From Ensifer sp. PDNC004 (GTDB taxonomy: Bacteria > Pseudomonadota > Alphaproteobacteria > Rhizobiales > Rhizobiaceae), in NCBI RefSeq assembly GCF_016919405.1, contig NZ_CP070354.1, positions 248,001 to 312,000 on the forward strand: DNA of 64,000 nucleotides. The letters run 5' to 3'. Of this stretch, positions 1-64,000 are shown in pieces (the stretch's first letter is position 1; each line of letters opens with the position of its first letter). A model generated the notes under the pieces. That model made no database searches, was not told the origin of the DNA, and was given only the letters and a program-made list of their open reading frames with translations. A program made the translations under genes and the position numbers.

Positions 1-127
1 CGCCGATCAAAGGCCGCGGACGGGCGTAGAGGGGGCCATCCTCCACCATCCTGAGCCGAGGGCCATGAGGACGGGATTTCGATCTTGGCGATCGTCGAAC
101 ATGGCGGTTGAAGAACGAGGCTTGACG

Positions 128-250
128 ATGCAGGGCCAGGAAGATTTCCTTGAACGGACGTTGCGGATCGGTGTGATCGTTGCGGTCGCGATCCTGCTTG
201 CGACGATCCAGTACGTGGTCTCCTCGCGATCTCTCTATCCGGCTCTTTGA
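128..250 (+). CDS. small single-pass membrane protein, hypothetical
   Basis: A 40-residue frame starting at an ATG preceded by GAGG at a 7-base spacing. After a short charged N-terminus (about residues 1-11) there is one hydrophobic stretch of about 19 residues rich in Val, Ile and Ala, then a short polar tail. This looks like a single transmembrane segment. The frame stays open upstream to position 65, but that longer start has no convincing ribosome binding site. I do not recognise a family. A strong hairpin follows it, which supports a small independent gene, but with so short a frame it could still be chance. Confidence 0.42.
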   Translation: MQGQEDFLERTLRIGVIVAVAILLATIQYVVSSRSLYPAL

Positions 251-326
251 GAGAAAGCCGCGCCCGCACACCTTAAGCTGGCGGGCTTGGCTGCTTTCCT
301 CGCGCATCTCTTTCAACGAGTGAAAT

Positions 327-370
327 AGCCCTGCCACCCAACAAGCAATCGCTTGATGGGTGGCAGGGCT
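327..370. terminator. long hairpin between convergent genes, probable bidirectional terminator
   Basis: Arms AGCCCTGCCACCCA (327-340) and TGGGTGGCAGGGCT (357-370) pair perfectly. An A/A mismatch is followed by a further 5-bp stem (CAAGC/GCTTG) closed by AATC. The hairpin sits between the small membrane-protein gene on the plus strand and the 3' end of the aldehyde dehydrogenase on the minus strand. T-tracts on either side are weak, so termination is inferred from stem strength and position. Confidence 0.7.
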
Positions 371-381
371 TTGCCCGAGAC

Positions 382-1815
382 TTACGCCAGCGTGTAGGCC
401 GTCTTGACGGTTGTGTAGAACTCGGCGGCGTAGCGTCCCTGCTCGCGCGATCCGTGCGACGAGCCCTTGCGGCCGCCAAACGGCACGTGGAAGTCGACAC
501 CCGCCGTCGGCAGGTTGACCATCACCATGCCGGCCTCCGCATTGCGCTTGAAATGGGTCGCGTGCTTCAGGCTGGTGGTAGCGATGCCCGACGACAGGCC
601 GAAGGGTGTGTCGTTGGCGACAGAGAGCGCTTCGTCGTAGCCCCTGACCCGGATGACCGATGCGACCGGCCCGAAGATCTCTTCGCGGGAAATGCGCATG
701 GCGTTTGTCGCCTCGGTAAACAGCGCCGGCTGCAGGTAGAAGCCGGGCGTGTCGCGCTTCAAGAGTTCGCCGCCGAAGGCAAGCTTGGCGCCTTCCTGCT
801 TTCCGATAGCGATATAGTCGGTGTCCTGGTTGAGCTGGCTCTGGTCGACCACCGGGCCGATCTGGGTGCCAGCCTTCAGCGCGTCATCAATGGTCAGCCC
901 CTTCATGCGCTCGCCCATCGCGGCAACGAAACGATCATGAATGCCCTCGGTGACGATGAGGCGGGACGACGCGGTGCAGCGCTGGCCGGTCGAGAAGAAG
1001 GCGGAATTGACCGCTGCCTCGACCGCGACACCGAGGTCGGCATCGTCGAGCACGACGAACGGGTTCTTGCCACCCATTTCCAGCTGGTATTTGCGATTGT
1101 GCTCGACCGAAGCCAAGGCGACGCGTTTGCCGGTACCGGTCGAGCCGGTAAAGGTGATGGCGTGCACGTCGGGGCTGTCGAGCATCGCCTGGCCGACGAC
1201 CGAGCCCTTGCCCATGACGAGGTTCAACACGCCCTTCGGCAGGCCGGCGCGGTGCAGGATATCGACGATCGCCCAGGAACTGCCGGGCACCAGCTCGGCC
1301 GGCTTGAAGACAACGGTGTTGCCGTAACAAAGCGCCGGCGCGATCTTCCAGGCAGGAATGGCGATCGGGAAATTCCAGGGCGTGATGATGCCGACGACGC
1401 CGACCGGTTCTCGGGTGATCTCGACGCCGATATTGGGCCTTGCCGACGGCAGCACTTCGCCCGCCAACCGCAGGCATTCGCCGGCGAAGAAGTCGAAGAT
1501 CTGGCTGGCGCGCACCGTCTCGCCGATGCCTTCGGCCAATGTCTTGCCTTCCTCGCGCGACAACAGCCTGCCGAGCTCGTCCTTGCGGGCAAGGATCTCG
1601 TCGGCGGTTTTTCTCAGGATCGCATGGCGCTCGAGGATGCCGGAGCGCGACCAGGCCGGAAACGCCGCCTTCGCAGCGGCAATCGCCGCCCGCGCATCGT
1701 CCGCTGACGCGCGGGCATATTCGCCGACCACGTCGTTGGTGTCGGACGGGTTGATGTTGCGGAACGCTTCGCTACCGGCGATCCATTCCCCATCGATCAG
1801 GTTTTTCTGCACCAT
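382..1815 (-). CDS. NAD(P)-dependent aldehyde dehydrogenase, semialdehyde dehydrogenase type
   Basis: A full-length 477-residue ALDH-superfamily enzyme, oxidising an aldehyde to its carboxylate in the cytoplasm. The catalytic cysteine is C280 in GQRCTASS, the general base E246 in LEMGGKNP, and the oxyanion Asn N148 in TPWNFP; the cofactor loop FTGSTGTGK lies near 222-230. Overall it resembles the alpha-ketoglutaric-semialdehyde/succinate-semialdehyde group, but substrate cannot be fixed from sequence. It is transcribed divergently from the ABC/CoA-transferase operon, and the 220-bp gap holds two copies of a LysR-type palindrome, so it probably supplies an aldehyde-oxidation step in the same pathway. 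Confidence 0.93.
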   Translation of the reverse strand: MVQKNLIDGEWIAGSEAFRNINPSDTNDVVGEYARASADDARAAIAAAKAAFPAWSRSGILERHAILRKTADEILARKDELGRLLSREEGKTLAEGIGETVRASQIFDFFAGECLRLAGEVLPSARPNIGVEITREPVGVVGIITPWNFPIAIPAWKIAPALCYGNTVVFKPAELVPGSSWAIVDILHRAGLPKGVLNLVMGKGSVVGQAMLDSPDVHAITFTGSTGTGKRVALASVEHNRKYQLEMGGKNPFVVLDDADLGVAVEAAVNSAFFSTGQRCTASSRLIVTEGIHDRFVAAMGERMKGLTIDDALKAGTQIGPVVDQSQLNQDTDYIAIGKQEGAKLAFGGELLKRDTPGFYLQPALFTEATNAMRISREEIFGPVASVIRVRGYDEALSVANDTPFGLSSGIATTSLKHATHFKRNAEAGMVMVNLPTAGVDFHVPFGGRKGSSHGSREQGRYAAEFYTTVKTAYTLA

Positions 1816-1906
1816 ATCTATCCTCCGCGGCGCTCACACTTTGACTATGTCTCTGCTTATCGGACGCGATGGGGCCGGCAGAAAGAACAATCTTTCGACC
1901 CCGCCA

Positions 1907-1921
1907 TTGCCGAAACGGCAA
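1907..1921. promoter_or_regulatory. LysR-type operator copy 1 (TTGCCG-AAA-CGGCAA)
   Basis: Perfect 6-bp inverted repeat TTGCCG-AAA-CGGCAA, which contains the T-N11-A core typical of LysR binding sites. It lies in the divergent region between the aldehyde dehydrogenase and the ABC transporter operon. Related sites are at 1943-1957 and 10946-10960. The likely binder is the LysR regulator encoded at 8151-9074. Confidence 0.75.
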
Positions 1922-1942
1922 ACCTGAAGGTCGGTCCGAGCG

Positions 1943-1957
1943 TTGCCGTATCGGCAA
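1943..1957. promoter_or_regulatory. LysR-type operator copy 2 (TTGCCG-TAT-CGGCAA)
   Basis: Second perfect 6-bp inverted repeat with the same arms as the one 36 bp upstream and a different 3-base centre. Two sites about 3.5 helical turns apart fit the recognition-site plus activation-site layout known for tetrameric LysR proteins. It lies 79 bp before the substrate-binding-protein start. Confidence 0.75.
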
Positions 1958-2035
1958 TACCAACCGCTAAAAATTGTGCTTTATGAGATGCCAAATTCCA
2001 TCATCATCGCTCCCATAACAAGCAAGGGGAACGAT

Positions 2036-3070
2036 ATGTCTCGTTTAATGATGAACCGCCGAGGTTTCCTTTCTAGTGCGGCCGCAATGGGCGCGATTGC
2101 CGCCACCCATAACCTCATCAATGTTTCACCCGGCCTTGCGGCCGATTCCGCCACCATCCGCATGCAGCTCGGTTGGCTGCCGTCGAACGGGCTTCTCGGA
2201 GAGCTCGTGGCCCGCAAGAAGGGCTACTACGCCGAACAGAACATTGAGCTCGAAATCGTGCCCGGCGGACCGAATGTCGATGGCGTTGCGGGCGTTGCCG
2301 TTGGCCAGTCGACCATCGGCCAGATTTCCTCCAGCCCGTCCGTCATGCTGGCGCGTTCGGCCGGCGCCCCGATCAAGGCATTCGCCGCCGGCTACCAGAA
2401 ACATCCCTTCGCCTATTTCTCCCGCAAGGCAAATCCGATCGCCAAGCCTCAGGACATGATCGGCAAGACGATCGCCGCGATCCCGACCTCGGTCATCCTT
2501 CTGCGCGCGCTGCTCGCCAAGAACGGGATCTCGGAAGACCAGGTCAAGATCGTCAACATGGGCTCGGACATGAACCAGCTGGTGACCGGCCAGGCCGATG
2601 CGGTCTGTGGATGGCTGACGAACGTCAACGCGCTGAAGGTGCTCGGGGATGACAGAGTCGATCTGACGCTCTGGGATGGCGGTATCCGGCTCTATGCCAA
2701 CGTCTACTATACCACCGACGACCAGCTGCAAAATCACGCGGACCAGCTCGCAGCTTTCGTATCCGGTTCGGCCCGCGGTTGGGGTTATGCCCGTGACCAT
2801 CAGGAAGAGGCCGTCGACATCCTGCTCGAATCCTACCCCAACCTCGACAAGGCGAGCGAACTGGAGGCCATCGGGCCGCTGATGAAGTTCGTGTTCAACG
2901 AAACCACCGCGAGCGAGGGCTGGGGTGGCATGGACCAGGCAAACTGGGCGGAGCAGATCAAGACCTATGCGGATCTCGGCCAGTTCACAGGTCCGGTTCC
3001 CAACGTCGACGACGTCTACACAATGGCGATCCTGGATGCGACCGCCGATGTCCGCAAAAGCGTAGGATAA
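2036..3070 (+). CDS. ABC transporter substrate-binding protein, NMT1/TauA/SsuA type
   Basis: Periplasmic receptor of 344 residues for the importer encoded by the next two genes. The start at 2036 is chosen over an upstream in-frame ATG because AAGGGGA precedes it and the protein then begins with a Tat-like signal: NRRGFLSSAAAMG, hydrophobic stretch, and a probable cut after GLA near residue 37. The mature part opens with the NMT1-family pattern MQLGWLPSNG and continues with the two-lobed periplasmic fold. This family serves transporters for alkanesulfonates, nitrate, thiamine precursors, pyrimidine precursors and aromatic acids; the ligand is not evident. First gene of a probable operon running to about 10.5 kb. 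Confidence 0.9.
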   Translation: MSRLMMNRRGFLSSAAAMGAIAATHNLINVSPGLAADSATIRMQLGWLPSNGLLGELVARKKGYYAEQNIELEIVPGGPNVDGVAGVAVGQSTIGQISSSPSVMLARSAGAPIKAFAAGYQKHPFAYFSRKANPIAKPQDMIGKTIAAIPTSVILLRALLAKNGISEDQVKIVNMGSDMNQLVTGQADAVCGWLTNVNALKVLGDDRVDLTLWDGGIRLYANVYYTTDDQLQNHADQLAAFVSGSARGWGYARDHQEEAVDILLESYPNLDKASELEAIGPLMKFVFNETTASEGWGGMDQANWAEQIKTYADLGQFTGPVPNVDDVYTMAILDATADVRKSVG

Positions 3071-3074
3071 GGCG

Positions 3075-3878
3075 ATGCTGGAAACGCTCATCAGACCTGG
3101 CCAGGCTTCGGTCGGCAACGCCGCCGTGTCGGTGAAGAACCTTCACATCCGCTTTGGCGCGGATGATTCAGGCTTCACTGCACTCTCGGATGTCTCGGTC
3201 GAGATACCGGCCGGCTCGCTCGTGACCATGCTCGGCCCATCCGGCTGCGGCAAGTCGACCTTGCTGCGTACGGTCGCGGATCTCGTGCACATCACCGACG
3301 GTTCGGTGTCGGTGCATGGCCAGACGCCACGCAAGGCGCGCGAGGGACGCGATTTTGCCTTCGTCTTCCAGGAAGCAACGCTGCTGCCGTGGCGCAATGT
3401 GATCGACAATGTGCGTCTCCCGTTGCTGGTGGGGAAACGCGAGGCGGGCGCGACCTATGCCGATCCGGAGGAGCTTCTCGCCCTCGTGGGGCTCAAGGGG
3501 CGTGAAAAGTCGATGCCGCACGAATTGTCGGGCGGCCAGCGCCAGCGCGTGGCGATAGCACGCGCGCTGGTGACCCGCCCGCGTATTCTCCTGATGGACG
3601 AGCCCTTCGGTGCGCTGGACGAGATCACGCGCGACAAGCTCAACGAAGAGCTGCTGCGCCTCTGGCAGGAAACCGGCACGACGATCCTCTTCGTCACCCA
3701 TTCGATCCCCGAGGCGGTCTTCCTCGGTCAACATGTGCTGATGCTCGCCGCCCATCCTGGCCGCGTCAAAGAATTCATGAAAGTCGACCTGCCCTATCCG
3801 CGGTCCCTGGCGATGCGCGACACGGTCGAGTTCATCCAGGTGACCGCCCACCTGCGCAAACTTTTGGGAGAATGCTGA
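3075..3878 (+). CDS. ABC transporter ATP-binding protein, TauB/SsuB type
   Basis: ATPase of 267 residues that drives the NMT1-type importer from the cytoplasmic face. Walker A is GPSGCGKST, the Q-loop FQEATLLPW, the signature [15 protein letters not shown] and Walker B LLMDEPFGALDE, followed by the H-loop in VTHSIPEA. The Q-loop and D-loop wording is typical of the nitrate/taurine/sulfonate subfamily. It starts 4 bp after the receptor gene, and its TGA overlaps the permease ATG by one base, so the three genes are almost certainly co-transcribed. Confidence 0.94.
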   Translation: MLETLIRPGQASVGNAAVSVKNLHIRFGADDSGFTALSDVSVEIPAGSLVTMLGPSGCGKSTLLRTVADLVHITDGSVSVHGQTPRKAREGRDFAFVFQEATLLPWRNVIDNVRLPLLVGKREAGATYADPEELLALVGLKGREKSMPHELSGGQRQRVAIARALVTRPRILLMDEPFGALDEITRDKLNEELLRLWQETGTTILFVTHSIPEAVFLGQHVLMLAAHPGRVKEFMKVDLPYPRSLAMRDTVEFIQVTAHLRKLLGEC

Positions 3879-4714
3879 TGGCCAATGCCCTTCCTTCACC
3901 GGCGGAAGGCCGCGCTTTGACCGACGGCAACCGGTTCCGGATCCTGGACGGTCTTGCCGCTGCGATCCTGCGGCATCTGCCGGCGACACTCGCGATCCTT
4001 GGCTGCATCCTTTTGTGGCAACTCGTCGTCTGGGGTTTTTCGGTGCCGACCTTCATGGCGCCCGGGCCGGTCGACGTCATCAAGGCCTTCGGCGAAAACG
4101 CCGGCGTGCTCTGGACGAACTTCTGGCCGACGCTCATGGAGGCGGTTCTCGGCTTCATCTTCGGCAACGTGATTGCCGTCCTTCTGGCGGTCTGGTTCGT
4201 ATATAGCCCGCTCGCGGAACGCGCCTTCTATCCGATCGCCGTCATCATCAAGTCGATCCCGATCATCGCGCTTGCCCCAATCCTGGTGCTGCTCGTCGGA
4301 AACGGCATTGCGCCGAAGATCATCATCGCCGGCCTGATCTGCTTCTTCCCGACGCTGGTCAACATGGTGCAGGGACTGAAGTCGGCGAGCCCCGCAATGC
4401 TCGATCTGATGCGCATCCTGTCTGCCAGCAATTCCGAGATCTTCTGGAAGGTTCGCCTGCCGGGCTCGCTGCCTTTCCTTTTCGCGGCCCTTAAGATTGC
4501 GGCGACCAGCAGCGTGATGGGCGCCATCGTCGCCGAATGGATCGGCTCCAGCTACGGTCTCGGTGCGCTCATCATCGAGGCGACCTACAATTTCCGTTCG
4601 CCGCTGCTCTATGCGACGGTGGTGATTGCGGCCTCGCTTGCCGTGGTTCTCTTCTTCGCCGTCTCCTACGCGGAATCGAAGATCGTCCGCTGGAAACCGA
4701 CGACGGACCACTGA
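3878..4714 (+). CDS. ABC transporter permease, TauC/SsuC type
   Basis: Inner-membrane permease of 278 residues in the BPD_transp_1 family. I place the start at the ATG overlapping the upstream TGA (TGATG) because GGGAGA lies 6-7 bases before it; an in-frame ATG at 3872 is too close to that site. Hydrophobic segments alternate with short loops, and an EAA-like coupling region sits near residues 165-195 (SASNSEIFWKVRLPGSLPF). It forms the channel for the receptor and ATPase just upstream. Substrate unknown, probably the compound degraded by the downstream CoA pathway. Confidence 0.93.
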   Translation: MANALPSPAEGRALTDGNRFRILDGLAAAILRHLPATLAILGCILLWQLVVWGFSVPTFMAPGPVDVIKAFGENAGVLWTNFWPTLMEAVLGFIFGNVIAVLLAVWFVYSPLAERAFYPIAVIIKSIPIIALAPILVLLVGNGIAPKIIIAGLICFFPTLVNMVQGLKSASPAMLDLMRILSASNSEIFWKVRLPGSLPFLFAALKIAATSSVMGAIVAEWIGSSYGLGALIIEATYNFRSPLLYATVVIAASLAVVLFFAVSYAESKIVRWKPTTDH

Positions 4715-4733
4715 CCCCTCAAACCCTTTGCTG

Positions 4734-4757
4734 CCGGACCTGGATACCCAGGTCCGG
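4734..4757 (+). other. intercistronic hairpin after the permease gene
   Basis: A perfect 10-bp stem, CCGGACCTGG (4734-4743) and CCAGGTCCGG (4748-4757), around ATAC. It lies in the 113-bp gap between the transporter genes and the FAD oxidoreductase and has no T-tract. It is more likely an mRNA processing/stability element or partial attenuator than a full terminator, because the downstream genes have no obvious separate promoter. Confidence 0.6.
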
Positions 4758-4827
4758 TCAACGACGAAGTTACTGGCTGTGAGCTCCTCACATTTCGCCG
4801 GACACTTCCCCTATGGAGGAAACGACT

Positions 4828-6183
4828 ATGGAAACAATCAGAGAACCCCTGCGCAATGCCCGGATCGTCGACCGCTCGGACGTCGTCGTCGTGGGCGGTG
4901 GCCCGGCTGGGATCTCCGCCGCGGTTTCTGCGGCACGCACCGGAGCGAGCGTCACATTGCTCGAACGCTATCCTTATGTCGGTGGCCTTGCGGCAGGCGG
5001 CATGGTTCTGGTGCTCGACGACATGGTCAACGGCGTCGAAATCACCGTGCGCGGCATCTGCATGGAAATGATCGAACGGATGAAGACGCTTGGCCTTTGC
5101 GTCACGCCGACCGATGGCGACCGCCAGCTCGATATTCGCGATACGCCGGAGGCCTGGCAAAGATGGGCGCGCTGGGGCCTGTTCGACTTCCACACGCCGT
5201 CTGCGCCGCACCCGATCTGCTACGCGGCCGCCTTCGATCCGGACGCCTTCAAGCGCGTCTCCTATGATATCCTTCGCGAATCCGGCGTGAAGCTCAGGAC
5301 GCACAGCTGGTTCTCCTCGGCAATCGTCGAGAACGGCACGATCAAGGGTGTGGTCTGCCAGACGAAATCTGGCCGCGAGGCCATCATGGGCGACGTCGTC
5401 ATCGACGCCTCGGGCGACCTCGACGTTGCCGCCGATGCCGGTGCCCAGCATACGGACGGCAATTTCATCCTGACGACGGTTTCCCGCTGGGGCGGCATCG
5501 ACACTGAAGCCGCCGAGCGCTTCGAGTTCGAGGAGCCGGAAAAGTTCAAGGCAATCGATCACGAGGCCAAGCGTCTGATCGGTGGTTGCTGGTCGTTCTG
5601 GTGGCTGAAGACCCCGCTGCCGGGCGTCATCTGGCTCAACTGCCCGCACATGCCGAAGCTCTCCGGCCTCCGTGTCGAAGACCTGACCTATGCGGAACTC
5701 GAGGGCCGTGGCCGCATCGCCCGCCTGCTCGACTTCGCCCGCGCCAACCTGCCGGGCTTCGAAAATGCCCATGTGATCGATTTCGCGCCGCAGACGGGCG
5801 TGCGCCAGTCACGGCTGCTCCAGGGCGAATATGTCGTCACCAAGGACGACGTGATGAACCGCCAGCACTTCACCGACACGGTGTGCCGCGGCCGCGATTA
5901 CTACACGCCCTATAGGGCCATGCTGCCCAAGGAAGTCGATCAGTTGATCGTCGCAGGCCGGCATTATTCCGCGACCATTCAGGCGCAGAAGTCGAGCCGC
6001 GAGATCCCGCCCTGCATGGCGATGGGCGAGGCGGCTGGTGTTGCCGCCACTGTCGCGCTCAATGCCGGCGTCAAGGTGCGAGACGCCGATGTCAAGGCGA
6101 TCCAGAAGCAGCTGCGGGCGCAGGGTGCCGATCCCGGCGACATACCATCTGAAAACGCAACCTATCTGGAGGCCGCAGAATGA
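4828..6183 (+). CDS. FAD-dependent oxidoreductase, FAD_oxidored (PF12831-like) family
   Basis: Flavoprotein of 451 residues. An N-terminal Rossmann fold binds FAD: VVVVGGGPAGISAA with the GxGxxG at G23-G28 and the ribose-binding Glu near E46 in LLERYP. The segment from about 100 to 300 would be the substrate domain, and the C-terminus (MAMGEAAGVAATVAL) resembles the second FAD contact. The start at 4828 is supported by GGAGGAAA; an in-frame ATG at 4813 would place that site inside the gene. Its stop overlaps the CoA-transferase ATG. The substrate is unknown. A ferredoxin under the same probable operator suggests a ferredoxin-linked redox step, which is inference. Confidence 0.87.
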   Translation: METIREPLRNARIVDRSDVVVVGGGPAGISAAVSAARTGASVTLLERYPYVGGLAAGGMVLVLDDMVNGVEITVRGICMEMIERMKTLGLCVTPTDGDRQLDIRDTPEAWQRWARWGLFDFHTPSAPHPICYAAAFDPDAFKRVSYDILRESGVKLRTHSWFSSAIVENGTIKGVVCQTKSGREAIMGDVVIDASGDLDVAADAGAQHTDGNFILTTVSRWGGIDTEAAERFEFEEPEKFKAIDHEAKRLIGGCWSFWWLKTPLPGVIWLNCPHMPKLSGLRVEDLTYAELEGRGRIARLLDFARANLPGFENAHVIDFAPQTGVRQSRLLQGEYVVTKDDVMNRQHFTDTVCRGRDYYTPYRAMLPKEVDQLIVAGRHYSATIQAQKSSREIPPCMAMGEAAGVAATVALNAGVKVRDADVKAIQKQLRAQGADPGDIPSENATYLEAAE

Positions 6184-7337
6184 CGTCTCTTCCCCTCGAC
6201 GGTATCCGCGTCGTCGATTTCACCCAGGTCATGCTTGGCCCGTGCTGCACGCAGATGCTGGCCGACTACGGCGCCGAGGTCATCAAGGTCGAAAAGGCCA
6301 AGATCGGCGACCTCTCGCGCTGGTCGCTGGGTTCGGACCCGGATGGCCTCAACAATCCGGTTTTCTCCTCGCTCAACCGCAACAAGAAGAGCCTTGCACT
6401 TGACCTCAAGCAGGACGAGGCGCGGGCGGCCGTGCGCGCGCTGATCGACACGGCCGACGTGGTTGTCAACAATTTCCGCCCTGATGTGATGGAGCGCATG
6501 GGCTTCGGCTACGAGGAGCTCAAACGGACAAACCCGCGACTGATCTACGCTGTCGGTACCGGCTTCGGCCTTGAGGGTCCCTACCGGCACAAGGGCGGGC
6601 AGGACATCCTGGCGCAGGCGCTTTCGGGCGTCATGCGGCGCAAGTCCGATGCCAGCCATCCGCTGTCGATCTACGCGACGCCGCTTGCCGACTACTCGGC
6701 CGGCATGCACCTGGTGCAGGGCATTCTGCTTGCCTTGCTGCATCGGGAAAAGACCGGGCACGGGCAGCAGGTGGCGGTCAGCCTCTACAGCTCCATGCTC
6801 GCCATGCAGATGCAGGAAGGCACCACGCACATGATGCGGGAAAAGGACCTGAACTGGGGCGCCTTCCCGCTGACCGGCGTGTTCGAGACCACCGATGGCG
6901 CCATCGTCATGGTCGGCGCCTTCAAGCAGAATCCGCTGCGCGACATCTGCACTGCGCTCGAGATCGAAGACCTGTCCCTCCAACCGCAATTTGCCGACTT
7001 CGACGCGCAGATGCAACGCCGCCCGGAATTGCAGCAGGTCTTCCGCGAGGCGTTTGCAAAGAACAGCAGCGCCCATTGGCTCGGCCGGCTGGAGCAGGTG
7101 GACATTCTCTGCGCACCGGTGCGCTCGCTTCCCGAAGCCCTTGACGACGAGCAGACGACGATCAACCGCATGATCCTCGAGGCCGGCGAAACGAAGGCCG
7201 GGCCGATCCGGCTGGTCGGCTCGCCGATCGACATGTCGGCGGCGACCGTGACGGTGCGCATCGCCCCGCCGAAGCTCGGCGAGCACAATGACGAGGTCCT
7301 TTCGGGACTTTCCGTTCGTCGGGGAGATGCGGCATGA
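6180..7337 (+). CDS. class III CoA-transferase, CaiB/BaiF family
   Basis: A 385-residue family III CoA-transferase that moves CoA from an acyl-CoA donor to a carboxylic acid. The N-terminal signature LDGIRVVDFTQVMLGPCCTQMLADYGAEVIKVE is split across residues 6-38, and the expected catalytic aspartate is D171 in TPLADYSAGMHL. Length matches the family (about 380-410). It overlaps the FAD enzyme upstream by ATGA and the enoyl-CoA hydratase downstream by ATGA. The CaiB-plus-crotonase pairing recalls carnitine and bile-acid pathways, but other carboxylic acids are equally possible. Confidence 0.92.
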   Translation: MTSLPLDGIRVVDFTQVMLGPCCTQMLADYGAEVIKVEKAKIGDLSRWSLGSDPDGLNNPVFSSLNRNKKSLALDLKQDEARAAVRALIDTADVVVNNFRPDVMERMGFGYEELKRTNPRLIYAVGTGFGLEGPYRHKGGQDILAQALSGVMRRKSDASHPLSIYATPLADYSAGMHLVQGILLALLHREKTGHGQQVAVSLYSSMLAMQMQEGTTHMMREKDLNWGAFPLTGVFETTDGAIVMVGAFKQNPLRDICTALEIEDLSLQPQFADFDAQMQRRPELQQVFREAFAKNSSAHWLGRLEQVDILCAPVRSLPEALDDEQTTINRMILEAGETKAGPIRLVGSPIDMSAATVTVRIAPPKLGEHNDEVLSGLSVRRGDAA

Positions 7338-8107
7338 GCGTCACCTTCGTCGTAGAGGATCGCGTCGCCAGCGTCACGCTGAACCGCCCGGAACGGATGA
7401 ATGCGGTGGACGCCGCGACCGAACGCGAACTGGAGGCGATCTGGCAAGAGATCGAAGCGCGCGACGACATCAGCTGCGTCGTGCTGACGGGCGCCGGCGA
7501 GCGGGCATTTTGCGCCGGGGCTGATCTGAAGGGTGCCGAAAAGACCGGTCTTGAATACTGGACCGAAAGCCGCCCGAACGGCTTCGGGGGACTGGCGTTT
7601 CGCCGCTCGCTCGACGTGCCCGTCATTGCCAGGGTCAATGGCTACGCACTCGGTGGCGGGTTCGAGATGGTTCTCGGCTGCGATATCGTCATCGCTTCCA
7701 CGGAGGCGGCGTTCGGCCTGCCCGAAGCCCGCGTCGGGCGCCTGCCGCTCGACGGCGGCATGGTACTTCTCCAGCGCCGGATCCCGCACAATCTTGCCAT
7801 GGGCGTGCTGTTGACCGGCCGGCGTTTCTCCGCAGCCGAGATGCATGCCTTCGGCATCGTCAACGAACTGGTCGAACCGGGTGCGCTTGACGCGGCCGTT
7901 GCCCGCTGGGTGAAGGAAATCGTCGCCTGTGCGCCGCTCTCGCTGCGCGCCATCAAGCAGACGGTCAATCGCACCGGACATCTGTCACCGGCCGAGGCCC
8001 AGGGACTGCGCACGCCCGCGCTCGTCAAGGCGCTGAACAGCGAGGACGCGATGGAAGGCGTCAGCGCTTTTCAGGAGAAGCGCGCGCCCGTTTGGAGGGG
8101 ACGATGA
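7334..8107 (+). CDS. enoyl-CoA hydratase/isomerase (crotonase family)
   Basis: Crotonase-fold enzyme of 257 residues. The two oxyanion-hole regions are visible: ERAFCAGADLKG near residues 56-67 and NGYALGGGFEMVLGCD near 100-115. A Glu in LPEARVG occupies the position used by many hydratases. It probably acts on the CoA thioester made by the CoA-transferase it overlaps by ATGA. Hydratase, isomerase and hydrolase activities cannot be separated from sequence alone. Confidence 0.92.
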   Translation: MSVTFVVEDRVASVTLNRPERMNAVDAATERELEAIWQEIEARDDISCVVLTGAGERAFCAGADLKGAEKTGLEYWTESRPNGFGGLAFRRSLDVPVIARVNGYALGGGFEMVLGCDIVIASTEAAFGLPEARVGRLPLDGGMVLLQRRIPHNLAMGVLLTGRRFSAAEMHAFGIVNELVEPGALDAAVARWVKEIVACAPLSLRAIKQTVNRTGHLSPAEAQGLRTPALVKALNSEDAMEGVSAFQEKRAPVWRGR

Positions 8108-8150
8108 GCGTGTTATAGGTCGGAGCCCAGGGGAGGAGGGGTCCAATCGA

Positions 8151-9074
8151 ATGCACGCCAGCATCCTGAAATACTTCGTCTCGGTCGCGCGATCCGGGTC
8201 CATTCGCAAGGCCTCCGAGGAGCTTCATGTCGCGTCCTCGGCGGTCAGCCGGCAGATCAAGAAACTGGAGGACGAGCTTGGGATAGCGCTCTTCGAGCGG
8301 CTCTCGAATGGCTTGCGGCTGACAGTTGCCGGGGAAAACGTGTTGCGCCACGCCAGGGTGACGCTGGAAAATTTCGAACTGCTGCGCAGCGACCTCGGCG
8401 CCCTGCAGGGGAAAAAGACCGGTCGCGTGCAAATGTCCTGTCTCGACAGCCTGGCCATCCAGTTCCTGCCGGACATGGTCAACGCGTTCCACAGCATCCA
8501 CCCCGGCGTGAGCTTTCACATCCATACCGCCGGTCACGGCAATATCAGCAGCCTGGTCGCCGAAGGCGATGTCGATATGGGCATGACCTTCGATCTCGCC
8601 CGGCCTGACGATACCGAGATGCTCTTTCGCGTGCCGATGCCGCTGATGGCTTTCGTTGGTCGGGAACACCCGCTGGCCAAACAGCGGCAGGTCTCGCTTG
8701 CCGAATGCGCCCAGTACGACCTTCTCCTGCAACTCGACACGCAACCGATCCGCTCGCTCATCGAAATCGAACTCTCGGTCTTCGAGCGGACCGGGCGGCC
8801 GTTTGTCCTCTCTAACAGCCAGATGATGCTCAAGCCATTCATCCTGTCCGGTCAGGGTGTGGCGTTCTTCACGCCGATCGGATTCCTTGCCGAGATCAGG
8901 TCGGGCGATCTCGTCGCCATACCGCTTTCCGGCTCGCGTCTTCAGAACCTGCATATCGGGATTCTGGTGCAGCGACGTCGGCAGCGCACGCACGCGGCCG
9001 AGGCCGTCATCGAATTCGTTGGCGCAGAACTGCAGAAGTTCAGCGACCAGATCATGGAGGCGATTCATCCGTGA
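8151..9074 (+). CDS. LysR-family transcriptional regulator, probable regulator of this block
   Basis: A 307-residue LysR protein: an N-terminal winged helix-turn-helix (about residues 1-60, with GSIRKASEELHVASSAVSRQIKKLE split over 13-36) followed by a periplasmic-binding-like effector domain (about 88-300). The start follows GGGAGGAGG. It lies inside the catabolic operon, 43 bp after the hydratase gene, so it is probably co-transcribed with it. Palindromes with a T-N11-A core at 1907, 1943 and 10946 are its best candidate targets. The effector is presumably the imported compound or a pathway intermediate. Confidence 0.93.
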   Translation: MHASILKYFVSVARSGSIRKASEELHVASSAVSRQIKKLEDELGIALFERLSNGLRLTVAGENVLRHARVTLENFELLRSDLGALQGKKTGRVQMSCLDSLAIQFLPDMVNAFHSIHPGVSFHIHTAGHGNISSLVAEGDVDMGMTFDLARPDDTEMLFRVPMPLMAFVGREHPLAKQRQVSLAECAQYDLLLQLDTQPIRSLIEIELSVFERTGRPFVLSNSQMMLKPFILSGQGVAFFTPIGFLAEIRSGDLVAIPLSGSRLQNLHIGILVQRRRQRTHAAEAVIEFVGAELQKFSDQIMEAIHP

Positions 9075-10468
9075 GTGCAGCATCCGTTCCCGGGCGGCTT
9101 CTCCTGCAACCTGGCCACGAGGCTGCAGGGCGCGCGAAAAATCTCTTGGACCATTTGCCTGAGGGCGCCTCATGGACGGCGATCCCGGCCGATGCTCTGC
9201 TGATGCCGCCGCCCGTCAATGCCCATGACCATGGCTATGGCATCCGCACACTTGATTTTGGCAATGTCGACGATGCCCTGGAAGTGTGGATCCCGGGACT
9301 GCGGCTCCGGCCGCGAACCGACCCCTATCTGGAAGCGCTGGTGGCCTTCTCGAGGTTGGCGCAAACGGGCGTCGGCGCGACCATGCATTGCCATAATTCT
9401 CTGAACATCGACCGTCTCGTCGACGAGGCCGGTGCGGTCATGCGGGCGGCGAGCGAGGTCGGCATAAGACTTGCGCTTTCCTGTCCGCTTCTCGACTACG
9501 ATCCGTGGGCCTATGACGGCGGGCCTGAGCGATTGCGGCCGTATCTCGCTCCAGCAGACTGGGACGATCTCAGCGCCTCGATCCCGAAATATGCGTCGCC
9601 ATCGGTGCAGATCTCGGCAGCCGACGCGGTCGCCGCGGCCAATACAAGTCCGTTGATCGATGTGCAGTATGGTCCGATCGGGCCGCAATGGTGTTCCAAT
9701 GCACTGCTCGAAGCGATCGCCGAGGCCTCTCACGCAACCGGCCGGCGCATTCACATGCATCTGCTCGAAAGCCCGAGGCAGAGGCAATGGCTGGATCGGC
9801 GCTTCCCGCAAGGGATCGTCCGATATCTCGACGAGATCGGCTTCCTCTCGCCCCGCCTTGCCGTCGCCCACGGCGTCCAGCTCAGATCGGACGAGCTGGA
9901 ACTTCTGGCTGCGCGCGGCGCACAGCTCGTTTCGAACCCGTCGGCGAACTTGCGCCTGCGGTCAGGTGTGGCACCGGTCGCCACGCTTCCGGCGAGCGGT
10001 CCCGCCTTCGCGTTCGGCCTCGACGGAACGGGCTTTGACGACGACCAGGATCTCTGGCGCGAATTGCGCCTTGCCCATCTTTTGCATGGCGGCCGCGACC
10101 TGACGCGAGCCTTTACGGCGGGACGTGTCTTCGATGCCGCGATCCATGTCGGCGCCAAGGTGGTGAATGCACCGGCGAACGAAGACCTGGTGCTCGTGGA
10201 TTATGCTGCGCTGATTGCCGACAGCCTGATGGACGACCTGGATGAAGCGGAGCTGCTGCTCACGCGGATGACGGCCGCGCATGCAAAGGCGCTCTATGTC
10301 GGCGGACAGGAGATCATGTGCGATGGACGGTTGACCCGGGTCGATTTCGAGGCTGCCCGGGCCGAGCTTCTGCAGCAGGCGCGCGCGGACCTTCCGCGGC
10401 TGACCGCCGAGCGCGGACGCGTGACCAAGCTGGCCGCGGCAACAAGGGCCTATTACGCCGACTGGTGA
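9071..10468 (+). CDS. metal-dependent amidohydrolase (COG0402-like)
   Basis: A 465-residue amidohydrolase-superfamily enzyme starting at GTG, which overlaps the LysR stop by four bases (GTGA). Metal-binding features: H52-x-H54 in NAHDHGYG, a central HMHLLES, VAHGVQ with the downstream SNPSANLRLRSG, and a late FGLDGTGFDDD whose Asp would activate water. This layout fits the guanine-deaminase/atrazine-chlorohydrolase/cytosine-deaminase group. The first motif reads HDH rather than the commoner HTH. It probably deaminates or hydrolyses a ring or amide nitrogen group in the compound handled by this operon. Confidence 0.86.
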   Translation: MSAASVPGRLLLQPGHEAAGRAKNLLDHLPEGASWTAIPADALLMPPPVNAHDHGYGIRTLDFGNVDDALEVWIPGLRLRPRTDPYLEALVAFSRLAQTGVGATMHCHNSLNIDRLVDEAGAVMRAASEVGIRLALSCPLLDYDPWAYDGGPERLRPYLAPADWDDLSASIPKYASPSVQISAADAVAAANTSPLIDVQYGPIGPQWCSNALLEAIAEASHATGRRIHMHLLESPRQRQWLDRRFPQGIVRYLDEIGFLSPRLAVAHGVQLRSDELELLAARGAQLVSNPSANLRLRSGVAPVATLPASGPAFAFGLDGTGFDDDQDLWRELRLAHLLHGGRDLTRAFTAGRVFDAAIHVGAKVVNAPANEDLVLVDYAALIADSLMDDLDEAELLLTRMTAAHAKALYVGGQEIMCDGRLTRVDFEAARAELLQQARADLPRLTAERGRVTKLAAATRAYYADW

Positions 10469-10472
10469 GCGC

Positions 10473-10496
10473 GGCGACGAGGCGGTAGGCGTCGCC
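10473..10496. terminator. hairpin between convergent amidohydrolase and ferredoxin genes
   Basis: Arms GGCGACG (10473-10479) and CGTCGCC (10490-10496) enclose a 10-base loop just after the amidohydrolase stop. There is no T-tract. Position between two convergent genes is the main argument, so confidence is moderate. Confidence 0.4.
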
Positions 10497-10522
10497 CTCT
10501 GGTCTCCCAAGGGGCGAACTTG

Positions 10523-10861
10523 CTAGCCGATCGCGGCTGTTTTCTCGAAGGCGGCAACGAACGGATGGTCCTGCGTCGTGGAACTCTCCTTGCTCCAGCC
10601 GCCGGGCGACCCCATCCCCGTGACGTCGGACCCGAAGAACTCCTTGTTCACAGCGATGAAATGGCGCTGGCTGTCAGGTATCTCCTGATCCCAGACAATG
10701 GCATCGACGGGACAGATCGAAAGACAGAGGCCGCAATTGATGCACTCATCCGGGTGGATGTAGAAGGTACGGCCACCCTCGTAGATGCAGTCCACCGGAC
10801 AGGCGGCGGTGCAGTCGCCATCCTTTATGTCGATGCAGGGTTCGGTAATGACATAGGCCAT
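10523..10861 (-). CDS. 7Fe-type ferredoxin (FdxA-like)
   Basis: Small electron carrier of 112 residues. Cluster ligands are arranged as C9-x7-C17-x3-C21-P and C25, then C-x2-C-x2-C-x3-CP in CINCGLCLSICP. This is the [3Fe-4S]/[4Fe-4S] pattern of bacterial FdxA proteins. The C-terminal half (FIAVNKEFFGSD and onward) also matches that family. Upstream lies one perfect and one degenerate copy of the palindrome found at the block's other promoter. It probably feeds or drains electrons for a redox enzyme of the block, for example the FAD oxidoreductase. Confidence 0.92.
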   Translation of the reverse strand: MAYVITEPCIDIKDGDCTAACPVDCIYEGGRTFYIHPDECINCGLCLSICPVDAIVWDQEIPDSQRHFIAVNKEFFGSDVTGMGSPGGWSKESSTTQDHPFVAAFEKTAAIG

Positions 10862-10912
10862 CTTGCGGATCTCTGAAGAGTTGCTTGCAAGGCCAATTAT
10901 TCAGAGTTTCCC

Positions 10913-10960
10913 TTGCCGAAGAAGCATAGATATTCGCAATGTCGATTGCCAAAAAGGCAA
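10913..10960. promoter_or_regulatory. LysR-type operator pair upstream of the ferredoxin
   Basis: The site at 10946-10960 is TTGCC-AAAAA-GGCAA, the same arms as the operators at 1907 and 1943. Thirty-three bp away, at 10913-10927, TTGCCGAAGAAGCAT keeps one full arm and part of the other. The pair mimics the strong-plus-weak, 36-bp-apart arrangement at the aldehyde dehydrogenase/ABC promoter. It lies 52-99 bp upstream of the ferredoxin start, and I infer shared control by the LysR protein of this block. Confidence 0.68.
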
Positions 10961-11100
10961 CGACCGCTGCCTCTTCTATCGTGGTGATCCCGTGACAAGG
11001 CGAAGTGCAGCACAAGCGCGAGCCGTGAAACGCGCGTAATCGCCCGGCCGTGGAAAACCGGCAGGTTATGCCGGCGGAAGAAGCTCTGTTCGCTTGTCGG

Positions 11101-11733
11101 CTAGGGCTGCCGGAGAATGCCTCTCAGGATCGTCTCGGTGATCGTGGCGGCCGCCTTTTCATAATCGTCGGCTTTCAAGCGGGGCTTTCTGAGCGCATCG
11201 ACGGCGACCGGTTCGAAGTCCGAGTAAAACTGCGTCGACGCCCAGAGCATGATGAAAAGATGGCGCGGATCGACCGGCAGCATCTTGCCGGCGGCGATCC
11301 AGCCCTCGACAACGGCCACATGGGTATCCGTGACCTGGCGGATATGCTCGCGATCCTTCCGGGACAGGAAGCGCGCGCCCTGAATCATCTCGCTGGCAAA
11401 GAGCCGGGATTCGGCCATGTTCTTGCGCGTGTATTCCAGCTTCGCCTTGATGTAGAGCTTGAACGCTTCGGCCGGCTCCCGTTCGGGCGAGATGTATTTC
11501 AGCGCATCGTCCCAGCTGGCGATGAGATGTGCGATGATGGCGGTATAGATCTCCTCCTTGGACGAGAAGTAGTAGTAGACATTTGCCTTGGGCAGCCCCG
11601 AAGCCTCGGCAATCTCGGCGATGCGCGTGCCGTCGAAGCCCTTGCGAGCGAAGATTTCGATCCCGGCCTTGATGATGAGCCGCATGTTGCGTTCGCGGAT
11701 GCGCTCTTCGGGATCTCGTACTGCCCTTGCCAT
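11101..11733 (-). CDS. TetR-family regulator, RutR-like
   Basis: A 210-residue TetR repressor. The N-terminal helix-turn-helix spans about residues 20-66 (GTRIAEIAEASGLPKANVYYYFSSKEEIY), and the C-terminal part resembles the ligand domain of RutR/YcdC, for example ASEMIQGARFL and MLWASTQFYSDF. In E. coli RutR binds uracil or thymine and controls pyrimidine degradation. The divergent region to the next gene holds three sites close to the RutR consensus, so autoregulation and control of the UNG-like/GMC operon are likely. Whether the effector is a pyrimidine is unknown. Confidence 0.92.
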   Translation of the reverse strand: MARAVRDPEERIRERNMRLIIKAGIEIFARKGFDGTRIAEIAEASGLPKANVYYYFSSKEEIYTAIIAHLIASWDDALKYISPEREPAEAFKLYIKAKLEYTRKNMAESRLFASEMIQGARFLSRKDREHIRQVTDTHVAVVEGWIAAGKMLPVDPRHLFIMLWASTQFYSDFEPVAVDALRKPRLKADDYEKAAATITETILRGILRQP

Positions 11734-11847
11734 ATGGTTTCGCCTCCATTTCGCTTCGCACCAGGCAATCGTGCGTGGTGGCGGGACTGCTATCGCAATT
11801 GCCGCGTTTTCCAGCGAAAAGCAAGCGTATCGACCTTCGCCAGAAAG

Positions 11848-11863
11848 TTGACGATATGGTCAG
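11848..11863. promoter_or_regulatory. RutR-like box 1 (TTGACGATATGGTCAG)
   Basis: Matches the RutR consensus TTGACCAnnTGGTCAA at 12 of 14 defined positions. It is part of a 21-bp near-direct repeat (GAAAGTTGAC-N5-GGTCAG-type) shared with box 3. It lies between the divergent TetR and UNG-like genes. Confidence 0.72.
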
Positions 11864-11869
11864 AAAAAC

Positions 11870-11885
11870 TTGACCGAGTCGTCAT
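11870..11885. promoter_or_regulatory. RutR-like box 2 (TTGACCGAGTCGTCAT)
   Basis: Matches the RutR consensus at 11 of 14 defined positions, with a perfect left half TTGACC and a weaker right half. It starts 22 bp after box 1, close to two helical turns. Confidence 0.55.
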
Positions 11886-11903
11886 TTTTTATCTTTTTGA
11901 AAG

Positions 11904-11931
11904 TTGACACTTTGGTCAGCTTTTGTCTAGT
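11904..11931 (+). promoter_or_regulatory. RutR-like box 3 overlapping a sigma70-like promoter
   Basis: TTGACACTTTGGTCAG (11904-11919) matches the RutR consensus at 11 of 14 positions. Its first six bases are also a perfect -35 hexamer TTGACA, followed after 16 bases by TCTAGT (11926-11931), a 4-of-6 -10 match. A repressor bound here would cover the -35 of the UNG-like gene, whose ATG is 32 bp downstream of the -10. Confidence 0.65.
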
Positions 11932-11962
11932 CTCACCTTCAACGAACGGAAGAGGAGCCGTG

Positions 11963-12814
11963 ATGCCGATGCGCTTGAGGGAGGCAATGGCGGAAACGTT
12001 TGCGGGCTGGGAGAACGACCTTCCGCCTGTTTGGCGCGATGCGCTCGGCGCCGTCGGCGACGATTTCTCCCGTATCGATGCGGACCTTGATCTCGAGCCG
12101 TGGGAACCGATCTTCCCGGTGCGCCGCGGCCGGGTTTTTCCCGGCCAGCCACGGGGCGCACATGCGCTCGCGGCGTTTGACGGCATTGCACCCGATGGCG
12201 TGCGCTGCCTCGTGCTTGGGCAAGATCCTTATCCCGAGCCGGGTTTTGCAACGGGGCGGGCGTTCGAGGCGGGCAACCTGGCGGCGTGGGGCGAGCTGGA
12301 CAAGATGTTCTCAAAGAGCATCCGCGCCTATATGCAGCTGATCGCGGCTGCGCGGCTGGGCGACGAGGATCTCGCGCGCGATTTCGGCCGGTGGCCGGAT
12401 GTGCGGCATCTGCTTTGCGATCCCGCAGGGTCGTTCGAGCCGCCGAGCCTGATCGCAGATCGTTGGGTCAGGGAGGGGGTACTCCTGCTCAATGCGTCGC
12501 TGACGCTTTCTCGCTTTCGTGTCGATATCGATCCGCACCAGTCGCGCGGTCACCTTGCCTTCTGGCGGCCGTTGATGCTGCGCGTGGTCGACGCGCTTTT
12601 GGCGCGCGGTAAGCCAATCGTCTTCCTCGGCTTCGGTGGCGCGGCTGCTGACATCTTTGCAGAAGCCGGCGTTGCCAAGGGGCGCAAGGATCATGTCGCC
12701 TATATACAGCGCGAGCATCCCGCCTTTGCCGACAAGGTGCTCGGCCGGGAAAATCCTTTCCTTCTCAGCAATTCTCATCTGGAGGCGATGGGCGACCGGC
12801 CCATCGCATGGTGA
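11963..12814 (+). CDS. uracil-DNA glycosylase (UNG, family 1) paralogue with altered motif B
   Basis: A 283-residue protein that aligns along its length with UNG. Motif A is GQDPYP (D88 the catalytic aspartate, Y90 kept, usual final His replaced by Pro). GVLLLNASLTL matches UNG GVLLLNTVLTV, PIVFLGFGG matches the strand before the active-site loop, and NPFLLSNSHLEAMGDRPIAW matches the UNG C-terminus. Motif B, HPSPLS in UNG, reads HPAFAD here, keeping the His (H252) but losing the Ser-Pro-Leu-Ser DNA-clamping loop. It is longer than UNG (about 230). The start follows GAGGAG. It is followed 3 bp later by a GMC oxidoreductase, an unusual place for a repair enzyme. Confidence 0.82.
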   Translation: MPMRLREAMAETFAGWENDLPPVWRDALGAVGDDFSRIDADLDLEPWEPIFPVRRGRVFPGQPRGAHALAAFDGIAPDGVRCLVLGQDPYPEPGFATGRAFEAGNLAAWGELDKMFSKSIRAYMQLIAAARLGDEDLARDFGRWPDVRHLLCDPAGSFEPPSLIADRWVREGVLLLNASLTLSRFRVDIDPHQSRGHLAFWRPLMLRVVDALLARGKPIVFLGFGGAAADIFAEAGVAKGRKDHVAYIQREHPAFADKVLGRENPFLLSNSHLEAMGDRPIAW

Positions 12815-12817
12815 CCC

Positions 12818-14443
12818 ATGGCGCGTAACCCGGAATATGATTTCATCATCGTTGGTGCGGGTTCGGCCGGTTGTGTTCTCGCCAACCGCCTGTCGAAGGA
12901 TCCGGCAAACCGCGTGCTTTTGATCGAGGCTGGCGGCAAGGATCGCAACCCCTTGTTCCGGTTGCCGATGCTGATGGGCAAGCTGTTCCATTCGGGCGTC
13001 TACAACTGGCATTATCACACAGAGCCCGAGCCCCATCTCAACGGCCGCTCGCTCTATTGGCCTCGGGGCAAGGTGCTGGGCGGGACGTCCACCATCAACG
13101 GCATGATCTACGTGCGCGGCAATCGCCATGATTACGATCGGTGGTCGCAGCTCGGGCTGCCCGGCTGGTCCTATGACGAGGTGCTTCCGGCATTCCGACG
13201 TTCCGAGACCCATGTCGAGCGCAAGGACGCTTTCCACAGCGGCGACGGAGAGCTCACCGTCTGCCGGGCACGCGGCAACAATCCGCTGATGGACGTGTTC
13301 TGCGAGGCGGGCATCCAGGCGGGTTACCCGGCCAACGACGACTTCAACGGAGAGACGCAAGAAGGCTTTGGCCGCTACGACTTCACCATCCGCAAGGGAA
13401 AACGGTGGTCCACCTCGTGGGCGTTCCTGCGCCCGGCGCTCGGCCGTAAGAACCTCACTGTGCTGACGGGGGCGGAACTCACGCGTCTGATCATCGAAGG
13501 CGACCGGGCGTGCGGCGTCGAGTATCTGAAGGACGGCGTCCTGGGACGCGCCCGGGCGGCGCGGGAGGTGATCCTCTCTTCCGGCGTTGTCAATTCGCCA
13601 AAGGCGTTGCTTCTGTCCGGCATCGGGCCGGCGGACGAGCTTCGGGCGCTTGGCATCGCACCGGTGCTGGACCTGCCGGGCGTCGGCAAGAACCTCCAGG
13701 ACCATGTCGACTGCGTCATGAGTTGGGAATGCCGCGAGCCGATCACGCTGTTCAGCGACCTGCGGGCGGACAAGCTCATCCCCGCTGTTGCCCAGGGCAT
13801 GTTGTTCGGCGAGGGCGTCACCACGACGTTCCCTTATGAGGCCGGTGCCTTCATCCGTTCGAACGATGGCCTGATTGCGCCCGACATTCAGCTGCATTTC
13901 ATGCCGGCGCTGGAAAAGACAGCCAATCTGCACTTCCCCAATCCGTTCCGAAAGAAGCAGGCGGTGGAAGCCAACCACGGGTTCACGATCCGCGTCGGCC
14001 CCGTCAATCCGGTGAGCCGCGGCGAGATCACGCTGCGCTCGGCGAACGCGACGGACAAGCCGAAGATCCAGGCCAATTACCTCCGCGACGATTTCGACGT
14101 GCGCACGATGATCGATGCCATCCGGCTGACCCGCGACATTGTCGGCCAGAAGGCTTTCGACCGCTATCGCGGCAAGGAGCTGGCTCCGGGGCCGGAAGCG
14201 CTTGACGATGCCGCTTTGACCCGCTGGCTGCGGGCGACCGCGATGACGACGTTTCATCCGGTCGGGACCGCCAAGATGGGTAACGACCGCATGGCTGTGG
14301 TGGACGCGCGGCTCAAGGTGCGCGGCATCGAGGGGCTGCGGGTCGCGGACGCTTCGATCATGCCCGTAATCTCAAGCGGCAACACCAACGCGCCAGCCAT
14401 CATGATCGGCGAGAAATGCGCCGAATTCATCCTGAACGCATAG
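12818..14443 (+). CDS. GMC-family FAD oxidoreductase (choline/alcohol dehydrogenase type)
   Basis: A 541-residue glucose-methanol-choline family flavoenzyme that oxidises an alcohol group. The FAD-binding motif DFIIVGAGSAGCVLA has its GxGxxG at G13-G18 and an acidic ribose contact in LLIEAGG. The GMC signature GKVLGGTSTINGMIYVRG lies near residue 90, and the C-terminal active-site region reads FHPVGTAKMG, with the catalytic His, and later GNTNAPAIMIGEKCAEFI. It starts 3 bp after the UNG-like gene, so the two are translationally linked. The natural alcohol substrate is unknown. Confidence 0.93.
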   Translation: MARNPEYDFIIVGAGSAGCVLANRLSKDPANRVLLIEAGGKDRNPLFRLPMLMGKLFHSGVYNWHYHTEPEPHLNGRSLYWPRGKVLGGTSTINGMIYVRGNRHDYDRWSQLGLPGWSYDEVLPAFRRSETHVERKDAFHSGDGELTVCRARGNNPLMDVFCEAGIQAGYPANDDFNGETQEGFGRYDFTIRKGKRWSTSWAFLRPALGRKNLTVLTGAELTRLIIEGDRACGVEYLKDGVLGRARAAREVILSSGVVNSPKALLLSGIGPADELRALGIAPVLDLPGVGKNLQDHVDCVMSWECREPITLFSDLRADKLIPAVAQGMLFGEGVTTTFPYEAGAFIRSNDGLIAPDIQLHFMPALEKTANLHFPNPFRKKQAVEANHGFTIRVGPVNPVSRGEITLRSANATDKPKIQANYLRDDFDVRTMIDAIRLTRDIVGQKAFDRYRGKELAPGPEALDDAALTRWLRATAMTTFHPVGTAKMGNDRMAVVDARLKVRGIEGLRVADASIMPVISSGNTNAPAIMIGEKCAEFILNA

Positions 14444-14454
14444 GGAGTAACCTG

Positions 14455-14775
14455 ATGATCCTGGAACACCGCACCTACACCTTCAAGCCCGGCACGGTCG
14501 ACAAGTGGATGAAGAAGTACGAGGCGGACGGCTTGCCTGTGCAGAAGCGCCATCTGAACAAGTTCGTTGGTCTCTATGTGTCGGAACTGGGCACGCTCCA
14601 CACCACGGTTTTGATGTGGGCCTACGACAGTCTCGCGGACCGAGAAGCGCGCCGGACGGCCATGTATGCCGACCCGGACTGGCAGAAGTTCATCTCCGAA
14701 GTCTGGGCGCTGGACGCAATTCAGAAGCAGGAGGTGATGATCATGAACCCGGCCCCCTATTCCCCGCCCCTTTGA
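14455..14775 (+). CDS. NIPSNAP-family protein
   Basis: A 106-residue dimeric alpha/beta-barrel (NIPSNAP/Dabb-like) protein starting MILEHRTYTFKPGT, a typical opening for the family, and containing the Trp/Asp-rich stretch VLMWAYDSLADREARR. The start at 14455 follows GGGAG; a longer in-frame ATG overlaps the GMC gene. NIPSNAP proteins are often encoded next to catabolic oxidoreductases, but their biochemical role is poorly defined. It could be an isomerase-like accessory or a sensor of reactive aldehydes. Confidence 0.85.
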   Translation: MILEHRTYTFKPGTVDKWMKKYEADGLPVQKRHLNKFVGLYVSELGTLHTTVLMWAYDSLADREARRTAMYADPDWQKFISEVWALDAIQKQEVMIMNPAPYSPPL

Positions 14776-14852
14776 GGCGGGAAGCGGCGCAGGGCATTGC
14801 CTGCGCCCTGGCATGCGCATGAGAAACGACAAGACAAAAAGAGGGAACAATT

Positions 14853-15914
14853 ATGACGGACAAGACTGGAAATGGCGCACAGCACATGATGCATCGCCGC
14901 GCATTCCTGCAGGCGAGCGCGGGTGCCGCAGCGCTGGCCTTTGCGGCGACCATCGTCCCGGAATTCGCCCGCGCGTCCGGAGGGCTGGTCGCGCTGGTGC
15001 ACACGCAGGCTGCAGGCGACAATGGTCCGGTGGACCAGATGATCGCCAAGCTCAAGCAGCTTTCGGAAGAAAAGGGTTTTGAGTACCGCGCCATCTACGC
15101 GCAGGACCCTGCAACCTACGAGACTGTCTACCGCACGCTCGGCGACGCCGGAGCGGCGATCATCGTCTCGACCTTCAACGAAGTGGCCGAGCCATTCAAG
15201 GCGCTCGCACCTTCCTACCCGAATACCAAGTGGATCCAGCTGTTCGCCGATCCCTTCGAGCCGGCAATCCCGAATGTGGTGACCGTCTCCTACGACTATT
15301 ATCTTGGCTGCTATCTCTCGGGCGTCTTTGCGGCCAGGATGACGTCGACCGGCAAGACCGGCTTCATCGGCGGGGTTTCCATCCCTCCGCTCAACGCAGA
15401 CTTCAACGCGTTCAAGGCCGGCGTGCATTCCGTTCGACCGGATGCCACGGTTATCGCCGCCTTCGCAGGCTCGTTCCAGGACCCGGCAAAGGGCCAGGAA
15501 ATCGCCACCCAAATGTACAATGATGGCATCGACTACATTCAGACCGACGCGGCGGCCACCGATGGCGGCATCATTGCTGCGGCGAACGAGAAGGAAGGCC
15601 GCATGGTGAGCTGCCTTGCGCCGGGACAGTATGAGCTCGGCCCGAAATCGCTGATCTCGATCGTCAGCCTCGACTTCGGCGTTTCGCTCTACAACGAAAC
15701 CGGCAAGGCGGTCGGGCCCGAATGGAAGGGTGGTGCGCACGAGCATACGGGTCTTGGCACGGGCGTCATCGACTTCATTCTCTCGCCGGTCTTTGCCGAG
15801 CAGGGGCCGGCGGACCTGAACGCCAGGGCGAAGGAAGCGTTGGTCGAGGTCGACAAGGTTCGTGCCGGCATCCTCGATGGATCCATCAAGGTACCTTTCA
15901 ACACCACCCTTTGA
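14853..15914 (+). CDS. BMP-family (PnrA/Med-like) ABC substrate-binding protein 1
   Basis: A 353-residue periplasmic receptor of the BMP family, which binds nucleosides or related compounds in characterised cases such as PnrA. The N-terminus has a Tat-type signal: HRRAFLQ followed by an Ala-rich core and a cut after FARA near residue 36. The mature protein has the two-domain pattern with ALVHTQAAGDNGPVDQ at the start and a DYIQTDAAATDGGI ligand-loop region. It begins a receptor-ATPase-permease-permease set. A second full set starts at 24158. Confidence 0.9.
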   Translation: MTDKTGNGAQHMMHRRAFLQASAGAAALAFAATIVPEFARASGGLVALVHTQAAGDNGPVDQMIAKLKQLSEEKGFEYRAIYAQDPATYETVYRTLGDAGAAIIVSTFNEVAEPFKALAPSYPNTKWIQLFADPFEPAIPNVVTVSYDYYLGCYLSGVFAARMTSTGKTGFIGGVSIPPLNADFNAFKAGVHSVRPDATVIAAFAGSFQDPAKGQEIATQMYNDGIDYIQTDAAATDGGIIAAANEKEGRMVSCLAPGQYELGPKSLISIVSLDFGVSLYNETGKAVGPEWKGGAHEHTGLGTGVIDFILSPVFAEQGPADLNARAKEALVEVDKVRAGILDGSIKVPFNTTL

Positions 15915-15968
15915 TCTCCAGGTGCTGGCTGCCGAGCCAGGCCGATCGTTCGAAAGACGTCGGTAAGG

Positions 15969-15985
15969 CCTCCCCCTTGGGGAGG
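15969..15985 (+). other. intercistronic hairpin after the BMP receptor gene
   Basis: A perfect 7-bp stem CCTCCCC/GGGGAGG around CTT, in the 141-bp gap between the receptor and ATPase genes. It lacks a T-tract. Hairpins at this place commonly protect the receptor message from 3' decay, giving more receptor than ATPase; that role is inference. Confidence 0.5.
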
Positions 15986-16055
15986 TCGCTGGGGTTCGCG
16001 GACCGGCTCCAGCCCTTTTGACGGTCGCGAACGCCTGCTCTCGATGGGAACCACA

Positions 16056-17636
16056 ATGTCCAAATCTGCGAAATCGGCCCTGGAGTGCCGCAACGTCACC
16101 GTCAAATTCGGCGACGTGACGGCGTTGTCGGCGGTTTCAGCTTCGTTCACGCCGGGGCAAATCCATGCGGTTGTCGGTCAGAACGGCGCCGGCAAGACCA
16201 CCTTTGCCCGCGTGGCGGCCGGCCTGGTCCAGCCCACTTCTGGCGCCGTCAATGTGATGGGACACGACATCCGGACGGGGCAGGTCAGCGAAAGCCGGGC
16301 CGCCGGGGTGGAACTCGTCCACCAGAGCTTTGCCTTGCCGCCGTCCTTCACGGTTGCCGAAGCCATGGAGTTTGGCGCAACGGGCAGGGGCGGCGTCTTC
16401 AGCCGCAGGGGTCTCGTTGAAAAATGGCGGTCGCATCTTGCGGGTCTCGACGTTCAGGTCGATCTGAACCGGCGGATCAGGGACCTCCCGATCGAGACAC
16501 AGCAGGGGATAGAGATTGCCCGCGCCCTGGTCACGGATGCGCGCGTCCTCATTCTCGACGAGCCGACCGCGGTCCTGTCCCCGGCCGGCATCGACATGCT
16601 GTTCGCGCGCGTTCGCCGCCTTAAGGAACGTGGGGTCACAGTCATCCTTATCCTGCACAAGATCCGCGAGGTGCTGGGCATCGCGGACACAGTCACGGTG
16701 TTGCGGGGCGGCCGGAAGGTTGAAGGGCCGCTGCCGGTGGCGGAAGTTTCAAGTGAGCGGCTGGCCAACCTCATCGTCGGGGAGGCCATAGCCAAGACGC
16801 TCGGTGGCCAAGACCGCGATGCATTGGTCGGAACGAAGCCAACCGCGCATGGGAACTCCGTTCCGCACACGCATGCGGTCGGGCCTGCCATCCTTTCGAT
16901 GAAAGCCGTCTCCACGAGGCCGGACAGCGGGGGCATCGCTCTCGATGCCGTTGACCTCGAGATCCGCCCGGGCGAGATCGTCGGTGTCGCCGGGGTGGAA
17001 GGCAATGGGCAGAAAACCCTGGTGCGGGCGATCTCCGCACTCGCAGATCTCGAAGGCGGAACGATCAATCTCACTGGGCACGACGTGACCTGGCAGCCAC
17101 TTGCCGCACGCCGCAAGATCGGCCTTCGGATCATTCCCTTCGAGCGCAATGTGGAGGGCCTCAGCCTCACGAGCTCCCTCTGGCAAAACTGGAGCGCGCG
17201 CGAACTGTTGCAGGGGAGCTTGCTCAAGGGCATTCGGCCCGCTGCAATCCGTGAAGCTTGCGATCGGTCGCTAAAGGCGTGGAGCGTCCACTATAACAAT
17301 TCCGGGCAGAGGGCCGGGTCGCTTTCGGGCGGCAACGCGCAAAAGGTGATCCTTGCGCGGGAAATCGATCCTGAGGCCAAGCTGATTATTGCGGCCCAGC
17401 CGACACGCGGCCTCGACATCGGGGCGACCGCCTTCGTCTGGCAGGCCCTGCGGCAAGCGCGCGACGGTGGCGCGGCCATACTCTTGATCTCGTCGGATCT
17501 CGACGAGCTCTTCGACATATCGGATCGCGTCGTGGTGATGCTGTCGGGACGCCTGAATGGCGAGTTCCAAGCGCCCTTCGACATAAGCGTTGTGGGGGCG
17601 GCCATGACCGGTGCCGCTGCGGGGGCAAGCGCATGA
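16056..17636 (+). CDS. nucleoside/sugar-type ABC transporter ATPase 1, two fused NBDs
   Basis: A 526-residue double ATPase (YufO/RbsA-like). NBD1: Walker A GQNGAGKTT, Walker B LILDEPTAVL, with the signature weakened to ETQQGIEIARAL. NBD2: Walker A degenerated to GVEGNGQKT, signature LSGGNAQKVILAREI, and Walker B LIIAAQPTRGLDI lacking the usual Glu. Such asymmetry is normal in this family. The start at 16056 follows GGGAA; an ATG at 16044 is possible. Its stop overlaps the first permease by ATGA. It powers import of the BMP ligand. Confidence 0.92.
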   Translation: MSKSAKSALECRNVTVKFGDVTALSAVSASFTPGQIHAVVGQNGAGKTTFARVAAGLVQPTSGAVNVMGHDIRTGQVSESRAAGVELVHQSFALPPSFTVAEAMEFGATGRGGVFSRRGLVEKWRSHLAGLDVQVDLNRRIRDLPIETQQGIEIARALVTDARVLILDEPTAVLSPAGIDMLFARVRRLKERGVTVILILHKIREVLGIADTVTVLRGGRKVEGPLPVAEVSSERLANLIVGEAIAKTLGGQDRDALVGTKPTAHGNSVPHTHAVGPAILSMKAVSTRPDSGGIALDAVDLEIRPGEIVGVAGVEGNGQKTLVRAISALADLEGGTINLTGHDVTWQPLAARRKIGLRIIPFERNVEGLSLTSSLWQNWSARELLQGSLLKGIRPAAIREACDRSLKAWSVHYNNSGQRAGSLSGGNAQKVILAREIDPEAKLIIAAQPTRGLDIGATAFVWQALRQARDGGAAILLISSDLDELFDISDRVVVMLSGRLNGEFQAPFDISVVGAAMTGAAAGASA

Positions 17637-18670
17637 AAGACAGTCTCATCACCGTCGTTCGCAGCCTGATCTTCGTGACGTTCGCGCTCATCCTTTGCGC
17701 GCTCGTGTTCCAGCTTGCCGGCTATAATGCGCCGGTGACACTTTGGGCGGTGCTCGACGGGGCGTTTCTCCGAACCGGGGCGATCGAGCAAAGTCTCCGA
17801 TGGGCACTGCCGCTGTTCATAACGGCCGTCGGTGTCGGCATCTCCTTCCGCGCGGGATTCTTCAACATCGGTGCCCAGGGGCAGTTCTATGTCGGTGCGA
17901 TTTGCGCCGCCTTCGCAGCCGAAGCGGTAAGAGGCGGGCCCGCCTTCCTCGTGATCCCGACCCTGCTTCTAGCCGGCATGCTCGGCGGTGCACTCTGGGC
18001 GCTCTGGCCGGGATTGCTGCGGCTTCGCTCCGGCACCGACGAGGTCATCACCACGCTCATGGGCAACTTCATGGCCGGTCTGCTGCTCGTCTATGTCACT
18101 TCGGGGCCGCTCAAGGATCCCTCGGGCTCCGGTCAGCAGGCATCGAGCCGTCCGCTGGACCCGGCCTACCGCATCTCGGATTCCCTCGGTCTTTCGCCAA
18201 CGATCATCGCGATTGCGGTCGCTGTCGGCATCCTGATGTGGCTGCTGGTCAACCGGACCGCCTTCGGGGTTCTGGCAAGCCTTGCCGGTCGCAACGGCAC
18301 CATGGTGGAGTGGCAGGGCGCACGTCTCTGGAAGCTCGGCCTCTCAAGTTTCCTGATATCGGGTGCGCTAGCGGGTCTTGCCGGTACCATCGAGTTCATG
18401 GGGCCGAACGGCCGCATCGCCTCTGGTTTCCTGCCAGCCCATGGGTTTACGGCGATCCTGATCGCGCTCGTCGCCAACCTCTCCGTTCTCGGGACGGCGG
18501 TGGCCGCGGTGTTCTTCGGCGGGCTGGCGTCGGCGGCGCTTTATCTGCCGATCATGGCCGGGCTGCCGTCGGCGGCGATCGACATCATCAATGCGGCGAT
18601 CGCGCTGTTCATAACGGCAAGGTCGACCGTCATCGATAGGGTGCTGCGTCTCGGAGGGCGCAAGACATGA
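17633..18670 (+). CDS. nucleoside-type ABC transporter permease 1A (YufP-like)
   Basis: A 345-residue inner-membrane protein of the BPD_transp_2 family, with about nine hydrophobic segments. FRAGFFNIGAQGQFYVGA near residues 70-87 is the conserved loop of nucleoside-type permeases, and TDEVITTLMGNFMAGLL near 130-150 is also typical. It overlaps the ATPase and the second permease by ATGA at both ends, so the three are one translationally coupled unit. Confidence 0.92.
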   Translation: MKDSLITVVRSLIFVTFALILCALVFQLAGYNAPVTLWAVLDGAFLRTGAIEQSLRWALPLFITAVGVGISFRAGFFNIGAQGQFYVGAICAAFAAEAVRGGPAFLVIPTLLLAGMLGGALWALWPGLLRLRSGTDEVITTLMGNFMAGLLLVYVTSGPLKDPSGSGQQASSRPLDPAYRISDSLGLSPTIIAIAVAVGILMWLLVNRTAFGVLASLAGRNGTMVEWQGARLWKLGLSSFLISGALAGLAGTIEFMGPNGRIASGFLPAHGFTAILIALVANLSVLGTAVAAVFFGGLASAALYLPIMAGLPSAAIDIINAAIALFITARSTVIDRVLRLGGRKT

Positions 18671-19560
18671 ACGAGATCATCATCTCCATTCTGCGTTCCG
18701 GAACGCCGCTGATCTATGTCACGCTCGCCGGCGTTATCGCGCAACGGGCAGGGGTCTGGAACCTCGGCCTCGAGGGACTGATGATCATCGGTGCCTGCGC
18801 AACAATTCTCGGCATCATGCTCACCAAGTCCGTTGGCGCTGCCATCCTGATAGCCATCCTCGCCTGCGTCTTGGCCTCGGTGCTTCTGTGGTTCGTCATC
18901 GACAGGCTGAAGGCCAATCCCATTATCGCCGGTCTGGGGCTGACGGGTCTTGGCATCGGCGGTACGGCGTTGGCTGTCCAGTCGATCTTTGGCACCCAGG
19001 CAACCGTGACGGCACCCTTCGGCATTCCGAAACTGGGGCCGGCCTTTGGTTCCTATGGCGTGCTTTCGGTCGCGGTCGCGGCCATGCCCTTCGTCGTCTT
19101 TGCCATGTGGGTGCTGTTGCGGCGAACGCGTTTCGGCCTGCGGCTTGCCGCCTGCGGAGAGCATCCGTTTGCTGCGCGCGGTGTCGGCGCCGACCCTTCG
19201 CGCATGCGGTTGGCAGCACTTTCGATCGGCGGCGTCCTGTGCGCCATTGGCGGCGCGGAACTTGCCGCGGGCAGCCTGCAATTCTTTGCCCAGGGCATGA
19301 CGGCCGGTCGCGGCTTCATGGCGTTTGCGGCGGTCATCTTCGGTGCGGCCCATCCGGTTGGCGCCACCTTCGCCGCCCTGTTCTTCGCCATCGTCGGCGC
19401 CATCGGCATCCGGGCGCAGTTGACGTTCGGAGACCGGATCCCCCACGACCTCTTGCAGGCCTTGCCGTATCTGGCGACGGTCTTCGGGGTCTGGCTGTCC
19501 GGAAAGCTCCGCGGCGGAGCGAAGGGTGCGAGCTCTTTTGCCGAGCTCAGGGATCAATAG
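18667..19560 (+). CDS. nucleoside-type ABC transporter permease 1B (YufQ-like)
   Basis: A 297-residue BPD_transp_2 permease, the partner of the preceding one. The conserved loop RAGVWNLGLEGLMIIGA is at about residues 29-45, and AQGMTAGRGFMAFAAVIFGAAHP at about 210-232, both diagnostic of the B subunit of BMP-type importers. It ends 58 bp before the amidohydrolase start, suggesting uptake is directly followed by hydrolysis or deamination of the imported compound. Confidence 0.92.
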   Translation: MNEIIISILRSGTPLIYVTLAGVIAQRAGVWNLGLEGLMIIGACATILGIMLTKSVGAAILIAILACVLASVLLWFVIDRLKANPIIAGLGLTGLGIGGTALAVQSIFGTQATVTAPFGIPKLGPAFGSYGVLSVAVAAMPFVVFAMWVLLRRTRFGLRLAACGEHPFAARGVGADPSRMRLAALSIGGVLCAIGGAELAAGSLQFFAQGMTAGRGFMAFAAVIFGAAHPVGATFAALFFAIVGAIGIRAQLTFGDRIPHDLLQALPYLATVFGVWLSGKLRGGAKGASSFAELRDQ

Positions 19561-19618
19561 TCGCGATGTGGCGGCGGGCGCCATCATCGGATCGTTCAGT
19601 CATTTCCGGGACGTAGTC

Positions 19619-21127
19619 ATGCGCGAAATTCTCATCCGCAATGCGACACTTGTTGCAATGGACGGTGCTCGCGGCGCCACCCCGTTTGCCGCCGACATCC
19701 TGATCGAAGGCTCCGAGATCAAATCCATCGGGTCGGGGCTTGCAGCTAGGCCCGACGCTCAAATCATCGATGGGCGTGGCAGGCTAGTAATGCCAGGTCT
19801 GGTCAATGCCCATACGCATTCCAGCGAGACATTCCTGCGGGGGCGCTATGAGCGCATGCCGCTCGAAGTCTGGCTGCTCTATGCCTATCCCCTATTGATG
19901 AATGACCCGATCGGCGAGCGCTTGCTGTACCTGCGCAGCCTGCTCTTGGCGATGGGATCTCTGCGCAACGGCGTCACGACGCTTTGCGACGACTTTTTCG
20001 ATCCGCCGCGTCACGACCTCGACCGGCTCGCCACCGTCTTTCGCGCCTATGACGATGCCGGCATCCGCGCCAATGTCTCCAGCGCGGCGATGAATGTGCA
20101 TACGCTCGATGCGCTGCCATTTGCGCGGGAGGTCATGCCCTCGGCGCTGCAGGAGCTGCTTGATTTCGGCCCGCCGATGTCGGCTGAAACCTATGCGGAT
20201 TATTGCCGAGCGGCCTTTTCCAGCCTGCATGGCATGTCTGGTCGCCTGCGGTTCATGATCGCCCCGTCGGCGCCGCAGCGCTGCACACCGGATCTCATGG
20301 CCGCCTGCATGGACCTGGCGGTGGACAAACACGTGCCGTTCCACACGCATATCCTCGAGACCAAGACGCAGGCGGTAACGGGGCTCGTTCGACACGGCAA
20401 GTCGCTGATCGCCTACATGCACGACCTTGGGCTTCTAAAGCGCAATACGACCATCGCACACTCGGTATGGGTGAGCGACGACGACATCGAGCTCATGGGG
20501 CAGGCGGGCGTCTCCATCGCTCATAATGCCGTCTCGAACCTGAAGCTTGGCGCCGGCATCGCGCCGATCCGCCGCCTGCTCGATGCCGGCGTCACTGTTG
20601 GCCTCGGCACCGATGGCGTTTCGTCGAACGATACATCGCGCATCTTCGACGTCATGCGCGTCGCCGGTCTCGTACATAGTGCTGCCGGTCCCGACTATGA
20701 GAGATGGCTGAAGGCGGACGAGATTCTCGCCATGGCGACCATCGGCGGCGCGAAAACGGCGATGCTGGAGCAGGTGACCGGCTCCCTCGAAGTCGGCAAA
20801 TCGGCTGATCTCCTGGTCCTGAACACGCGCAACTATCCCTTCCAGCCTCTCAATGATATCGCCAAGCACCTTGTCTATTCGGAAAATGGATCCTCGATCG
20901 AGACGGTCATGGTTGCCGGACGGGTTGTGATGCAGGACGGTCGTTTGACCACGGTGGATGAACAGGCCGTGCTCGATGAGATTTCCGAGCTCGTACCGGC
21001 CTATCTTGCCGAACATGCCGAGCTTGAGCGCCGCAATGCGATCTTCGAACCCGCCATGGCACAAATCCATCGCATGGCGACCGGGATGGATCTCCCGCTC
21101 AACCGATACCAGGGCGATATGGTGTGA
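19619..21127 (+). CDS. metal-dependent amidohydrolase (TrzN/AtzB/SAH-deaminase type)
   Basis: A 502-residue cytoplasmic amidohydrolase of the COG0402 group. Metal ligands: H65-x-H67 in NAHTHSSE, HTHILETKT in the middle, IAHSVWVSDDD, and the catalytic Asp in GLGTDGVSSND; NAVSNLKLGAGIAP matches the substrate-loop motif of deaminases. I chose 19619 because the protein then starts MREILIRNATLVAMDG, the usual opening. It is about 40-60 residues longer than typical guanine deaminase. It probably removes an amino or similar group from a heterocycle brought in by the adjacent importer. Confidence 0.9.
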   Translation: MREILIRNATLVAMDGARGATPFAADILIEGSEIKSIGSGLAARPDAQIIDGRGRLVMPGLVNAHTHSSETFLRGRYERMPLEVWLLYAYPLLMNDPIGERLLYLRSLLLAMGSLRNGVTTLCDDFFDPPRHDLDRLATVFRAYDDAGIRANVSSAAMNVHTLDALPFAREVMPSALQELLDFGPPMSAETYADYCRAAFSSLHGMSGRLRFMIAPSAPQRCTPDLMAACMDLAVDKHVPFHTHILETKTQAVTGLVRHGKSLIAYMHDLGLLKRNTTIAHSVWVSDDDIELMGQAGVSIAHNAVSNLKLGAGIAPIRRLLDAGVTVGLGTDGVSSNDTSRIFDVMRVAGLVHSAAGPDYERWLKADEILAMATIGGAKTAMLEQVTGSLEVGKSADLLVLNTRNYPFQPLNDIAKHLVYSENGSSIETVMVAGRVVMQDGRLTTVDEQAVLDEISELVPAYLAEHAELERRNAIFEPAMAQIHRMATGMDLPLNRYQGDMV

Positions 21128-21255
21128 ACTAAACTGGCGCAGCACACGATATCGGCCAAGAACACCGATCGTCCGCCAGCGCATTTTGGCCGCATGAGGC
21201 CAAAGGGGTCCGGCAGGGCCGTCTGCGCCGAAATTTGCGACACCATATGGCCCCT

Positions 21256-21279
21256 GGACCACTTTATAAAAAGTGGTCC
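21256..21279. promoter_or_regulatory. palindromic operator upstream of the cupin gene (MocR-site candidate)
   Basis: A perfect 10-bp inverted repeat, GGACCACTTT and AAAGTGGTCC, around ATAA. Its core CCACTT-N6-AAGTGG is shared exactly with the palindrome at 23143-23162 in the MocR/SDR divergent promoter. It lies 57 bp before the cupin GTG start in a 208-bp gap, so the cupin is probably its own transcription unit under the MocR regulator. Confidence 0.72.
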
Positions 21280-21335
21280 TTGTCGATCCAGGTGTTCCCC
21301 GTTCTGTTCAGTCCGCAACAAGAAGGAGGAATGCC

Positions 21336-21710
21336 GTGGTTGTCGACAAAGGCGGGATCGTATTTGCAAACGGTCAGGGAGAATTCTGGACGGATGAACG
21401 GTGCTACATCACCGAACTGCACAATTGCGACGCGTCGCCCGAGGCGTCGCTTGCCGTCGCCCGGGTGGAGGTCGGGGTTACCACGCAACTGCACAGCCTC
21501 ACCGGTGTGATCGAGCGCTACGTTCTTCGCCAGGGCGAGGGCATTCTCGAGGTCGATGGGGTCAAGCAGAAGCTGCGCGTCGGCGATCAGGCGGTGATAC
21601 CGGCCGGTGCGGCGCAACGTATCGAAAACACAGGCTCGGTCGACCTGGAGTTCTATTGCCTGTGCACGCCGCGCTTTTTCCCGGATTCCTACGTGAACCT
21701 GGAACAATAA
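21336..21710 (+). CDS. single-domain cupin protein
   Basis: A 124-residue cupin_2-type beta-barrel. The conserved motif 1 is partly kept (VTTQLHSLTGVIERYVLRQGEGILEVDG), and motif 2 reads GDQAVIPAGAAQRIENTGS, in which the usual final His is replaced by Gln (AQRIENT). Metal binding may therefore be weak or altered. The GTG start at 21336 is chosen because AGGAGG precedes it by a normal spacing; an ATG five bases earlier is out of frame. Function unknown: a dioxygenase-like, isomerase-like or ligand-sensing role is possible. Confidence 0.85.
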   Translation: MVVDKGGIVFANGQGEFWTDERCYITELHNCDASPEASLAVARVEVGVTTQLHSLTGVIERYVLRQGEGILEVDGVKQKLRVGDQAVIPAGAAQRIENTGSVDLEFYCLCTPRFFPDSYVNLEQ

Positions 21711-21726
21711 CGAAGCGTTGCGGCGC

Positions 21727-23136
21727 CTAGCCGGCGGATTTTCCGCCTGCCAGGCTGCAGATGGTTTCGATTGCGAACTGCATGGTTTGCAGCGGGCGGA
21801 CAAAGGGCAGGCGTATGACGTCGCCGAAATTTTCCCGCGCGGAATAGCCGGGTCCGGCAGACAGGAACAGGCGGTGGCGTTGTGCTTCCTGGCACAAGGC
21901 CACCGCATCGACGCCGGGCATGTGGATCCACATCGCAGTCCCTCCCGAGGGACGCGACCAATGCCAGTGGCCCGGCGCATGATCGGCGATGATCCTTTCC
22001 GCCGCCTCCAGATGCTCGGAAATCTCGCGGTGACGATAGACCCGCGCCTCGCGAATGTTTTCGAGCAGGCCGACGGCCAGGTGCTGATCGAACATCGAGC
22101 AGCCGAGATCGTTGACCGCCTTGAAGCTCGCCAAACGCTTCACGACCGGCGGCGCGGCACGGATCCAGCCGATGCGCAGGCCGCCCCAGAACAGCTTCGA
22201 AAGCGTGCCGATGGTTGCGACAAGCTCCGGGTTGGCTTGTCCCGCCACAGGGCGCGGTGTTCGTCCGGCGATGGTCGAAAGCTCGTTCTGCGCGCCGTCC
22301 TCGATCAGAAACGTCGGATAGCGCTCGAGGAGGTCGAGGAGCTCACGCCGGCTCTGATCGCTGAGCGAACGACCGGTCGGATTGTGCGCCTCGGGAAAGA
22401 GATAAAGCAGCCTCGGGCGGTTCTTGAGCGCCTTCTCCAATTTGCCGATATCAAGGCCCTCGTCGGTCACCGCGATCGGAACGATCCGCGCGTTGCGGCG
22501 GCGGAAGGCTTCGAGCGAACCGCGATAGACAGGGTCTTCGACCACCACCGCGTCCGACGCATCCACCATTGCATTGGCGAGCAACCAGACGGCCTGCTGC
22601 GCGCCGCTGGTAATCAGGATGTTGTCCGGATGCGTCGGCAACCCAAGGTCCGCGTAATAGCGCGCGATGGCCCAGCGCAGCGCCGGCAGGCCGGAGGCGT
22701 CGTAGCCGAGGCCTGCTGCCACACTGGCAAGGTCCGCCCCTTTCAACGCCGCCAGCATTTCGGTCAGGATGGGTGACGGCTGCAGGGCGCCGCTCGTCAT
22801 GTCGATGTCCTGCGGCAGCGCCCGGATCTCGCCGGCCAGGCGCGTGTGCGCAGCTCCTGACGGCGCCGCGGCCGCGACGATGCGGTGGCCGCTGCCATGG
22901 CGGCTGTCCAGCACCCCGGCGTCCCGCAGCGAGCCGTAGGCCGCCACGACCGTCCCGCGGCTGACCGCAAGCGCCGTCGCCAGCGCCCGTTCCGACGGCA
23001 AGACACCGCCGACGGGCAACTCCCTTGCCGTAATCAATCTGCCGATCGAAAGGCTGAGCTGCTCGCTGACCTTGCCGTCTGGGGTTCGCCAGTTGCCGAT
23101 AAGCCGGCCGATGCGGGCGGGAGAAATCCTGTTCAT
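21727..23136 (-). CDS. MocR-type (GntR/aminotransferase fusion) transcriptional regulator
   Basis: A 469-residue PdxR/MocR-family protein. Residues about 1-80 form a GntR winged helix (LPSERALATALAVSRGTVVAAYGSLRDAG); the rest is a fold-type I aminotransferase-like domain with the PLP-binding Lys in GTLSKLFWGGLRIG and the PLP-contact Asp/Tyr region in VVVEDPVYRGSLEAF. I chose the ATG at 23136 since the protein then begins with the DNA-binding domain; a longer frame would run through the operator. It is divergent from the SDR gene. Known MocRs control vitamin B6, GABA, taurine or amino-compound metabolism; here the ligand is unknown. Confidence 0.92.
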   Translation of the reverse strand: MNRISPARIGRLIGNWRTPDGKVSEQLSLSIGRLITARELPVGGVLPSERALATALAVSRGTVVAAYGSLRDAGVLDSRHGSGHRIVAAAAPSGAAHTRLAGEIRALPQDIDMTSGALQPSPILTEMLAALKGADLASVAAGLGYDASGLPALRWAIARYYADLGLPTHPDNILITSGAQQAVWLLANAMVDASDAVVVEDPVYRGSLEAFRRRNARIVPIAVTDEGLDIGKLEKALKNRPRLLYLFPEAHNPTGRSLSDQSRRELLDLLERYPTFLIEDGAQNELSTIAGRTPRPVAGQANPELVATIGTLSKLFWGGLRIGWIRAAPPVVKRLASFKAVNDLGCSMFDQHLAVGLLENIREARVYRHREISEHLEAAERIIADHAPGHWHWSRPSGGTAMWIHMPGVDAVALCQEAQRHRLFLSAGPGYSARENFGDVIRLPFVRPLQTMQFAIETICSLAGGKSAG

Positions 23137-23142
23137 GTGTGA

Positions 23143-23162
23143 TCCACTTCTCGACAAGTGGA
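23143..23162. promoter_or_regulatory. palindromic operator between MocR and SDR genes
   Basis: TCCACTT (23143-23149) and AAGTGGA (23156-23162) form a perfect 7-bp inverted repeat around CTCGAC. The centre CCACTT-N6-AAGTGG is the same as in the operator before the cupin at 21256. It begins 6 bp upstream of the MocR ATG, an autorepression position, and about 90 bp before the SDR start. Confidence 0.75.
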
Positions 23163-23249
23163 CTTTGTCAGATCCCCGTGACTGGAGCAACGTGGTTCCC
23201 GGAGAACAGAGAGGAAGAGTTTCCAAGCGGAGGCTCGAAGGGAGGATAT

Positions 23250-24089
23250 ATGGGTTCCTTTGCCACGAGGGGCGAGCATGCCCCGTTGGCCGTGAGGCAG
23301 GTTGCACCGACGCGCTCGCATGCAAACAAGCGCTACCTGGTGCTTGGCGGCGCCGGCGGCGCCGGCAAGGCGGCTGCAGGATTGCTCGTTGCCGAGGGTG
23401 CCTCGGTCGTCATCGGCGATGTCCGTGCGCAAGCGCTGGAAGAGGCGATTGCCAGCCTCGATCATGACCGCAAGGCACTGTCCGGCGTTGTCGTCGACCT
23501 GGCCGATGCAGGCTCGATCGCAGCTGCGATCAAGGAAGCCGAAGCGCGCCTCGGTGCAATCGACGGGCTGGTAAACTGCGCGGCGATCGTTTGCCATGTC
23601 GATCCGCTCGAAACGCCGTGGAGCGATTGGGAGCGCATCTTCTCCATCAACGTCTACGGCGCGTTCGAGGCAGCCAGGCTCGTTTCCAAGGCAATGATTG
23701 CCAAGGGCATCAAGGGCGCGATCGTCAATGTCGCTTCGGAGGCCGGCAAGAAAGGCCATACGCAGTCGCTGGCCTACAGCGCCAGCAAGGCGGCCATGAT
23801 CAATTTCACCCGGGTTCTGTCCGAAGTGCTTGCGCCGCAGGACATCAACGTCAACTGCGTCTGCCCCGGCGGTATGGCGACGGACATGTTGCGTGAGGTT
23901 GCTGTCGCCTATGGCGACCTGGTCAAGCAGGCGCCCGACGAGGTCTTCAAGCAGCTCGTCAGCTCGCAGTTGCGTCGTCATATCGACCCGGTGGAAGTGG
24001 CGCGGACGATTTCGTTCCTGCTCAGCGACGACGCGATCATCATTCGCGGTCAGGCGATCAACGCCGACGGTGGCGACACGCCGTACTGA
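23250..24089 (+). CDS. short-chain dehydrogenase/reductase (SDR)
   Basis: A 279-residue classical SDR. The nucleotide-binding loop is VLGGAGGAGKAAAG near residues 31-44, and the catalytic set is a Ser in IVNVASEAG followed by Y-x3-K in YSASK; VNCVCPGGMATDM follows as expected. It has about 25 extra N-terminal residues before the first strand. The start at 23250 follows GGGAGGAT. It is divergent from the MocR gene over a shared palindrome, so MocR probably controls it. It would oxidise or reduce an alcohol/ketone in the island's pathway, perhaps with the GMC enzyme. Confidence 0.92.
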   Translation: MGSFATRGEHAPLAVRQVAPTRSHANKRYLVLGGAGGAGKAAAGLLVAEGASVVIGDVRAQALEEAIASLDHDRKALSGVVVDLADAGSIAAAIKEAEARLGAIDGLVNCAAIVCHVDPLETPWSDWERIFSINVYGAFEAARLVSKAMIAKGIKGAIVNVASEAGKKGHTQSLAYSASKAAMINFTRVLSEVLAPQDINVNCVCPGGMATDMLREVAVAYGDLVKQAPDEVFKQLVSSQLRRHIDPVEVARTISFLLSDDAIIIRGQAINADGGDTPY

Positions 24090-24157
24090 TCGGTGCGTCG
24101 GCGAACCGGCGTCCGCAGCGTTCCACCATCGCGACACACTTGCTCATGGAGTCCAAG

Positions 24158-25177
24158 ATGACGACTACCAGCAAATTCCTGCATATCTGCCTCGGTTCCT
24201 TGCTCGCCGTTGCGGCGACGACAGCGTCCGCCAGGGCCGACGACACGTCCTATGTCCTGGTGACACCGAGCCGCATCGGCGTGAACAAGTTCCTCGGCCT
24301 CGGCAAGACGGGGATCGAAAAGGCCGCCGAGGCTCAAGGGGCGAAAGCGCGCATATTCGAGGGCACGGATCCGTCGACCCGCCGCCAGAACGTTCAGGCC
24401 GCCATAGACATGGGCGCCCCGATCGTCACGGTCATGGGCTTCGAGTTCGGCGACATCATTGCCGATCTGGCACCGGAAAACCCGGAAACGAAGTTCGTAA
24501 TCATCGACACCTGCATTCCGGAAGCACCGGAGAATGTCTATTGCGCGGTGTTCCGCGAACAGGAAATCGCCTATCTCGCCGGGGCCGAAGCTGCCCTGAC
24601 GTCACAGAGCAAGACGGTGGCCGTGATCGGTGCGCTCGATATTCCGTTCCTGCATCGCTACACGGATTCCTACGAACTCGGCGCTAAGGCTGCCAACCCC
24701 GACATCAACGTGCTGCCGACGGCGTGGATCGGCGGAGACAATCCCTTCCAGGATCCGGTGCGGGCACAGACCCAGGCGGTCCTGCAGCTCTCTAACGGAG
24801 CAGACCGCATCTACGCGGTCGCGGCCGGCAGCAACGGCGGCGTGTTCAAGGCGGTGGCGGAAAAGCCGGGAGCGATGGCGATCGGCCTCGACGTCAACCA
24901 ATGCGGCGATGCGCCCGGCGCGATACTCGACAGCACGCTCAAACGCGTGGACGTCGTTCTTCCCGCAACCATCGACGGCATCCTGAAAGGCACGGCTAAG
25001 CCTGTCGAGAGCTTCGGTCTGGCGGAAGGCGGGCTCGAACTCGTTGCCATGTCCGAGGACCTGGCCGCGTCCGGCTGCATGATCGCCAAGGCGCCTGATG
25101 TCATCGGCAAGCTGACCGAGATCCAGGCAAAGATCGTGTCGGGCGCCATCACCGTGCCTGACCCCATGGCCCAATAG
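24158..25177 (+). CDS. BMP-like ABC substrate-binding protein 2
   Basis: A 339-residue periplasmic receptor heading the island's second importer. A Sec-type signal peptide runs through LGSLLAVAATTASARA, with cleavage near residue 26. The body shows VLVTPSRIGVNKFLGLGKTGIEKAA, VTVMGFEFGDIIADLAPENPETKFVIID and AVAAGSNGGVFKA, the BMP/PnrA pattern. I prefer the ATG at 24158, which has GGAG seven bases before it, over in-frame starts at 24140 and 24146. It differs from receptor 1 and carries a Sec rather than Tat signal, so the two systems probably bind different ligands. Confidence 0.88.
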   Translation: MTTTSKFLHICLGSLLAVAATTASARADDTSYVLVTPSRIGVNKFLGLGKTGIEKAAEAQGAKARIFEGTDPSTRRQNVQAAIDMGAPIVTVMGFEFGDIIADLAPENPETKFVIIDTCIPEAPENVYCAVFREQEIAYLAGAEAALTSQSKTVAVIGALDIPFLHRYTDSYELGAKAANPDINVLPTAWIGGDNPFQDPVRAQTQAVLQLSNGADRIYAVAAGSNGGVFKAVAEKPGAMAIGLDVNQCGDAPGAILDSTLKRVDVVLPATIDGILKGTAKPVESFGLAEGGLELVAMSEDLAASGCMIAKAPDVIGKLTEIQAKIVSGAITVPDPMAQ

Positions 25178-25196
25178 CGGTCCGGGAGCTGAAGCA

Positions 25197-26702
25197 ATGA
25201 CCTTGCTCCAGATGAAGGGCATCTCGAAGCGATTTGGCAGTCTCGTTGCCAATGACGGGATCGACCTTTCGGTCAAAAGCGGTGAAATCCATGCCTTGAT
25301 GGGAGAAAACGGGGCCGGAAAATCGACCCTGATGAATATCCTGTATGGTTTGCTCAAGCCGGATGCCGGCGAGATCCGGATCGATGGCAAGGCGATGGAC
25401 TTCGCAAGCCCGCTCGGTGCCATCGCTGCCGGTGTCGGCATGGTCCACCAGACGTTCAGGCAGTTTCCCGACCTGACCGTCTGGGAGAACCTGGTGTTCC
25501 AGAACGAACCGGGACAGGGGCCGTTTGTTTCCGCAGCTGCCGCGCGCGATGTCGTGCGGCAGCTCGGGGAAAAACACGGCCTGGAGATTAATCCCGACAG
25601 CCGCGTGCGGGATCTGGCGGTGGGCATTCGCCAGCGTCTCGAGATCCTGAAGGCGCTTTCGCGCCAGGCAAAGGTACTGATACTCGACGAGCCGACGGCG
25701 GTGCTTACGCCGCAGGAGCGCGACAGTCTCTTTGTGGCGATGCGCCATCTGGCAAGCCAGGGCATGGCTCTCATCCTGGTGACGCACAAGATCCCCGAGG
25801 TCATTGCCGTCACCGACGAGATCACGGTCATGCGTGACGGGAGGGTCTCGGGCGCGTTGACGACCCGGCAGACCAACGAGGCGGAGATCATCCGCGCGAT
25901 GGTGGGGCGCAACGTGCCACCGACGGTCGCCGCCAAGGTCACGCCGACCGCACAGCCGATGCTCTCTGTCCGGAACCTGTCGGTGCGAAAGGGCGGCGTA
26001 GCCGTGGTAAACGACGTCACATTCGATGTGCGGCCGGGCGAAATCGTCGGGATCGCCGGCGTTTCGGGAAACGGGCAGCCGCAGTTGATTTCGGCCGTAA
26101 CCGGGCTTGAGGATTCGACCGGCGAGGTCGTCATCGCAGGGCGGAACGTTTCGGGGCTTTCGATCGCCGAACGCCGCGCCGTCGGCATTTCATACGTGCC
26201 GGAAGATCGTCACCTGACGGGCACGGCACCGGCCGCTTCGATCGCCGAAAACATTGCCTTCGGCACGCATAGAACGGCCGCGGTGTCGAGCTACGGGTTT
26301 TTGAAGAAGCAGGCGATCCGCGCGCAGGCCCGCAAGCTCATCGAACAATTCAAGGTGAAGGCAGCCTCGGAAGACGTGCCGATCGGATCGCTGTCGGGCG
26401 GCAACATGCAGAAGGTCGTCATCGCGCGCGAAATCGAGCACGGGTCGCCGCTGATCGTCATCGAAGAGCCGACACGGGGCGTGGACGTCGGGGCGATCGA
26501 ATTCATCCACAAGACCCTGATCGCCGAACGGGACAAGGGCCGGGCCATTCTGGTGGTCTCGTCCGACCTCACCGAGCTGCTGGCGCTCTCAGACCGGATT
26601 CTCGTGATGTTTGAAGGCCGTATCGACGCCAGCCTCAGTGGGAAAGACATGAACGAAGACACCATTGGGAGATGGATGATGGGGGGAGCGGCAGGGGCAT
26701 GA
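25197..26702 (+). CDS. nucleoside/sugar-type ABC transporter ATPase 2, two fused NBDs
   Basis: A 501-residue double ATPase. NBD1: GENGAGKST, Q-loop VHQTFRQFPD, signature-region AVGIRQRLEILKALSRQ, Walker B LILDEPTAVLTP. NBD2: GVSGNGQPQ (degenerate Walker A), LSGGNMQKVVIAREIEHGSP, VIEEPTRGVDV. It is paralogous to the ATPase at 16056 but diverged throughout, so the two sets are not a recent duplication. It begins 20 bp after receptor 2, and its stop overlaps the next permease start by ATGA. Confidence 0.93.
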   Translation: MTLLQMKGISKRFGSLVANDGIDLSVKSGEIHALMGENGAGKSTLMNILYGLLKPDAGEIRIDGKAMDFASPLGAIAAGVGMVHQTFRQFPDLTVWENLVFQNEPGQGPFVSAAAARDVVRQLGEKHGLEINPDSRVRDLAVGIRQRLEILKALSRQAKVLILDEPTAVLTPQERDSLFVAMRHLASQGMALILVTHKIPEVIAVTDEITVMRDGRVSGALTTRQTNEAEIIRAMVGRNVPPTVAAKVTPTAQPMLSVRNLSVRKGGVAVVNDVTFDVRPGEIVGIAGVSGNGQPQLISAVTGLEDSTGEVVIAGRNVSGLSIAERRAVGISYVPEDRHLTGTAPAASIAENIAFGTHRTAAVSSYGFLKKQAIRAQARKLIEQFKVKAASEDVPIGSLSGGNMQKVVIAREIEHGSPLIVIEEPTRGVDVGAIEFIHKTLIAERDKGRAILVVSSDLTELLALSDRILVMFEGRIDASLSGKDMNEDTIGRWMMGGAAGA

Positions 26703-27724
26703 CAGGAGTTGGTCTCGAGACGAAATCTCGATTGACGGCAATCTTGCTGTCCATCGCGGTCGCCGTCGTGCTTGGGGGGCTCGTGGTGCTTTCGACCGGC
26801 GCCAATCCCCTCTCGGTCTATCAGGAAATCGTCCAGGGTGCGCTTCTGGGGCGCGGCCTGGGTGAGACGCTCAGCCGCTCGGTCCCGTTGATCGGCATGG
26901 GTCTTGCAGCCGCAATTGCCTTTCGCGCCGGCCTCATCAATCTTGGCGGCGACGGGCAGATGCTGGTGGGCGGGCTCGCGGCCGCGTTCGTTGCACTCTA
27001 TGTTCCGGCACCAGGGGCCGTGCGGGCCGTGCTCGCCTTGACGGCCGCCATTTGTGCGGGCGGGCTTTATGCCTGGATCGCGGCAGTACTTCAGCTTGGC
27101 CTCGCCATCCCGTTTCTGATCACGAGCCTGCTGCTCAGCTACATCGCACGCGGCGTCACATCCTATCTGGTACGCTACCCGTTGCGCGATCCCTCGACGG
27201 GCATGCCGGAAACCTATCGCGTCGCCTCTGCGGCGCGCCTCCCAAGCAGCATTTTCGATCTGCCGGTCAGCGTCGGAATGTTGATCATGGCCGCGGTTGC
27301 GATTGCCGTCATCGTCAACGACAAACATGGCGTCAACGGCTTCGAGTGGCGAATGACTGGGCTTAATCCGCGTTTCGCCGGGTACTCGGGCACGAACCTG
27401 CCGCGGCAGACGCAGCGGGTGGCCTTCCTGAGCGGCGCTCTTGCCGGTCTGGTTGGGGCGCTGTTGATCCTCGGGCAGCAGTACCGGTTCACCGACGGGG
27501 CCTTGCTTGCGCCGGGCTATACCTGGTCGGGGCTGATGGCTGCGGTTCTTGCGATGGCAAACCCGATCGCGACGGTCGTCACCGCGGCGTTCTTCGCGGC
27601 GCTGCAGGTGGGGGGCTTCGCCATGGAACGGGCGCTCGGTCTTCCGGCTGTCCTCACATGGGTTCTGCAGGCGCTGATCATTCTGTGCCTCGCTGCACGT
27701 CCCGTGTTCTTCAAGAGGCGATAG
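26699..27724 (+). CDS. nucleoside-type ABC transporter permease 2A
   Basis: A 341-residue BPD_transp_2 permease. The start is the ATG overlapping the ATPase stop; an ATG at 26672 would overlap it by 31 bases. The diagnostic loop FRAGLINLGGDGQMLVGGL lies near residues 75-93, and ITSLLLSYIARGVTSYLVRYPLRDP near 140-165. Several hydrophobic segments follow to the C-terminus. It pairs with the next permease, 3 bp downstream. Confidence 0.92.
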   Translation: MTGVGLETKSRLTAILLSIAVAVVLGGLVVLSTGANPLSVYQEIVQGALLGRGLGETLSRSVPLIGMGLAAAIAFRAGLINLGGDGQMLVGGLAAAFVALYVPAPGAVRAVLALTAAICAGGLYAWIAAVLQLGLAIPFLITSLLLSYIARGVTSYLVRYPLRDPSTGMPETYRVASAARLPSSIFDLPVSVGMLIMAAVAIAVIVNDKHGVNGFEWRMTGLNPRFAGYSGTNLPRQTQRVAFLSGALAGLVGALLILGQQYRFTDGALLAPGYTWSGLMAAVLAMANPIATVVTAAFFAALQVGGFAMERALGLPAVLTWVLQALIILCLAARPVFFKRR

Positions 27725-27727
27725 ACC

Positions 27728-28624
27728 ATGCTCAACATGCTTCTTTCGCAGGTCCTCGATCTGATGACGCCGGTGCTTCTGGCGGCGATGGCCGGAACAT
27801 TGTGCGAGCGCGCAGGCGTCTTCAACATCGCGCTTGAGGGCAAGATGCTGGTCGGCGCTTTCGCCGCGGTCGCGGCGAGCGTTGCCTTCGGCTCGCCGAT
27901 GGTTGCGGTTCTGTTCGCCGTCGTCTGCACCGCGGTCTTCGCGTTCCCCCTTGCGCTCGGCGGCGCCCGCTTCGGCGGCGATCCGATCGTAATCGGCATC
28001 GGGCTGAACCTGCTTGCCGCAGGGCTGACAACCTATCTTCTGAGCGCGCTTTTCGGCGTTACCGGCACACTGGTCGATCCCGCGGTGATCGCCTTGCCGC
28101 GCTTCGGCATCGGTGCTCTTGCCGGGATTCCCGTCCTCGGCGCCATCGCCGATGGGCACAATCTGCTGGTCTATCTCTCATGGCTGCTCGTGCTCGTCCT
28201 CAACGTCTACCTGTTTCGCACGCGATGGGGCCTGCGCTTGCGGGGGATCGGTGAAGTGCCGTCTGCAGCAGCGGCGATGGGCGCGAATGTGAACCGTTAT
28301 CAGACGGCGATCGTGCTTCTCGCGGGCGCTCTGTGCGGTCTGGCGGGTGCGCAGCTGGCGCTCGGCTCGGTCGCCCTATTTGCCGAAAACATGACGGCCG
28401 GTCGCGGTTGGATCGCGGTGGTTGCCGTCATGCTTGGGCGCGCCCATCCGCTCGGCATCGCGCTCGCCTGTTTCGGTTTCGGTCTCGCAGACGCGATCGG
28501 CCTCCGGCTGCAGGGCCAGGGCTTGCCGAACCAGATCACCGATATCGCGCCCTACGCGATCACCCTGTTGGCGATGATCGGCCTCGGCCTGCGCGGGGCG
28601 ATGAGAAAGATAAGAAATACCTGA
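27728..28624 (+). CDS. nucleoside-type ABC transporter permease 2B
   Basis: A 298-residue BPD_transp_2 permease. The loop ERAGVFNIALEGKMLVGAF is at about residues 27-45, and ENMTAGRGWIAVVAVMLGRAHP at about 220-241 mirrors the same motif in the first system's B subunit. It completes importer 2 and is followed 10 bp later by the UPF0261 gene, so transporter and split Tm-1 genes appear to form one operon. Confidence 0.92.
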   Translation: MLNMLLSQVLDLMTPVLLAAMAGTLCERAGVFNIALEGKMLVGAFAAVAASVAFGSPMVAVLFAVVCTAVFAFPLALGGARFGGDPIVIGIGLNLLAAGLTTYLLSALFGVTGTLVDPAVIALPRFGIGALAGIPVLGAIADGHNLLVYLSWLLVLVLNVYLFRTRWGLRLRGIGEVPSAAAAMGANVNRYQTAIVLLAGALCGLAGAQLALGSVALFAENMTAGRGWIAVVAVMLGRAHPLGIALACFGFGLADAIGLRLQGQGLPNQITDIAPYAITLLAMIGLGLRGAMRKIRNT

Positions 28625-28634
28625 GGAGGAATGA

Positions 28635-29843
28635 ATGAGTATAGCCAAGACGATTTATGTAGCGGGCACTTTCGACACCAAGGGTGACGAGCTGCGCTAC
28701 GTGGCGGAGCTGATCAGGGCGCAATCGATGCCTGCGGTTCTGGTGGATCTTTCTACCGCCAAGCCTTCGGCGGATGCCGATATCGACGCGAGAGAGGTAG
28801 CCGGTTTCCATCCGGGCGGTGTCGCAGCCGTCTTTACCGGGGATCGCGGCAGCGCCGTTTCCGCCATGGGGGTGGCGTTCGAACGGTTCATCCTGTCGCG
28901 TGACGACGTCGGCGGCATCATAGGCCTTGGCGGATCCGGAGGAACCGCGGTCGTCACCCAGGCCATGCGCGCCCTGCCGGTCGGAACGCCGCGGGTGATG
29001 GTCTCGACGGTGGCGGCCGGAAACGTCAGCGCCTATGTCGGTCCGAACGACATCGCGATGGTGAATTCGATCACGGATATCGCCGGCCTCAACCGGATCT
29101 CGCGAACCGTCCTTGCCAATGCCGCCAATTCCATCGCCGGAATGGTGCGCAACCGGCGGGAAGCCGAGCAGGACGACCGGCCGGCGCTTGGCCTGACGAT
29201 GTTCGGCGTCACCACCCCTTGCGTCACCCAGGTCGTCGAGCAGCTGCGCGACCGGTACGAATGCCTGGTGTTCCACGCGACCGGCATCGGCGGGCAGTCG
29301 ATGGAGAAGCTTGCTTCGTCCGGCTATCTCGCAGGCGTTCTCGACATCACCACCACTGAGGTGTGCGATCTGCTGTTTGACGGCATCTTGCCGGCGACCG
29401 AAGAGCGGTTCGGCTTCCTTGCCCAATCGGACCTTCCTTATGTCGGATCCTGCGGCGCCCTCGACATGGTGAACTTCGCCGGCCTCGAGACGGTTCCGGA
29501 GAAGTATCGCCACCGCAATCTCTATGTGCACAACCCGCAGATCACGCTGATGCGCACGACGGTCGACGATAATGTCGCGATGGGCAAATGGATCGGCGAG
29601 CGCCTGAACCGCAGCATCGGTCCGGTTCGCTTCCTTCTGCCGATGGGCGGGGTGTCGCTGCTCGATGCACCGGGCCAGCCTTTCCACGACCCGGAGGCAG
29701 ACGAGGCCCTGTTCACCGCCATCGAAAATACGGTTGAGCAGACCGACGAGCGTCGCGTCCTGCGCGTGCCGTACGCGATCAATGCGCCCGAATTCAGTTC
29801 CGAAATCCTTCGTCATTTCAACGAAATCAGTAGAGGCAGTTAG
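28635..29843 (+). CDS. Tm-1-like ATP-binding protein (UPF0261)
   Basis: A 402-residue UPF0261 protein corresponding to the N-terminal domain of tomato Tm-1. Recognisable parts are [19 protein letters not shown] at the start, a glycine-rich nucleotide-contact segment [16 protein letters not shown] near residues 95-110, and [16 protein letters not shown] soon after. The natural reaction of the family is unknown; the plant protein binds ATP and blocks viral replicase. The start follows GAGGAGGA. It is one base from the PEP-hydrolase-like gene, which encodes the other half of Tm-1, so the two probably act as a complex. Confidence 0.9.
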
Positions 29844-29844
29844 T

Positions 29845-30678
29845 ATGAAGTTTGAAAGACGCCAGTTGCTGGACAAATTTCGCCAGCAGATCAAAGCGAA
29901 GATCCCGATCATCGGCGGCGGCGCTGGCACCGGCCTTTCGGCCAAATGCGAGGAAGCCGGCGGCATCGACCTCATCGTCATCTACAACTCCGGCCGCTAC
30001 CGCATGGCCGGACGAGGGTCGCTTGCCGGCCTCCTTGCCTATGGCAACGCCAACGAGATCGTGCTCGACATGGCACGCGAGGTGTTGCCCGTGGTCAAGC
30101 ACACGCCGGTTCTTGCCGGCGTGAACGGCACGGATCCGTTCTGCAATTTCGATTTCTTCCTGGACCAGCTGAAGGCCGTCGGTTTCGCCGGCATTCAGAA
30201 TTTTCCGACCGTGGGTCTCATCGACGGCACCTTCCGGGCCAATCTCGAAGAGACGGGCATGGGTTACGCCCTGGAGGTCGACCTCGTTCGCCTGGCGCGC
30301 AGCAAAGACATGCTGACCACGCCCTATGTGTTTTCGGCCAACGATGCCCGGGCCATGACGGAGGCGGGGGCAGACATCGTCGTCGCCCATATGGGGCTGA
30401 CGACCGGCGGCGCGATTGGCGCTGACACCGCGCTGACGCTTGAGGCCTGTGTCGATGAGGTCAACGCGATCGCGGCTGCGGCCCGAAGCGTCAATCCCGA
30501 CATTATCGTCCTGTGCCATGGCGGCCCGATCGCCGAGCCGGAGGATGCCCGCTACATCCTCGAGCGGTGCCCGGGTTGCCACGGGTTTTATGGCGCATCC
30601 AGCATGGAGCGTCTTCCGGTCGAAAAGGCCCTCGTCGCCCAGACGCAGGCCTTCAAGAAACTTGTCATCCAGCACTAG
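29845..30678 (+). CDS. phosphoenolpyruvate-hydrolase-like TIM barrel (PF09370-like)
   Basis: A 277-residue TIM-barrel protein of the PEP_hydrolase/Tm-1 C-terminal family. It begins [29 protein letters not shown], and strand-end motifs [44 protein letters not shown] and [14 protein letters not shown] are characteristic. The first ATG after the preceding stop is used, with a 1-bp gap. Despite the family name, an enzymatic reaction is not firmly established. It presumably works with the UPF0261 protein on an intermediate of this island. Confidence 0.9.
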
Positions 30679-30687
30679 GAGGGAAAT

Positions 30688-31125
30688 GTGGCAAAGGCAT
30701 ATGCAAGCGCAGTGATCGATGCGCCGATTGAAACCGTCTGGAAGATCGTTCGCGACTTCAACGGCCTGGCGACCTGGCACCCGGCCATCGCCAGCAGTGA
30801 AATCGAAGAGGGACGAGGCAGTGCCGAAGTCGGTTGCGTGCGCTCCTTCTATCTTCAGGATGGAGCCCATGTTCGCGAGCAGCTCCTTGCCCTCAGCGAT
30901 AGCGAGCATTCGCTCTCCTACAGCTTCGTGAAACCGGCCTTTCCGGTGACGAACTATGTTGCGGGGATCAGGCTGCTTCCGATCACCGACGGCAACCGCA
31001 CCTTTGTCGAATGGACCGCCGTTTTCGACGAGGCACCGGAGGATGCCGGAAAGTACGTGGAGATCATCTCTACGCATGTCTTTGCAGCCGGCTGGTCGGC
31101 GCTCCGGGCGAAGCTCGCCGGGTAG
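30688..31125 (+). CDS. SRPBCC-family protein (polyketide cyclase/START-like)
   Basis: A 145-residue helix-grip protein starting at GTG preceded by AGGAGGG. The family hallmark is visible as ASAVIDAPIETVWKIVRDFNGLATWHPAIASSEI at the N-terminus, and a long C-terminal helix (EIISTHVFAAGWSALRAKL) closes the hydrophobic pocket. Such proteins bind or transform small aromatic or lipid molecules. It is the last gene of the operon begun at 24158 and is followed by a strong hairpin. Confidence 0.9.
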   Translation: MAKAYASAVIDAPIETVWKIVRDFNGLATWHPAIASSEIEEGRGSAEVGCVRSFYLQDGAHVREQLLALSDSEHSLSYSFVKPAFPVTNYVAGIRLLPITDGNRTFVEWTAVFDEAPEDAGKYVEIISTHVFAAGWSALRAKLAG

Positions 31126-31134
31126 ACATGTTCG

Positions 31135-31171
31135 TTTGGCGGGTGGCGCGAACGTTTCGCCACCCGCCAAA
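31135..31171 (+). terminator. strong hairpin ending the catabolic island
   Basis: A perfect 14-bp stem, TTTGGCGGGTGGCG (31135-31148) and CGCCACCCGCCAAA (31158-31171), starting 9 bp after the SRPBCC stop. No T-run follows on the plus strand, but three Ts precede it, so on the minus strand it would end in AAA/TTT. Its strength and place suggest transcription of the 24-31 kb operon ends here. Confidence 0.7.
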
Positions 31172-31396
31172 TGCCTACGACTGTAACGGCCACCGGACGA
31201 CGGCGCGCGACAACACGGCCGACCCAATGATATTCTGGGTGGGCGGCAGCTCAAGCGGATCGCCACGACCTCCGCCTGCATGATCGGTGACAGCCGCCCG
31301 CACACCTGGCCGACAACGCCTCACTTTTGCCTCTTCGATCCCTGGGAATGACCGTCCGAACCTGCAGTCAGCAGTTTCGCAACGGGTCTATCACGC
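31172..31396. other. noncoding stretch, no recognised element
   Basis: First part of the 423-bp gap between the SRPBCC and OmpA-family genes. I find no supported reading frame with a ribosome binding site and no RNA-like structure here. A short weak inverted repeat around 31224-31242 (ACCCA...TGGGT) is probably chance. Confidence 0.4.
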
Positions 31397-31421
31397 GGAA
31401 CCGTTCGCGCGCTGCTGCGTT
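31397..31421 (+). promoter_or_regulatory. candidate EcfG/RpoE2 (general stress) promoter
   Basis: GGAAC (31397-31401), 16 bases, then CGTT (31418-31421). This fits the alphaproteobacterial EcfG/RpoE2 consensus GGAAC-N18/19-TT. It lies 128 bp upstream of the OmpA-family start on the same strand, in a gap with no other gene. If functional, the OmpA-like protein belongs to the general stress regulon. Confidence 0.55.
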
Positions 31422-31548
31422 GGGACTAGCCTTTGACGAACACAAAAGTCGAAGGCGTGGGTGATGGCCCTCTTGTGCTGCCACGTAACGCGCGCCGTTC
31501 GTACGGCGCCGACGGGCGCCGGGGCCTCCCAGTAGAGGAGTGAAAGTC

Positions 31549-33729
31549 ATGTCGATTCCTTCCAAACTTTTCGCAACGGTCGCCCTTCCAGTCTTCGCCG
31601 CATCACTCGTGATTCAGCCGGCGCTGGCCGAGAGCCTGAGGGCGCCGTTCCAGGTCGCGCAGGAAGGGGTCGATCAGCAGTCGCCCGAGGACTTGCTGCT
31701 GCTCAAGAAGCGCAAGAAGCAGCAGGCCGCCGAGGAAGGGCAGGCAGAACAGCAGCAACCGCAGGCCGAGGAGCCGCAGCGCCAGACAGAAGAGCCGTCT
31801 CGCAAGAAGCGCAAACAGCAGGCTGAAGAACAGCAGCCCGGCGCCGAGGAAAGCGCACCGCGACAGGCGGACCAGCAACAGGCGCCTGAACGCAAGAAGC
31901 GAAAGCAACAGGTCGAAGAGCAGCAGCCTGGCGCTGAGGACGTGGCACCGCGGCAGGCCGAGGAGCAACGGGCGCCCGAGCGAAAGAAGCGCAAGCAGCA
32001 GGCCGAAGAACAGCAACCCGCCATCGAGGAAGGCGCTCCGCGGCAGGCCGAGGAACAACAGGCACCTGAGCGCAAGAAGCGCAAGCAACAGGCCGGAGAG
32101 CAGCAGCCTGGCGCCGAGGAAGTGGCACCGCGGCAGGCTGAGGAGCAACAGGCCCCTGAACGCAAGAAGCGCAAGCAGCAGGCGGAAGGACATCAGCCTG
32201 CCATGGAGGAGAGCACTCCGCAGAACACTGGGGAGGAGCAGGTCCCAGTGCCCAAGAAACGCAAGCAGCAAGCTGAAGGTCAGCGGCCGGACGAGCAGAA
32301 GGCGCTCGAACAGCGTGCCGCACCGTCCACGGAACAGCCGGCGCCACAGACCGGCGAGAGTGAGCAGCAGCCGGTTCCAGGGTCTAAACAGCCCGCGACT
32401 GCCGAGCAGCGTCAGGGTGAGGAGCCTCAGGGCAAGCCTGCACCTGTCGTCGTCGACAAGCGCACGAAGGCTGAGAAGGGCAAGATCGCTGAGGACCCGG
32501 CGGCGACCGACGAAACCGTCGTGCTTCCGGTCGATAACGGTGCCGCCGTGCTTGACAGCGACAAGGATGCCGACAAGTCGGGTGGCGACCGGGCGCGCGA
32601 GGCTCGACGCAAGCAGCGCGAAGAGCTGCGCACCGAGCAAAAGACCGTAGCGCCGCCGACGGATGACGCCGCCGCCCAGGCCGAAATCCCGGCCGAGGTT
32701 CGGCAGGCGGCCCCGCAGAGGATCGAGGCGGCGATCAAGGAGGAGGGCCGGCGCGTCGAAGCGGCGCCTGCCTTTGCGGTTCCGGACACGACGAACATCA
32801 TCAACAACACCGTCATCAACAATACGGTGATCAACAACAGGACCGTCAACAACACCAGGAACAAGGATGTGAACGAGGTGCACGTGGTCGAGAGGCTCGA
32901 CGATCGTGTCGTCCTTGGCGTTGGCGACCAGATCTTCGTGCGTGGCGACGATCGCCCGCGCCTGCGCCACGATGCGCAGGAAGCGTACTACGACGACCTT
33001 CCGCGCGGCCGTGTGCGTGAAACGATCGTGCGCCCGGGAGGCTACCGGATTGTCACCGTCTATGACCGCTATGGTGACGTCTTGCAGCGCTCGCGTGTCG
33101 ACGGCGACGGCAACGAGTATGTGCTGATGTACGCGCCGGATTACCAGGACGAACGGCGCCCGGCGATCGTCGACGTCGGTTATGACCTGCCGCCGATGCG
33201 CCTGACGATCCCGGTCGACGACTACGTCGTCGACTATTCGCAGGAACCGGATCGGGACTACTACGCGTTCCTGTCCGAACCGCCGGTCGAGCGCGTGGAG
33301 CGCGTCTATACGATCGACGAGGTCCGCAATTCGGCCCGCCTCCGTGACAAGGTCCGGCGCATCGATCTCGACACGATCCATTTCGATACGGGAAGCGCCG
33401 AAGTGTCGATGTCACAGGCAAAGACGCTCCGAACGGTCGCGGACGCCATGCAGAAGGTGCTCGGCAAGGATCCCGGCGAAACCTTCTTCATCGAAGGGCA
33501 CACGGACGCTGTCGGTTCTGACCGGACGAACCTCGTTCTCTCCGACGAGCGCGCCGAATCTGTCGCGGTTCTCCTTACGGAAGTCTACGGCATCCCGGCG
33601 GAAAACCTGGTGACGCAAGGCTATGGCGAGCGCTTCCTGAAGATCGGCACGCAGGAGCCTGAGGAAGAGAACCGCCGGGTGACCATCCGCCGCGTCACGC
33701 CACTGGTGCGCCCGGTCGCGCAGCGATAG
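31549..33729 (+). CDS. OmpA-family outer-membrane/peptidoglycan-binding protein with long Lys/Gln repeat region
   Basis: A 726-residue exported protein. Signal peptide about residues 1-27 (cut after ALA). Residues about 50-260 are highly charged and low in complexity, with a 30-residue repeat built on RKKRKQQAEEQQPGAEE and APRQAEEQQAPE, likely coiled-coil or disordered. An Asn-rich patch (INNTVINNTVINN) lies near residues 415-435, then a beta-rich segment, and finally a C-terminal OmpA domain (about 605-715) with FIEGHTDAVGSDRTNLVLSDERAESV split over its peptidoglycan-binding core and ENRRVTIRRV at the end. The ATG at 31549 has GAGGAG eight bases before it. It probably anchors the envelope to peptidoglycan. 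Confidence 0.9.
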   Translation: MSIPSKLFATVALPVFAASLVIQPALAESLRAPFQVAQEGVDQQSPEDLLLLKKRKKQQAAEEGQAEQQQPQAEEPQRQTEEPSRKKRKQQAEEQQPGAEESAPRQADQQQAPERKKRKQQVEEQQPGAEDVAPRQAEEQRAPERKKRKQQAEEQQPAIEEGAPRQAEEQQAPERKKRKQQAGEQQPGAEEVAPRQAEEQQAPERKKRKQQAEGHQPAMEESTPQNTGEEQVPVPKKRKQQAEGQRPDEQKALEQRAAPSTEQPAPQTGESEQQPVPGSKQPATAEQRQGEEPQGKPAPVVVDKRTKAEKGKIAEDPAATDETVVLPVDNGAAVLDSDKDADKSGGDRAREARRKQREELRTEQKTVAPPTDDAAAQAEIPAEVRQAAPQRIEAAIKEEGRRVEAAPAFAVPDTTNIINNTVINNTVINNRTVNNTRNKDVNEVHVVERLDDRVVLGVGDQIFVRGDDRPRLRHDAQEAYYDDLPRGRVRETIVRPGGYRIVTVYDRYGDVLQRSRVDGDGNEYVLMYAPDYQDERRPAIVDVGYDLPPMRLTIPVDDYVVDYSQEPDRDYYAFLSEPPVERVERVYTIDEVRNSARLRDKVRRIDLDTIHFDTGSAEVSMSQAKTLRTVADAMQKVLGKDPGETFFIEGHTDAVGSDRTNLVLSDERAESVAVLLTEVYGIPAENLVTQGYGERFLKIGTQEPEEENRRVTIRRVTPLVRPVAQR
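31801..32250 (+). repeat. five tandem 90-bp repeats inside the OmpA-family gene
   Basis: Units begin at 31801, 31891, 31981, 32071 and 32161, each starting with a variant of CGCAAGAAGCGCAAGCAGCA, and a degenerate sixth starts at 32251. Each encodes 30 residues built as (E)RKKRKQQ-AEEQQP-xxEE-xAPRQAEEQQAP. Units differ at scattered bases, so the array is not newly made, but the exact 90-bp phase makes copy-number change by slippage or recombination likely. Confidence 0.93.
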
Positions 33730-33823
33730 TGCGCGCGACATTCAGCCAACGGCGCTCGCGTCGGCGCAGGGAGGCTCAATATTGTTCGACCCGATGATGT
33801 GGCGAACCTGACGGTCATCCTGC

Positions 33824-34012
33824 GTGGCACGCTTAGCCGTGCGACTGGTGAAAACGTCTGAGGAACGGGCATCCAGGCGTCGCCTGTTCGACCGTTCCTT
33901 TTCCTCTTCGAAGAGAAACTTGCTGGCGCGCTTCCTGACGATCGGCACGCGGGAGCCCGAGGACGAAAACAGGTGTCTCGCTCCCGCCGCGGAAAGCGCG
34001 CATGATTTGTAA
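33824..34012 (+). pseudogene. decayed fragment of an OmpA-domain 3' end
   Basis: The stretch 33929-33973 encodes RFLTIGTREPEDENR, nearly the same as RFLKIGTQEPEEENR at 33631-33675 in the OmpA gene just upstream, with about 38 of 45 bases identical. Just before it, NLLA stands where the intact gene has NLVTQGYGE, so the copy also has a small deletion. The rest of the surrounding 62-residue frame has no similarity and no ribosome binding site. I read it as the remnant of a duplicated OmpA-domain tail, not a functional gene. Confidence 0.6.
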
Positions 34013-34088
34013 TTTAATTTCGAAAAATATTGACATTTCAACATAAACTGGACATTTAAAGATAACAACAAATCGTCTGGATTTTGAG
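33974..34088 (+). promoter_or_regulatory. AT-rich upstream region of the sugar-acid kinase
   Basis: A sharp drop in GC just before the kinase gene. It contains TTGACA at 34030-34035, a perfect -35 hexamer, with possible AT-rich -10 sequences (such as TTTAAA at 34055) at a slightly long spacing. GACATTT occurs twice, about 19 bp apart. A promoter is likely; its exact elements are uncertain. No clear ribosome binding site is seen before the ATG at 34089. Confidence 0.45.
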
Positions 34089-35117
34089 ATGCTCGTCATT
34101 GTCGCTGATGATCTGACCGGCGCTCTGGATGCCGCAGCGCCCTTTGCCGCGAGGGGCTTTTATGTCGAAGTCGCCTTGGCACCCGAGGCGATTGATGATG
34201 TCCTGAAAACGGGGCCGGACGTGGTTTCGGTCAATCTCGGATCGCGAGAGCTCAGCCCCGCATTGGCCAGGCAACGAACCGTTGCCACGCTCGCCGCGCT
34301 GCCTTCCGGTTCGCGCATCTTCAAGAAGGTCGACTCCCGTCTCAAGGGCAACATCGTTGCCGAACTCGACGCGATGTCTTTCGGGTCAGCGCTCGTGGCG
34401 CCCGCCATTCCAGCCTTCGGTCGGGTCGTCATGTCTGGGAGCGTACAAGGCTTCGGGGTCGATACGCCCATTTCGATTGCCGAGAAGCTCGGCTCGCATG
34501 CGACCAAGGCCGTGATCCCGGATGTCTCCACCGAGGCGGAAATGCGCGCCCTACTTCAGGATGCGGAAAGAAGCGGCACGGATCTGCTGATTGGTGCGCG
34601 TGGTCTGGCCGAGGCGCTTGCCGAGCGGATGAGTGGCGGTCAACAAGGGCGGGCTGCCGAGGTGTCGGCCGGCCCGGCCTTGTTCGTCATCGGGTCTCGT
34701 GATCCGATTACCCTTGCCCAGATCGACACGCTTCGCGACGGCCTTGCCCTATCCTATTTGCCCGCGCCCAACGGCCGGCTTTCGGTCGCAGGCGACACCG
34801 GCGGCGCAATCACGCTTGTTCAGGCGGTGCCGGGCGACGGGGAGGTGACGCCGGAGGCCGTTTCCGAGGCGCTGGCCGAAAGCGTTTGTCCGGGCCTTGT
34901 CGAACGGGCGGGCACACTGCTTCTGTCCGGCGGCGCAACCGCCGAGGCGGTATTGAAGAGGATGGGCATCCAGCGTTTTCGCCTGCTGGGCGAATGCCTG
35001 CCCGGCCTGGGCTTGGCTGAGGTCGACGGACGTTGCATCATCGCCAAGTCTGGCGGATTCGGTGCGCCGGGCACGCTTAAGGAAATCGCGGAGGCTGTCC
35101 TCCGCAAGATGGGATGA
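34089..35117 (+). CDS. four-carbon acid sugar kinase family protein (DUF1537)
   Basis: A 342-residue kinase of the OtnK/DtnK/LtnD-neighbourhood family, which phosphorylates D-threonate, D- or L-erythronate or related sugar acids. The N-terminal domain opens LVIVADDLTGALDAAAPFAARG, with the expected acidic substrate-binding loop, and KKVDSRLKGN near residues 79-88. The C-terminal nucleotide-binding domain includes LLLSGGATAEAVLKRMG and IIAKSGGFGAPGTL. It is slightly shorter than usual (about 400-430). It is 3 bp from the GntR regulator gene. With the PdxA-like gene at 37005 it forms the known kinase-dehydrogenase pair. Confidence 0.9.
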   Translation: MLVIVADDLTGALDAAAPFAARGFYVEVALAPEAIDDVLKTGPDVVSVNLGSRELSPALARQRTVATLAALPSGSRIFKKVDSRLKGNIVAELDAMSFGSALVAPAIPAFGRVVMSGSVQGFGVDTPISIAEKLGSHATKAVIPDVSTEAEMRALLQDAERSGTDLLIGARGLAEALAERMSGGQQGRAAEVSAGPALFVIGSRDPITLAQIDTLRDGLALSYLPAPNGRLSVAGDTGGAITLVQAVPGDGEVTPEAVSEALAESVCPGLVERAGTLLLSGGATAEAVLKRMGIQRFRLLGECLPGLGLAEVDGRCIIAKSGGFGAPGTLKEIAEAVLRKMG

Positions 35118-35120
35118 CGG

Positions 35121-35822
35121 ATGGGACTGGAGAACGGAACAGCACGCAAGAGCCTCGGCGATCTCGTCTTTGAGCGTATGCACCGCGCGATCAAGTCCGG
35201 CGCCTACAAGCCGGACGAGCGCTTGCCGACCGAGCACGAGCTGGCAAGCGAGTTCGAGGTTTCGCGTCCGATCATCCGCGAAGCGCTGCGCCGACTGCGC
35301 GAGCAGGGCTTCATCTATTCGCGCCGCGGTGCCGGCAGCTTCGTTCGTGCCGTCGGCATGCGTGAGCCGCTGGGCTTCGGCCAGCTTGAGAACGTTGCCG
35401 ATCTCCTGAACTGCTACGAGTTCCGTCTGACGGTCGAGCCGGCGGCGGCCGCCGCCGCCGCGGAGCGTCACGACGCGGCCGGCTTGGCCGCCATCCGCCA
35501 GGCGCTGGAACTGATGCGGGACGCCACCAACCGGCAATCGCACCGGGAGGATGCCGACTTCCAGTTCCATCTTGCGATCGCGCGCGCCGCCCAGAACAGC
35601 TATTTCTTCACGGCGATGGAAGCGCTCAAGGACCACATCGCCGTCGGCATGCGGTTTCACGGCGCCTCGGTCAAACGGGAGACGACCGGGCTGACGCGCG
35701 TTTTCGGTGAGCACGAAGCGATCGCGGAAGCGATTGCCGCGCGTGAAGGCGCAAAGGCGAGGCAACTCATGCATGACCACCTTGCCGGATCCCGCGAACG
35801 CCTGTTCCAGGCGACCAAGTAA
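35121..35822 (+). CDS. GntR-family regulator with FCD effector domain
   Basis: A 233-residue regulator. The N-terminal winged helix (about residues 10-75) reads RLPTEHELASEFEVSRPIIREALRRLREQGFIYSRRGAGSFV. The C-terminal all-helical FCD domain carries likely metal/ligand histidines in ADFQFHLAIARAAQN and the late MHDHLAGSRERLF. FCD regulators of this type answer to sugar acids and usually repress adjacent genes. It is co-transcribed with the kinase; the palindrome at 39191 in the divergent sialidase-like/EamA promoter is a candidate target. Confidence 0.93.
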   Translation: MGLENGTARKSLGDLVFERMHRAIKSGAYKPDERLPTEHELASEFEVSRPIIREALRRLREQGFIYSRRGAGSFVRAVGMREPLGFGQLENVADLLNCYEFRLTVEPAAAAAAAERHDAAGLAAIRQALELMRDATNRQSHREDADFQFHLAIARAAQNSYFFTAMEALKDHIAVGMRFHGASVKRETTGLTRVFGEHEAIAEAIAAREGAKARQLMHDHLAGSRERLFQATK

Positions 35823-35833
35823 TCGATAAAACG

Positions 35834-35859
35834 AAAACCCCGGCAGACGCCGGGGTTTT
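35834..35859. terminator. bidirectional intrinsic terminator
   Basis: A perfect 11-bp stem AAAACCCCGGC/GCCGGGGTTTT around AGAC, with GTTTTTT following on the plus strand and a run of As before it. It sits between the GntR gene and the convergent Fe-alcohol dehydrogenase and can end transcription both ways. Confidence 0.93.
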
Positions 35860-35881
35860 GTTTTTTGCATTGGTCTATTGC

Positions 35882-37000
35882 TCAGAAGGCTGCGTTGTAG
35901 ACGGCAAGCACGTCCTCCACGCTCATGTCGCTCGGATTGTTGTCCATCAGCCTTCGGTTGGCATGGGCCTCGCTTGCATAGAGCGGCAAATCGTCTGCAC
36001 TTGCGCCGTGAGCGGCAAGCGACATCTCGATGCCGAGGTCACGGCAGAAGCCACGGGCAGCGCCCAGGAGTTCCCGGGAGGAGAGATTTTCGCCAAGACC
36101 CAGCGCCGTTGCGACTTCCGCCGTCTTGCCCGCCGCAACTGGTTGGTTGAAGGCGAGCACATGCGGAAAGATGATGGCGTTTGCCAGGCCATGGGGCAGG
36201 CGAAGCCGCGTGCCGAGCGGATAGGCGATCGCATGGCCCGCGGCTGTGTTGACCGGGCCAAGGCAGATGCCACCGTAGTAGGAAGCCAGCATCATCCCTT
36301 CTCGCGCCTCGGTATCTGATCCATCCCGGACGGCGCGAGCGAGATATTTGCCGACGAGCTTGAAGCCCATACGGGCAAAGCCGTCGATCATCGGATGGGC
36401 GCGGCGATTGGTGAAGGCTTCCACGCAATGGGCCATGGCATCGACGCCGGTCGCGGCGGTTACCGCTGACGGCACGGAATAGGTGAGTTCCGGATCGAGA
36501 ACGGCGAAGTCGGCAATCATGTGCGGGCTTTCGACCGCGATCTTGTTTCCCTTCGCAGGATCGGTGATCAGCGAGCGGATCCCGGCCTCCGAGCCTGTGC
36601 CTGCCGTTGTTGCGACCTGGGCCAGGCGCGTGTTGCGGCCGAGAACCCGGTTCGGTCCGGCAACATCGGCAAGCGTCTGCTGAGAGTCCCAAAGCACGGC
36701 AACCAGCTTGGCAACGTCGAGCACCGATCCGCCCCCAAGGCCGACGATGAGGTCCGGCTTGTTTTGGCGCGCGAAGTCGAGTGCGGCATCGAGTGTGTCG
36801 ACATCGGGTTCGCCTGGAATGGCGTCGAACACCGTGACGCGGCCGGAAAGCTTCAGGCGATCGACGAAGCCGGTGGTGATCGGCGTGGCGATGACGAGCA
36901 CTGAACGGGCATCGGCCGCCCAGGCGCCGACCTCTGCGATCGTGCCGGCGCCGACGGCGAGGCGACGCGGCTGATGAAGGGTGATGGGAGCGATGGTCAT
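35882..37000 (-). CDS. iron-containing alcohol dehydrogenase
   Basis: A 372-residue group III (Fe-type) alcohol dehydrogenase, cytoplasmic, NAD(P)-linked. The cofactor loop GLGGGSVLDVAK is near residues 90-101. Metal ligands are visible as DAMAHCVEAF, AAGHAIAYPLG and LPHGLANAIIFPHVL. The start at 37000 follows GAGGA; an upstream in-frame ATG overlaps the PdxA gene. It is the last gene of the sialidase-like/pdxA/adh operon. Many such enzymes in sugar-acid loci act on short-chain hydroxyaldehydes or hydroxyacids; the exact substrate is unknown. Confidence 0.92.
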   Translation of the reverse strand: MTIAPITLHQPRRLAVGAGTIAEVGAWAADARSVLVIATPITTGFVDRLKLSGRVTVFDAIPGEPDVDTLDAALDFARQNKPDLIVGLGGGSVLDVAKLVAVLWDSQQTLADVAGPNRVLGRNTRLAQVATTAGTGSEAGIRSLITDPAKGNKIAVESPHMIADFAVLDPELTYSVPSAVTAATGVDAMAHCVEAFTNRRAHPMIDGFARMGFKLVGKYLARAVRDGSDTEAREGMMLASYYGGICLGPVNTAAGHAIAYPLGTRLRLPHGLANAIIFPHVLAFNQPVAAGKTAEVATALGLGENLSSRELLGAARGFCRDLGIEMSLAAHGASADDLPLYASEAHANRRLMDNNPSDMSVEDVLAVYNAAF

Positions 37001-37004
37001 GGTG

Positions 37005-37961
37005 TCATCCTCGCTTGGCGTCGCCTGCCACCAGCTTGCGGGCATAGGCGATGGCGGAGTTCATGTTGCCGTGGTTGGCGATCCCCTTGCCGGCGATGTC
37101 GAACGCCGTGCCGTGATCGACCGAGGTTCGGTCGATCGGCAGGTCCACCGAGACGTTTACGGCGGTGTCGAAGGCGACGAGCTTCACGGGGATGTGCCCC
37201 TGGTCGTGATACTGCGCGACCACGAGGTCGAAGGCGCCCGAATAGGCGCGATGGAACACCGTATCTGCGGAAATCGGTCCATAGGCATCGATGCCTTCCG
37301 CACGTGCTGCTGCAACAGCCGGCGCGATCTGCTCGTCGTCCTCGGTGCCGAACAGGCCGTTTTCGCCGCAATGGGGATTGATGCCGGCGACCGCGATTTT
37401 GGGTGCCGCATAACCGATGCGTTTCAAGTGAGCGTCGCCGGCGCGGATGGTGGCGAGCACCCGTTCGGTCGTCGAGCGCCGGATCGCCTCCTGCAACGCC
37501 ACGTGGGTAGAAACGTGGATGACCTTGAGGCGTTCGGAGGCAAGCAGCATGTAAGCGGCCTTGGAGCCGGTGAGGCTGCGCAGCATTCCGGTGTGGCCGT
37601 CATAGTGATGACCGGCAAGGTTCAGTGCTTCCTTGTTGATGGGCGCCGTGACGATGCAGCCGATCACACCGGCTTCAGCATCGCGCACCGCCTTTTCGAT
37701 GAAGCGAAAGGCCGCGTCGCCGGCGACGGGGCTCAACTGTCCCCAGGCAAGCGGAGCCCCCTCGATCGGCAGATCGACGACATGTCCGGCGAGATCGACC
37801 TCAAGGCCGAGAGCGGTCCGGGCCGCTTCGAGCGTGGCGAGATTGCCGTAGATCCGGACCGTGTCGCGCTCCTGCTGTGACATGTCGGCCAGCGCGCGCA
37901 CCGAAATCTCGGGGCCGACGCCGCACGGGTCGCCCATGGTTATGCCGATGATGTTGCTCAT
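37005..37961 (-). CDS. PdxA-family 4-phospho-hydroxyacid dehydrogenase (PdxA2-like)
   Basis: A 318-residue enzyme of the PdxA family. It opens [15 protein letters not shown], has the substrate motif DGHTGML, and the three metal-binding His positions in DGHTGM, the later [12 protein letters not shown] and the [10 protein letters not shown] region; INPHCGENG is also typical. Canonical PdxA serves vitamin B6 synthesis, but paralogues beside DUF1537 kinases oxidise and decarboxylate 4-phospho-threonate or -erythronate to dihydroxyacetone phosphate. The kinase at 34089 makes the catabolic role more likely. Its start overlaps the sialidase-like stop by ATGA. Confidence 0.92.
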
Positions 37962-39154
37962 GAAGGTCTCCGTTGGTCGGCGTGGTCCCAGCCAGGGGCT
38001 AGGCGGACATATTTGATGGCGCGCCGGTGGTAGGTGTAGGCAAGGTGCATGGTCCCGTCCGGCCCTTCGAGCAGCCAGGGATAGGACATCTCCTTGTTGC
38101 GGCCGTCGGTCGAGTCGTTGGAGAGGCAGGTGCCGGGGCCGTCCTCGATCAGCAGGCGCACGGCAAAGGTCTTGCCGCCATCTTCAGAGAGGCAGAGAGA
38201 GACTGGCGCGCGCCGGACACCCCAGATCGGCACGCAGCCGCCCGTGGAGTCGGCGTCCGGGCGGTTGTCGTCCTCGCCGAGTTCGTCATAGAGCGAGGCG
38301 CGTCGCTCGTCGGTGTCGGCCGCACTGACGGGATTGCAGATCATTGCGATCCGGCCGTCTTTCAGGCGCAGGGCGGCAATCGAGGAATTGTTGTTCGGGA
38401 CGTCGCTTGCCTCCGGCGCGGACCAGGTTCTGCCTTCATCGAGGCTCTCCGTCCTGTAAACCCAGTCGGCCTGGCGCCGGCGGAAGAGGGCGGCGAGGCG
38501 ACCCTCGCCGAGCGACACCGGCGACATGTGCACGCAGCCGGTGGAGTGAGCCAGCTCGTCCAACTGCCATGTCTCGCCCTGATCGAGGGAAATGCCAACG
38601 GCGGCGGTGTCATGGCTTCCGTTCCACTTCTGGCCCGGGCGCTGAACGCATCGGAAGATCGGCAACAGCCAGGCGCCATCACTTCGCGCCACGAGCGGCG
38701 CGCGGATGAAGCAACCGCGGGGAAGATCGAGATAGCGGCCTTCGGTGGTTGTCAGCGCGAGCGGGTCCGCCGGATCGCGACGGACTTCCGCCATCCGGAT
38801 CCGGCACTCATCCTGATTGCCGGAGGGTTGGGAGGTGTGAAAGAGCCACAGCCTGCCGTCGGATGCGGTGAAGAGAACCGGGTTTTGTTCAGAATGCGCG
38901 GCATCGAAGCTCAGGCGCTGTGGCGGTCCCCATTGCGTTGCGTCCTTCGGCAGCACCGAGGCAAAGATGGAAATGTCGGACTTACCCTCGAGCGTGCCGC
39001 CGAACCAGGCGCAGGCGAGCGCGCCGTCTGAAAGCGGGTGCAGGAAGGCAGCATGGTTCTGGATCATCGGCGACGGCAACAGCGCTTCCACGCGCTCGGG
39101 CGCCACGGTTTGAAGCAGACCGTTCATGCTGCGGGCGATTTCTTCAGGGTCCAT
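37958..39154 (-). CDS. sialidase-like (BNR/Asp-box) beta-propeller protein
   Basis: A 398-residue cytoplasmic protein without a signal peptide. At least three Asp-boxes (S/x-D-x-G-x-T-W/F) are visible: [16 protein letters not shown] and SEDGGKTF, marking a six-bladed sialidase-type propeller. The N-terminus has [29 protein letters not shown] and the C-terminus [26 protein letters not shown], both common in rhizobial sialidase-like proteins of sugar-acid loci. The start at 39154 follows AGGAGGA. True sialidase activity is doubtful inside the cell; a lactonase or glycosidase role is possible. First gene of the operon. Confidence 0.82.
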
Positions 39155-39190
39155 GAGTTCCTCCTGTCTGCCTCGAAAATCGCTCAATTT

Positions 39191-39209
39191 TCAAAGTTGT
39201 CAAGTTTGA
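39191..39209. promoter_or_regulatory. palindromic operator in the sialidase-like/EamA divergent promoter
   Basis: TCAAAGTTGTCAAGTTTGA is a 19-bp palindrome centred on one base, symmetric except at two position pairs next to the centre motif (pattern TCAAAnTTGnCAAnTTTGA). It begins 37 bp upstream of the sialidase-like start, and on that strand it also contains CTTGACA, a -35-like sequence. A core TTGACAA recurs at 39318-39324, on the side of the EamA gene. The probable binder is the FCD GntR at 35121, which is inference. Confidence 0.55.
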
Positions 39210-39317
39210 TAAAGTTACAAATCGGCATGAATTCTCTTTTCATCTTTCTTAACATGCTGATTTTATTTTTATATTTTTCGATGTGGCGTCATAATAAAAT
39301 TTACATCACGAATTAAT
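39210..39317. other. very AT-rich divergent spacer
   Basis: About 108 bp with far lower GC than the rest of the window, including several T and A runs. It lies between the operator-like sites for the two divergent units. It probably holds the -10 elements and bendable promoter DNA for one or both genes; I cannot assign hexamers confidently. Confidence 0.5.
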
Positions 39318-39384
39318 TTGACAAACTTTGGTGAAAGGTGGATGGTCTGGGCAAGCCGGCAAGAGGATGCCGGGAGGAGGTCTT

Positions 39385-40254
39385 ATGCCGGAAGCCAGCT
39401 CGAAGGGGGCTAAGATGGCGGTCATGTTCGCGGTCGGCGCAGCGATCCTTGCTGCCGCCGACGCGGTGATCGTGCGGGCGCTGAACGGCGCTGTGCACCC
39501 CTTCGTCATTGGCTTCTTCCGCGCCTTCTTCGGTGCGGTCATCCTTCTGCCCTGGATTGCCCTGTGCCCATCGGTCTTGAGGTCGAGCCACCCCTTGCGT
39601 CAGCATGCGGTCCGTGCCGGCTTCAAGCTGCTCGCCATGGTCGCCTTTTTCGCTGCCTTCAGCTGGGGACCGCTTGCCGACGTGACCGCCATCGCCTTCA
39701 CCTCGCCGATCTTCCTCTTGCTCGGTGCCGCACTGGCGCTGGGCGAAAGGCCTGGTCCGGCCATGATCGGTGCGGTGGTGCTCGGTTTTGGCGGCGCGAT
39801 GCTGATCATCGGCCCCTCGGGAACCGGCTTCAGTCTCGCCATCCTTCTCGCGCTCACCGGCGCGGTGCTCCAGTCGACCATCCAGCTGATCCTGAAGTCC
39901 ATGTCGAAGGGCGACAAGACCGCGACGCTGGTCGTCTGGAACCTCCTTTTGACCGTTCCGATCGCGCTTCTCTTCGCCTTGCCGTTCTGGACCATGCCGG
40001 GGACGAGGGAGGTGACGCTTCTGGCGCTGCAGGGCGTCGTCGGAACGGCCTGCATGGGCATGATGACCCATGCCTTTTCGCTCGCGCCCGCCACGATCGT
40101 CGCGCCGGTCGATTTTTTGCGCCTGCCGCTCGTGGCGCTCGGCGGCTTCGCGCTTTTTGGTGAAGACATCGCCCTCACCACCCTTTGCGGCGGCGGGCTC
40201 ATCGGTTGTGCGGCGCTGATCGCCGCGCGATCCGGAAAAGCAACATCCAGCTGA
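39385..40254 (+). CDS. EamA/DMT-family transporter
   Basis: A 289-residue inner-membrane protein of the drug/metabolite transporter superfamily: about ten hydrophobic segments in two five-helix EamA halves, the first ending near residue 140 (MLIIGPSG) and the second near 285. SWGPLADVTAIAFTSPIFLLLGAALALGERPG is the typical helix 3-4 region. The ATG at 39385 follows GGAGG. It may export a pathway product or by-product, or import a substrate; direction is not visible. It heads the plus-strand unit carrying the Dpp-type importer. Confidence 0.9.
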   Translation: MPEASSKGAKMAVMFAVGAAILAAADAVIVRALNGAVHPFVIGFFRAFFGAVILLPWIALCPSVLRSSHPLRQHAVRAGFKLLAMVAFFAAFSWGPLADVTAIAFTSPIFLLLGAALALGERPGPAMIGAVVLGFGGAMLIIGPSGTGFSLAILLALTGAVLQSTIQLILKSMSKGDKTATLVVWNLLLTVPIALLFALPFWTMPGTREVTLLALQGVVGTACMGMMTHAFSLAPATIVAPVDFLRLPLVALGGFALFGEDIALTTLCGGGLIGCAALIAARSGKATSS

Positions 40255-40280
40255 ACGAATTTCACTAGGGAGGAAATGCC

Positions 40281-41780
40281 GTGAAGAAACTATTCGTCTT
40301 GAGTGCGCTCATGTTGAGTTCGGCCCTGTCGCCCGCATTCGCGGGGTCTGGCCCCATCAAGATCGTGCTGGCCGAGGAGGCCGACCTGCTAGAACCCTGC
40401 ATGGCCACGCGCTCGAACATCGGCCGCGTCATCATGCAGAACGTCAGCGAAACGCTGACCGAACTCGACGTTCGCGGCGACAAGGGCGTCATGCCGCGCC
40501 TGGCCGAAAAATGGGAGCAGAACGAAGACAGCAGCTGGCGCTTTCACCTGCGCAAGGGCGTCAAGTTCTCCGACGGCACGACCTTTGACGCCAAGGACGT
40601 CAAGCACAGCTTCGATCGCATCATGAGCGACAAGAACACCTGTGAATCGCGCCGTTACTTCGGCGGCATCACGGTGACCCCGACGGTCGTCGACGACTAC
40701 ACGATCGATTTCAAGGCCGATCCGGTTCAGCCCATCCTGCCATTGCTGATGTCTCTCGTCACGATCGTGCCGGAGGAAACCCCGCTTGAGTTCGTGCGCG
40801 AACCGGTCGGCACCGGTCCGTACAAGCTGACCAACTGGACCCCGGGCCAGCAAATCGTGCTGACCAGCCGTGACGACTATTGGGGCGCAAAGCCGGAAGT
40901 GACGGAAGCCACCTATCTGTTCCGCGCCGACCCGTCGGTGCGCGCGGCCATGGTGCAGACCGGTGAAGCCGACCTTTCGCCGTCGATTTCGCAGCTCGAC
41001 GCCACAAATCCGGCAACGGACTTTTCCTACCTCGACAGCGAAACCGTCTACCTGCGCATCGATCACAACATACAGCCGCTGAACGACGTTCGTGTCCGCC
41101 GTGCGCTCAACATCGCCATCGACCGCCAGGCCTTCCTCGGCACCCTGGTTCCCGAAAGCGCGCTGCTTGCCACCGCGATCGTGCCACCGCCGACGCTTGG
41201 CTGGAACCCCGACGTCAAGGTCTTCCCCTACGATCCGGAAGGCGCCAAGAAGCTGCTTGAGGAAGCCAAGGCCGATGGCGTCAAGGTCGACACGCCCATC
41301 ACCATCATCGCCCGTTCGGCGAACTTTCCGAACGTGACCGAGATCATGGAAGCCATTCAGGCGCAGCTTGAGGAAGTGGGCTTCAAGGTCGAGCTGAAAT
41401 TCGTCGAGGTCGCCGAGCACGAGCAGTACTACTCAAAGCCCTTCAAGGAAGGTCGTGGTCCGCAGATCGTTGCCGCCATGCACGACAATTCCAAGGGCGA
41501 TCCGTCGTTCTCGATGTTCTTCAAATACGCAACCGAAGGCACCCAGTCCGGCTTCTCCGATCCGAAGGTCGACGACCTGATCAAGCGTGCGTCGGCTGCC
41601 GTCGGTGACGAGCGCGCCAAGCTCTGGTCGGAGCTGATCGCCTATCTGCACGACGACGTGGTTGCCGACGTCCTGCTCTTCCACATGGTAGGCTTCTCCC
41701 GCGTATCCGAGCGGCTCGATTTCAAGCCGACGATGGCGACCAACGGGACCCTGCAGCTCTCGGAGATCAAGATCAAGTAA
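40281..41780 (+). CDS. ABC transporter substrate-binding protein, family 5 (peptide/opine type)
   Basis: A 499-residue periplasmic receptor (SBP_bac_5). It starts at GTG with AGGGAGG before it and has a Sec signal (KKLFVLSALMLSSALSPAFA, cut near residue 22). RVIMQNVSETLTELD and the SBP_bac_5 signature region around WRFHLRKGVKFSDGTTFDAKDVKHSFDRI are clear, and NDVRVRRALNIAIDRQAFL lies near the middle. Family members take up di- and oligopeptides, but in rhizobia many bind sugars, opines or sugar acids; the neighbours favour a sugar acid. Confidence 0.93.
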   Translation: MKKLFVLSALMLSSALSPAFAGSGPIKIVLAEEADLLEPCMATRSNIGRVIMQNVSETLTELDVRGDKGVMPRLAEKWEQNEDSSWRFHLRKGVKFSDGTTFDAKDVKHSFDRIMSDKNTCESRRYFGGITVTPTVVDDYTIDFKADPVQPILPLLMSLVTIVPEETPLEFVREPVGTGPYKLTNWTPGQQIVLTSRDDYWGAKPEVTEATYLFRADPSVRAAMVQTGEADLSPSISQLDATNPATDFSYLDSETVYLRIDHNIQPLNDVRVRRALNIAIDRQAFLGTLVPESALLATAIVPPPTLGWNPDVKVFPYDPEGAKKLLEEAKADGVKVDTPITIIARSANFPNVTEIMEAIQAQLEEVGFKVELKFVEVAEHEQYYSKPFKEGRGPQIVAAMHDNSKGDPSFSMFFKYATEGTQSGFSDPKVDDLIKRASAAVGDERAKLWSELIAYLHDDVVADVLLFHMVGFSRVSERLDFKPTMATNGTLQLSEIKIK

Positions 41781-41786
41781 TCTGCC

Positions 41787-41809
41787 CTGGCGAACGACAG
41801 GTTCGCCAG
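41787..41809 (+). other. intercistronic hairpin after the receptor gene
   Basis: A perfect 9-bp stem CTGGCGAAC/GTTCGCCAG around GACAG, 7 bp after the receptor stop and before the permease gene. It has no T-tract, consistent with a stabilising or partly terminating element that raises receptor expression over permease expression. Confidence 0.6.
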
Positions 41810-41867
41810 TCACAACAGCAATCAAGGCGGTGGGATGATCCCGCCGCCGGATTTCTTCGAGGGCGCC

Positions 41868-42782
41868 ATGCTGAAATTCGTTCGAAAACGCGCCGTGGCC
41901 AGTCTGATCTCGCTCGTCGGGCTGCTCGTCATGGTCTTCTTCCTGTCGCGGTTGACGGGTGATCCGGCCGCCTTGTTCCTGCCGGTCGAGGCCTCCGCAG
42001 AGATGAAGGCGCAATTCCGCGAGCTGCACGGCTTGAACGATCCCATGCTGGTGCAGTTCGGACGCTATGTCGGCGACGTCGTCACCGGCGACTTCGGCGA
42101 ATCCCTGCGCAAGGCTCGCCCTGCCTTGGATGTTGTGCTGGAGGCCTTTACCTGGACGCTCTGGCTTGCCGTCATCACCATGACGCTGGTCGCCGGCGCT
42201 GCGATCGTCGTCGGCTCGCTTGCCGCCTTCCGCGCCGGCGGCTTCTTCGATCGGCTCTCCTCGCTGATCTCGCTGGTGGGCGCTTCCGTTCCCGATTTCT
42301 GGATCGCCATCGTCGCGATCGTCGTCTTTTCGGTCAACCTCGCCTGGCTGCCGACGTCAGGCACGGGGTCGCTGCTGCATTGGATCCTGCCGATCTCGGT
42401 TCTGTTCATCCGCCCTTTCGGCATCATCGTACAGGTGGTGCGCGGCTCGATGATCGGGGCGCTTTCTTCGGCGTATGTGAAGACGGCGCGCGCCAAGGGC
42501 GTCAAATCCGGGCCGATCATCTTCGTGCATGCGCTGCGTAACGCCATGCTGCCGGTCATCACCGTTATCGGCGACCAGGCCGCGAGCCTTCTGAACGGCG
42601 CGGTGATCGTCGAAACCATCTTCGGCTTTCCGGGTGTCGGCAAGCTGATGATCGATTCCATCCTGCAGCGCGATTTCAACGTCGTGCTTGCCGCCATCCT
42701 CGTCACGGCGCTGGCGATCTTCGTCATGAACCTGCTGATCGATCTGGCTTACGCGCTGCTCGATCCGCGCATCCGGCATTGA
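41868..42782 (+). CDS. ABC transporter permease, DppB type
   Basis: A 304-residue inner-membrane permease. It opens MLKFVRKRAVASLISLVGLLVMVFFLSRLTGDPA, the usual DppB N-terminus, and the coupling region SSAYVKTARAKGVKSGPIIFVHALRNAMLPVIT lies near residues 200-232. The ATG at 41868 gives the normal family start; an in-frame ATG at 41835 would add 11 atypical residues. It pairs with the next permease, 10 bp downstream. Confidence 0.92.
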   Translation: MLKFVRKRAVASLISLVGLLVMVFFLSRLTGDPAALFLPVEASAEMKAQFRELHGLNDPMLVQFGRYVGDVVTGDFGESLRKARPALDVVLEAFTWTLWLAVITMTLVAGAAIVVGSLAAFRAGGFFDRLSSLISLVGASVPDFWIAIVAIVVFSVNLAWLPTSGTGSLLHWILPISVLFIRPFGIIVQVVRGSMIGALSSAYVKTARAKGVKSGPIIFVHALRNAMLPVITVIGDQAASLLNGAVIVETIFGFPGVGKLMIDSILQRDFNVVLAAILVTALAIFVMNLLIDLAYALLDPRIRH

Positions 42783-42792
42783 GGAGGGGACC

Positions 42793-43716
42793 ATGACCCT
42801 GCAGACCGCCGATCCCGTCATCGCCGAAGAACCGCGCTTTGCGACCCGCATGTTCCGCATGCTGCTTGCCGACAAGTTCGCGCTTTGCGCTGCGATCTTC
42901 CTGCTTTTCGTTCTTATCCTCGCAATCATCGGGCCGACCTGGCTCGGCGATCTCGCGACCAAGCAGAACCTTCGAGGCCGCAACGCCGTTCCCTTCGACT
43001 GGGAGCGCGGCTGGGTCTGGTGGATGGGCGCCGATGCCCTCGGGCGGCCGCTGCTTGCCCGCATCATCGTCGCCACCCAGAATACGCTGATGGTGGCCGC
43101 CGGTGCCGTCGCGCTTTCGGCAACCGTCGGCACCATCCTCGGCCTGGTTGCCGGCTTCTCCTCGCCGCGCGTCAATCAGATCATCATGCGGCTCGCCGAC
43201 GTCATCATGTCGTTCCCGTCCCTGCTGATCGCCGTCATTGTTCTCTACATTCTCGGCTCGTCGGTCCTGAACCTCATGCTGGTGCTGGCAATCACCCGCA
43301 TCCCGGTCTACCTCAGAACCACACGCGCCGAAGTGCTGGAAATCCGTGAACGCATGTTCGTGCAGGCGGCGCGCGTCATGGGCGCATCGAGTAAGCGCAT
43401 CGTCTTTCGCCACATCCTGCCCGTGGTGCTGCCGACGCTGACGACGCTTGCGACCCTCGACTTCGCCTATGTGATGCTGGCCGAAAGCGCGCTTTCGTTC
43501 CTCGGGATCGGCATCCAGCCGCCGGAAATCACCTGGGGCCTGATGATCTCGCAGGGACGCCAGTACCTCACCAACGCATGGTGGCTTTCGTTCTGGCCGG
43601 GCCTTGCGATCATCCTTACCACCATGTCGCTGAACCTCTTGTCGAACTGGCTGCGCATCGCGCTCGATCCGGTACAGCGCTGGCGTCTCGAAATGAAAGG
43701 TCGCAAGAATGGCTGA
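42793..43716 (+). CDS. ABC transporter permease, DppC type
   Basis: A 307-residue inner-membrane permease. After a cytoplasmic N-terminus and a first hydrophobic segment (FALCAAIFLLFVLILAII) it shows WWMGADALGRPLLARII, the DppC/OppC 'GTDxxGRD' equivalent, and the coupling stretch ERMFVQAARVMGASSKRIVFRHILPVVLPT near residues 190-220. RBS GGAGGGG is present. The end overlaps the ATPase gene by 8 bases. Confidence 0.93.
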   Translation: MTLQTADPVIAEEPRFATRMFRMLLADKFALCAAIFLLFVLILAIIGPTWLGDLATKQNLRGRNAVPFDWERGWVWWMGADALGRPLLARIIVATQNTLMVAAGAVALSATVGTILGLVAGFSSPRVNQIIMRLADVIMSFPSLLIAVIVLYILGSSVLNLMLVLAITRIPVYLRTTRAEVLEIRERMFVQAARVMGASSKRIVFRHILPVVLPTLTTLATLDFAYVMLAESALSFLGIGIQPPEITWGLMISQGRQYLTNAWWLSFWPGLAIILTTMSLNLLSNWLRIALDPVQRWRLEMKGRKNG

Positions 43717-45328
43717 CCATCTCCTCGAAGTCCGCGACCTGTCGGTCGAGTTCCACACCGCGGTTGGCGTCGTGAAAGCGGTCCGCAACATCTCCTACCA
43801 TCTCGACCGTGGCGAGACGCTTGCAATTCTCGGCGAGAGCGGATCCGGCAAGTCGGTCTCCTCCTCGGCGATCATGAACCTGATCGACATGCCGCCGGGG
43901 CGCATCAGTTCGGGCGAGATCCTGCTCGACGGCGTCGACCTTCTGAAAATGCCGGCGCAGGAAAGGCGCAAGGTTAACGGGCGCCGCATCGCGATGATCT
44001 TCCAGGACCCGCTGAGCCATCTCAACCCGGTCTATACCGTTGGTTGGCAGATCCGCGAGGCGCTGACCACCCACGGAACGGATGCGACGAAGGCCGCTTC
44101 CGAGGCATTGCGACTTTTGACCCGCGTCGGCATCCCCGACCCCGAACGCTCGCTGGACAAGTACCCGCACGAATTCTCCGGCGGCCAGCGCCAGCGCGTC
44201 ATGATCGCCATGGCATTGGCGCTCAGACCAGACCTGTTGATCGCCGATGAGCCGACGACGGCGCTCGACGTTACCGTGCAGGCCGAGGTGCTCGCCCTGC
44301 TCGAAGAGTTGCAGCGGGAGACCGGCATGGCGGTTCTCATCATCACCCACGACCTCGGTGTGGTCGCAGAGATCGCCGATCGCGTGGTGGTGATGGAAAA
44401 AGGCGTCCTGGTCGAAGCGGGCACTGTGAGCGAGGTCTACAAGAACCCGCAGCATCCCTATACCAAGAAGCTGATTGCTGCTGCCCCCGGCAAGGGGGCG
44501 ATGCATGCGCCGGCCGCCCGCGCCGAGCCTGTCCTTTCCGTTCGCGACGTGCGCAAGCGTTATGGCTCCTTCGAGGCGCTGAAGGGTCTGTCCTTCGATC
44601 TCATGCCCGGCGAGACCATGGCCGTTGTCGGAGAGAGCGGCTCGGGCAAGTCGACGCTGGCGCGCATCCTGCTTCGCCTCGATGAGCCGGATAGCGGCAG
44701 TGCTCTGTGGAAGGGCCGTGACCTCTTCACGATGTCGCCTGCGGAACTCTACAAGCTGCGCCGCGACCTGCAGATGGTTTTCCAGGATCCGACGCAATCG
44801 CTCAACCCGCGCATGACCGTCTACCAGCTCATCTCGGAGGCCTGGGTCATCCATCCGGATATCCTGCCCAAGGCGAAATGGCGCGAGCGCGTCGCCGAAC
44901 TTCTGGTGCAGGTCGGTCTCGGTCCGGAACACATGGGCCGTTACCCGCATCAGTTTTCCGGCGGCCAGCGCCAGCGTATCGCCATTGCCCGCGCACTCGC
45001 ACTCGAGCCGCAGCTCATCATCTGCGACGAGGCGGTCTCGGCACTTGACGTTTCGGTGCAGGCGCAGGTGATCGCGCTGCTCGACCGGCTGCGCAAGGAA
45101 ATGGGCATCGCCTTCATCTTCATCGCCCACGACCTGCCGGTGGTGCGCGACTTTGCCGACCACGTCATGGTCATGCAGAAGGGCAACATCGTCGAGCTCG
45201 GCACGGTGCGCGAGGTGTTCGAGACGCCGCAACAGGATTACACGCGCGCGCTGCTCGCCGCCGGACTCGATCCCGATCCCGATGTCCAGGCAGCCCACCG
45301 CGCCGCCCGCCTTCAGCGCGCCTCGTGA
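43709..45328 (+). CDS. ABC transporter ATPase, fused DppD-DppF
   Basis: A 539-residue polypeptide carrying both ATPase subunits of a peptide-type importer. NBD1 (about residues 1-260): [10 protein letters not shown]-loop [38 protein letters not shown], plus the oligopeptide-ATPase C-terminal extension [16 protein letters not shown]2 (about 270-530): [47 protein letters not shown]. Both sites look intact. Fused versions are common in rhizobia. A DapA-family gene follows after 28 bp. Confidence 0.94.
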
Positions 45329-45356
45329 GGCGTCGTCCATTGAGAGGAATACCCGC

Positions 45357-46238
45357 ATGACCAAGAAAGCTTTCGTCGCCCTCGTAACCTGCTTCAACGA
45401 GGACGAAACCATCAACTACCAGGCGACGCGCGCCCAGGTCCGCCGCCAGGTCGCAGCCGGCAACAATATCATGTGCGCCGGAACCAACGGCGACTTCTCC
45501 GCGCTGACCTTTGAGGAAAAGGTGCGGCTGACGGAAGAGGTGGTCGACGAGGTCGGCGGTCGCGTCAAGGTGATCGTCAATGCCGGCATGCCGGCCACCT
45601 TCGAGACCGTCAAGCTCGCCCGCGAATTCGACCGGATCGGCGTCGACGGCATTGCGGTGATCACGCCGTTCTTCATCGCCTGCACCCAGGATGGCCTTAT
45701 CCGCCATTTCTCGACCGTCGCCGATGCCGTGAAGACGCCCGCCTACCTCTACGATATTCCGGCCCGCACGCAGAACCATATCGAGCCCGACACGGCGCGC
45801 ACGCTTGCCGGCCACGGCAACATTGCCGGCATCAAGGATTCCGGTGGCGCAAAGGAGACGTTGGAGGCCTATCTGCAGGTCGCCAAGGAGGTCGACGGTT
45901 TCGAAGTCTATTCCGGCCCTGACCACCTCGTGCTCTGGGCGTTGCAGAATGGTGCGGCCGGTTGCATCTCGGGCCTCGGAAACGCCATGCCGGATGTGCT
46001 CGCGGGCATCTTGAAGGCCTTCAATGCCGGCGATATCGTCGAAGCGCAGAAGCAGCAGGCAACCTTTGCCGCCTTTCGGACCGACCTCTATGCACTCGGC
46101 TTTGCCCCGGCGATGGTCAAGCGCGCGCTCTACCTTCAGGACGCATCCGTCGGCGCAAGCCGCCAGCCAGCTCTTCTGCCCAACAGGGAGCAGGACGAAC
46201 AGATCGCCGAAATCCTGAAACGCTACCGCCTTCTCTAG
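45357..46238 (+). CDS. dihydrodipicolinate synthase family (DapA-like) aldolase/lyase
   Basis: A 293-residue class I aldolase-fold TIM barrel. The Schiff-base lysine is K160 in IAGIKDSGG and the catalytic tyrosine Y132 in YLYDIPART. The pyruvate-carboxylate loop reads AGTNGDFSAL near residues 41-50 in place of GTTGE. Placed after a sugar-acid importer, it is more likely a 2-keto-3-deoxy-aldonate aldolase/dehydratase or N-acetylneuraminate-lyase-type enzyme than the lysine-biosynthesis DapA. The sialidase-like gene nearby fits that class. RBS is GAGAGGAA. Confidence 0.9.
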   Translation: MTKKAFVALVTCFNEDETINYQATRAQVRRQVAAGNNIMCAGTNGDFSALTFEEKVRLTEEVVDEVGGRVKVIVNAGMPATFETVKLAREFDRIGVDGIAVITPFFIACTQDGLIRHFSTVADAVKTPAYLYDIPARTQNHIEPDTARTLAGHGNIAGIKDSGGAKETLEAYLQVAKEVDGFEVYSGPDHLVLWALQNGAAGCISGLGNAMPDVLAGILKAFNAGDIVEAQKQQATFAAFRTDLYALGFAPAMVKRALYLQDASVGASRQPALLPNREQDEQIAEILKRYRLL

Positions 46239-46663
46239 CGGCTCTTCAACAGGCAGGCGAATTTGATTCGCACGACGCGGCACCTCCCCGTACCGCGTCG
46301 ACGTCGGTGCGCCACGTTGCCGGTCGCCGCTCGGCGTGATCGTTTCATGAAACGGATGCGGGCTCGGACCCCTCTTGGGTGATGTTCGTCGCTTCACACA
46401 CGCGATCGGCGGCCCGCTGGAGTCCATTCAGCGCCCGTTTTGCGGAGGCGTCTCCGTCTGCTTTTTGCTGACCATTCGCGCCCGATCGGCCGGCCTGGCG
46501 AAGTGCCTGGCCGATAAAAACGATTAGGGAAAACTAAAAAGCGACAAGAATGGACGGATTCGCGGCAAAGCGTACTGGACAGTACTCTCAAGGTTTGCTT
46601 GTTCTGCTGTCGCATTGTTGAGGGACAAGGCATTGCCTAGTCGGCAGGAGAGGACAGACAAGC
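46239..46663. other. 425-bp noncoding region upstream of pntA
   Basis: No reading frame here has family similarity or a convincing ribosome binding site. After the DapA-like stop there is a weak hairpin (GCGAAT-TTG-ATTCGC, 46257-46271), possibly terminating. Closer to pntA lies the short inverted repeat GTACT-GGAC-AGTAC (46572-46585), which could be a regulator site. AGGAGAGGAC precedes the pntA ATG. A promoter for pntAB must be in this gap, but I cannot name its hexamers. Confidence 0.5.
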
Positions 46664-48256
46664 ATGGCGATTAAAATTGGCGCGCCGCGGGAGGTCACCG
46701 CAAGCGAGGCGCGCGTGGCGCTGACACCTGACAGCGCGGTGCAACTTGCGAAACTTGGCTATAGCAGCATCATCGAAACGGGTGCTGGCGTTGCGGCTGG
46801 CTTTTCCGACGATTCCTATCGCGCCGCGGGCGTCGAGGTGGCGCCGTCGGCAGAGGCGCTGTGGGGTTCGGCCGATGTGGTCGTCAAGGTACGACCGCCT
46901 GAGCCGAGTGAAGTCGCGCACCTGTCTGCGGACAAGACGCTGATCTCGTTCTTCTATCCCGGCCAGAATGCCGAACTGCTGGAGCTTGCCAAGGCGAAGG
47001 GCGCCAACGTCATCGCCATGGACATGGTGCCGCGCATCAGCCGCGCCCAGAAGATGGATGCTCTGTCGTCGATGGCCAATATCGCCGGCTATCGCGCGGT
47101 GATCGAGGCCGGCAACAATTTCGGCCGCTTCTTCACCGGCCAGGTAACGGCCGCCGGCAAGGTGCCGCCGGCAAAGGTCCTGGTGATCGGTGCCGGCGTC
47201 GCCGGTCTTGCCGCGATCGGTGTCGCCACCTCGCTCGGCGCCCAGACCTATGCCTTTGACGTGCGTCCAGAGGTCGCCGAACAGATCGAAAGCATGGGCG
47301 CCGAATTCGTCTATCTCGATTTCGCGGATGGTGAGGGGGGCAGTCAGCAGGACGGCGCTGCCACCGGCGGCTATGCGGCTCCCTCTTCGCCGGAGTTCCG
47401 CGAGAAGCAGCTTGCCAAGTTCCGCGAGCTTGCGCCGCAGATCGATATCGTCATCACCACGGCGCTGATCCCCGGTCGCGACGCGCCGAAACTCTGGCTT
47501 GCCGACATGGTGGCCGCAATGAAGCCGGGATCGGTGGTGGTCGACCTTGCCGCAGAGCGCGGCGGCAACTGCGATCTGACGGTTGCCGACCAGCGGATCG
47601 TCTCCGACAACGGCGTCGTCGTCATCGGCTATACCGATTTCCCGAGCCGCATGGCCGCGCAGGCGTCCACGCTCTATGCCACCAATATCCGCCATATGCT
47701 GACCGACCTGACGCCGGGCAAGGATGGCAAGCTCGTCCACAATATGGAGGACGACGTCATCCGTGGCGCGACCGTCACCTTCGAAGGCGCGATCACCTAC
47801 CCGCCGCCACCGCCGAAGATCGCCGCGATCGCGGCGCAGAAACCCAAGGAGAAAGTGAAGGAACCGACGCCGGAGGAAAAGCGCGCCACCGAGGCCGCAG
47901 CCTTCAAGGCCCAGACGAAGAGCCAGCTGACGCTTCTCGCCGTCGGCACAGCGCTGCTGCTTTTGGTCGGCGCCTTTGCGCCGCCGGCCTTCATGAGCCA
48001 CTTCGTCGTCTTCGTGCTCGCCTGCTTTGTCGGCTTCCAGGTCATCTGGAATGTCTCGCATTCGCTGCACACCCCGCTGATGGCCGTCACCAACGCGGTA
48101 TCGGGCATCGTCATTCTCGGCGCGCTGCTGCAGATCGGGTCAGGCAACTGGCTGGTGGTGTTGCTTGCGGCGCTGTCGGTGTTGATCGCCACGATCAACA
48201 TCGTCGGCGGCTTCCTCGTCACACGGCGCATGCTCGCCATGTTCCAGAAATCCTGA
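46664..48256 (+). CDS. pntA: proton-translocating NAD(P) transhydrogenase, alpha subunit (full length)
   Basis: A 530-residue alpha subunit that, with PntB, exchanges hydride between NADH and NADP+ using the proton gradient. Domain I (about residues 1-380) binds NAD(H): [18 protein letters not shown] at the start and the nucleotide loop [22 protein letters not shown] near 170-190. A Pro/Lys-rich linker (about 380-420) leads to four membrane helices. Many rhizobia split this protein into two subunits, whereas here it is fused as in E. coli. It is followed after 19 bp by pntB. Confidence 0.95.
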
Positions 48257-48275
48257 TCGGGCAGGGGTAGACATT

Positions 48276-49709
48276 ATGATGATCGGTATCGTATCGGCCG
48301 CCTACATCGCGGCAGCCGTCCTCTTCATCCTCTCGCTCGGCGGACTTTCGGGCCAGGAAAGCGCCAAGCGCGCCGTCTGGTACGGCATGACGGGCATGGC
48401 ACTCGCCATTGTCGCCACGGTCTTCGGACCCGATGTCGGCAACTGGTTCATCATCGTCCTGATGATTGCCGGCGGCGCCGTGCTCGGCCACTTCGTTGCC
48501 TCCCGCGTCCAAATGACCGAGATGCCGCAGCTTGTTGCGGCCCTCCATTCCTTCGTCGGTCTCGCCGCAGTCTTCATCGGCTTCAACGCCCATATCGAGG
48601 CGGCTGATGTCGCCGGCCTCGATGCGGCGGCCCGCTCTGCATTGACCGGCTTTGCCGCGATCCTTGCCCACAAGGAACCGGTGGAACTGTCGATCATGAA
48701 GGTCGAGGTGTTCCTCGGCGTCTTCATCGGCGCCGTCACCTTCACCGGCTCCGTCATCGCCTTCGGCAAGCTTGCCGGCAAGGTCGACGGCAAGGCAAAG
48801 AAGCTGCCGGGCGGTCACCTGCTCAACGCCGGTGCTGCTCTTCTCTCGCTCGTGCTGCTGGTGCTCTACGTCAATGGTGCCGGCACCTGGACGCTGCTTG
48901 TCATGACGCTCGCCGCCTTCTTCATCGGCTATCACCTGATCATGGGCATCGGCGGCGCCGACATGCCGGTGGTGGTGTCGATGCTGAACAGCTATTCCGG
49001 CTGGGCTGCCGCCGCGATCGGATTCACGCTCGGCAACGACCTTCTGATCGTCACCGGTGCGCTGGTCGGCTCCTCGGGTGCGATCCTCTCCTACATCATG
49101 TGCAAGGCGATGAACCGCTCTTTCGTCTCGGTCATTCTCGGTGGTTTCGGCGCCACCACGGGGCCGGCGATGGAAATCACTGGCGAGCAGATCGCCATTG
49201 ATGCCGATGGTGTGGCCGCTGCCCTCAACGACGCCGACAGCGTCATCATCGTGCCGGGCTACGGCATGGCGGTGGCGCAGGCGCAGCAGTCGGTCTCCGA
49301 GCTTACCCGCAAGCTGCGGGCGGCCGGCAAGAACGTCCGCTTCGCCATTCATCCGGTCGCCGGCCGTCTGCCGGGCCACATGAACGTACTCTTGGCCGAG
49401 GCGAAGGTTCCCTACGACATCGTGCTCGAGATGGACGAGATCAACGAGGACTTCCACGAAACCGATGTCGTCATCGTCATCGGCTCAAACGACATCGTCA
49501 ATCCGGCCGCCCAGGAAGACCCGAACTCCCCGATCGCCGGCATGCCGGTGCTCGAAGTCTGGAAGGCCAAGCAGGTATTCGTCTCCAAGCGCGGCCAGGG
49601 TACCGGTTACTCCGGCATCGAGAACCCGCTGTTCTACAAGGACAACACCCGCATGTTCTACGGAGACGCCAAGAAGAGCATCGACCAGCTGCTGCCGGCA
49701 CTGGCGTGA
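48276..49709 (+). CDS. pntB: proton-translocating NAD(P) transhydrogenase, beta subunit
   Basis: A 477-residue beta subunit. The N-terminal half carries about eight or nine membrane helices forming the proton channel, with the conserved His in [16 protein letters not shown] near residue 90. The C-terminal NADP-binding domain III (about 290-477) shows [13 protein letters not shown] (the variant dinucleotide loop), [21 protein letters not shown] and [26 protein letters not shown] split over the expected places. It supplies NADPH, which several catabolic and reductive enzymes nearby could use, though the pairing is probably general. Confidence 0.96.
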
Positions 49710-49726
49710 CGACACCCTGAAACGGA

Positions 49727-49759
49727 AACTCACCGCCCTTCATACCGGGGCGGTGAGTT
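49727..49759 (+). terminator. hairpin after pntB
   Basis: A perfect 12-bp stem AACTCACCGCCC (49727-49738) and GGGCGGTGAGTT (49748-49759) with a 9-base loop, starting 18 bp after the pntB stop. No T-tract follows; placement and strength support a terminator. Confidence 0.68.
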
Positions 49760-49854
49760 CAAATCCGTTGATGAAAGACTGGCGCGGTGTAGCCGCCGGC
49801 GCTTGGGTCGCCTCGCAATGGCCGTGCAACGCTGTTGCGCCCGCCGGCGTCGCC

Positions 49855-50313
49855 CTAGGCGCCGAAAATGCCGGCTAGGTCGGGTTTGACGACCATCAGC
49901 GCTATGACCAGAGCGAAAAGTAAGATCGATGCCAGGCGGCCGCACAGGGCGCGCTTGTTTCGAAGAAGCGCTCGGACTTCGATTGTGTCGATCGCGCCTT
50001 GAAGGGCTGGTTGCACCTGTGCCTCCCATGGCCGTACGAACCTGCTTTCGACAACCATCAAGGTGGCGATCAGGGTGAATGACACCAGTAGCCAGGGTGT
50101 CGATAGCGGCCACCCGCCCAAGACGATGAGCCCAATGCCTCCGGCAATCCCTATCCCCGTGAGCAGGCCCGCAATCCTGTTGGCGGTCAGCGCCAATTTC
50201 CCAGCGCCTATTTGCCCTCGCGAGGCAGTAATGAAAAGCAGCTCCCGTGCTGCAAACAGCAGAAATGCCGTGCCCATGGCCGCGGCATGAATCATCACGA
50301 CGTGTGCGTACAT
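49855..50313 (-). CDS. small integral membrane protein, hypothetical (DUF2269-like)
   Basis: A 152-residue protein with four hydrophobic segments: about residues 3-23, 45-70 (Gly/Ile rich), 75-95 and 130-148. HAAAMGTAFLLFAARELLF at the N-terminus resembles small DUF2269-like membrane proteins, but I am not sure of the family. It is transcribed in the same direction as, and downstream of, the TetR gene, with a palindrome in the gap, so it may be a TetR target. Function unknown. Confidence 0.75.
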   Translation of the reverse strand: MYAHVVMIHAAAMGTAFLLFAARELLFITASRGQIGAGKLALTANRIAGLLTGIGIAGGIGLIVLGGWPLSTPWLLVSFTLIATLMVVESRFVRPWEAQVQPALQGAIDTIEVRALLRNKRALCGRLASILLFALVIALMVVKPDLAGIFGA

Positions 50314-50420
50314 CTTCCTGTTACCTTGGTCTGGGGCTTCGAGAAGCGGTTGCTTGACCGCTCGTTTGGCATTCGATGTCGAAACGAGGCTGGTTGTCGG
50401 AACGGCGGCGTGCAGACAAA

Positions 50421-50440
50421 TTGTGAGCGATTGCTCGCAA
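50421..50440. promoter_or_regulatory. palindrome upstream of the small membrane protein, TetR-site candidate
   Basis: TTGTGAGC-GATT-GCTCGCAA pairs at 7 of 8 arm positions. It is located 108 bp upstream of the membrane protein gene (minus strand) and 150 bp downstream of the TetR gene end. Its core GAGC-N4-GCTC resembles many TetR operators. The rest of the 276-bp gap shows no coding frame I would support. Confidence 0.45.
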
Positions 50441-50589
50441 AAATCTACTCGCGTTCGGGAAGCTGTCTAAGCGGGCGCTACCCCTCCAAATTTCCCCGGC
50501 AATTCATGCAGTTGGCCGCAGGCGTTCACGGAGCGGCGTCACGTTACCAAGACCCTGCTCGCATCTTGGATGTCTGGACCCGGAGGACG

Positions 50590-51213
50590 TTACTTCAGGT
50601 AGCGCGTGATCAGCGTCGTCACTTCGTTGATGAAGGCGTCGACGTTCCCATCGTTTAGCTTATCTGGACTGCCGACGACGGCGCCGTGCGTCAGCGCTTC
50701 CGTGCAACTGACGCAGATGTAAGCGGCCAGGTCCAGATCCACCGGCCGCAGTTCTGCCTTGTGCAATTCGAGATACGCCCTGATCAGCCCGTAGAACTCT
50801 CTGTCAAAGCCGTCGATCGTGCCAATCCGTCCCGCACGTGGCGTTTCCTCGACCAGCACCCGATGAAGGTCCGGGTCCACACGATGCGCATCGATCATCG
50901 TCTTGACCAGTTCGCGCACTGCATTGTCGAGCGGTAGCGTCGCCACCTTTGCGAGGGTACCCCGCAAGACATCGACCATCTCGCCCTTATGCCGTTCTAT
51001 GACGGCAACGACGAGCGCTTCCTTGCTCGGAAAATATTGATAGAGGGAGCCGATGCTGACGCCGGCCTCCTCGGCAATGCGATTTGTGTTTGCGCGTTCA
51101 AATCCTTCCTTGATCAGGACACGCGCCGTCGCTTCCACCAGCGCCTCGATCATCGCTCGCGAGCGTTGCTGCGAAGCGGCCTTTCGGGGCGTCAGGAGAG
51201 CTTTCTTGTCCAT
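50590..51213 (-). CDS. TetR-family transcriptional regulator
   Basis: A 207-residue TetR repressor. The DNA-binding domain (about residues 18-65) includes TARVLIKEGFERANTNRIAEEAGVSIGSLYQYFPSKEALV, the most conserved part of the family. The C-terminal domain is diverged and ligand-specific. I use the ATG at 51213; a longer frame reaches into the AraC gene. It lies 31 bp after the AraC gene on the same strand, so the two regulators are probably co-transcribed. Confidence 0.92.
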   Translation of the reverse strand: MDKKALLTPRKAASQQRSRAMIEALVEATARVLIKEGFERANTNRIAEEAGVSIGSLYQYFPSKEALVVAVIERHKGEMVDVLRGTLAKVATLPLDNAVRELVKTMIDAHRVDPDLHRVLVEETPRAGRIGTIDGFDREFYGLIRAYLELHKAELRPVDLDLAAYICVSCTEALTHGAVVGSPDKLNDGNVDAFINEVTTLITRYLK

Positions 51214-51244
51214 TCGGCTTTGATCCGGTCGCGGCGGCTCACTT

Positions 51245-52279
51245 TCAGTTGGCGATCGATAGCGACTGACGCGGCGTTTCCATCGGCGAGAAGCCGAAGC
51301 GCTTCTTGTAGCAGGTGGCAAAATACTGGCTCGATGAAAAGCCGCAATCAAAGGCGATATTGGTGACCGAATGCGCGCCGCTTTCGAGAAGCTGCCGTGC
51401 GGCGTTGAGCCGGAGCGCCTGGAGGTAGCGGACCGGCGTCATGTTGGTCAGCGCCTGGCAATGCTGCGAAAATTGCGTGCGGGAAAGATTACACTCTGCC
51501 GCCATGTTCTCGAGCGTCCACTCCTCGTCGAGCGCGTGACGCAGCCGTTTCAAAAAGATCTCGACCGTGCGTTTCGAGCTTGCGAGAGCAAGATCCAGCA
51601 CCGGTGCCTGGCTTTCCAGCATCTGGCGGAATTGCAGTAGCATCATCGAAATCAAAAGGCGCAGATGTGCTTCGCCACCGTCGATATCGCCGCCTGCCAC
51701 CACCTCGTGGATATCGAGGAAGGTGCGGGCGGCCTCGCGCGAGGCGTTGTAGGAAATCTGTTCGTTCTTCGACAGAAGTTCGCTCAGGCGCTTTCGGTCG
51801 CGCTCGGGCCAGCCGATCCAGTCGGGCCACAGCCAGGTTTCGTGCGGGCGGCGCACGCCCATATCCATGAGCACCCAGATGATGTGGCTGGCGCCGACAT
51901 TGGGATCGCCGAGCGCGTGCAACTGCCAGGGTCGCACGACGAACATCTGGCCTTCCTTGATCGTCGTCCTGCGGCCATCCATGGTGATCGTCAATGAGCC
52001 GCGCGCCAGATAGGCGATCTTGACCCCTTCGTTGCAATGTTCGCGCAGGCCCCAATCCTGCGGGGTCGTCGCATCCCAACCGCCGACGGAGCAGACCTGC
52101 GGCAGCGCCGCGCCGAGATCGATGCCGGGATAGCCGCGCCGCGTCCAGGCGTTGAGCGACACCTGGCCCGCAAGCGAGGCCTTCATCAGGTCCTGGCAGT
52201 TGCCGGCATAGAGCAGGGCGCCCGGCTCGCGGAAGACCGCAGGCCGATTGACGGCCCGTTCGTTGCTGCTCCTCGTCAT
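51245..52279 (-). CDS. AraC-family transcriptional regulator
   Basis: A 344-residue regulator. The N-terminal half has a cupin-like sensor (about residues 75-125, VKIAYLARGSLTITMDGR and GQMFVVRPWQLHALG). The C-terminal double helix-turn-helix (about 245-340) includes WTLENMAAECNLSRTQFSQHCQALTNMTPVRYLQALRLNAARQLLE and FDCGFSSSQYFATCYKKRFGFSP. It is divergent from the sugar-isomerase/ABC operon and presumably activates it in response to the sugar. Confidence 0.93.
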   Translation of the reverse strand: MTRSSNERAVNRPAVFREPGALLYAGNCQDLMKASLAGQVSLNAWTRRGYPGIDLGAALPQVCSVGGWDATTPQDWGLREHCNEGVKIAYLARGSLTITMDGRRTTIKEGQMFVVRPWQLHALGDPNVGASHIIWVLMDMGVRRPHETWLWPDWIGWPERDRKRLSELLSKNEQISYNASREAARTFLDIHEVVAGGDIDGGEAHLRLLISMMLLQFRQMLESQAPVLDLALASSKRTVEIFLKRLRHALDEEWTLENMAAECNLSRTQFSQHCQALTNMTPVRYLQALRLNAARQLLESGAHSVTNIAFDCGFSSSQYFATCYKKRFGFSPMETPRQSLSIAN

Positions 52280-52441
52280 GCTGCTCCCCCGCAGATGTAT
52301 AAAATTTACCAGTCGTCTATTTCGAACGCCGGCAGCGATTTATTGCGCAATGCTTGGGCATCATCAAGCGACATTTTGGAGGCGCTGGTGATTTGCCGTT
52401 GAAACTCAATGGCATGGAGGGGAATTTGGAGGATTTTGCCG
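52280..52441. promoter_or_regulatory. divergent promoter region, AraC gene / sugar operon
   Basis: 162 bp between the AraC gene and the isomerase operon. It contains the perfect 10-bp palindrome ATTGCGCAAT at 52342-52351 and an AT-rich TATAAAATT near 52298, a possible -10 for the AraC side. AraC-type sites are usually direct repeats; I see no obvious pair here. Confidence 0.45.
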
Positions 52442-53308
52442 GTGCGGATAGGCTTCCACACGGACGCGTTCAACTCGGCCTATTGGTCGTTTGAAAAATG
52501 CTTGCAATGGGCAAGCGACAACGATTTGCACTTCATCGAATGCGGCCTGATCGACGGCGTGAGCTGGATCCACGGACTGGGTTACCAACCGCATGTCGCG
52601 CTCTACGAGGATCCCGTCCTCTTGCGTCGCAAGATGGAGCGCTACGGCGTGTGCTTTTCGCAGGTCGATGCGGCCTATCCGCTGTCTGGCGAGGACGGGC
52701 CGCTTAGAGGTGTGCCCTATGTGCTGAAGTCGATTGCCTGGGCAGCGCAGGCCGGCAGCCCCTGTGTCGACACGACGGACGGGCTCCACATGCCGCCCGG
52801 ACTGACCGAAGAAGAGTCGATGGCGCTGATGAAGCGTAGCTACGAAAAGATCGTCGAAGTCGCCGAAGCACACGAGATCGTCGTCAACATCGAGCCCCAT
52901 GGTCATTTCACGACGCGTCCGGAATTCATGGAGCGCATGCTCGCCTTTGCAGACAGCAAGTGGCTGCGCATGAACATGGACACCGGCAACACGTTCATCG
53001 CCGGGCAGGAACCGCCGCAGTTTCTGTCGCGGTTCATCGACAGGGTGTCCCATGTCCATCTGAAGGACGTGTCGCCGTCGCTGGCAGCGGCCGCCCGCGG
53101 CGGACAAACCGGGATCGCGGTCAGCCATTGCGCGCTCGGCGATGGCGTCAATGCCGAGAACATCAAGGCTTGCCTCGCCACGCTTCGCGACCATGGCTAC
53201 GACGGTGTGCTCAGCCTCGAATGTGAAGGCGCCGCTGGCCCGATGATCGAAACGTCACTGGCCTGGATCCGCGCGACCTGTCGCGATCTCGGCATATCTT
53301 TGAATTGA
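52442..53308 (+). CDS. sugar phosphate isomerase/epimerase family TIM barrel (1)
   Basis: A 288-residue AP-endonuclease-2-type TIM barrel (xylose-isomerase-like). The GTG at 52442 follows GGAGG and gives the expected RIGFHTDAFNSAYWSFEKCLQWA opening; an upstream in-frame ATG at 52409 would put that site inside the gene. Metal-binding acids and histidines are suggested by HFIECGLIDG, VVNIEPHGHF, MNMDTGNTF, HVHLKDV and SLECEG. It probably isomerises or epimerises a sugar or cyclitol derivative delivered by the ABC importer downstream. Confidence 0.88.
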   Translation: MRIGFHTDAFNSAYWSFEKCLQWASDNDLHFIECGLIDGVSWIHGLGYQPHVALYEDPVLLRRKMERYGVCFSQVDAAYPLSGEDGPLRGVPYVLKSIAWAAQAGSPCVDTTDGLHMPPGLTEEESMALMKRSYEKIVEVAEAHEIVVNIEPHGHFTTRPEFMERMLAFADSKWLRMNMDTGNTFIAGQEPPQFLSRFIDRVSHVHLKDVSPSLAAAARGGQTGIAVSHCALGDGVNAENIKACLATLRDHGYDGVLSLECEGAAGPMIETSLAWIRATCRDLGISLN

Positions 53309-53315
53309 GCGCCCC

Positions 53316-54164
53316 ATGAAGCTTGGTATCAATCTCCTTTGCCTGACCGATTTCGTCGAGGAGAGGCATCTCGGCAACATCGGCCGGTTGCGCGATCTCG
53401 GTTATGACGGCGTCGAAGTGCCGGTTCTGTCGGGCAAGGTAAGTCATTACGAACGCCTGGGCCGCGAACTGGACGGGCTCGGCCTTGGTCGGTCCACCAC
53501 ATCGATCGTCCCGACGCCTGAGGCAAGCCCCGTCAGTTGCGATGCCGACGTGCGGGCGCGCGGGCGCGCCCATCTCGACTGGGCGCTTGACTGCGCCATC
53601 GCCCTTGGCGCCGAAAGCATGGGTGGGCCGTTTCACGCGCCGATCGGCTTCTTCACCGGCCGGGGCGCCAGCGAAGACGAGCTGAAACACGGGGCCGACG
53701 CGCATCATGCACTCGCGGAGCGGGCGGCGGCCAACGGCATGCATTTGAGCCTCGAGCCACTCAATCGTTTCGAGACCTATTTTCTCAACACGATGGAGCA
53801 GGCGCGTGCCTATGTGGATCGCGTGGCACATCCTGCCTTCAAGATCATGTACGACACCTTCCATGCCAATGTGGAGGAGCGGCGGCCGGAGGCGGCGATC
53901 CGGCTGATCGGCCAGGATATCGGTGTCTTCCATGTCTCCGAGAACGATCGCGGCATACCCGGGCGCGGGCATATCGACTTTGCCGCGATGTTCACGGTGT
54001 TGAAGGAGATCGGCTATGACGGTTGGCTGACGCTTGAGGCATTCGGCGCCGGGCTGCCGGCGATCGCGACGGCGACCCGCGTCTGGCGGCCGCTGTTTCC
54101 CGATTTCGATACGCTCTTTTCCGAGAGCGCGACATTCATCCGCAAGACATGGGCTGCAGCATGA
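53316..54164 (+). CDS. sugar phosphate isomerase/epimerase family TIM barrel (2)
   Basis: A 282-residue protein of the same superfamily as its upstream neighbour, 7 bp away, but clearly diverged. Metal-site motifs are visible as YDGVEVPVLSG, LSLEPLNRFETYF, KIMYDTFHANVEE, FHVSENDRGIPGRGHIDF and WLTLEAFGAG. It resembles D-tagatose/D-psicose 3-epimerase and IolI-like enzymes. Its stop overlaps the ATPase ATG. Confidence 0.9.
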   Translation: MKLGINLLCLTDFVEERHLGNIGRLRDLGYDGVEVPVLSGKVSHYERLGRELDGLGLGRSTTSIVPTPEASPVSCDADVRARGRAHLDWALDCAIALGAESMGGPFHAPIGFFTGRGASEDELKHGADAHHALAERAAANGMHLSLEPLNRFETYFLNTMEQARAYVDRVAHPAFKIMYDTFHANVEERRPEAAIRLIGQDIGVFHVSENDRGIPGRGHIDFAAMFTVLKEIGYDGWLTLEAFGAGLPAIATATRVWRPLFPDFDTLFSESATFIRKTWAAA

Positions 54165-55675
54165 ACACTCAACATCCCGCCATCGAGATGCGCGGTATCA
54201 CCAAGAGTTTCCCCGGCGTCAAGGCGTTGAAAAGCGTCAGCTTCTCCGCGCATTGTGGGGAGGTTCATGCGCTGGCGGGCGAGAACGGCGCCGGCAAGTC
54301 GACGCTGATGAAGATCCTCTCCGGCATCTATCGGCCGGACACAGGCGCGGTCGTCGTGAACGGCGAAGAACGGCATTTCACGCATCCGCTGGCGGCGATC
54401 CGGGCGGGCATTGCCGTCATTTATCAGGAATTCTCCCTGCTGCCCGAGCGAACCGTCGCACAGAACATCTTCCTTGGCCGCGAGCCGACGCGTCGCGGTC
54501 TGATCGACCACAGGGCGATGAACGACGAAGCGCGGCGCGTGCTTGCGCTGTTCGGCTCGGCGCACCGGATCGAGCCGAGCACTGTGGTCGCCGACCTCGA
54601 CGTCGCCAGCCAGCAACTGGTCGAGATCGCCAAGGCGGTGTCGCTCGAGGCAAAGGTGATCGTGATGGACGAGCCGACGGCAGCGCTGAACGAGGCCGAA
54701 TGCGAGGTGCTCTTCGGTCTCGTCGACACGTTGAAGGAGAGCGGTGTGGCGATCGTCTATATTACCCACCGCATGCCTGAAATCACGCGGTTGGCCAATC
54801 GTGTGACCGTTCTCAAGGATGGCGAGGTGGCGGTTTGCTTCGACCATGTACCTGAGCCGGAGGCGATCGTGCGGGCGATGGTCGGCCGCGACCTTGGCGA
54901 TTTCTATGCGGAGCCGGCCGCACCGCAGGAGATCGGCGACGTCGTGCTCTGCGTCAGCAATGCCGGAAACGACCGGCTGAAAAACGTGTCCTTCGAGCTG
55001 CGCGCCGGTGAGATCGTCGGCTTTTCCGGCTTGCAAGGGGCAGGGCGCGTTGCGCTCGCGCAGGCGATATTCGGCCTTTCTCCCTTCACCGAGGGCGAGA
55101 TCACCCTTGCCGGTAAGCCGGCGCGGTTTGCCAGTCCGCGCGAGGCGATCCACGCCGGGGTCGGGCTGCTACCGGGCGATCGCAAGGCCGAAGCGCTGGT
55201 GTTGATGCAATCGGTCGTCGACAACGGGATGCTGACGTCCCGCGCGCTCTCCTCCCTTTCCGGCAATGCCAATGCGACGTCATTCGCCTCGACGGAAGCG
55301 ATGGAAAAGCTGCTGCGTGAACTCGACGTGCGTGCCGGCAGCTTTGCCCAGGACATCAAGGCGCTGTCGGGGGGCAACCAGCAGAAAGCCATCGTCGCGC
55401 GCTGGCTGGCGCTGGCGCCCCGGCTGTTGATCTTCATCGAGCCGACACGCGGGATCGACGTCAATGCCAAGGCCGGGATCTACCACCTGATGCGCGATCT
55501 CGCGCGCAAGGGCACGGCCATCATGATGGTCTCGTCCGATCTTCCGGAGGTTCTCGGCGTATCCGACCGCGTCCTTGTGATGCGGAATGGCGAACTCGTC
55601 GCGGCGTTTTCGCGTGGGGTCAGTGAGGCCGACGTGATGTTGGCGGCAACTGGCGAGGAGGCGGTGGCAGCATGA
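54161..55675 (+). CDS. sugar ABC transporter ATPase, RbsA type
   Basis: A 504-residue double ATPase. NBD1: GENGAGKST, Q-loop IYQEFSLLPE, DVASQQLVEIAKAVSLE, VMDEPTAALNE. NBD2: GLQGAGRVA as a degenerate Walker A, LSGGNQQKAIVARWLALAPRLLIFIEPTRGIDV. This is the CUT2 (ribose/xylose/galactose) subfamily. Start is the ATG overlapping the isomerase stop. It ends with a 4-base overlap into the permease gene. Confidence 0.95.
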   Translation: MNTQHPAIEMRGITKSFPGVKALKSVSFSAHCGEVHALAGENGAGKSTLMKILSGIYRPDTGAVVVNGEERHFTHPLAAIRAGIAVIYQEFSLLPERTVAQNIFLGREPTRRGLIDHRAMNDEARRVLALFGSAHRIEPSTVVADLDVASQQLVEIAKAVSLEAKVIVMDEPTAALNEAECEVLFGLVDTLKESGVAIVYITHRMPEITRLANRVTVLKDGEVAVCFDHVPEPEAIVRAMVGRDLGDFYAEPAAPQEIGDVVLCVSNAGNDRLKNVSFELRAGEIVGFSGLQGAGRVALAQAIFGLSPFTEGEITLAGKPARFASPREAIHAGVGLLPGDRKAEALVLMQSVVDNGMLTSRALSSLSGNANATSFASTEAMEKLLRELDVRAGSFAQDIKALSGGNQQKAIVARWLALAPRLLIFIEPTRGIDVNAKAGIYHLMRDLARKGTAIMMVSSDLPEVLGVSDRVLVMRNGELVAAFSRGVSEADVMLAATGEEAVAA

Positions 55676-56652
55676 ACAAGGCAAGTCTCATCCGACGTCC
55701 GGCCTGGCGCATGGAACACTACGCGCCGGCGCTGCTGCTCGGGCTGGCCGTCCTCATCTATGTCGCGATTGCGCTCAGCCTAGGCCTTACACGCTTCCTG
55801 ACGCCGGAGGCGACCGTCTCCATCCTCAACCGGTCCATCGCGCTCGGCATCACCGCCGTCGGGCAGACCTTCACCATCCTGGTCGGTTCGATCGACCTGT
55901 CGGTGGCCCATCTCATCTCGGCCTCGGCCGTGGTGTCCTCAGCGATCATGAACGGCGATCCGGCGATGATGGTGCCGGCGGTTGTTGCGGTGCTCGTCAT
56001 GGGGGCGGTGGTCGGCACGCTCAACGGGCTCCTGATCACCCGCCTCGACGTCAACCCGCTGATCGCGACGCTCGGCATGGCACTGATCATTCAGGGCTGT
56101 CTTGCCTCCTTTCATGGCCGGTTCGGCGGTTCGGTGCCGGATGCGTTCCAGTATTTTGCCTATGGCGAGGTGCTCGGGCTACCGGTCAGCCTGATCGTCC
56201 TGGCGCTGCTCGTCCTTGGCGCATGGATCGTGCTGCGCTTCACGCGCTTCGGCTCCAACATCTATTCGGTTGGGGGCAACCGCGACACGGCGCGCGCCGC
56301 TGGCATCAATACGACGCGGGTCGTGATGGCGAGCCACATCATCTGCAGCCTTTGCGCAGCGCTCGCCGGCCTCTACCTGGCCAGCCGCCTCAAATCCGGC
56401 TCGCCCTGGATCGGCACGGAGGGCGCTTACGATCTGGAATCGATCGCCGTCGTCGTCATCGGCGGCACGATCCTTGCCGGCGGCAAAGGTGGGATCTGGG
56501 GCACGGTCGCCGGCGTGATCATCTTCTCGCTGATCGATTCCATCTTCAATCTCGCCGGCATCGACGCCTTCGCCAAGCAGGTGATGCGCGGCATCATCAT
56601 CGTCGCCGCCGTCGCCTTCTACGCAGTCCGTTCAAAGAGGATAGTGGCATGA
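55672..56652 (+). CDS. sugar ABC transporter permease, RbsC type (1)
   Basis: A 326-residue inner-membrane permease with about eight to ten hydrophobic segments. QTFTILVGSIDLSVAHLISASAV and the later FGSNIYSVGGNRDTARAAGINT and VVIGGTILAGGKGGIWGTVAGV are diagnostic of CUT2 permeases. It overlaps both neighbours by ATGA. Two distinct permeases in one operon suggest a heterodimeric channel. Confidence 0.94.
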   Translation: MNKASLIRRPAWRMEHYAPALLLGLAVLIYVAIALSLGLTRFLTPEATVSILNRSIALGITAVGQTFTILVGSIDLSVAHLISASAVVSSAIMNGDPAMMVPAVVAVLVMGAVVGTLNGLLITRLDVNPLIATLGMALIIQGCLASFHGRFGGSVPDAFQYFAYGEVLGLPVSLIVLALLVLGAWIVLRFTRFGSNIYSVGGNRDTARAAGINTTRVVMASHIICSLCAALAGLYLASRLKSGSPWIGTEGAYDLESIAVVVIGGTILAGGKGGIWGTVAGVIIFSLIDSIFNLAGIDAFAKQVMRGIIIVAAVAFYAVRSKRIVA

Positions 56653-57650
56653 TCCAGGAAACCGTCGGCTCCGCAAAGACGCGCGGCGTGGCAAGCGTTG
56701 GGCGGCTGCCGAAGATCAATCCCGTCTTCTTCGTGCTGGCAGCCCTTCTCGTTGCCATCACGTTTTCGAACCCGAACTTCATCGAGCCCACCGGCTACAT
56801 GAATTTCCTGAAGCGTGCCGCTCCTCTCGCCATCCTCGCGGCCGGCCAGATCTACGTCATCGTGTCCGGCGGCTTTGACTTATCCGCAGGCTCGCTCATC
56901 ACGCTGACGGTTGTCGGCTCGTCGATGCTGCTCGACAACAGCGCCGATGCGACCTGGTGGGTGATTGCGGTCATGTATGCGGTGGGGCTTGCCGTCGGCG
57001 TGGTCAACGGCATGGTCGTTTCCTACCTCCGGGTGCCGTCATTGATCGCGACGCTCGGCATGATGATCACGCTCAACGGTGCTGCCTTCATGTGGTCGAG
57101 CGGTTCGCCGCGCGGCTATCTGCCGGAGACGTTCCGCTTCTTCGGGCGCGCCAGCCTTCAGGGCATTCCGCTCATCCAGTTCGTGCCGGTCGCATTGCTG
57201 GTGCTATTGGTCGTCGGCTCCGTTCTGTTCTGGCTGATGCATCGCACCAATCTCGGGCGCATGCTGCACGCGCTCGGCGACAATCCGCGGGCGGCGCAGA
57301 TGTCGGGTGTGCCGATCGTGAGGGTGCGCATCATCGCTTTTGTCGCCTCGTCGCTGAGCGCGGTGACGGCCGGCATCCTGCTCGGTGGATTTGCAGGCGT
57401 ATCGACCGATGTCGGTGTCGGCTACGAGCTTCAGGCGATCACCGCCTGCGTCATCGGCGGCGCGCAGCTTCTCGGCGGCCGCGGCTCCGTTTCGGCCTCG
57501 ATTGCAGGCGCGCTGACGCTGACCGCCATCTTCACGCTGCTCAATTTCATCGGACTGCCGAAGCCGACGCGCGATGTCGTCCAGGGCCTGATCCTGATCG
57601 CCGCAGTCGTGCTTGCCACCTACCGGCGCAACCGCGTCGCCGGGACCTGA
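56649..57650 (+). CDS. sugar ABC transporter permease, RbsC type (2)
   Basis: A 333-residue CUT2 permease. GQIYVIVSGGFDLSAGSLITLTVVGSS, TNLGRMLHALGDNPRAAQMSGVPI and CVIGGAQLLGGRGSVSASIAGA mark the family. The start is the ATG overlapping the upstream stop. It differs widely from the first permease. A 59-bp gap separates it from the receptor gene. Confidence 0.93.
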   Translation: MIQETVGSAKTRGVASVGRLPKINPVFFVLAALLVAITFSNPNFIEPTGYMNFLKRAAPLAILAAGQIYVIVSGGFDLSAGSLITLTVVGSSMLLDNSADATWWVIAVMYAVGLAVGVVNGMVVSYLRVPSLIATLGMMITLNGAAFMWSSGSPRGYLPETFRFFGRASLQGIPLIQFVPVALLVLLVVGSVLFWLMHRTNLGRMLHALGDNPRAAQMSGVPIVRVRIIAFVASSLSAVTAGILLGGFAGVSTDVGVGYELQAITACVIGGAQLLGGRGSVSASIAGALTLTAIFTLLNFIGLPKPTRDVVQGLILIAAVVLATYRRNRVAGT

Positions 57651-57709
57651 TTTCGCCGGCCTCAAGCCGTCGGGAGGAACTGAAAAATCATGATCAATGG
57701 GAGTGAGAC

Positions 57710-58834
57710 ATGAAAAGATTGCTGACCGCCGCCCTTTCGGCGGCACTCGTCGCCGGCACGGCGCATAGCCAACAACTGAACTTCGACGATACCGCCGAGT
57801 TCGACAGGCAACGGACGCTGCTGACGGCCAAGGCCAATGGCCCGGAAGGGGAGCCCTGGGAGCAGTACTACGGCGACCAGATGGCCGACACCGCAAAATA
57901 CAAGAAGCCAGGTCCCTACACGATCTGCTTCTCGAACGCCGGCGTGAACAATGCCTGGCGGGTAACCGGCTGGACGAACATGCAGGCCGAAGTGAAGCTC
58001 CATCCGGAGATCAAGGAGCTTATTCACGTCGATGCCGAAGGGTCCGACGACAAGCAGATCGCCGACATCGACGACCTCATCAATGGCGGCAAGTGCTCGG
58101 CCCTGATCGTCTCGCCGAATACGACCGCAGCCCTGACGCCGGCGGTCGAAAAAGCCTGTGCCAAGTTGCCGGTGATCGTCTTTGACCGCGGCGTCAACAC
58201 CAAGTGCCCGGTCACCTTCATCCATCCGGTCGGCGGTTACGGCTTCGGTATCCAGGCAGGCGAGTTCGTGGCGGCCACGGCACCGGCGGGGGCCGACGTC
58301 CTGATGCTCCGGATCGTACCGGGTGTCGATGTGCTCGAGACCCGCGCGTCCGCGGCCAAGCGCATTTTCAAGGAGACTGGCCTGAACGTCATCGGCGAGG
58401 AATTCACCGAGGGCGACAATGCCAAGACCAAGTCGATCGTCGAAGACTACCTGCAACGCGGCAAGATCGATGCGATCTGGATGGATGCGGGGGCGACGGC
58501 GGTTGCAGCCCTCGAAGCCTTCGAGGATGCCGGCCTGCCGCCTCCGATCATTACCGGCGAGGACCAGCAGGACTTCCTGGTCAAGTGGAAGTCGGAAGGC
58601 TTCAAGGCGATAGCGCCGACCTATCCGACCTACCAATGGCGCACGCCGATCATCGCGGCAGTGAAGGTGCTGCAGGGAGAGGCCGTGCCCGGCCCGGAAT
58701 GGGTCATGCCGCAGCCGGCGATCACAGCAGAAACGCTCGACCAGTATGTCGATGCCAAGATGCCGCCGCTGCATCACGCCATGTGCGGCTGCGAGAAGCT
58801 GCCGGATTATCCCGCCGCCTGGGGTGGAAAGTAG
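57710..58834 (+). CDS. sugar ABC transporter substrate-binding protein
   Basis: A 374-residue periplasmic receptor. Sec signal MKRLLTAALSAALVAGTAHS, cut near residue 20. It has a long charged N-terminal insert (about 25-65) before the Peripla_BP_4 fold begins with YTICFSNAGVNNAWRVTGWTNM; IADIDDLINGGKCSALIVSPNTTAALTPAVEKA is the hinge-region signature. A late CGCEKLP suggests a C-terminal disulfide. The receptor is last in the operon, the reverse of the usual rhizobial order. Confidence 0.92.
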   Translation: MKRLLTAALSAALVAGTAHSQQLNFDDTAEFDRQRTLLTAKANGPEGEPWEQYYGDQMADTAKYKKPGPYTICFSNAGVNNAWRVTGWTNMQAEVKLHPEIKELIHVDAEGSDDKQIADIDDLINGGKCSALIVSPNTTAALTPAVEKACAKLPVIVFDRGVNTKCPVTFIHPVGGYGFGIQAGEFVAATAPAGADVLMLRIVPGVDVLETRASAAKRIFKETGLNVIGEEFTEGDNAKTKSIVEDYLQRGKIDAIWMDAGATAVAALEAFEDAGLPPPIITGEDQQDFLVKWKSEGFKAIAPTYPTYQWRTPIIAAVKVLQGEAVPGPEWVMPQPAITAETLDQYVDAKMPPLHHAMCGCEKLPDYPAAWGGK

Positions 58835-58840
58835 GCTTGG

Positions 58841-58866
58841 AGACCGAGCCGCTTGCGGCTCGGTCT
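58841..58866 (+). terminator. hairpin after the sugar receptor gene
   Basis: A perfect 11-bp stem AGACCGAGCCG/CGGCTCGGTCT closed by CTTG, 6 bp after the receptor stop, followed by TAACTCCTC rather than a T-tract. It lies between convergent operons and is very likely the operon terminator. Confidence 0.78.
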
Positions 58867-58941
58867 TAACTCCTCAGCTGAGTAGCCCGGCTTTCTCATC
58901 GTTTTGGGCGGCCTTCGGCTGACGACCGAAACGTCCAATCG

Positions 58942-60144
58942 CTACGGCCGTGACAACAGCATCGAAATGCCCTGTCCGACGCCGATGCACATGGTGGCAA
59001 TCGCACGCTTCGAACCCTGCGCCTCAAGCTCCAGGGCCGCGGTGAGGGCCAGACGCGCGCCGGACATGCCGAGCGGATGGCCGAGCGCGATGGCGCCGCC
59101 GTTCGGATTGACGTGGGGCGCATCGTCGGCCAGTCCAAGCTGCCGCATGCAGGCGAGCGCCTGTGCGGCAAAGGCTTCGTTCAACTCGACGATATCGATG
59201 TCGCCGATGCCGAGACCAAAACGCTCCAGCAGCTTTCGCGTCGAAAAGACCGGGCCGATGCCCATGATGCGCGGCGCGACACCGGCCGTTGCCATGCCGT
59301 CGACGCGGGCCAACGGCTGAAGTCCGTAACGCTCGACTGCGCCGGCCGAGGTGAGAATGAGCGCGGCAGCACCGTCGTTGACGCCGGAAGCATTGCCGGC
59401 GGTCACCGTGCCATTGGTGCGGAAGGGCGTCTGCAGGCTGCCGAGCTTTTCGATCGTCGTCTCGCGGGGATGCTCGTCCTGTTCGACCCATGTCGTCTCG
59501 CCCTTGCGTCCTTTGATCGCATAAGGAGCGATCTCGCCGGCAAGACGTCCACTCTTTTGCGCAGCCGCCGCGCGCGCCTGGCTGCGCAGCGCAAAGACGT
59601 CCTGGTCTTCGCGCGAAATGGAAAACTCGGCGGCGACGTTTTCGGCGGTCTCCGGCATCGAGTCGATGCCGTATTGGTTCTTCATTCCCGGATTGACGAA
59701 GCGCCAGCCGATGGTGGTGTCGTGGATCTCGGTGTTGCGCTGGAACGGACTTTCCGCCTTCGGCATGACGAAGGGCGCACGCGACATGCTTTCGACGCCG
59801 CCGGCGACCATGATCTCGGCTTCGCCCAGCCTGATCGCGCGGGCAGCGTAACCGACAGCGTCCAGACCAGAACCACAGAGCCGGTTGATCGTCGTTCCGG
59901 CAACCGTCTGCGGTAGCCCGGCGAGCAAGGCGGCCATGCGGGCGACGTTGCGATTGTCCTCGCCGGCCTGGTTGGCACAGCCAAGCACGACTTCGTCGAT
60001 CGCTTCGGCCGGAACGGATGAAACGCGCGCCAACGCCTCGCGGATAACATGCGCTGCCAGATCGTCCGGGCGGGCGCTCGACAGCGCACCGCCGTAGCGG
60101 CCGATCGGCGTGCGGACGCCGCCGACGATATAGGCTTCAGCCAT
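58942..60144 (-). CDS. 3-oxoadipyl-CoA/acetyl-CoA thiolase family
   Basis: A 400-residue thiolase that cleaves a 3-oxoacyl-CoA. The nucleophilic cysteine is C90 in NRLCGSGLDAV, and the second pair lies in NPNGGAIALGHPLGMSGAR (His) and TMCIGVGQGIS (Cys). The sequence resembles PcaF-type 3-oxoadipyl-CoA thiolases, but with a hydratase/dehydrogenase and glutaryl-CoA dehydrogenase upstream it could act on acetoacetyl-CoA or a related intermediate. It is the last gene of the minus-strand operon, 5 bp after the fusion enzyme. Confidence 0.93.
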   Translation of the reverse strand: MAEAYIVGGVRTPIGRYGGALSSARPDDLAAHVIREALARVSSVPAEAIDEVVLGCANQAGEDNRNVARMAALLAGLPQTVAGTTINRLCGSGLDAVGYAARAIRLGEAEIMVAGGVESMSRAPFVMPKAESPFQRNTEIHDTTIGWRFVNPGMKNQYGIDSMPETAENVAAEFSISREDQDVFALRSQARAAAAQKSGRLAGEIAPYAIKGRKGETTWVEQDEHPRETTIEKLGSLQTPFRTNGTVTAGNASGVNDGAAALILTSAGAVERYGLQPLARVDGMATAGVAPRIMGIGPVFSTRKLLERFGLGIGDIDIVELNEAFAAQALACMRQLGLADDAPHVNPNGGAIALGHPLGMSGARLALTAALELEAQGSKRAIATMCIGVGQGISMLLSRP

Positions 60145-60149
60145 GAGAT

Positions 60150-62120
60150 TTATCCTTTGCTTTGCCCGGCGGCGAACATCGGCCCACCCTTGTGCGCGGG
60201 AAATCCGTAGCCGTTGATCATCACCAGATCGATGTCGCCGGGACGCGCGGCAATGCCTTCGGCGAGCAGCGCGTTACCTTCGTCGTGCATGGCGTCCAGA
60301 AGCCGGCTCATGATCTCGTCGGAACTAAAGGCGCGCGGCGTGATGCCCTTGGCTGCCCGCGCCGCCTCTATCACCGCCGTGACATCAGGATCGACGGTGC
60401 GCTTACCATCGGGATAGGCGTACCAGCCGCGACCACTCTTGCGACCGAGACGGCCGGCCTCGCAGAGCCTGTCGGCGATTTCGACATAGCGTGCGGCAGG
60501 ATCGCGGGTCGCGGCCTGTCGCTTGCGCCGTGCCCAGGCGATCTCGAGCCCGGCCATATCGTTGACGGCGAAGATGCCCATCGGAAAACCATAGGCCTCG
60601 AGCGCGGCGTCGATCTCGTGCGGGAGTGCTCCATCCTCGAGCATGAACTCTGCTTCGCGGCGATAGGCCGAGAAGATGCGGTTGCCGATGAAGCCTTCGG
60701 TGACGCCGGTTACGACCGGCAGCTTGCCGAGGCGTTTGACGAAGGCAAGTGCCGTTGCCAGCACGTCCGGCGCCGTCTCGGCACAATCGACGACTTCGAC
60801 GAGCCGCATCACGTTGGCGGGAGAAAAGAAATGCAGGCCCACAACACGCGAGGGATCGGCCGTCGTCGCCGCGATCGCATCGGGGACGAGATAGCTGGTG
60901 TTGGTCGCGAGAATGGCGCCAGGCGCAACGATGTCGTCGAGCTTCTGAAACAGCTCCGTCTTGACCATGAGGTCGTCGAACACCGCTTCGATGACGAGTT
61001 CGGCCTTCGCGAGTTCCGCCGCTTTCGCCGTCGTCTGCAGTCGCGCCAGGCATTCGTCGCGTCCATCAGCAGTCAGTCGTCCGCTGCGCACGGTCTTCTC
61101 CAGCGTCTCGGCGATGCGCGCCCGCCCGCCGGCGGCCGCTTCCTCCGTCTGCTCCATCGCGATCACACCGTAGCCGGACGTCAGGGCCGAGACGGCGATG
61201 CCGGACCCCATCAGCCCAGTGCCGACCACGCCGACAGTCACGATCGGCCGAGGCGAAACCTTGTCAAGTCCCTCGACCTTGCCGGCGGCGCGCTCGGCAA
61301 AGAACACATGCCTGAGGGCTGCTGACTCGGCGGAATCGCGAAGCCTTAAGAAGGTCGCGCGTTCCTCAGCCAGTCCCTGTTTCAGATCGAGTTCGCCGGC
61401 TGCCTTGATGAGGCGAACGGCTTCAGTGGGCGCGGCCTGGCCACGAGCTCGCGCCAGAACCTTCGCTTCCACCGCGCCGACGGCTTCGCCGTCCGCAGGC
61501 AGAACCGCGATCATGCCGGTCCGACGAAGCGGCTTGCCGGCCTGTTCCTTTGCGAAAGCCAGCGCAGCAGCGACGGGATCGGCGGCAAGGCTGTCGGCAA
61601 GCCCAAGTCTCACAGCTTCGGCGCCCTTGACGGCACGCCCGGTTCCGATGAGTTCGATCGCCGCGACCATGCCGATCAAGCGCGGCAGACGTTGCGTCCC
61701 GCCGGCGCCCGGGACAAGGCCGAGCTTGACTTCGGGCAGGCCGAACGATGCCTTCTCGCCGGCGATGCGGCCGTGGCAGGCAAGCGCTACCTCGCAGCCA
61801 CCGCCAAGGGCGGCGCCGTTGACAGCGGCGATGACAGGCTTGCCGAAGGTCTCGATGCGCTCGATCACCTCGGGAAGGATCGGTTCGATCGGCGGCTTGC
61901 CGAACTCCCTGATATCGGCGCCGCCGATGAAGGTGTTGCCGGCACCGGTGATGACGAGACCCGCAATCGCCGGCTGCTCGGCAACATGATCGAGCGCCGC
62001 CGTCAGGCCGGACCGGACATGCGCGGAGAGCGCATTGACCGGCGGGTTGTCGATGGTAGCGACCAGAACATCGCCTTCGAGTCGGGCGGACACGCTTTCG
62101 GAAAATCGGATATCGGCCAT
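60150..62120 (-). CDS. enoyl-CoA hydratase / 3-hydroxyacyl-CoA dehydrogenase fusion (FadB/FadJ-like)
   Basis: A 656-residue bifunctional enzyme. Residues about 1-190 are a crotonase domain with oxyanion loops GAGNTFIGGADIREFG and NGAALGGGCEVALACHG and the Glu in LPEVKLG. From about 285 a Rossmann domain begins TVGVVGTGLMGSGIAV, and C-terminal 3HCDH domains include GFIGNRIFSAYRREAEFMLEDGA and GRKSGRGWYAY. It is somewhat shorter than E. coli FadB (729). It hydrates an enoyl-CoA and oxidises the product with NAD+. The start at 62120 follows GAGG and avoids an unlikely TTG start. Confidence 0.94.
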   Translation of the reverse strand: MADIRFSESVSARLEGDVLVATIDNPPVNALSAHVRSGLTAALDHVAEQPAIAGLVITGAGNTFIGGADIREFGKPPIEPILPEVIERIETFGKPVIAAVNGAALGGGCEVALACHGRIAGEKASFGLPEVKLGLVPGAGGTQRLPRLIGMVAAIELIGTGRAVKGAEAVRLGLADSLAADPVAAALAFAKEQAGKPLRRTGMIAVLPADGEAVGAVEAKVLARARGQAAPTEAVRLIKAAGELDLKQGLAEERATFLRLRDSAESAALRHVFFAERAAGKVEGLDKVSPRPIVTVGVVGTGLMGSGIAVSALTSGYGVIAMEQTEEAAAGGRARIAETLEKTVRSGRLTADGRDECLARLQTTAKAAELAKAELVIEAVFDDLMVKTELFQKLDDIVAPGAILATNTSYLVPDAIAATTADPSRVVGLHFFSPANVMRLVEVVDCAETAPDVLATALAFVKRLGKLPVVTGVTEGFIGNRIFSAYRREAEFMLEDGALPHEIDAALEAYGFPMGIFAVNDMAGLEIAWARRKRQAATRDPAARYVEIADRLCEAGRLGRKSGRGWYAYPDGKRTVDPDVTAVIEAARAAKGITPRAFSSDEIMSRLLDAMHDEGNALLAEGIAARPGDIDLVMINGYGFPAHKGGPMFAAGQSKG

Positions 62121-62131
62121 GCTGCCAAACC

Positions 62132-62527
62132 TCAATCGGGGACGACGGCGGTGGCCTGGATCTCGATCTTGGCGCGGTCCTCGACGAGCGACACCACCTG
62201 CATCGCCGCCATCGCCGGGAAATGCCGGCCGATGGTCTCGCGATAGGCCTGGCCGATGCCGCGCAGATTGCCGACATATTCCTGCTTGTCGGTGAAGTAC
62301 CAGGTCATGGTGGTGATGTGCTGCGGCTCGGCGCCGCCGGCTGCAAGCACGGCAACGACGTTCTTCAGGGTCTGGCGCACCTGCTCGACGAAATCGTCGG
62401 TCTCGAACTCGGACTGCGCATTCCAGCCGATCTGGCCGCCGACGAAGACAGTGCGGCCCTTGGCCGAAACGCCGTTGGAATAGCCGATGGGCTTTGCCCA
62501 GCCTTCAGGTTGCAGGATGGTGTGCAT
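62132..62527 (-). CDS. RidA/YjgF-family protein (enamine/imine deaminase-like)
   Basis: A 131-residue RidA-fold protein. The family's catalytic Arg is in EDRAKIEIQATAV near the C-terminus, with GGQIGWNAQ and DFVEQVRQTLKNVVAVLAAGGAEPQHITTMTWYF also typical. RidA proteins hydrolyse reactive enamines and imines. In an aromatic-CoA operon such a step would suit an amino-substituted substrate, for example 2-aminobenzoyl-CoA. It overlaps the thioesterase gene by 23 bases. Confidence 0.9.
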   Translation of the reverse strand: MHTILQPEGWAKPIGYSNGVSAKGRTVFVGGQIGWNAQSEFETDDFVEQVRQTLKNVVAVLAAGGAEPQHITTMTWYFTDKQEYVGNLRGIGQAYRETIGRHFPAMAAMQVVSLVEDRAKIEIQATAVVPD

Positions 62528-62933
62528 CGGTCGTCTCCAGATGTTGTGTCAGCGCGGCGCGGATATCGTCCGGCCAGGCAAAAGAAGCGTGCGTGTCGAG
62601 CGAGGTGGCAACGACCCGCTGTTTTGCTGTCCAGAGCACGGTGCCTTTCGCCGAGACCGTGTGCTCCATGTCGAGCGATGAGCGGCCGATGCCCGCGACC
62701 TTGAGCGCGAAATCCAGTTCGTCGCCCTGGAAGCCCGGGCGAGAGAAAGTGAGATCGAGGCGCACCGTCGGCACGCCGATCCGCCGCTCGTCGTTCATGG
62801 CCTTCCAGGGAAAGCCGAGAGACGCAAAGAAGTCCTCCGTCACCCCGACGAGAATGTTGAGGTAAGACGGGAAATAGGCGATCCCCGAGGGGTCGCAATC
62901 TCCGAAGCGCAGCGGTCTCCTGGTCCTGAACAT
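62505..62933 (-). CDS. acyl-CoA thioesterase, 4-hydroxybenzoyl-CoA thioesterase type
   Basis: A 142-residue hotdog-fold thioesterase. RFGDCDPSGIAYFPSYLNI near residues 9-27 carries the catalytic Asp of the 4HBT family. The protein has the usual single-domain length. It probably recycles CoA or prevents trapping of stalled acyl- or aryl-CoA intermediates. It lies 12 bp downstream of the acyl-CoA dehydrogenase and overlaps RidA. Confidence 0.9.
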   Translation of the reverse strand: MFRTRRPLRFGDCDPSGIAYFPSYLNILVGVTEDFFASLGFPWKAMNDERRIGVPTVRLDLTFSRPGFQGDELDFALKVAGIGRSSLDMEHTVSAKGTVLWTAKQRVVATSLDTHASFAWPDDIRAALTQHLETTDAHHPAT

Positions 62934-62945
62934 TTGTGCCGGACC

Positions 62946-64000
62946 TCAGTTCGCAAAGGCGGCAATGCCGGTGATGGCACGGCCGAGTATCAGCGCATGG
63001 ATGTCGTGGGTGCCCTCATAGGTGTTGACCACTTCGAGATTGACGAGATGGCGAGCGACAGGAAACTCGTCCGAAATGCCGTTGCCGCCGAGCATGTCGC
63101 GCGCCGCTCGGGCGATCTCCAGCGCCTTGCCGCAGGAGTTGCGCTTGAGGATCGAGGTCAACTCGACCGGCGGATTGCCTTCATCCTTCATGCGCCCGAG
63201 GCGCAGGCAGCCCTGCAGGCCAAGAGCGATCTCGGTTGCCATGTCCGCGAGTTTCTTCTGGATCAGTTGGTTGGCGGCGAGCGGCCGGCCGAACTGCTTG
63301 CGGTCGATCACGTATTGCCGCGCCGTCTCGTAGCAGGACTCGGCTGCACCGAGTGCGCCCCAGGCGATGCCGAAGCGCGCGGAGTTGAGGCAGGTGAAGG
63401 GGCCCTTCAGGCCGGTCACATCAGGAAGCATGTTTTCGTCCGGAACGAAGACCTCGTCCATGACGATCTGGCCGGTGATCGAGGCTCGCAGGCCCACCTT
63501 GCCATGGATCGCCGGGGCGCTCAGACCCTTCCAGCCCTTTTCGAGAATGAAGCCGCGGATCAGACCATCCGATGTCTTTGCCCAGACGACGAAGACATCG
63601 GCGATCGGCGCATTGGAGATCCAGGTCTTGGAACCCGACAGCAGATAGCCGCCATCGACCTTGCTAGCCTTCGTGATCATGGATCCGGGATCGGAACCAT
63701 GGTCCGGTTCGGTGAGGCCGAAGCAGCCGACTTTGGTGCCGGCAATCAGTCCCGGCAGATATTTACGCTTCTGCGCTTCGCTGCCGAAGGTGTAGATCGG
63801 CACGATGACGAGCGAAGACTGCACGCTCATCATCGAGCGGTAGCCGCTGTCGATGCGCTCGACCTCGCGGGCGATCAGGCCGTAAGAAACGTAGTTGAGG
63901 CCGGCGCCGCCGTATTCCTCCGACACCATCGGACCCAGCAGGCCAAGCTCGCCCATCTCGGCGAAGATCGACGGATCGGTCTTTTCGTGGCGGAACGCCT
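62946..64000 (-). CDS. gcdH: glutaryl-CoA dehydrogenase-like acyl-CoA dehydrogenase (5' end outside the window)
   Basis: The C-terminal 350 or so residues of an FAD-dependent acyl-CoA dehydrogenase; the frame is open to the window edge ([22 protein letters not shown]), so the internal Met at 63956 is not the start. The catalytic Glu is in [21 protein letters not shown], almost the signature of glutaryl-CoA dehydrogenase, and [31 protein letters not shown] and [21 protein letters not shown] also match. It would oxidise and decarboxylate glutaryl-CoA to crotonyl-CoA, feeding the fusion enzyme downstream. Confidence 0.92.

Follow-up and report, generated by a model that had tools for sequence, protein, structure and literature searches.

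To our knowledge, the family 1 uracil-DNA glycosylases (UNG) are known solely as a DNA-repair family that acts only on DNA, and we know of no pathway of the RihA/DeoA type, by which pyrimidine nucleosides are catabolized, that includes a UNG-like protein, a GMC flavin oxidoreductase or a NIPSNAP-family protein. In Tm-1 proteins, a UPF0261 half and a TIM-barrel half are joined in one gene. The uracil contacts of the regulator RutR are W77, Y97, W167, Q171 and Q179′ (PMC10891134). BmpA, BmpD and PnrA belong to the BMP/PnrA nucleoside ABC importers; the ligand-site residues described for a BMP nucleoside receptor include an aromatic stacking Phe176, the ribose-side Asp225 and Lys242, and Phe27 (PMC13325309).

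We analysed a stretch of 64,000 nucleotides from Ensifer sp. PDNC004 (the window), in which the genes at positions 11101–31125 are real and intact, confirming the initial annotation's observation. These 20 kb are two side-by-side operons for the uptake and breakdown of nucleoside-like compounds and not one island. Block A (11101–21127) encodes a RutR-like TetR regulator, a UNG-like protein, a GMC oxidoreductase, a NIPSNAP protein, a BMP importer and an amidohydrolase; block B (21259–31125) encodes a cupin, a MocR regulator, a short-chain dehydrogenase/reductase (SDR), a second BMP importer, a Tm-1 pair and an SRPBCC protein. In our reading, to which we assign a probability of about 0.6, block A is an operon dedicated to importing and breaking down a pyrimidine nucleoside of the uracil type or a compound resembling a nucleoside, and block B is another nucleoside importer unit under regulation of its own; all activities and substrates named for them are predictions from sequence. 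The initial annotation was right in seeing a catabolic region of nucleobase/nucleoside type that has two BMP importers, and in calling its gene set unfamiliar: titles and abstract beginnings in the open-access literature contained no match for such an operon or for this gene set.

The block A regulator (11101..11733, minus strand) has the YcdC/RutR C-terminal domain (Pfam TetR_C_3, 129.8 bits), and its best PDB matches are RutR structures (3loc, 137 bits). Of the RutR contacts listed above, W77, Y97 and W167 are kept in all 76 members of its family and Q171 in 73, while Q179 occurs in none, the position being occupied by L (33), V (25), I (14), T (3) or M (1). Three putative RutR-type operators, TTGAC-N5-GGTCA, are found at 11848-11862 (exact), 11870-11884 (one mismatch) and 11904-11918 (exact). 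Among 80 related loci, 72 TetR/UNG intergenic regions had limits that could be set, and each of them holds at least one such site with at most one mismatch; mononucleotide shuffles gave 0.007 per region. The E. coli rutR-rutA site also matches this box, with one mismatch. The block A regulator is like RutR in sequence, in the uracil-stacking residues and in box architecture, but it has Q179 replaced and scores below the RutR equivalog cut-offs (TIGR03613, 176.3 of 368 bits; PRK15008, 150.7 of 230 bits). Another, closer RutR relative (49% identity) is encoded in the same genome at C2:3835363.

The 80 loci in which block A recurs are mostly from Rhizobiales. They were found with the UNG-like protein as the search probe, so that its presence there is by construction, which does not apply to the other genes. 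The order UNG-GMC-BMP-ATP-permease-permease is found in 68 of the 80, and the GMC gene follows the UNG-like gene within 250 bases in 78. When the window and loci L003 and L004 are added, GMC is present in 81 of the 83 loci, TetR and NIPSNAP in 80 each, the BMP receptor in 78 and the ATPase in 77. An independent search of 199 sampled Rhizobiaceae genomes found the UNG-like protein (at least 49% identity) and the GMC protein (at least 71%) in the same 16 genomes. No GMC gene was found within 2.6 and 4.6 kb downstream of the UNG-like gene in L141 and L143, respectively, and no NIPSNAP gene in L128 and L133, where there is room for one; therefore, the gene set is not absolute. When the open reading frames of the 80 loci were clustered at 45% identity or above, five further groups were present in at least four loci without overlapping known genes. 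Pfam searches with one member each of three groups returned the phosphorylase, a solute-binding protein and, for the shadow frame of the latter, nothing; of the others, one occupies scattered positions in 15 loci and one is a 96-aa group in four.

The UNG-like protein (11963..12814, plus strand) has the uracil-DNA glycosylase fold, and its fold match includes DNA-bound UNG structures. The uracil-site Asp, Tyr, Phe, Asn and His are each kept in all 82 sequences, in common with family 1 UNG. In contrast, the Pro-rich, Gly-Ser and HPSPLS loops, which contact DNA in UNG, are replaced in nearly all members: the Leu-loop motif HPSP and the WGS motif occur in none of the 82 sequences, the Pro-loop motif PPS in three (gone in 79) and Ser at the Gly-Ser position in two (loop gone in 80). 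The proteins are mostly acidic (pI 4.7–7.1, median 5.2); the canonical ung of the genome, encoded elsewhere and with all three DNA-loop motifs, has a pI of 7.1. Also unlike family 1 UNG, the gene sits in a catabolic operon, and its product scores below the NCBIfam ung cut-off (65.8 of 185.75 bits). Since the uracil pocket is kept, the DNA-loop motifs are gone and a canonical ung is present elsewhere, we infer that the protein may act on a non-DNA substrate and may have turned into a metabolic enzyme. More specifically, and at somewhat less than even odds, we propose that a UNG has been recruited to metabolism as a UNG-fold nucleosidase. It would release, or otherwise process, the uracil-type base of a free nucleoside, in a conserved, unrecognised catabolic operon annotated as DNA repair and choline dehydrogenase. 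The nucleoside might be a (deoxy)uridine, either in 5-hydroxymethyl form or oxidised on its sugar, that the partner GMC enzyme makes or uses.

Alternatively, the UNG-like protein could still be a DNA glycosylase that serves as an operon safeguard, removing an imported nucleoside analogue once it has been built into DNA. The complete uracil site and the match to DNA-bound structures would fit such a role, as would the import of nucleoside-like compounds, some of which could enter DNA, but the loss of the loop motifs, the acidity of the proteins and the canonical ung already in the genome make it unlikely.

Importer 1 consists of a BMP-family substrate-binding protein (receptor 1; 14853..15914; Pfam Bmp, 132.9 bits), an ATP-binding protein (16044..17636) and two permeases (17633..18670 and 18667..19560), the last three identified by profile matches and all on the plus strand. 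Its domain set is that of the BMP/PnrA importers. The best PDB match of receptor 1 is the thymidine-binding BmpA (9q1u, 75.7 bits), followed by the atrazine-type receptor 6pi5 (67.3 bits); it also resembles 3s99. When residues were placed by alignment to BmpA, with Phe27 outside the aligned stretch, the equivalent of the stacking Phe176 was kept in 75 of 75 sequences. Receptor 1 differs on the ribose side: the Lys242 equivalent is Leu in all 75, and the Asp225 equivalent is D in 36 and absent in 39.

Downstream of the importer lies a TRZ/ATZ-type amidohydrolase (19619..21127, plus strand) that resembles 5′-deoxyadenosine/MTA deaminases in family models and PDB matches. Its nearest PDB matches are MTA/SAH deaminase and atrazine chlorohydrolase, and the closest relatives known use substrates of the adenosine or triazine type. 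The names guanine deaminase (TIGR02967, 129.7 of 375.4 bits) and 8-oxoguanine deaminase (PRK08203, 235.3 of 532 bits) were rejected, the scores being below both cut-offs. The amidohydrolase stands alone in the downstream slot in 35 of the 83 loci (the window and 34 others), and in 16 of the 83 it is directly preceded by VOC and nucleoside hydrolase genes. It was not found in the slot of six loci with the nucleoside hydrolase only and two with VOC and phosphorylase genes, each with at least 2.5 kb of sequence.

The nucleoside hydrolase of these relatives is nearest to the pyrimidine-specific RihA. PRK10443 (RihA) gave the best scores of the listed models for the L004 and L106 proteins, at 280.5 and 299.4 bits, below its cut-off of 433. 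In nucleoside hydrolases, Asp15 coordinates calcium; 27 of the 29 enzymes from block A loci have the changed motif TDPGQDQ. L120 and L137 encode a thymidine phosphorylase that exceeds the PRK05820 cut-off (518.8 and 520.8 against 269 bits) and stays under that of TIGR02643 (521.7 and 528.7 against 570.7). Thus, a RihA-like hydrolase or a thymidine phosphorylase of RihA/DeoA-type catabolism fills the slot in some relatives, whereas block A of the window has neither.

The RutR residues and boxes, the RihA-nearest hydrolase, the thymidine phosphorylase, the uracil site of the UNG-like protein and the BmpA-nearest receptor make a pyrimidine nucleoside of the uracil type, or an analogue of one, the likelier substrate of block A, rather than guanine. 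A plain ribonucleoside is doubtful, given the Lys and Asp losses in receptor 1 and the changed hydrolase motif; a free base, or a compound with another sugar or substituent, is possible. We regard as improbable that the substrate is a purine, a triazine or another amine-bearing heterocycle, with the amidohydrolase as the central enzyme and the likeness to pyrimidine systems a matter of ancestry only. The type and nearest structures of the amidohydrolase, its sole occupancy of the slot in many loci and the likeness of receptor 1 to 6pi5 and 3s99 would agree with such a substrate; the RutR residues and the thymidine phosphorylase, however, are pyrimidine pointers, and the eight loci in which the amidohydrolase was not found have the UNG-like and GMC genes.

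Block B begins with a candidate MocR operator, CCACTT-N6-AAGTGG (21259..21276), upstream of the cupin gene (21336..21710, plus strand; PF07883). A second candidate operator (23144..23161) lies between the genes of MocR, a GntR HTH-aminotransferase fold regulator (21727..23136, minus strand), and the SDR (23250..24089). Both sites occur exactly in G106 (L147), another genome with block B. No exact match to the operator was found at seven other loci with importers of this type; near-matches were seen at L149 (one site, one mismatch) and at L155 and L157 (one site each, two mismatches). The importer comprises receptor 2 (24158..25177), an ATP-binding protein (25197..26702) and two permeases (26672..27724 and 27728..28624), all, like the SDR, on the plus strand; the SDR, the ATP-binding protein and the permeases were identified by profile matches. 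Receptor 2 keeps the ribose-side Asp and Lys of BMP/PnrA receptors. A cupin with 67–79% identity is found near such an importer in seven of 12 related loci without a full block B, and an SDR with 53–54% identity precedes it in L148 and L150. Since relatives of the importer adjoin a deaminase, a purine nucleoside phosphorylase and SDRs, or a nucleoside hydrolase, the block B substrate would be a nucleoside, perhaps a purine one.

The importer is followed, on the plus strand, by a UPF0261 protein like the Tm-1 N-terminal half (28635..29843; PDB 3wry, Tm-1 protein, 323 bits), a PEP_hydrolase/TIM-barrel protein like the C-terminal half (29845..30678; PF09370, 445.8 bits) and an SRPBCC-family protein (30688..31125), whose gene also completes this trio, in third place, in L005, L176 and L179. 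Both Tm-1 halves are thus present, adjacent and in order, but as two genes rather than one. They are adjacent in all eight family loci (L058–L065, of which L058 and L059 are block B itself). A bacterial Tm-1 fusion, suggested by long open frames, was rejected, the halves being in different frames in seven of the eight; in L061 they share a frame. In block B the pair follows an importer of nucleoside type; of seven plasmid examples, by contrast, four have sugar ABC genes nearby. The Tm-1 pair and the SRPBCC protein may replace the nucleoside hydrolase seen beside some related SDR-BMP importers.

The initial annotation took the 20 kb as one integrated pathway, and the tight adjacency of the blocks in the window and the BMP family common to both importers speak in its favour. 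Among the 41 block A loci with at least 700 bases of sequence beyond the amidohydrolase, however, the block B cupin and MocR genes follow only in L068, where they likewise adjoin block A; they were not found past the amidohydrolase in its near relatives L066 and L067, and block B of G106 has no block A genes within 6 kb upstream. On synteny we reject a single island, and a single pathway, whose two halves would moreover have separate regulators and operators, is very improbable. The annotated pair of dedicated regulators, each with local operators, did hold, as RutR-type boxes in block A and MocR operators in block B. A lack of co-occurrence in other genomes, which the initial annotation named as its refutation, does not apply to block A, whose conservation is strong. 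A single guanine, hydantoin or triazine pathway is likewise not what we find, the pointers being pyrimidine-type for A and nucleoside-type for B.

The GMC gene (12818..14443, plus strand) is named choline dehydrogenase in relatives, but we consider choline-like osmoprotectant catabolism highly unlikely for block A: the protein scores above the cut-off of the broad PRK02106 model (662.6 against 605 bits) and its best PDB match is named oxygen-dependent choline dehydrogenase, but it stays under the BetA equivalog cut-off (TIGR01810, 586.2 of 732.1 bits), no betaine gene is among the identified operon genes, and among the sampled Rhizobiaceae no genome lacking the UNG-like protein had a GMC protein of this type (at least 71% identity). 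The name BetA was accordingly rejected. GMC relatives with 57–60% identity (L156, L167–L169) have other transporter contexts.

Under the uracil-type reading of block A, the RutR-like repressor would bind two or three RutR-type boxes and be released by a uracil-like ligand, as the conserved residues and boxes suggest. BMP importer 1 would take up the compound, whose glycosidic bond, or one like it, would then be cut by one of a swappable set of enzymes (in relatives, thymidine phosphorylase or the diverged hydrolase resembling RihA) or by the UNG-like protein, which would no longer work on DNA and would act on the free nucleoside or an oxidised form. The GMC flavoenzyme would oxidise an alcohol of the substrate, on the sugar or a ring hydroxymethyl group, and the amidohydrolase would remove an exocyclic amine if present. 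The NIPSNAP protein (14455..14775, plus strand; profile match) and the VOC protein may handle an intermediate; for NIPSNAP and GMC these roles are guesses.

We know of no settled metabolic role for NIPSNAP or for the Tm-1 protein pair, and both gain a concrete genomic context here, in block A and block B, respectively. If our reading is true, a lineage of repair glycosylases that accompanies an importer, with the base pocket kept and the hold on DNA lost, would have turned into a catabolic enzyme. In records from Rhizobium, Ensifer and Mesorhizobium, the label uracil-DNA glycosylase would then be misleading for these genes, as would the label choline dehydrogenase on the adjoining gene in Sinorhizobium and Ensifer plasmids.

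The window's source contig comprises 833,710 bases of a 6.78 Mb genome whose closest named relatives belong to Ensifer/Sinorhizobium, and the region from 11101 to 31125 carries 19 genes, all intact and all of the families that the initial annotation had named there. This observation was confirmed, and the interpretation built on it was supported in part: one integrated 20-kb island was not borne out, block B (21259-31125) being separate from block A, which extends from the TetR gene start at 11101 to the amidohydrolase end at 21127. Among 41 loci with at least 700 bases of sequence past the amidohydrolase, the cupin and MocR genes were found 3′ of block A in L068 only; they are absent after block A from L066 and L067, which are as close to the window as L068. 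Judged from the BMP receptor and the UPF0261 gene, block B has a counterpart of 81-90% identity in a single other sampled genome, G106, where no block A gene was found in the 6 kb upstream of the cupin and block A sits on a different contig. The two blocks are therefore neighbours only locally.

Upstream of block A (6180-10861) lie genes for a family III CoA-transferase, an enoyl-CoA hydratase, a LysR regulator, a second amidohydrolase-like frame and a ferredoxin. Immediately 3′ of block B lies a gene (31540-33729) whose 729-aa product carries an OmpA domain at its C terminus, followed by clustered four-carbon acid sugar kinase-like (SBD_N/NBD_C), FCD GntR regulator and PdxA-family genes (34089-37961). 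This 0.83 Mb contig also encodes the alpha and the beta subunit of an NAD(P) transhydrogenase (46664-49709).

The MocR operators of block B, located 5′ of the cupin gene and between the MocR and SDR genes, are exact in both the window and G106. Receptor 2 keeps its Asp in 14/14 sequences and its Lys in 13/14. Receptors of this type were found in 15 other genomes, of which G106 and 12 more loci (42-48% identity) were examined. Seven of the 12 (L149, L151-L155 and L157) carry a cupin 67-79% identical and an amidohydrolase. A nucleoside hydrolase is present in L148 and L150, together with an SDR, and in L158 and L159, whereas L156 has a GMC oxidoreductase. A gene-by-gene scan of L153 revealed a TRZ/ATZ deaminase, two SDRs and a purine nucleoside phosphorylase (329 bits against a cut-off of 218). 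Among three plasmid loci examined, a nucleoside hydrolase is the last gene in L161 and L162 but not in L160. Where these relatives have the nucleoside hydrolase, the window has the Tm-1 pair together with the SRPBCC gene. The Tm-1 halves adjoin in all eight family loci (L058-L065, of which L058 and L059 represent block B itself) and in all seven plasmid loci examined for the pair. SRPBCC is the third gene in three of these seven, and four have a Gfo/Idh/MocA dehydrogenase and sugar ABC genes nearby. Our guess is that the pair and SRPBCC act after sugar oxidation.

The striking part of the region is block A with its UNG-like protein. A pattern scan for this protein, with one genome per species, yielded 108 confirmed candidates, the best 80 of which were used, so that the UNG-like gene is present in every locus by construction. 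By tblastn, GMC lies no more than 250 bases 3′ of UNG in 78/80 loci, and the order UNG-GMC-BMP-ATP-permease-permease holds in 68/80, several BMP and ATPase absences being due to short sequence stretches. NIPSNAP is missing from L128 and L133 despite available room, and from L143. The loci come from Ensifer, Rhizobium, Mesorhizobium, Shinella, environmental Brucella, Phyllobacterium, Labrys, Kaistia, Bauldia, Variovorax, Silicimonas and many metagenome bins; one alphaproteobacterial bin (L123) contains two block-A-type UNG-GMC pairs within 13 kb of one another (1-4526 and 10001-12825), along with two TetR genes. In an independent check of 199 sampled Rhizobiaceae genomes, with up to seven GMC candidates scored per genome, UNG-like (at least 49% identity) and GMC (at least 71%) proteins were found in the same 16 genomes.

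The UNG search of these 199 genomes also gave seven weaker matches, six of them partial and taken to be ordinary ung genes. The seventh, in G065 (L049, 5957-6874), is a distant homologue of about 308 aa (28-33% identity) outside a block A operon, with GNDPY in place of GQDPY and the WGS motif retained; a search for block A genes around it gave a 26% partial amidohydrolase as the sole match. GMC is absent from L141 and L143 (2.6 and 4.6 kb of downstream sequence covered), and in L143 the UNG-like gene stands without any further block A gene. From these two loci, the family may also function outside the block A operon.

The slot downstream of block A was surveyed in 83 loci (the 80, the window, L003 and L004), the sequence of nine ending before the second permease. 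It holds an amidohydrolase alone in 35 loci; VOC, nucleoside hydrolase and amidohydrolase in 16; nucleoside hydrolase alone in six, plus one ending at the stretch edge; nucleoside hydrolase and amidohydrolase in four; VOC and amidohydrolase in three, plus one more; VOC and phosphorylase in two, plus one more; and all four genes in L131. Four loci have no recognised gene there, three with under 200 bases remaining. VOC and nucleoside hydrolase genes are present in Sinorhizobium meliloti pSymA (L003) and Ensifer canadensis (L004) and absent from the window's block A; elsewhere in the window's genome there are genes for three nucleoside hydrolases and for a single protein with a PYNP_C domain.

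Several sequence features of block A are pointers to a pyrimidine. The slot phosphorylase is assigned to thymidine phosphorylase by PRK05820 (518.8 and 520.8 bits against a cut-off of 269) and scores below the TIGR02643 cut-off. The slot hydrolase is closest to RihA (PDB 3g5i, 236 bits) and falls below the PRK10443 (RihA) cut-off (280.5 versus 433 bits). Among the positions given as uracil contacts of RutR in PMC10891134, the RutR-like regulator conserves W77, Y97 and W167 in 76/76 sequences, Q171 in 73/76 and Q179′ in 0/76, and 72/72 delimited intergenic regions contain a RutR-type box, allowing a single mismatch (0.007 per region expected from mononucleotide shuffles). The closest match of receptor 1 is BmpA (75.7 bits), described as thymidine-binding in PMC13325309, followed by an atrazine-type receptor (67.3 bits). 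However, a plain ribonucleoside is disfavoured because the Lys and Asp positions of receptor 1 are changed (the ribose-side Lys is Leu in 75/75; the Asp position reads D/S/A in 36/23/16) and the hydrolase motif is altered: 27 of 29 block A hydrolases read TDPGQDQ, whereas the closest nucleoside hydrolase of the window's own genome (53% identical) reads DTDPGQDD, which L128 and L131 retain unlike the remaining 27. We therefore claim, as the putative substrate of block A, a uracil-type nucleoside-like compound, whatever its sugar or substituent.
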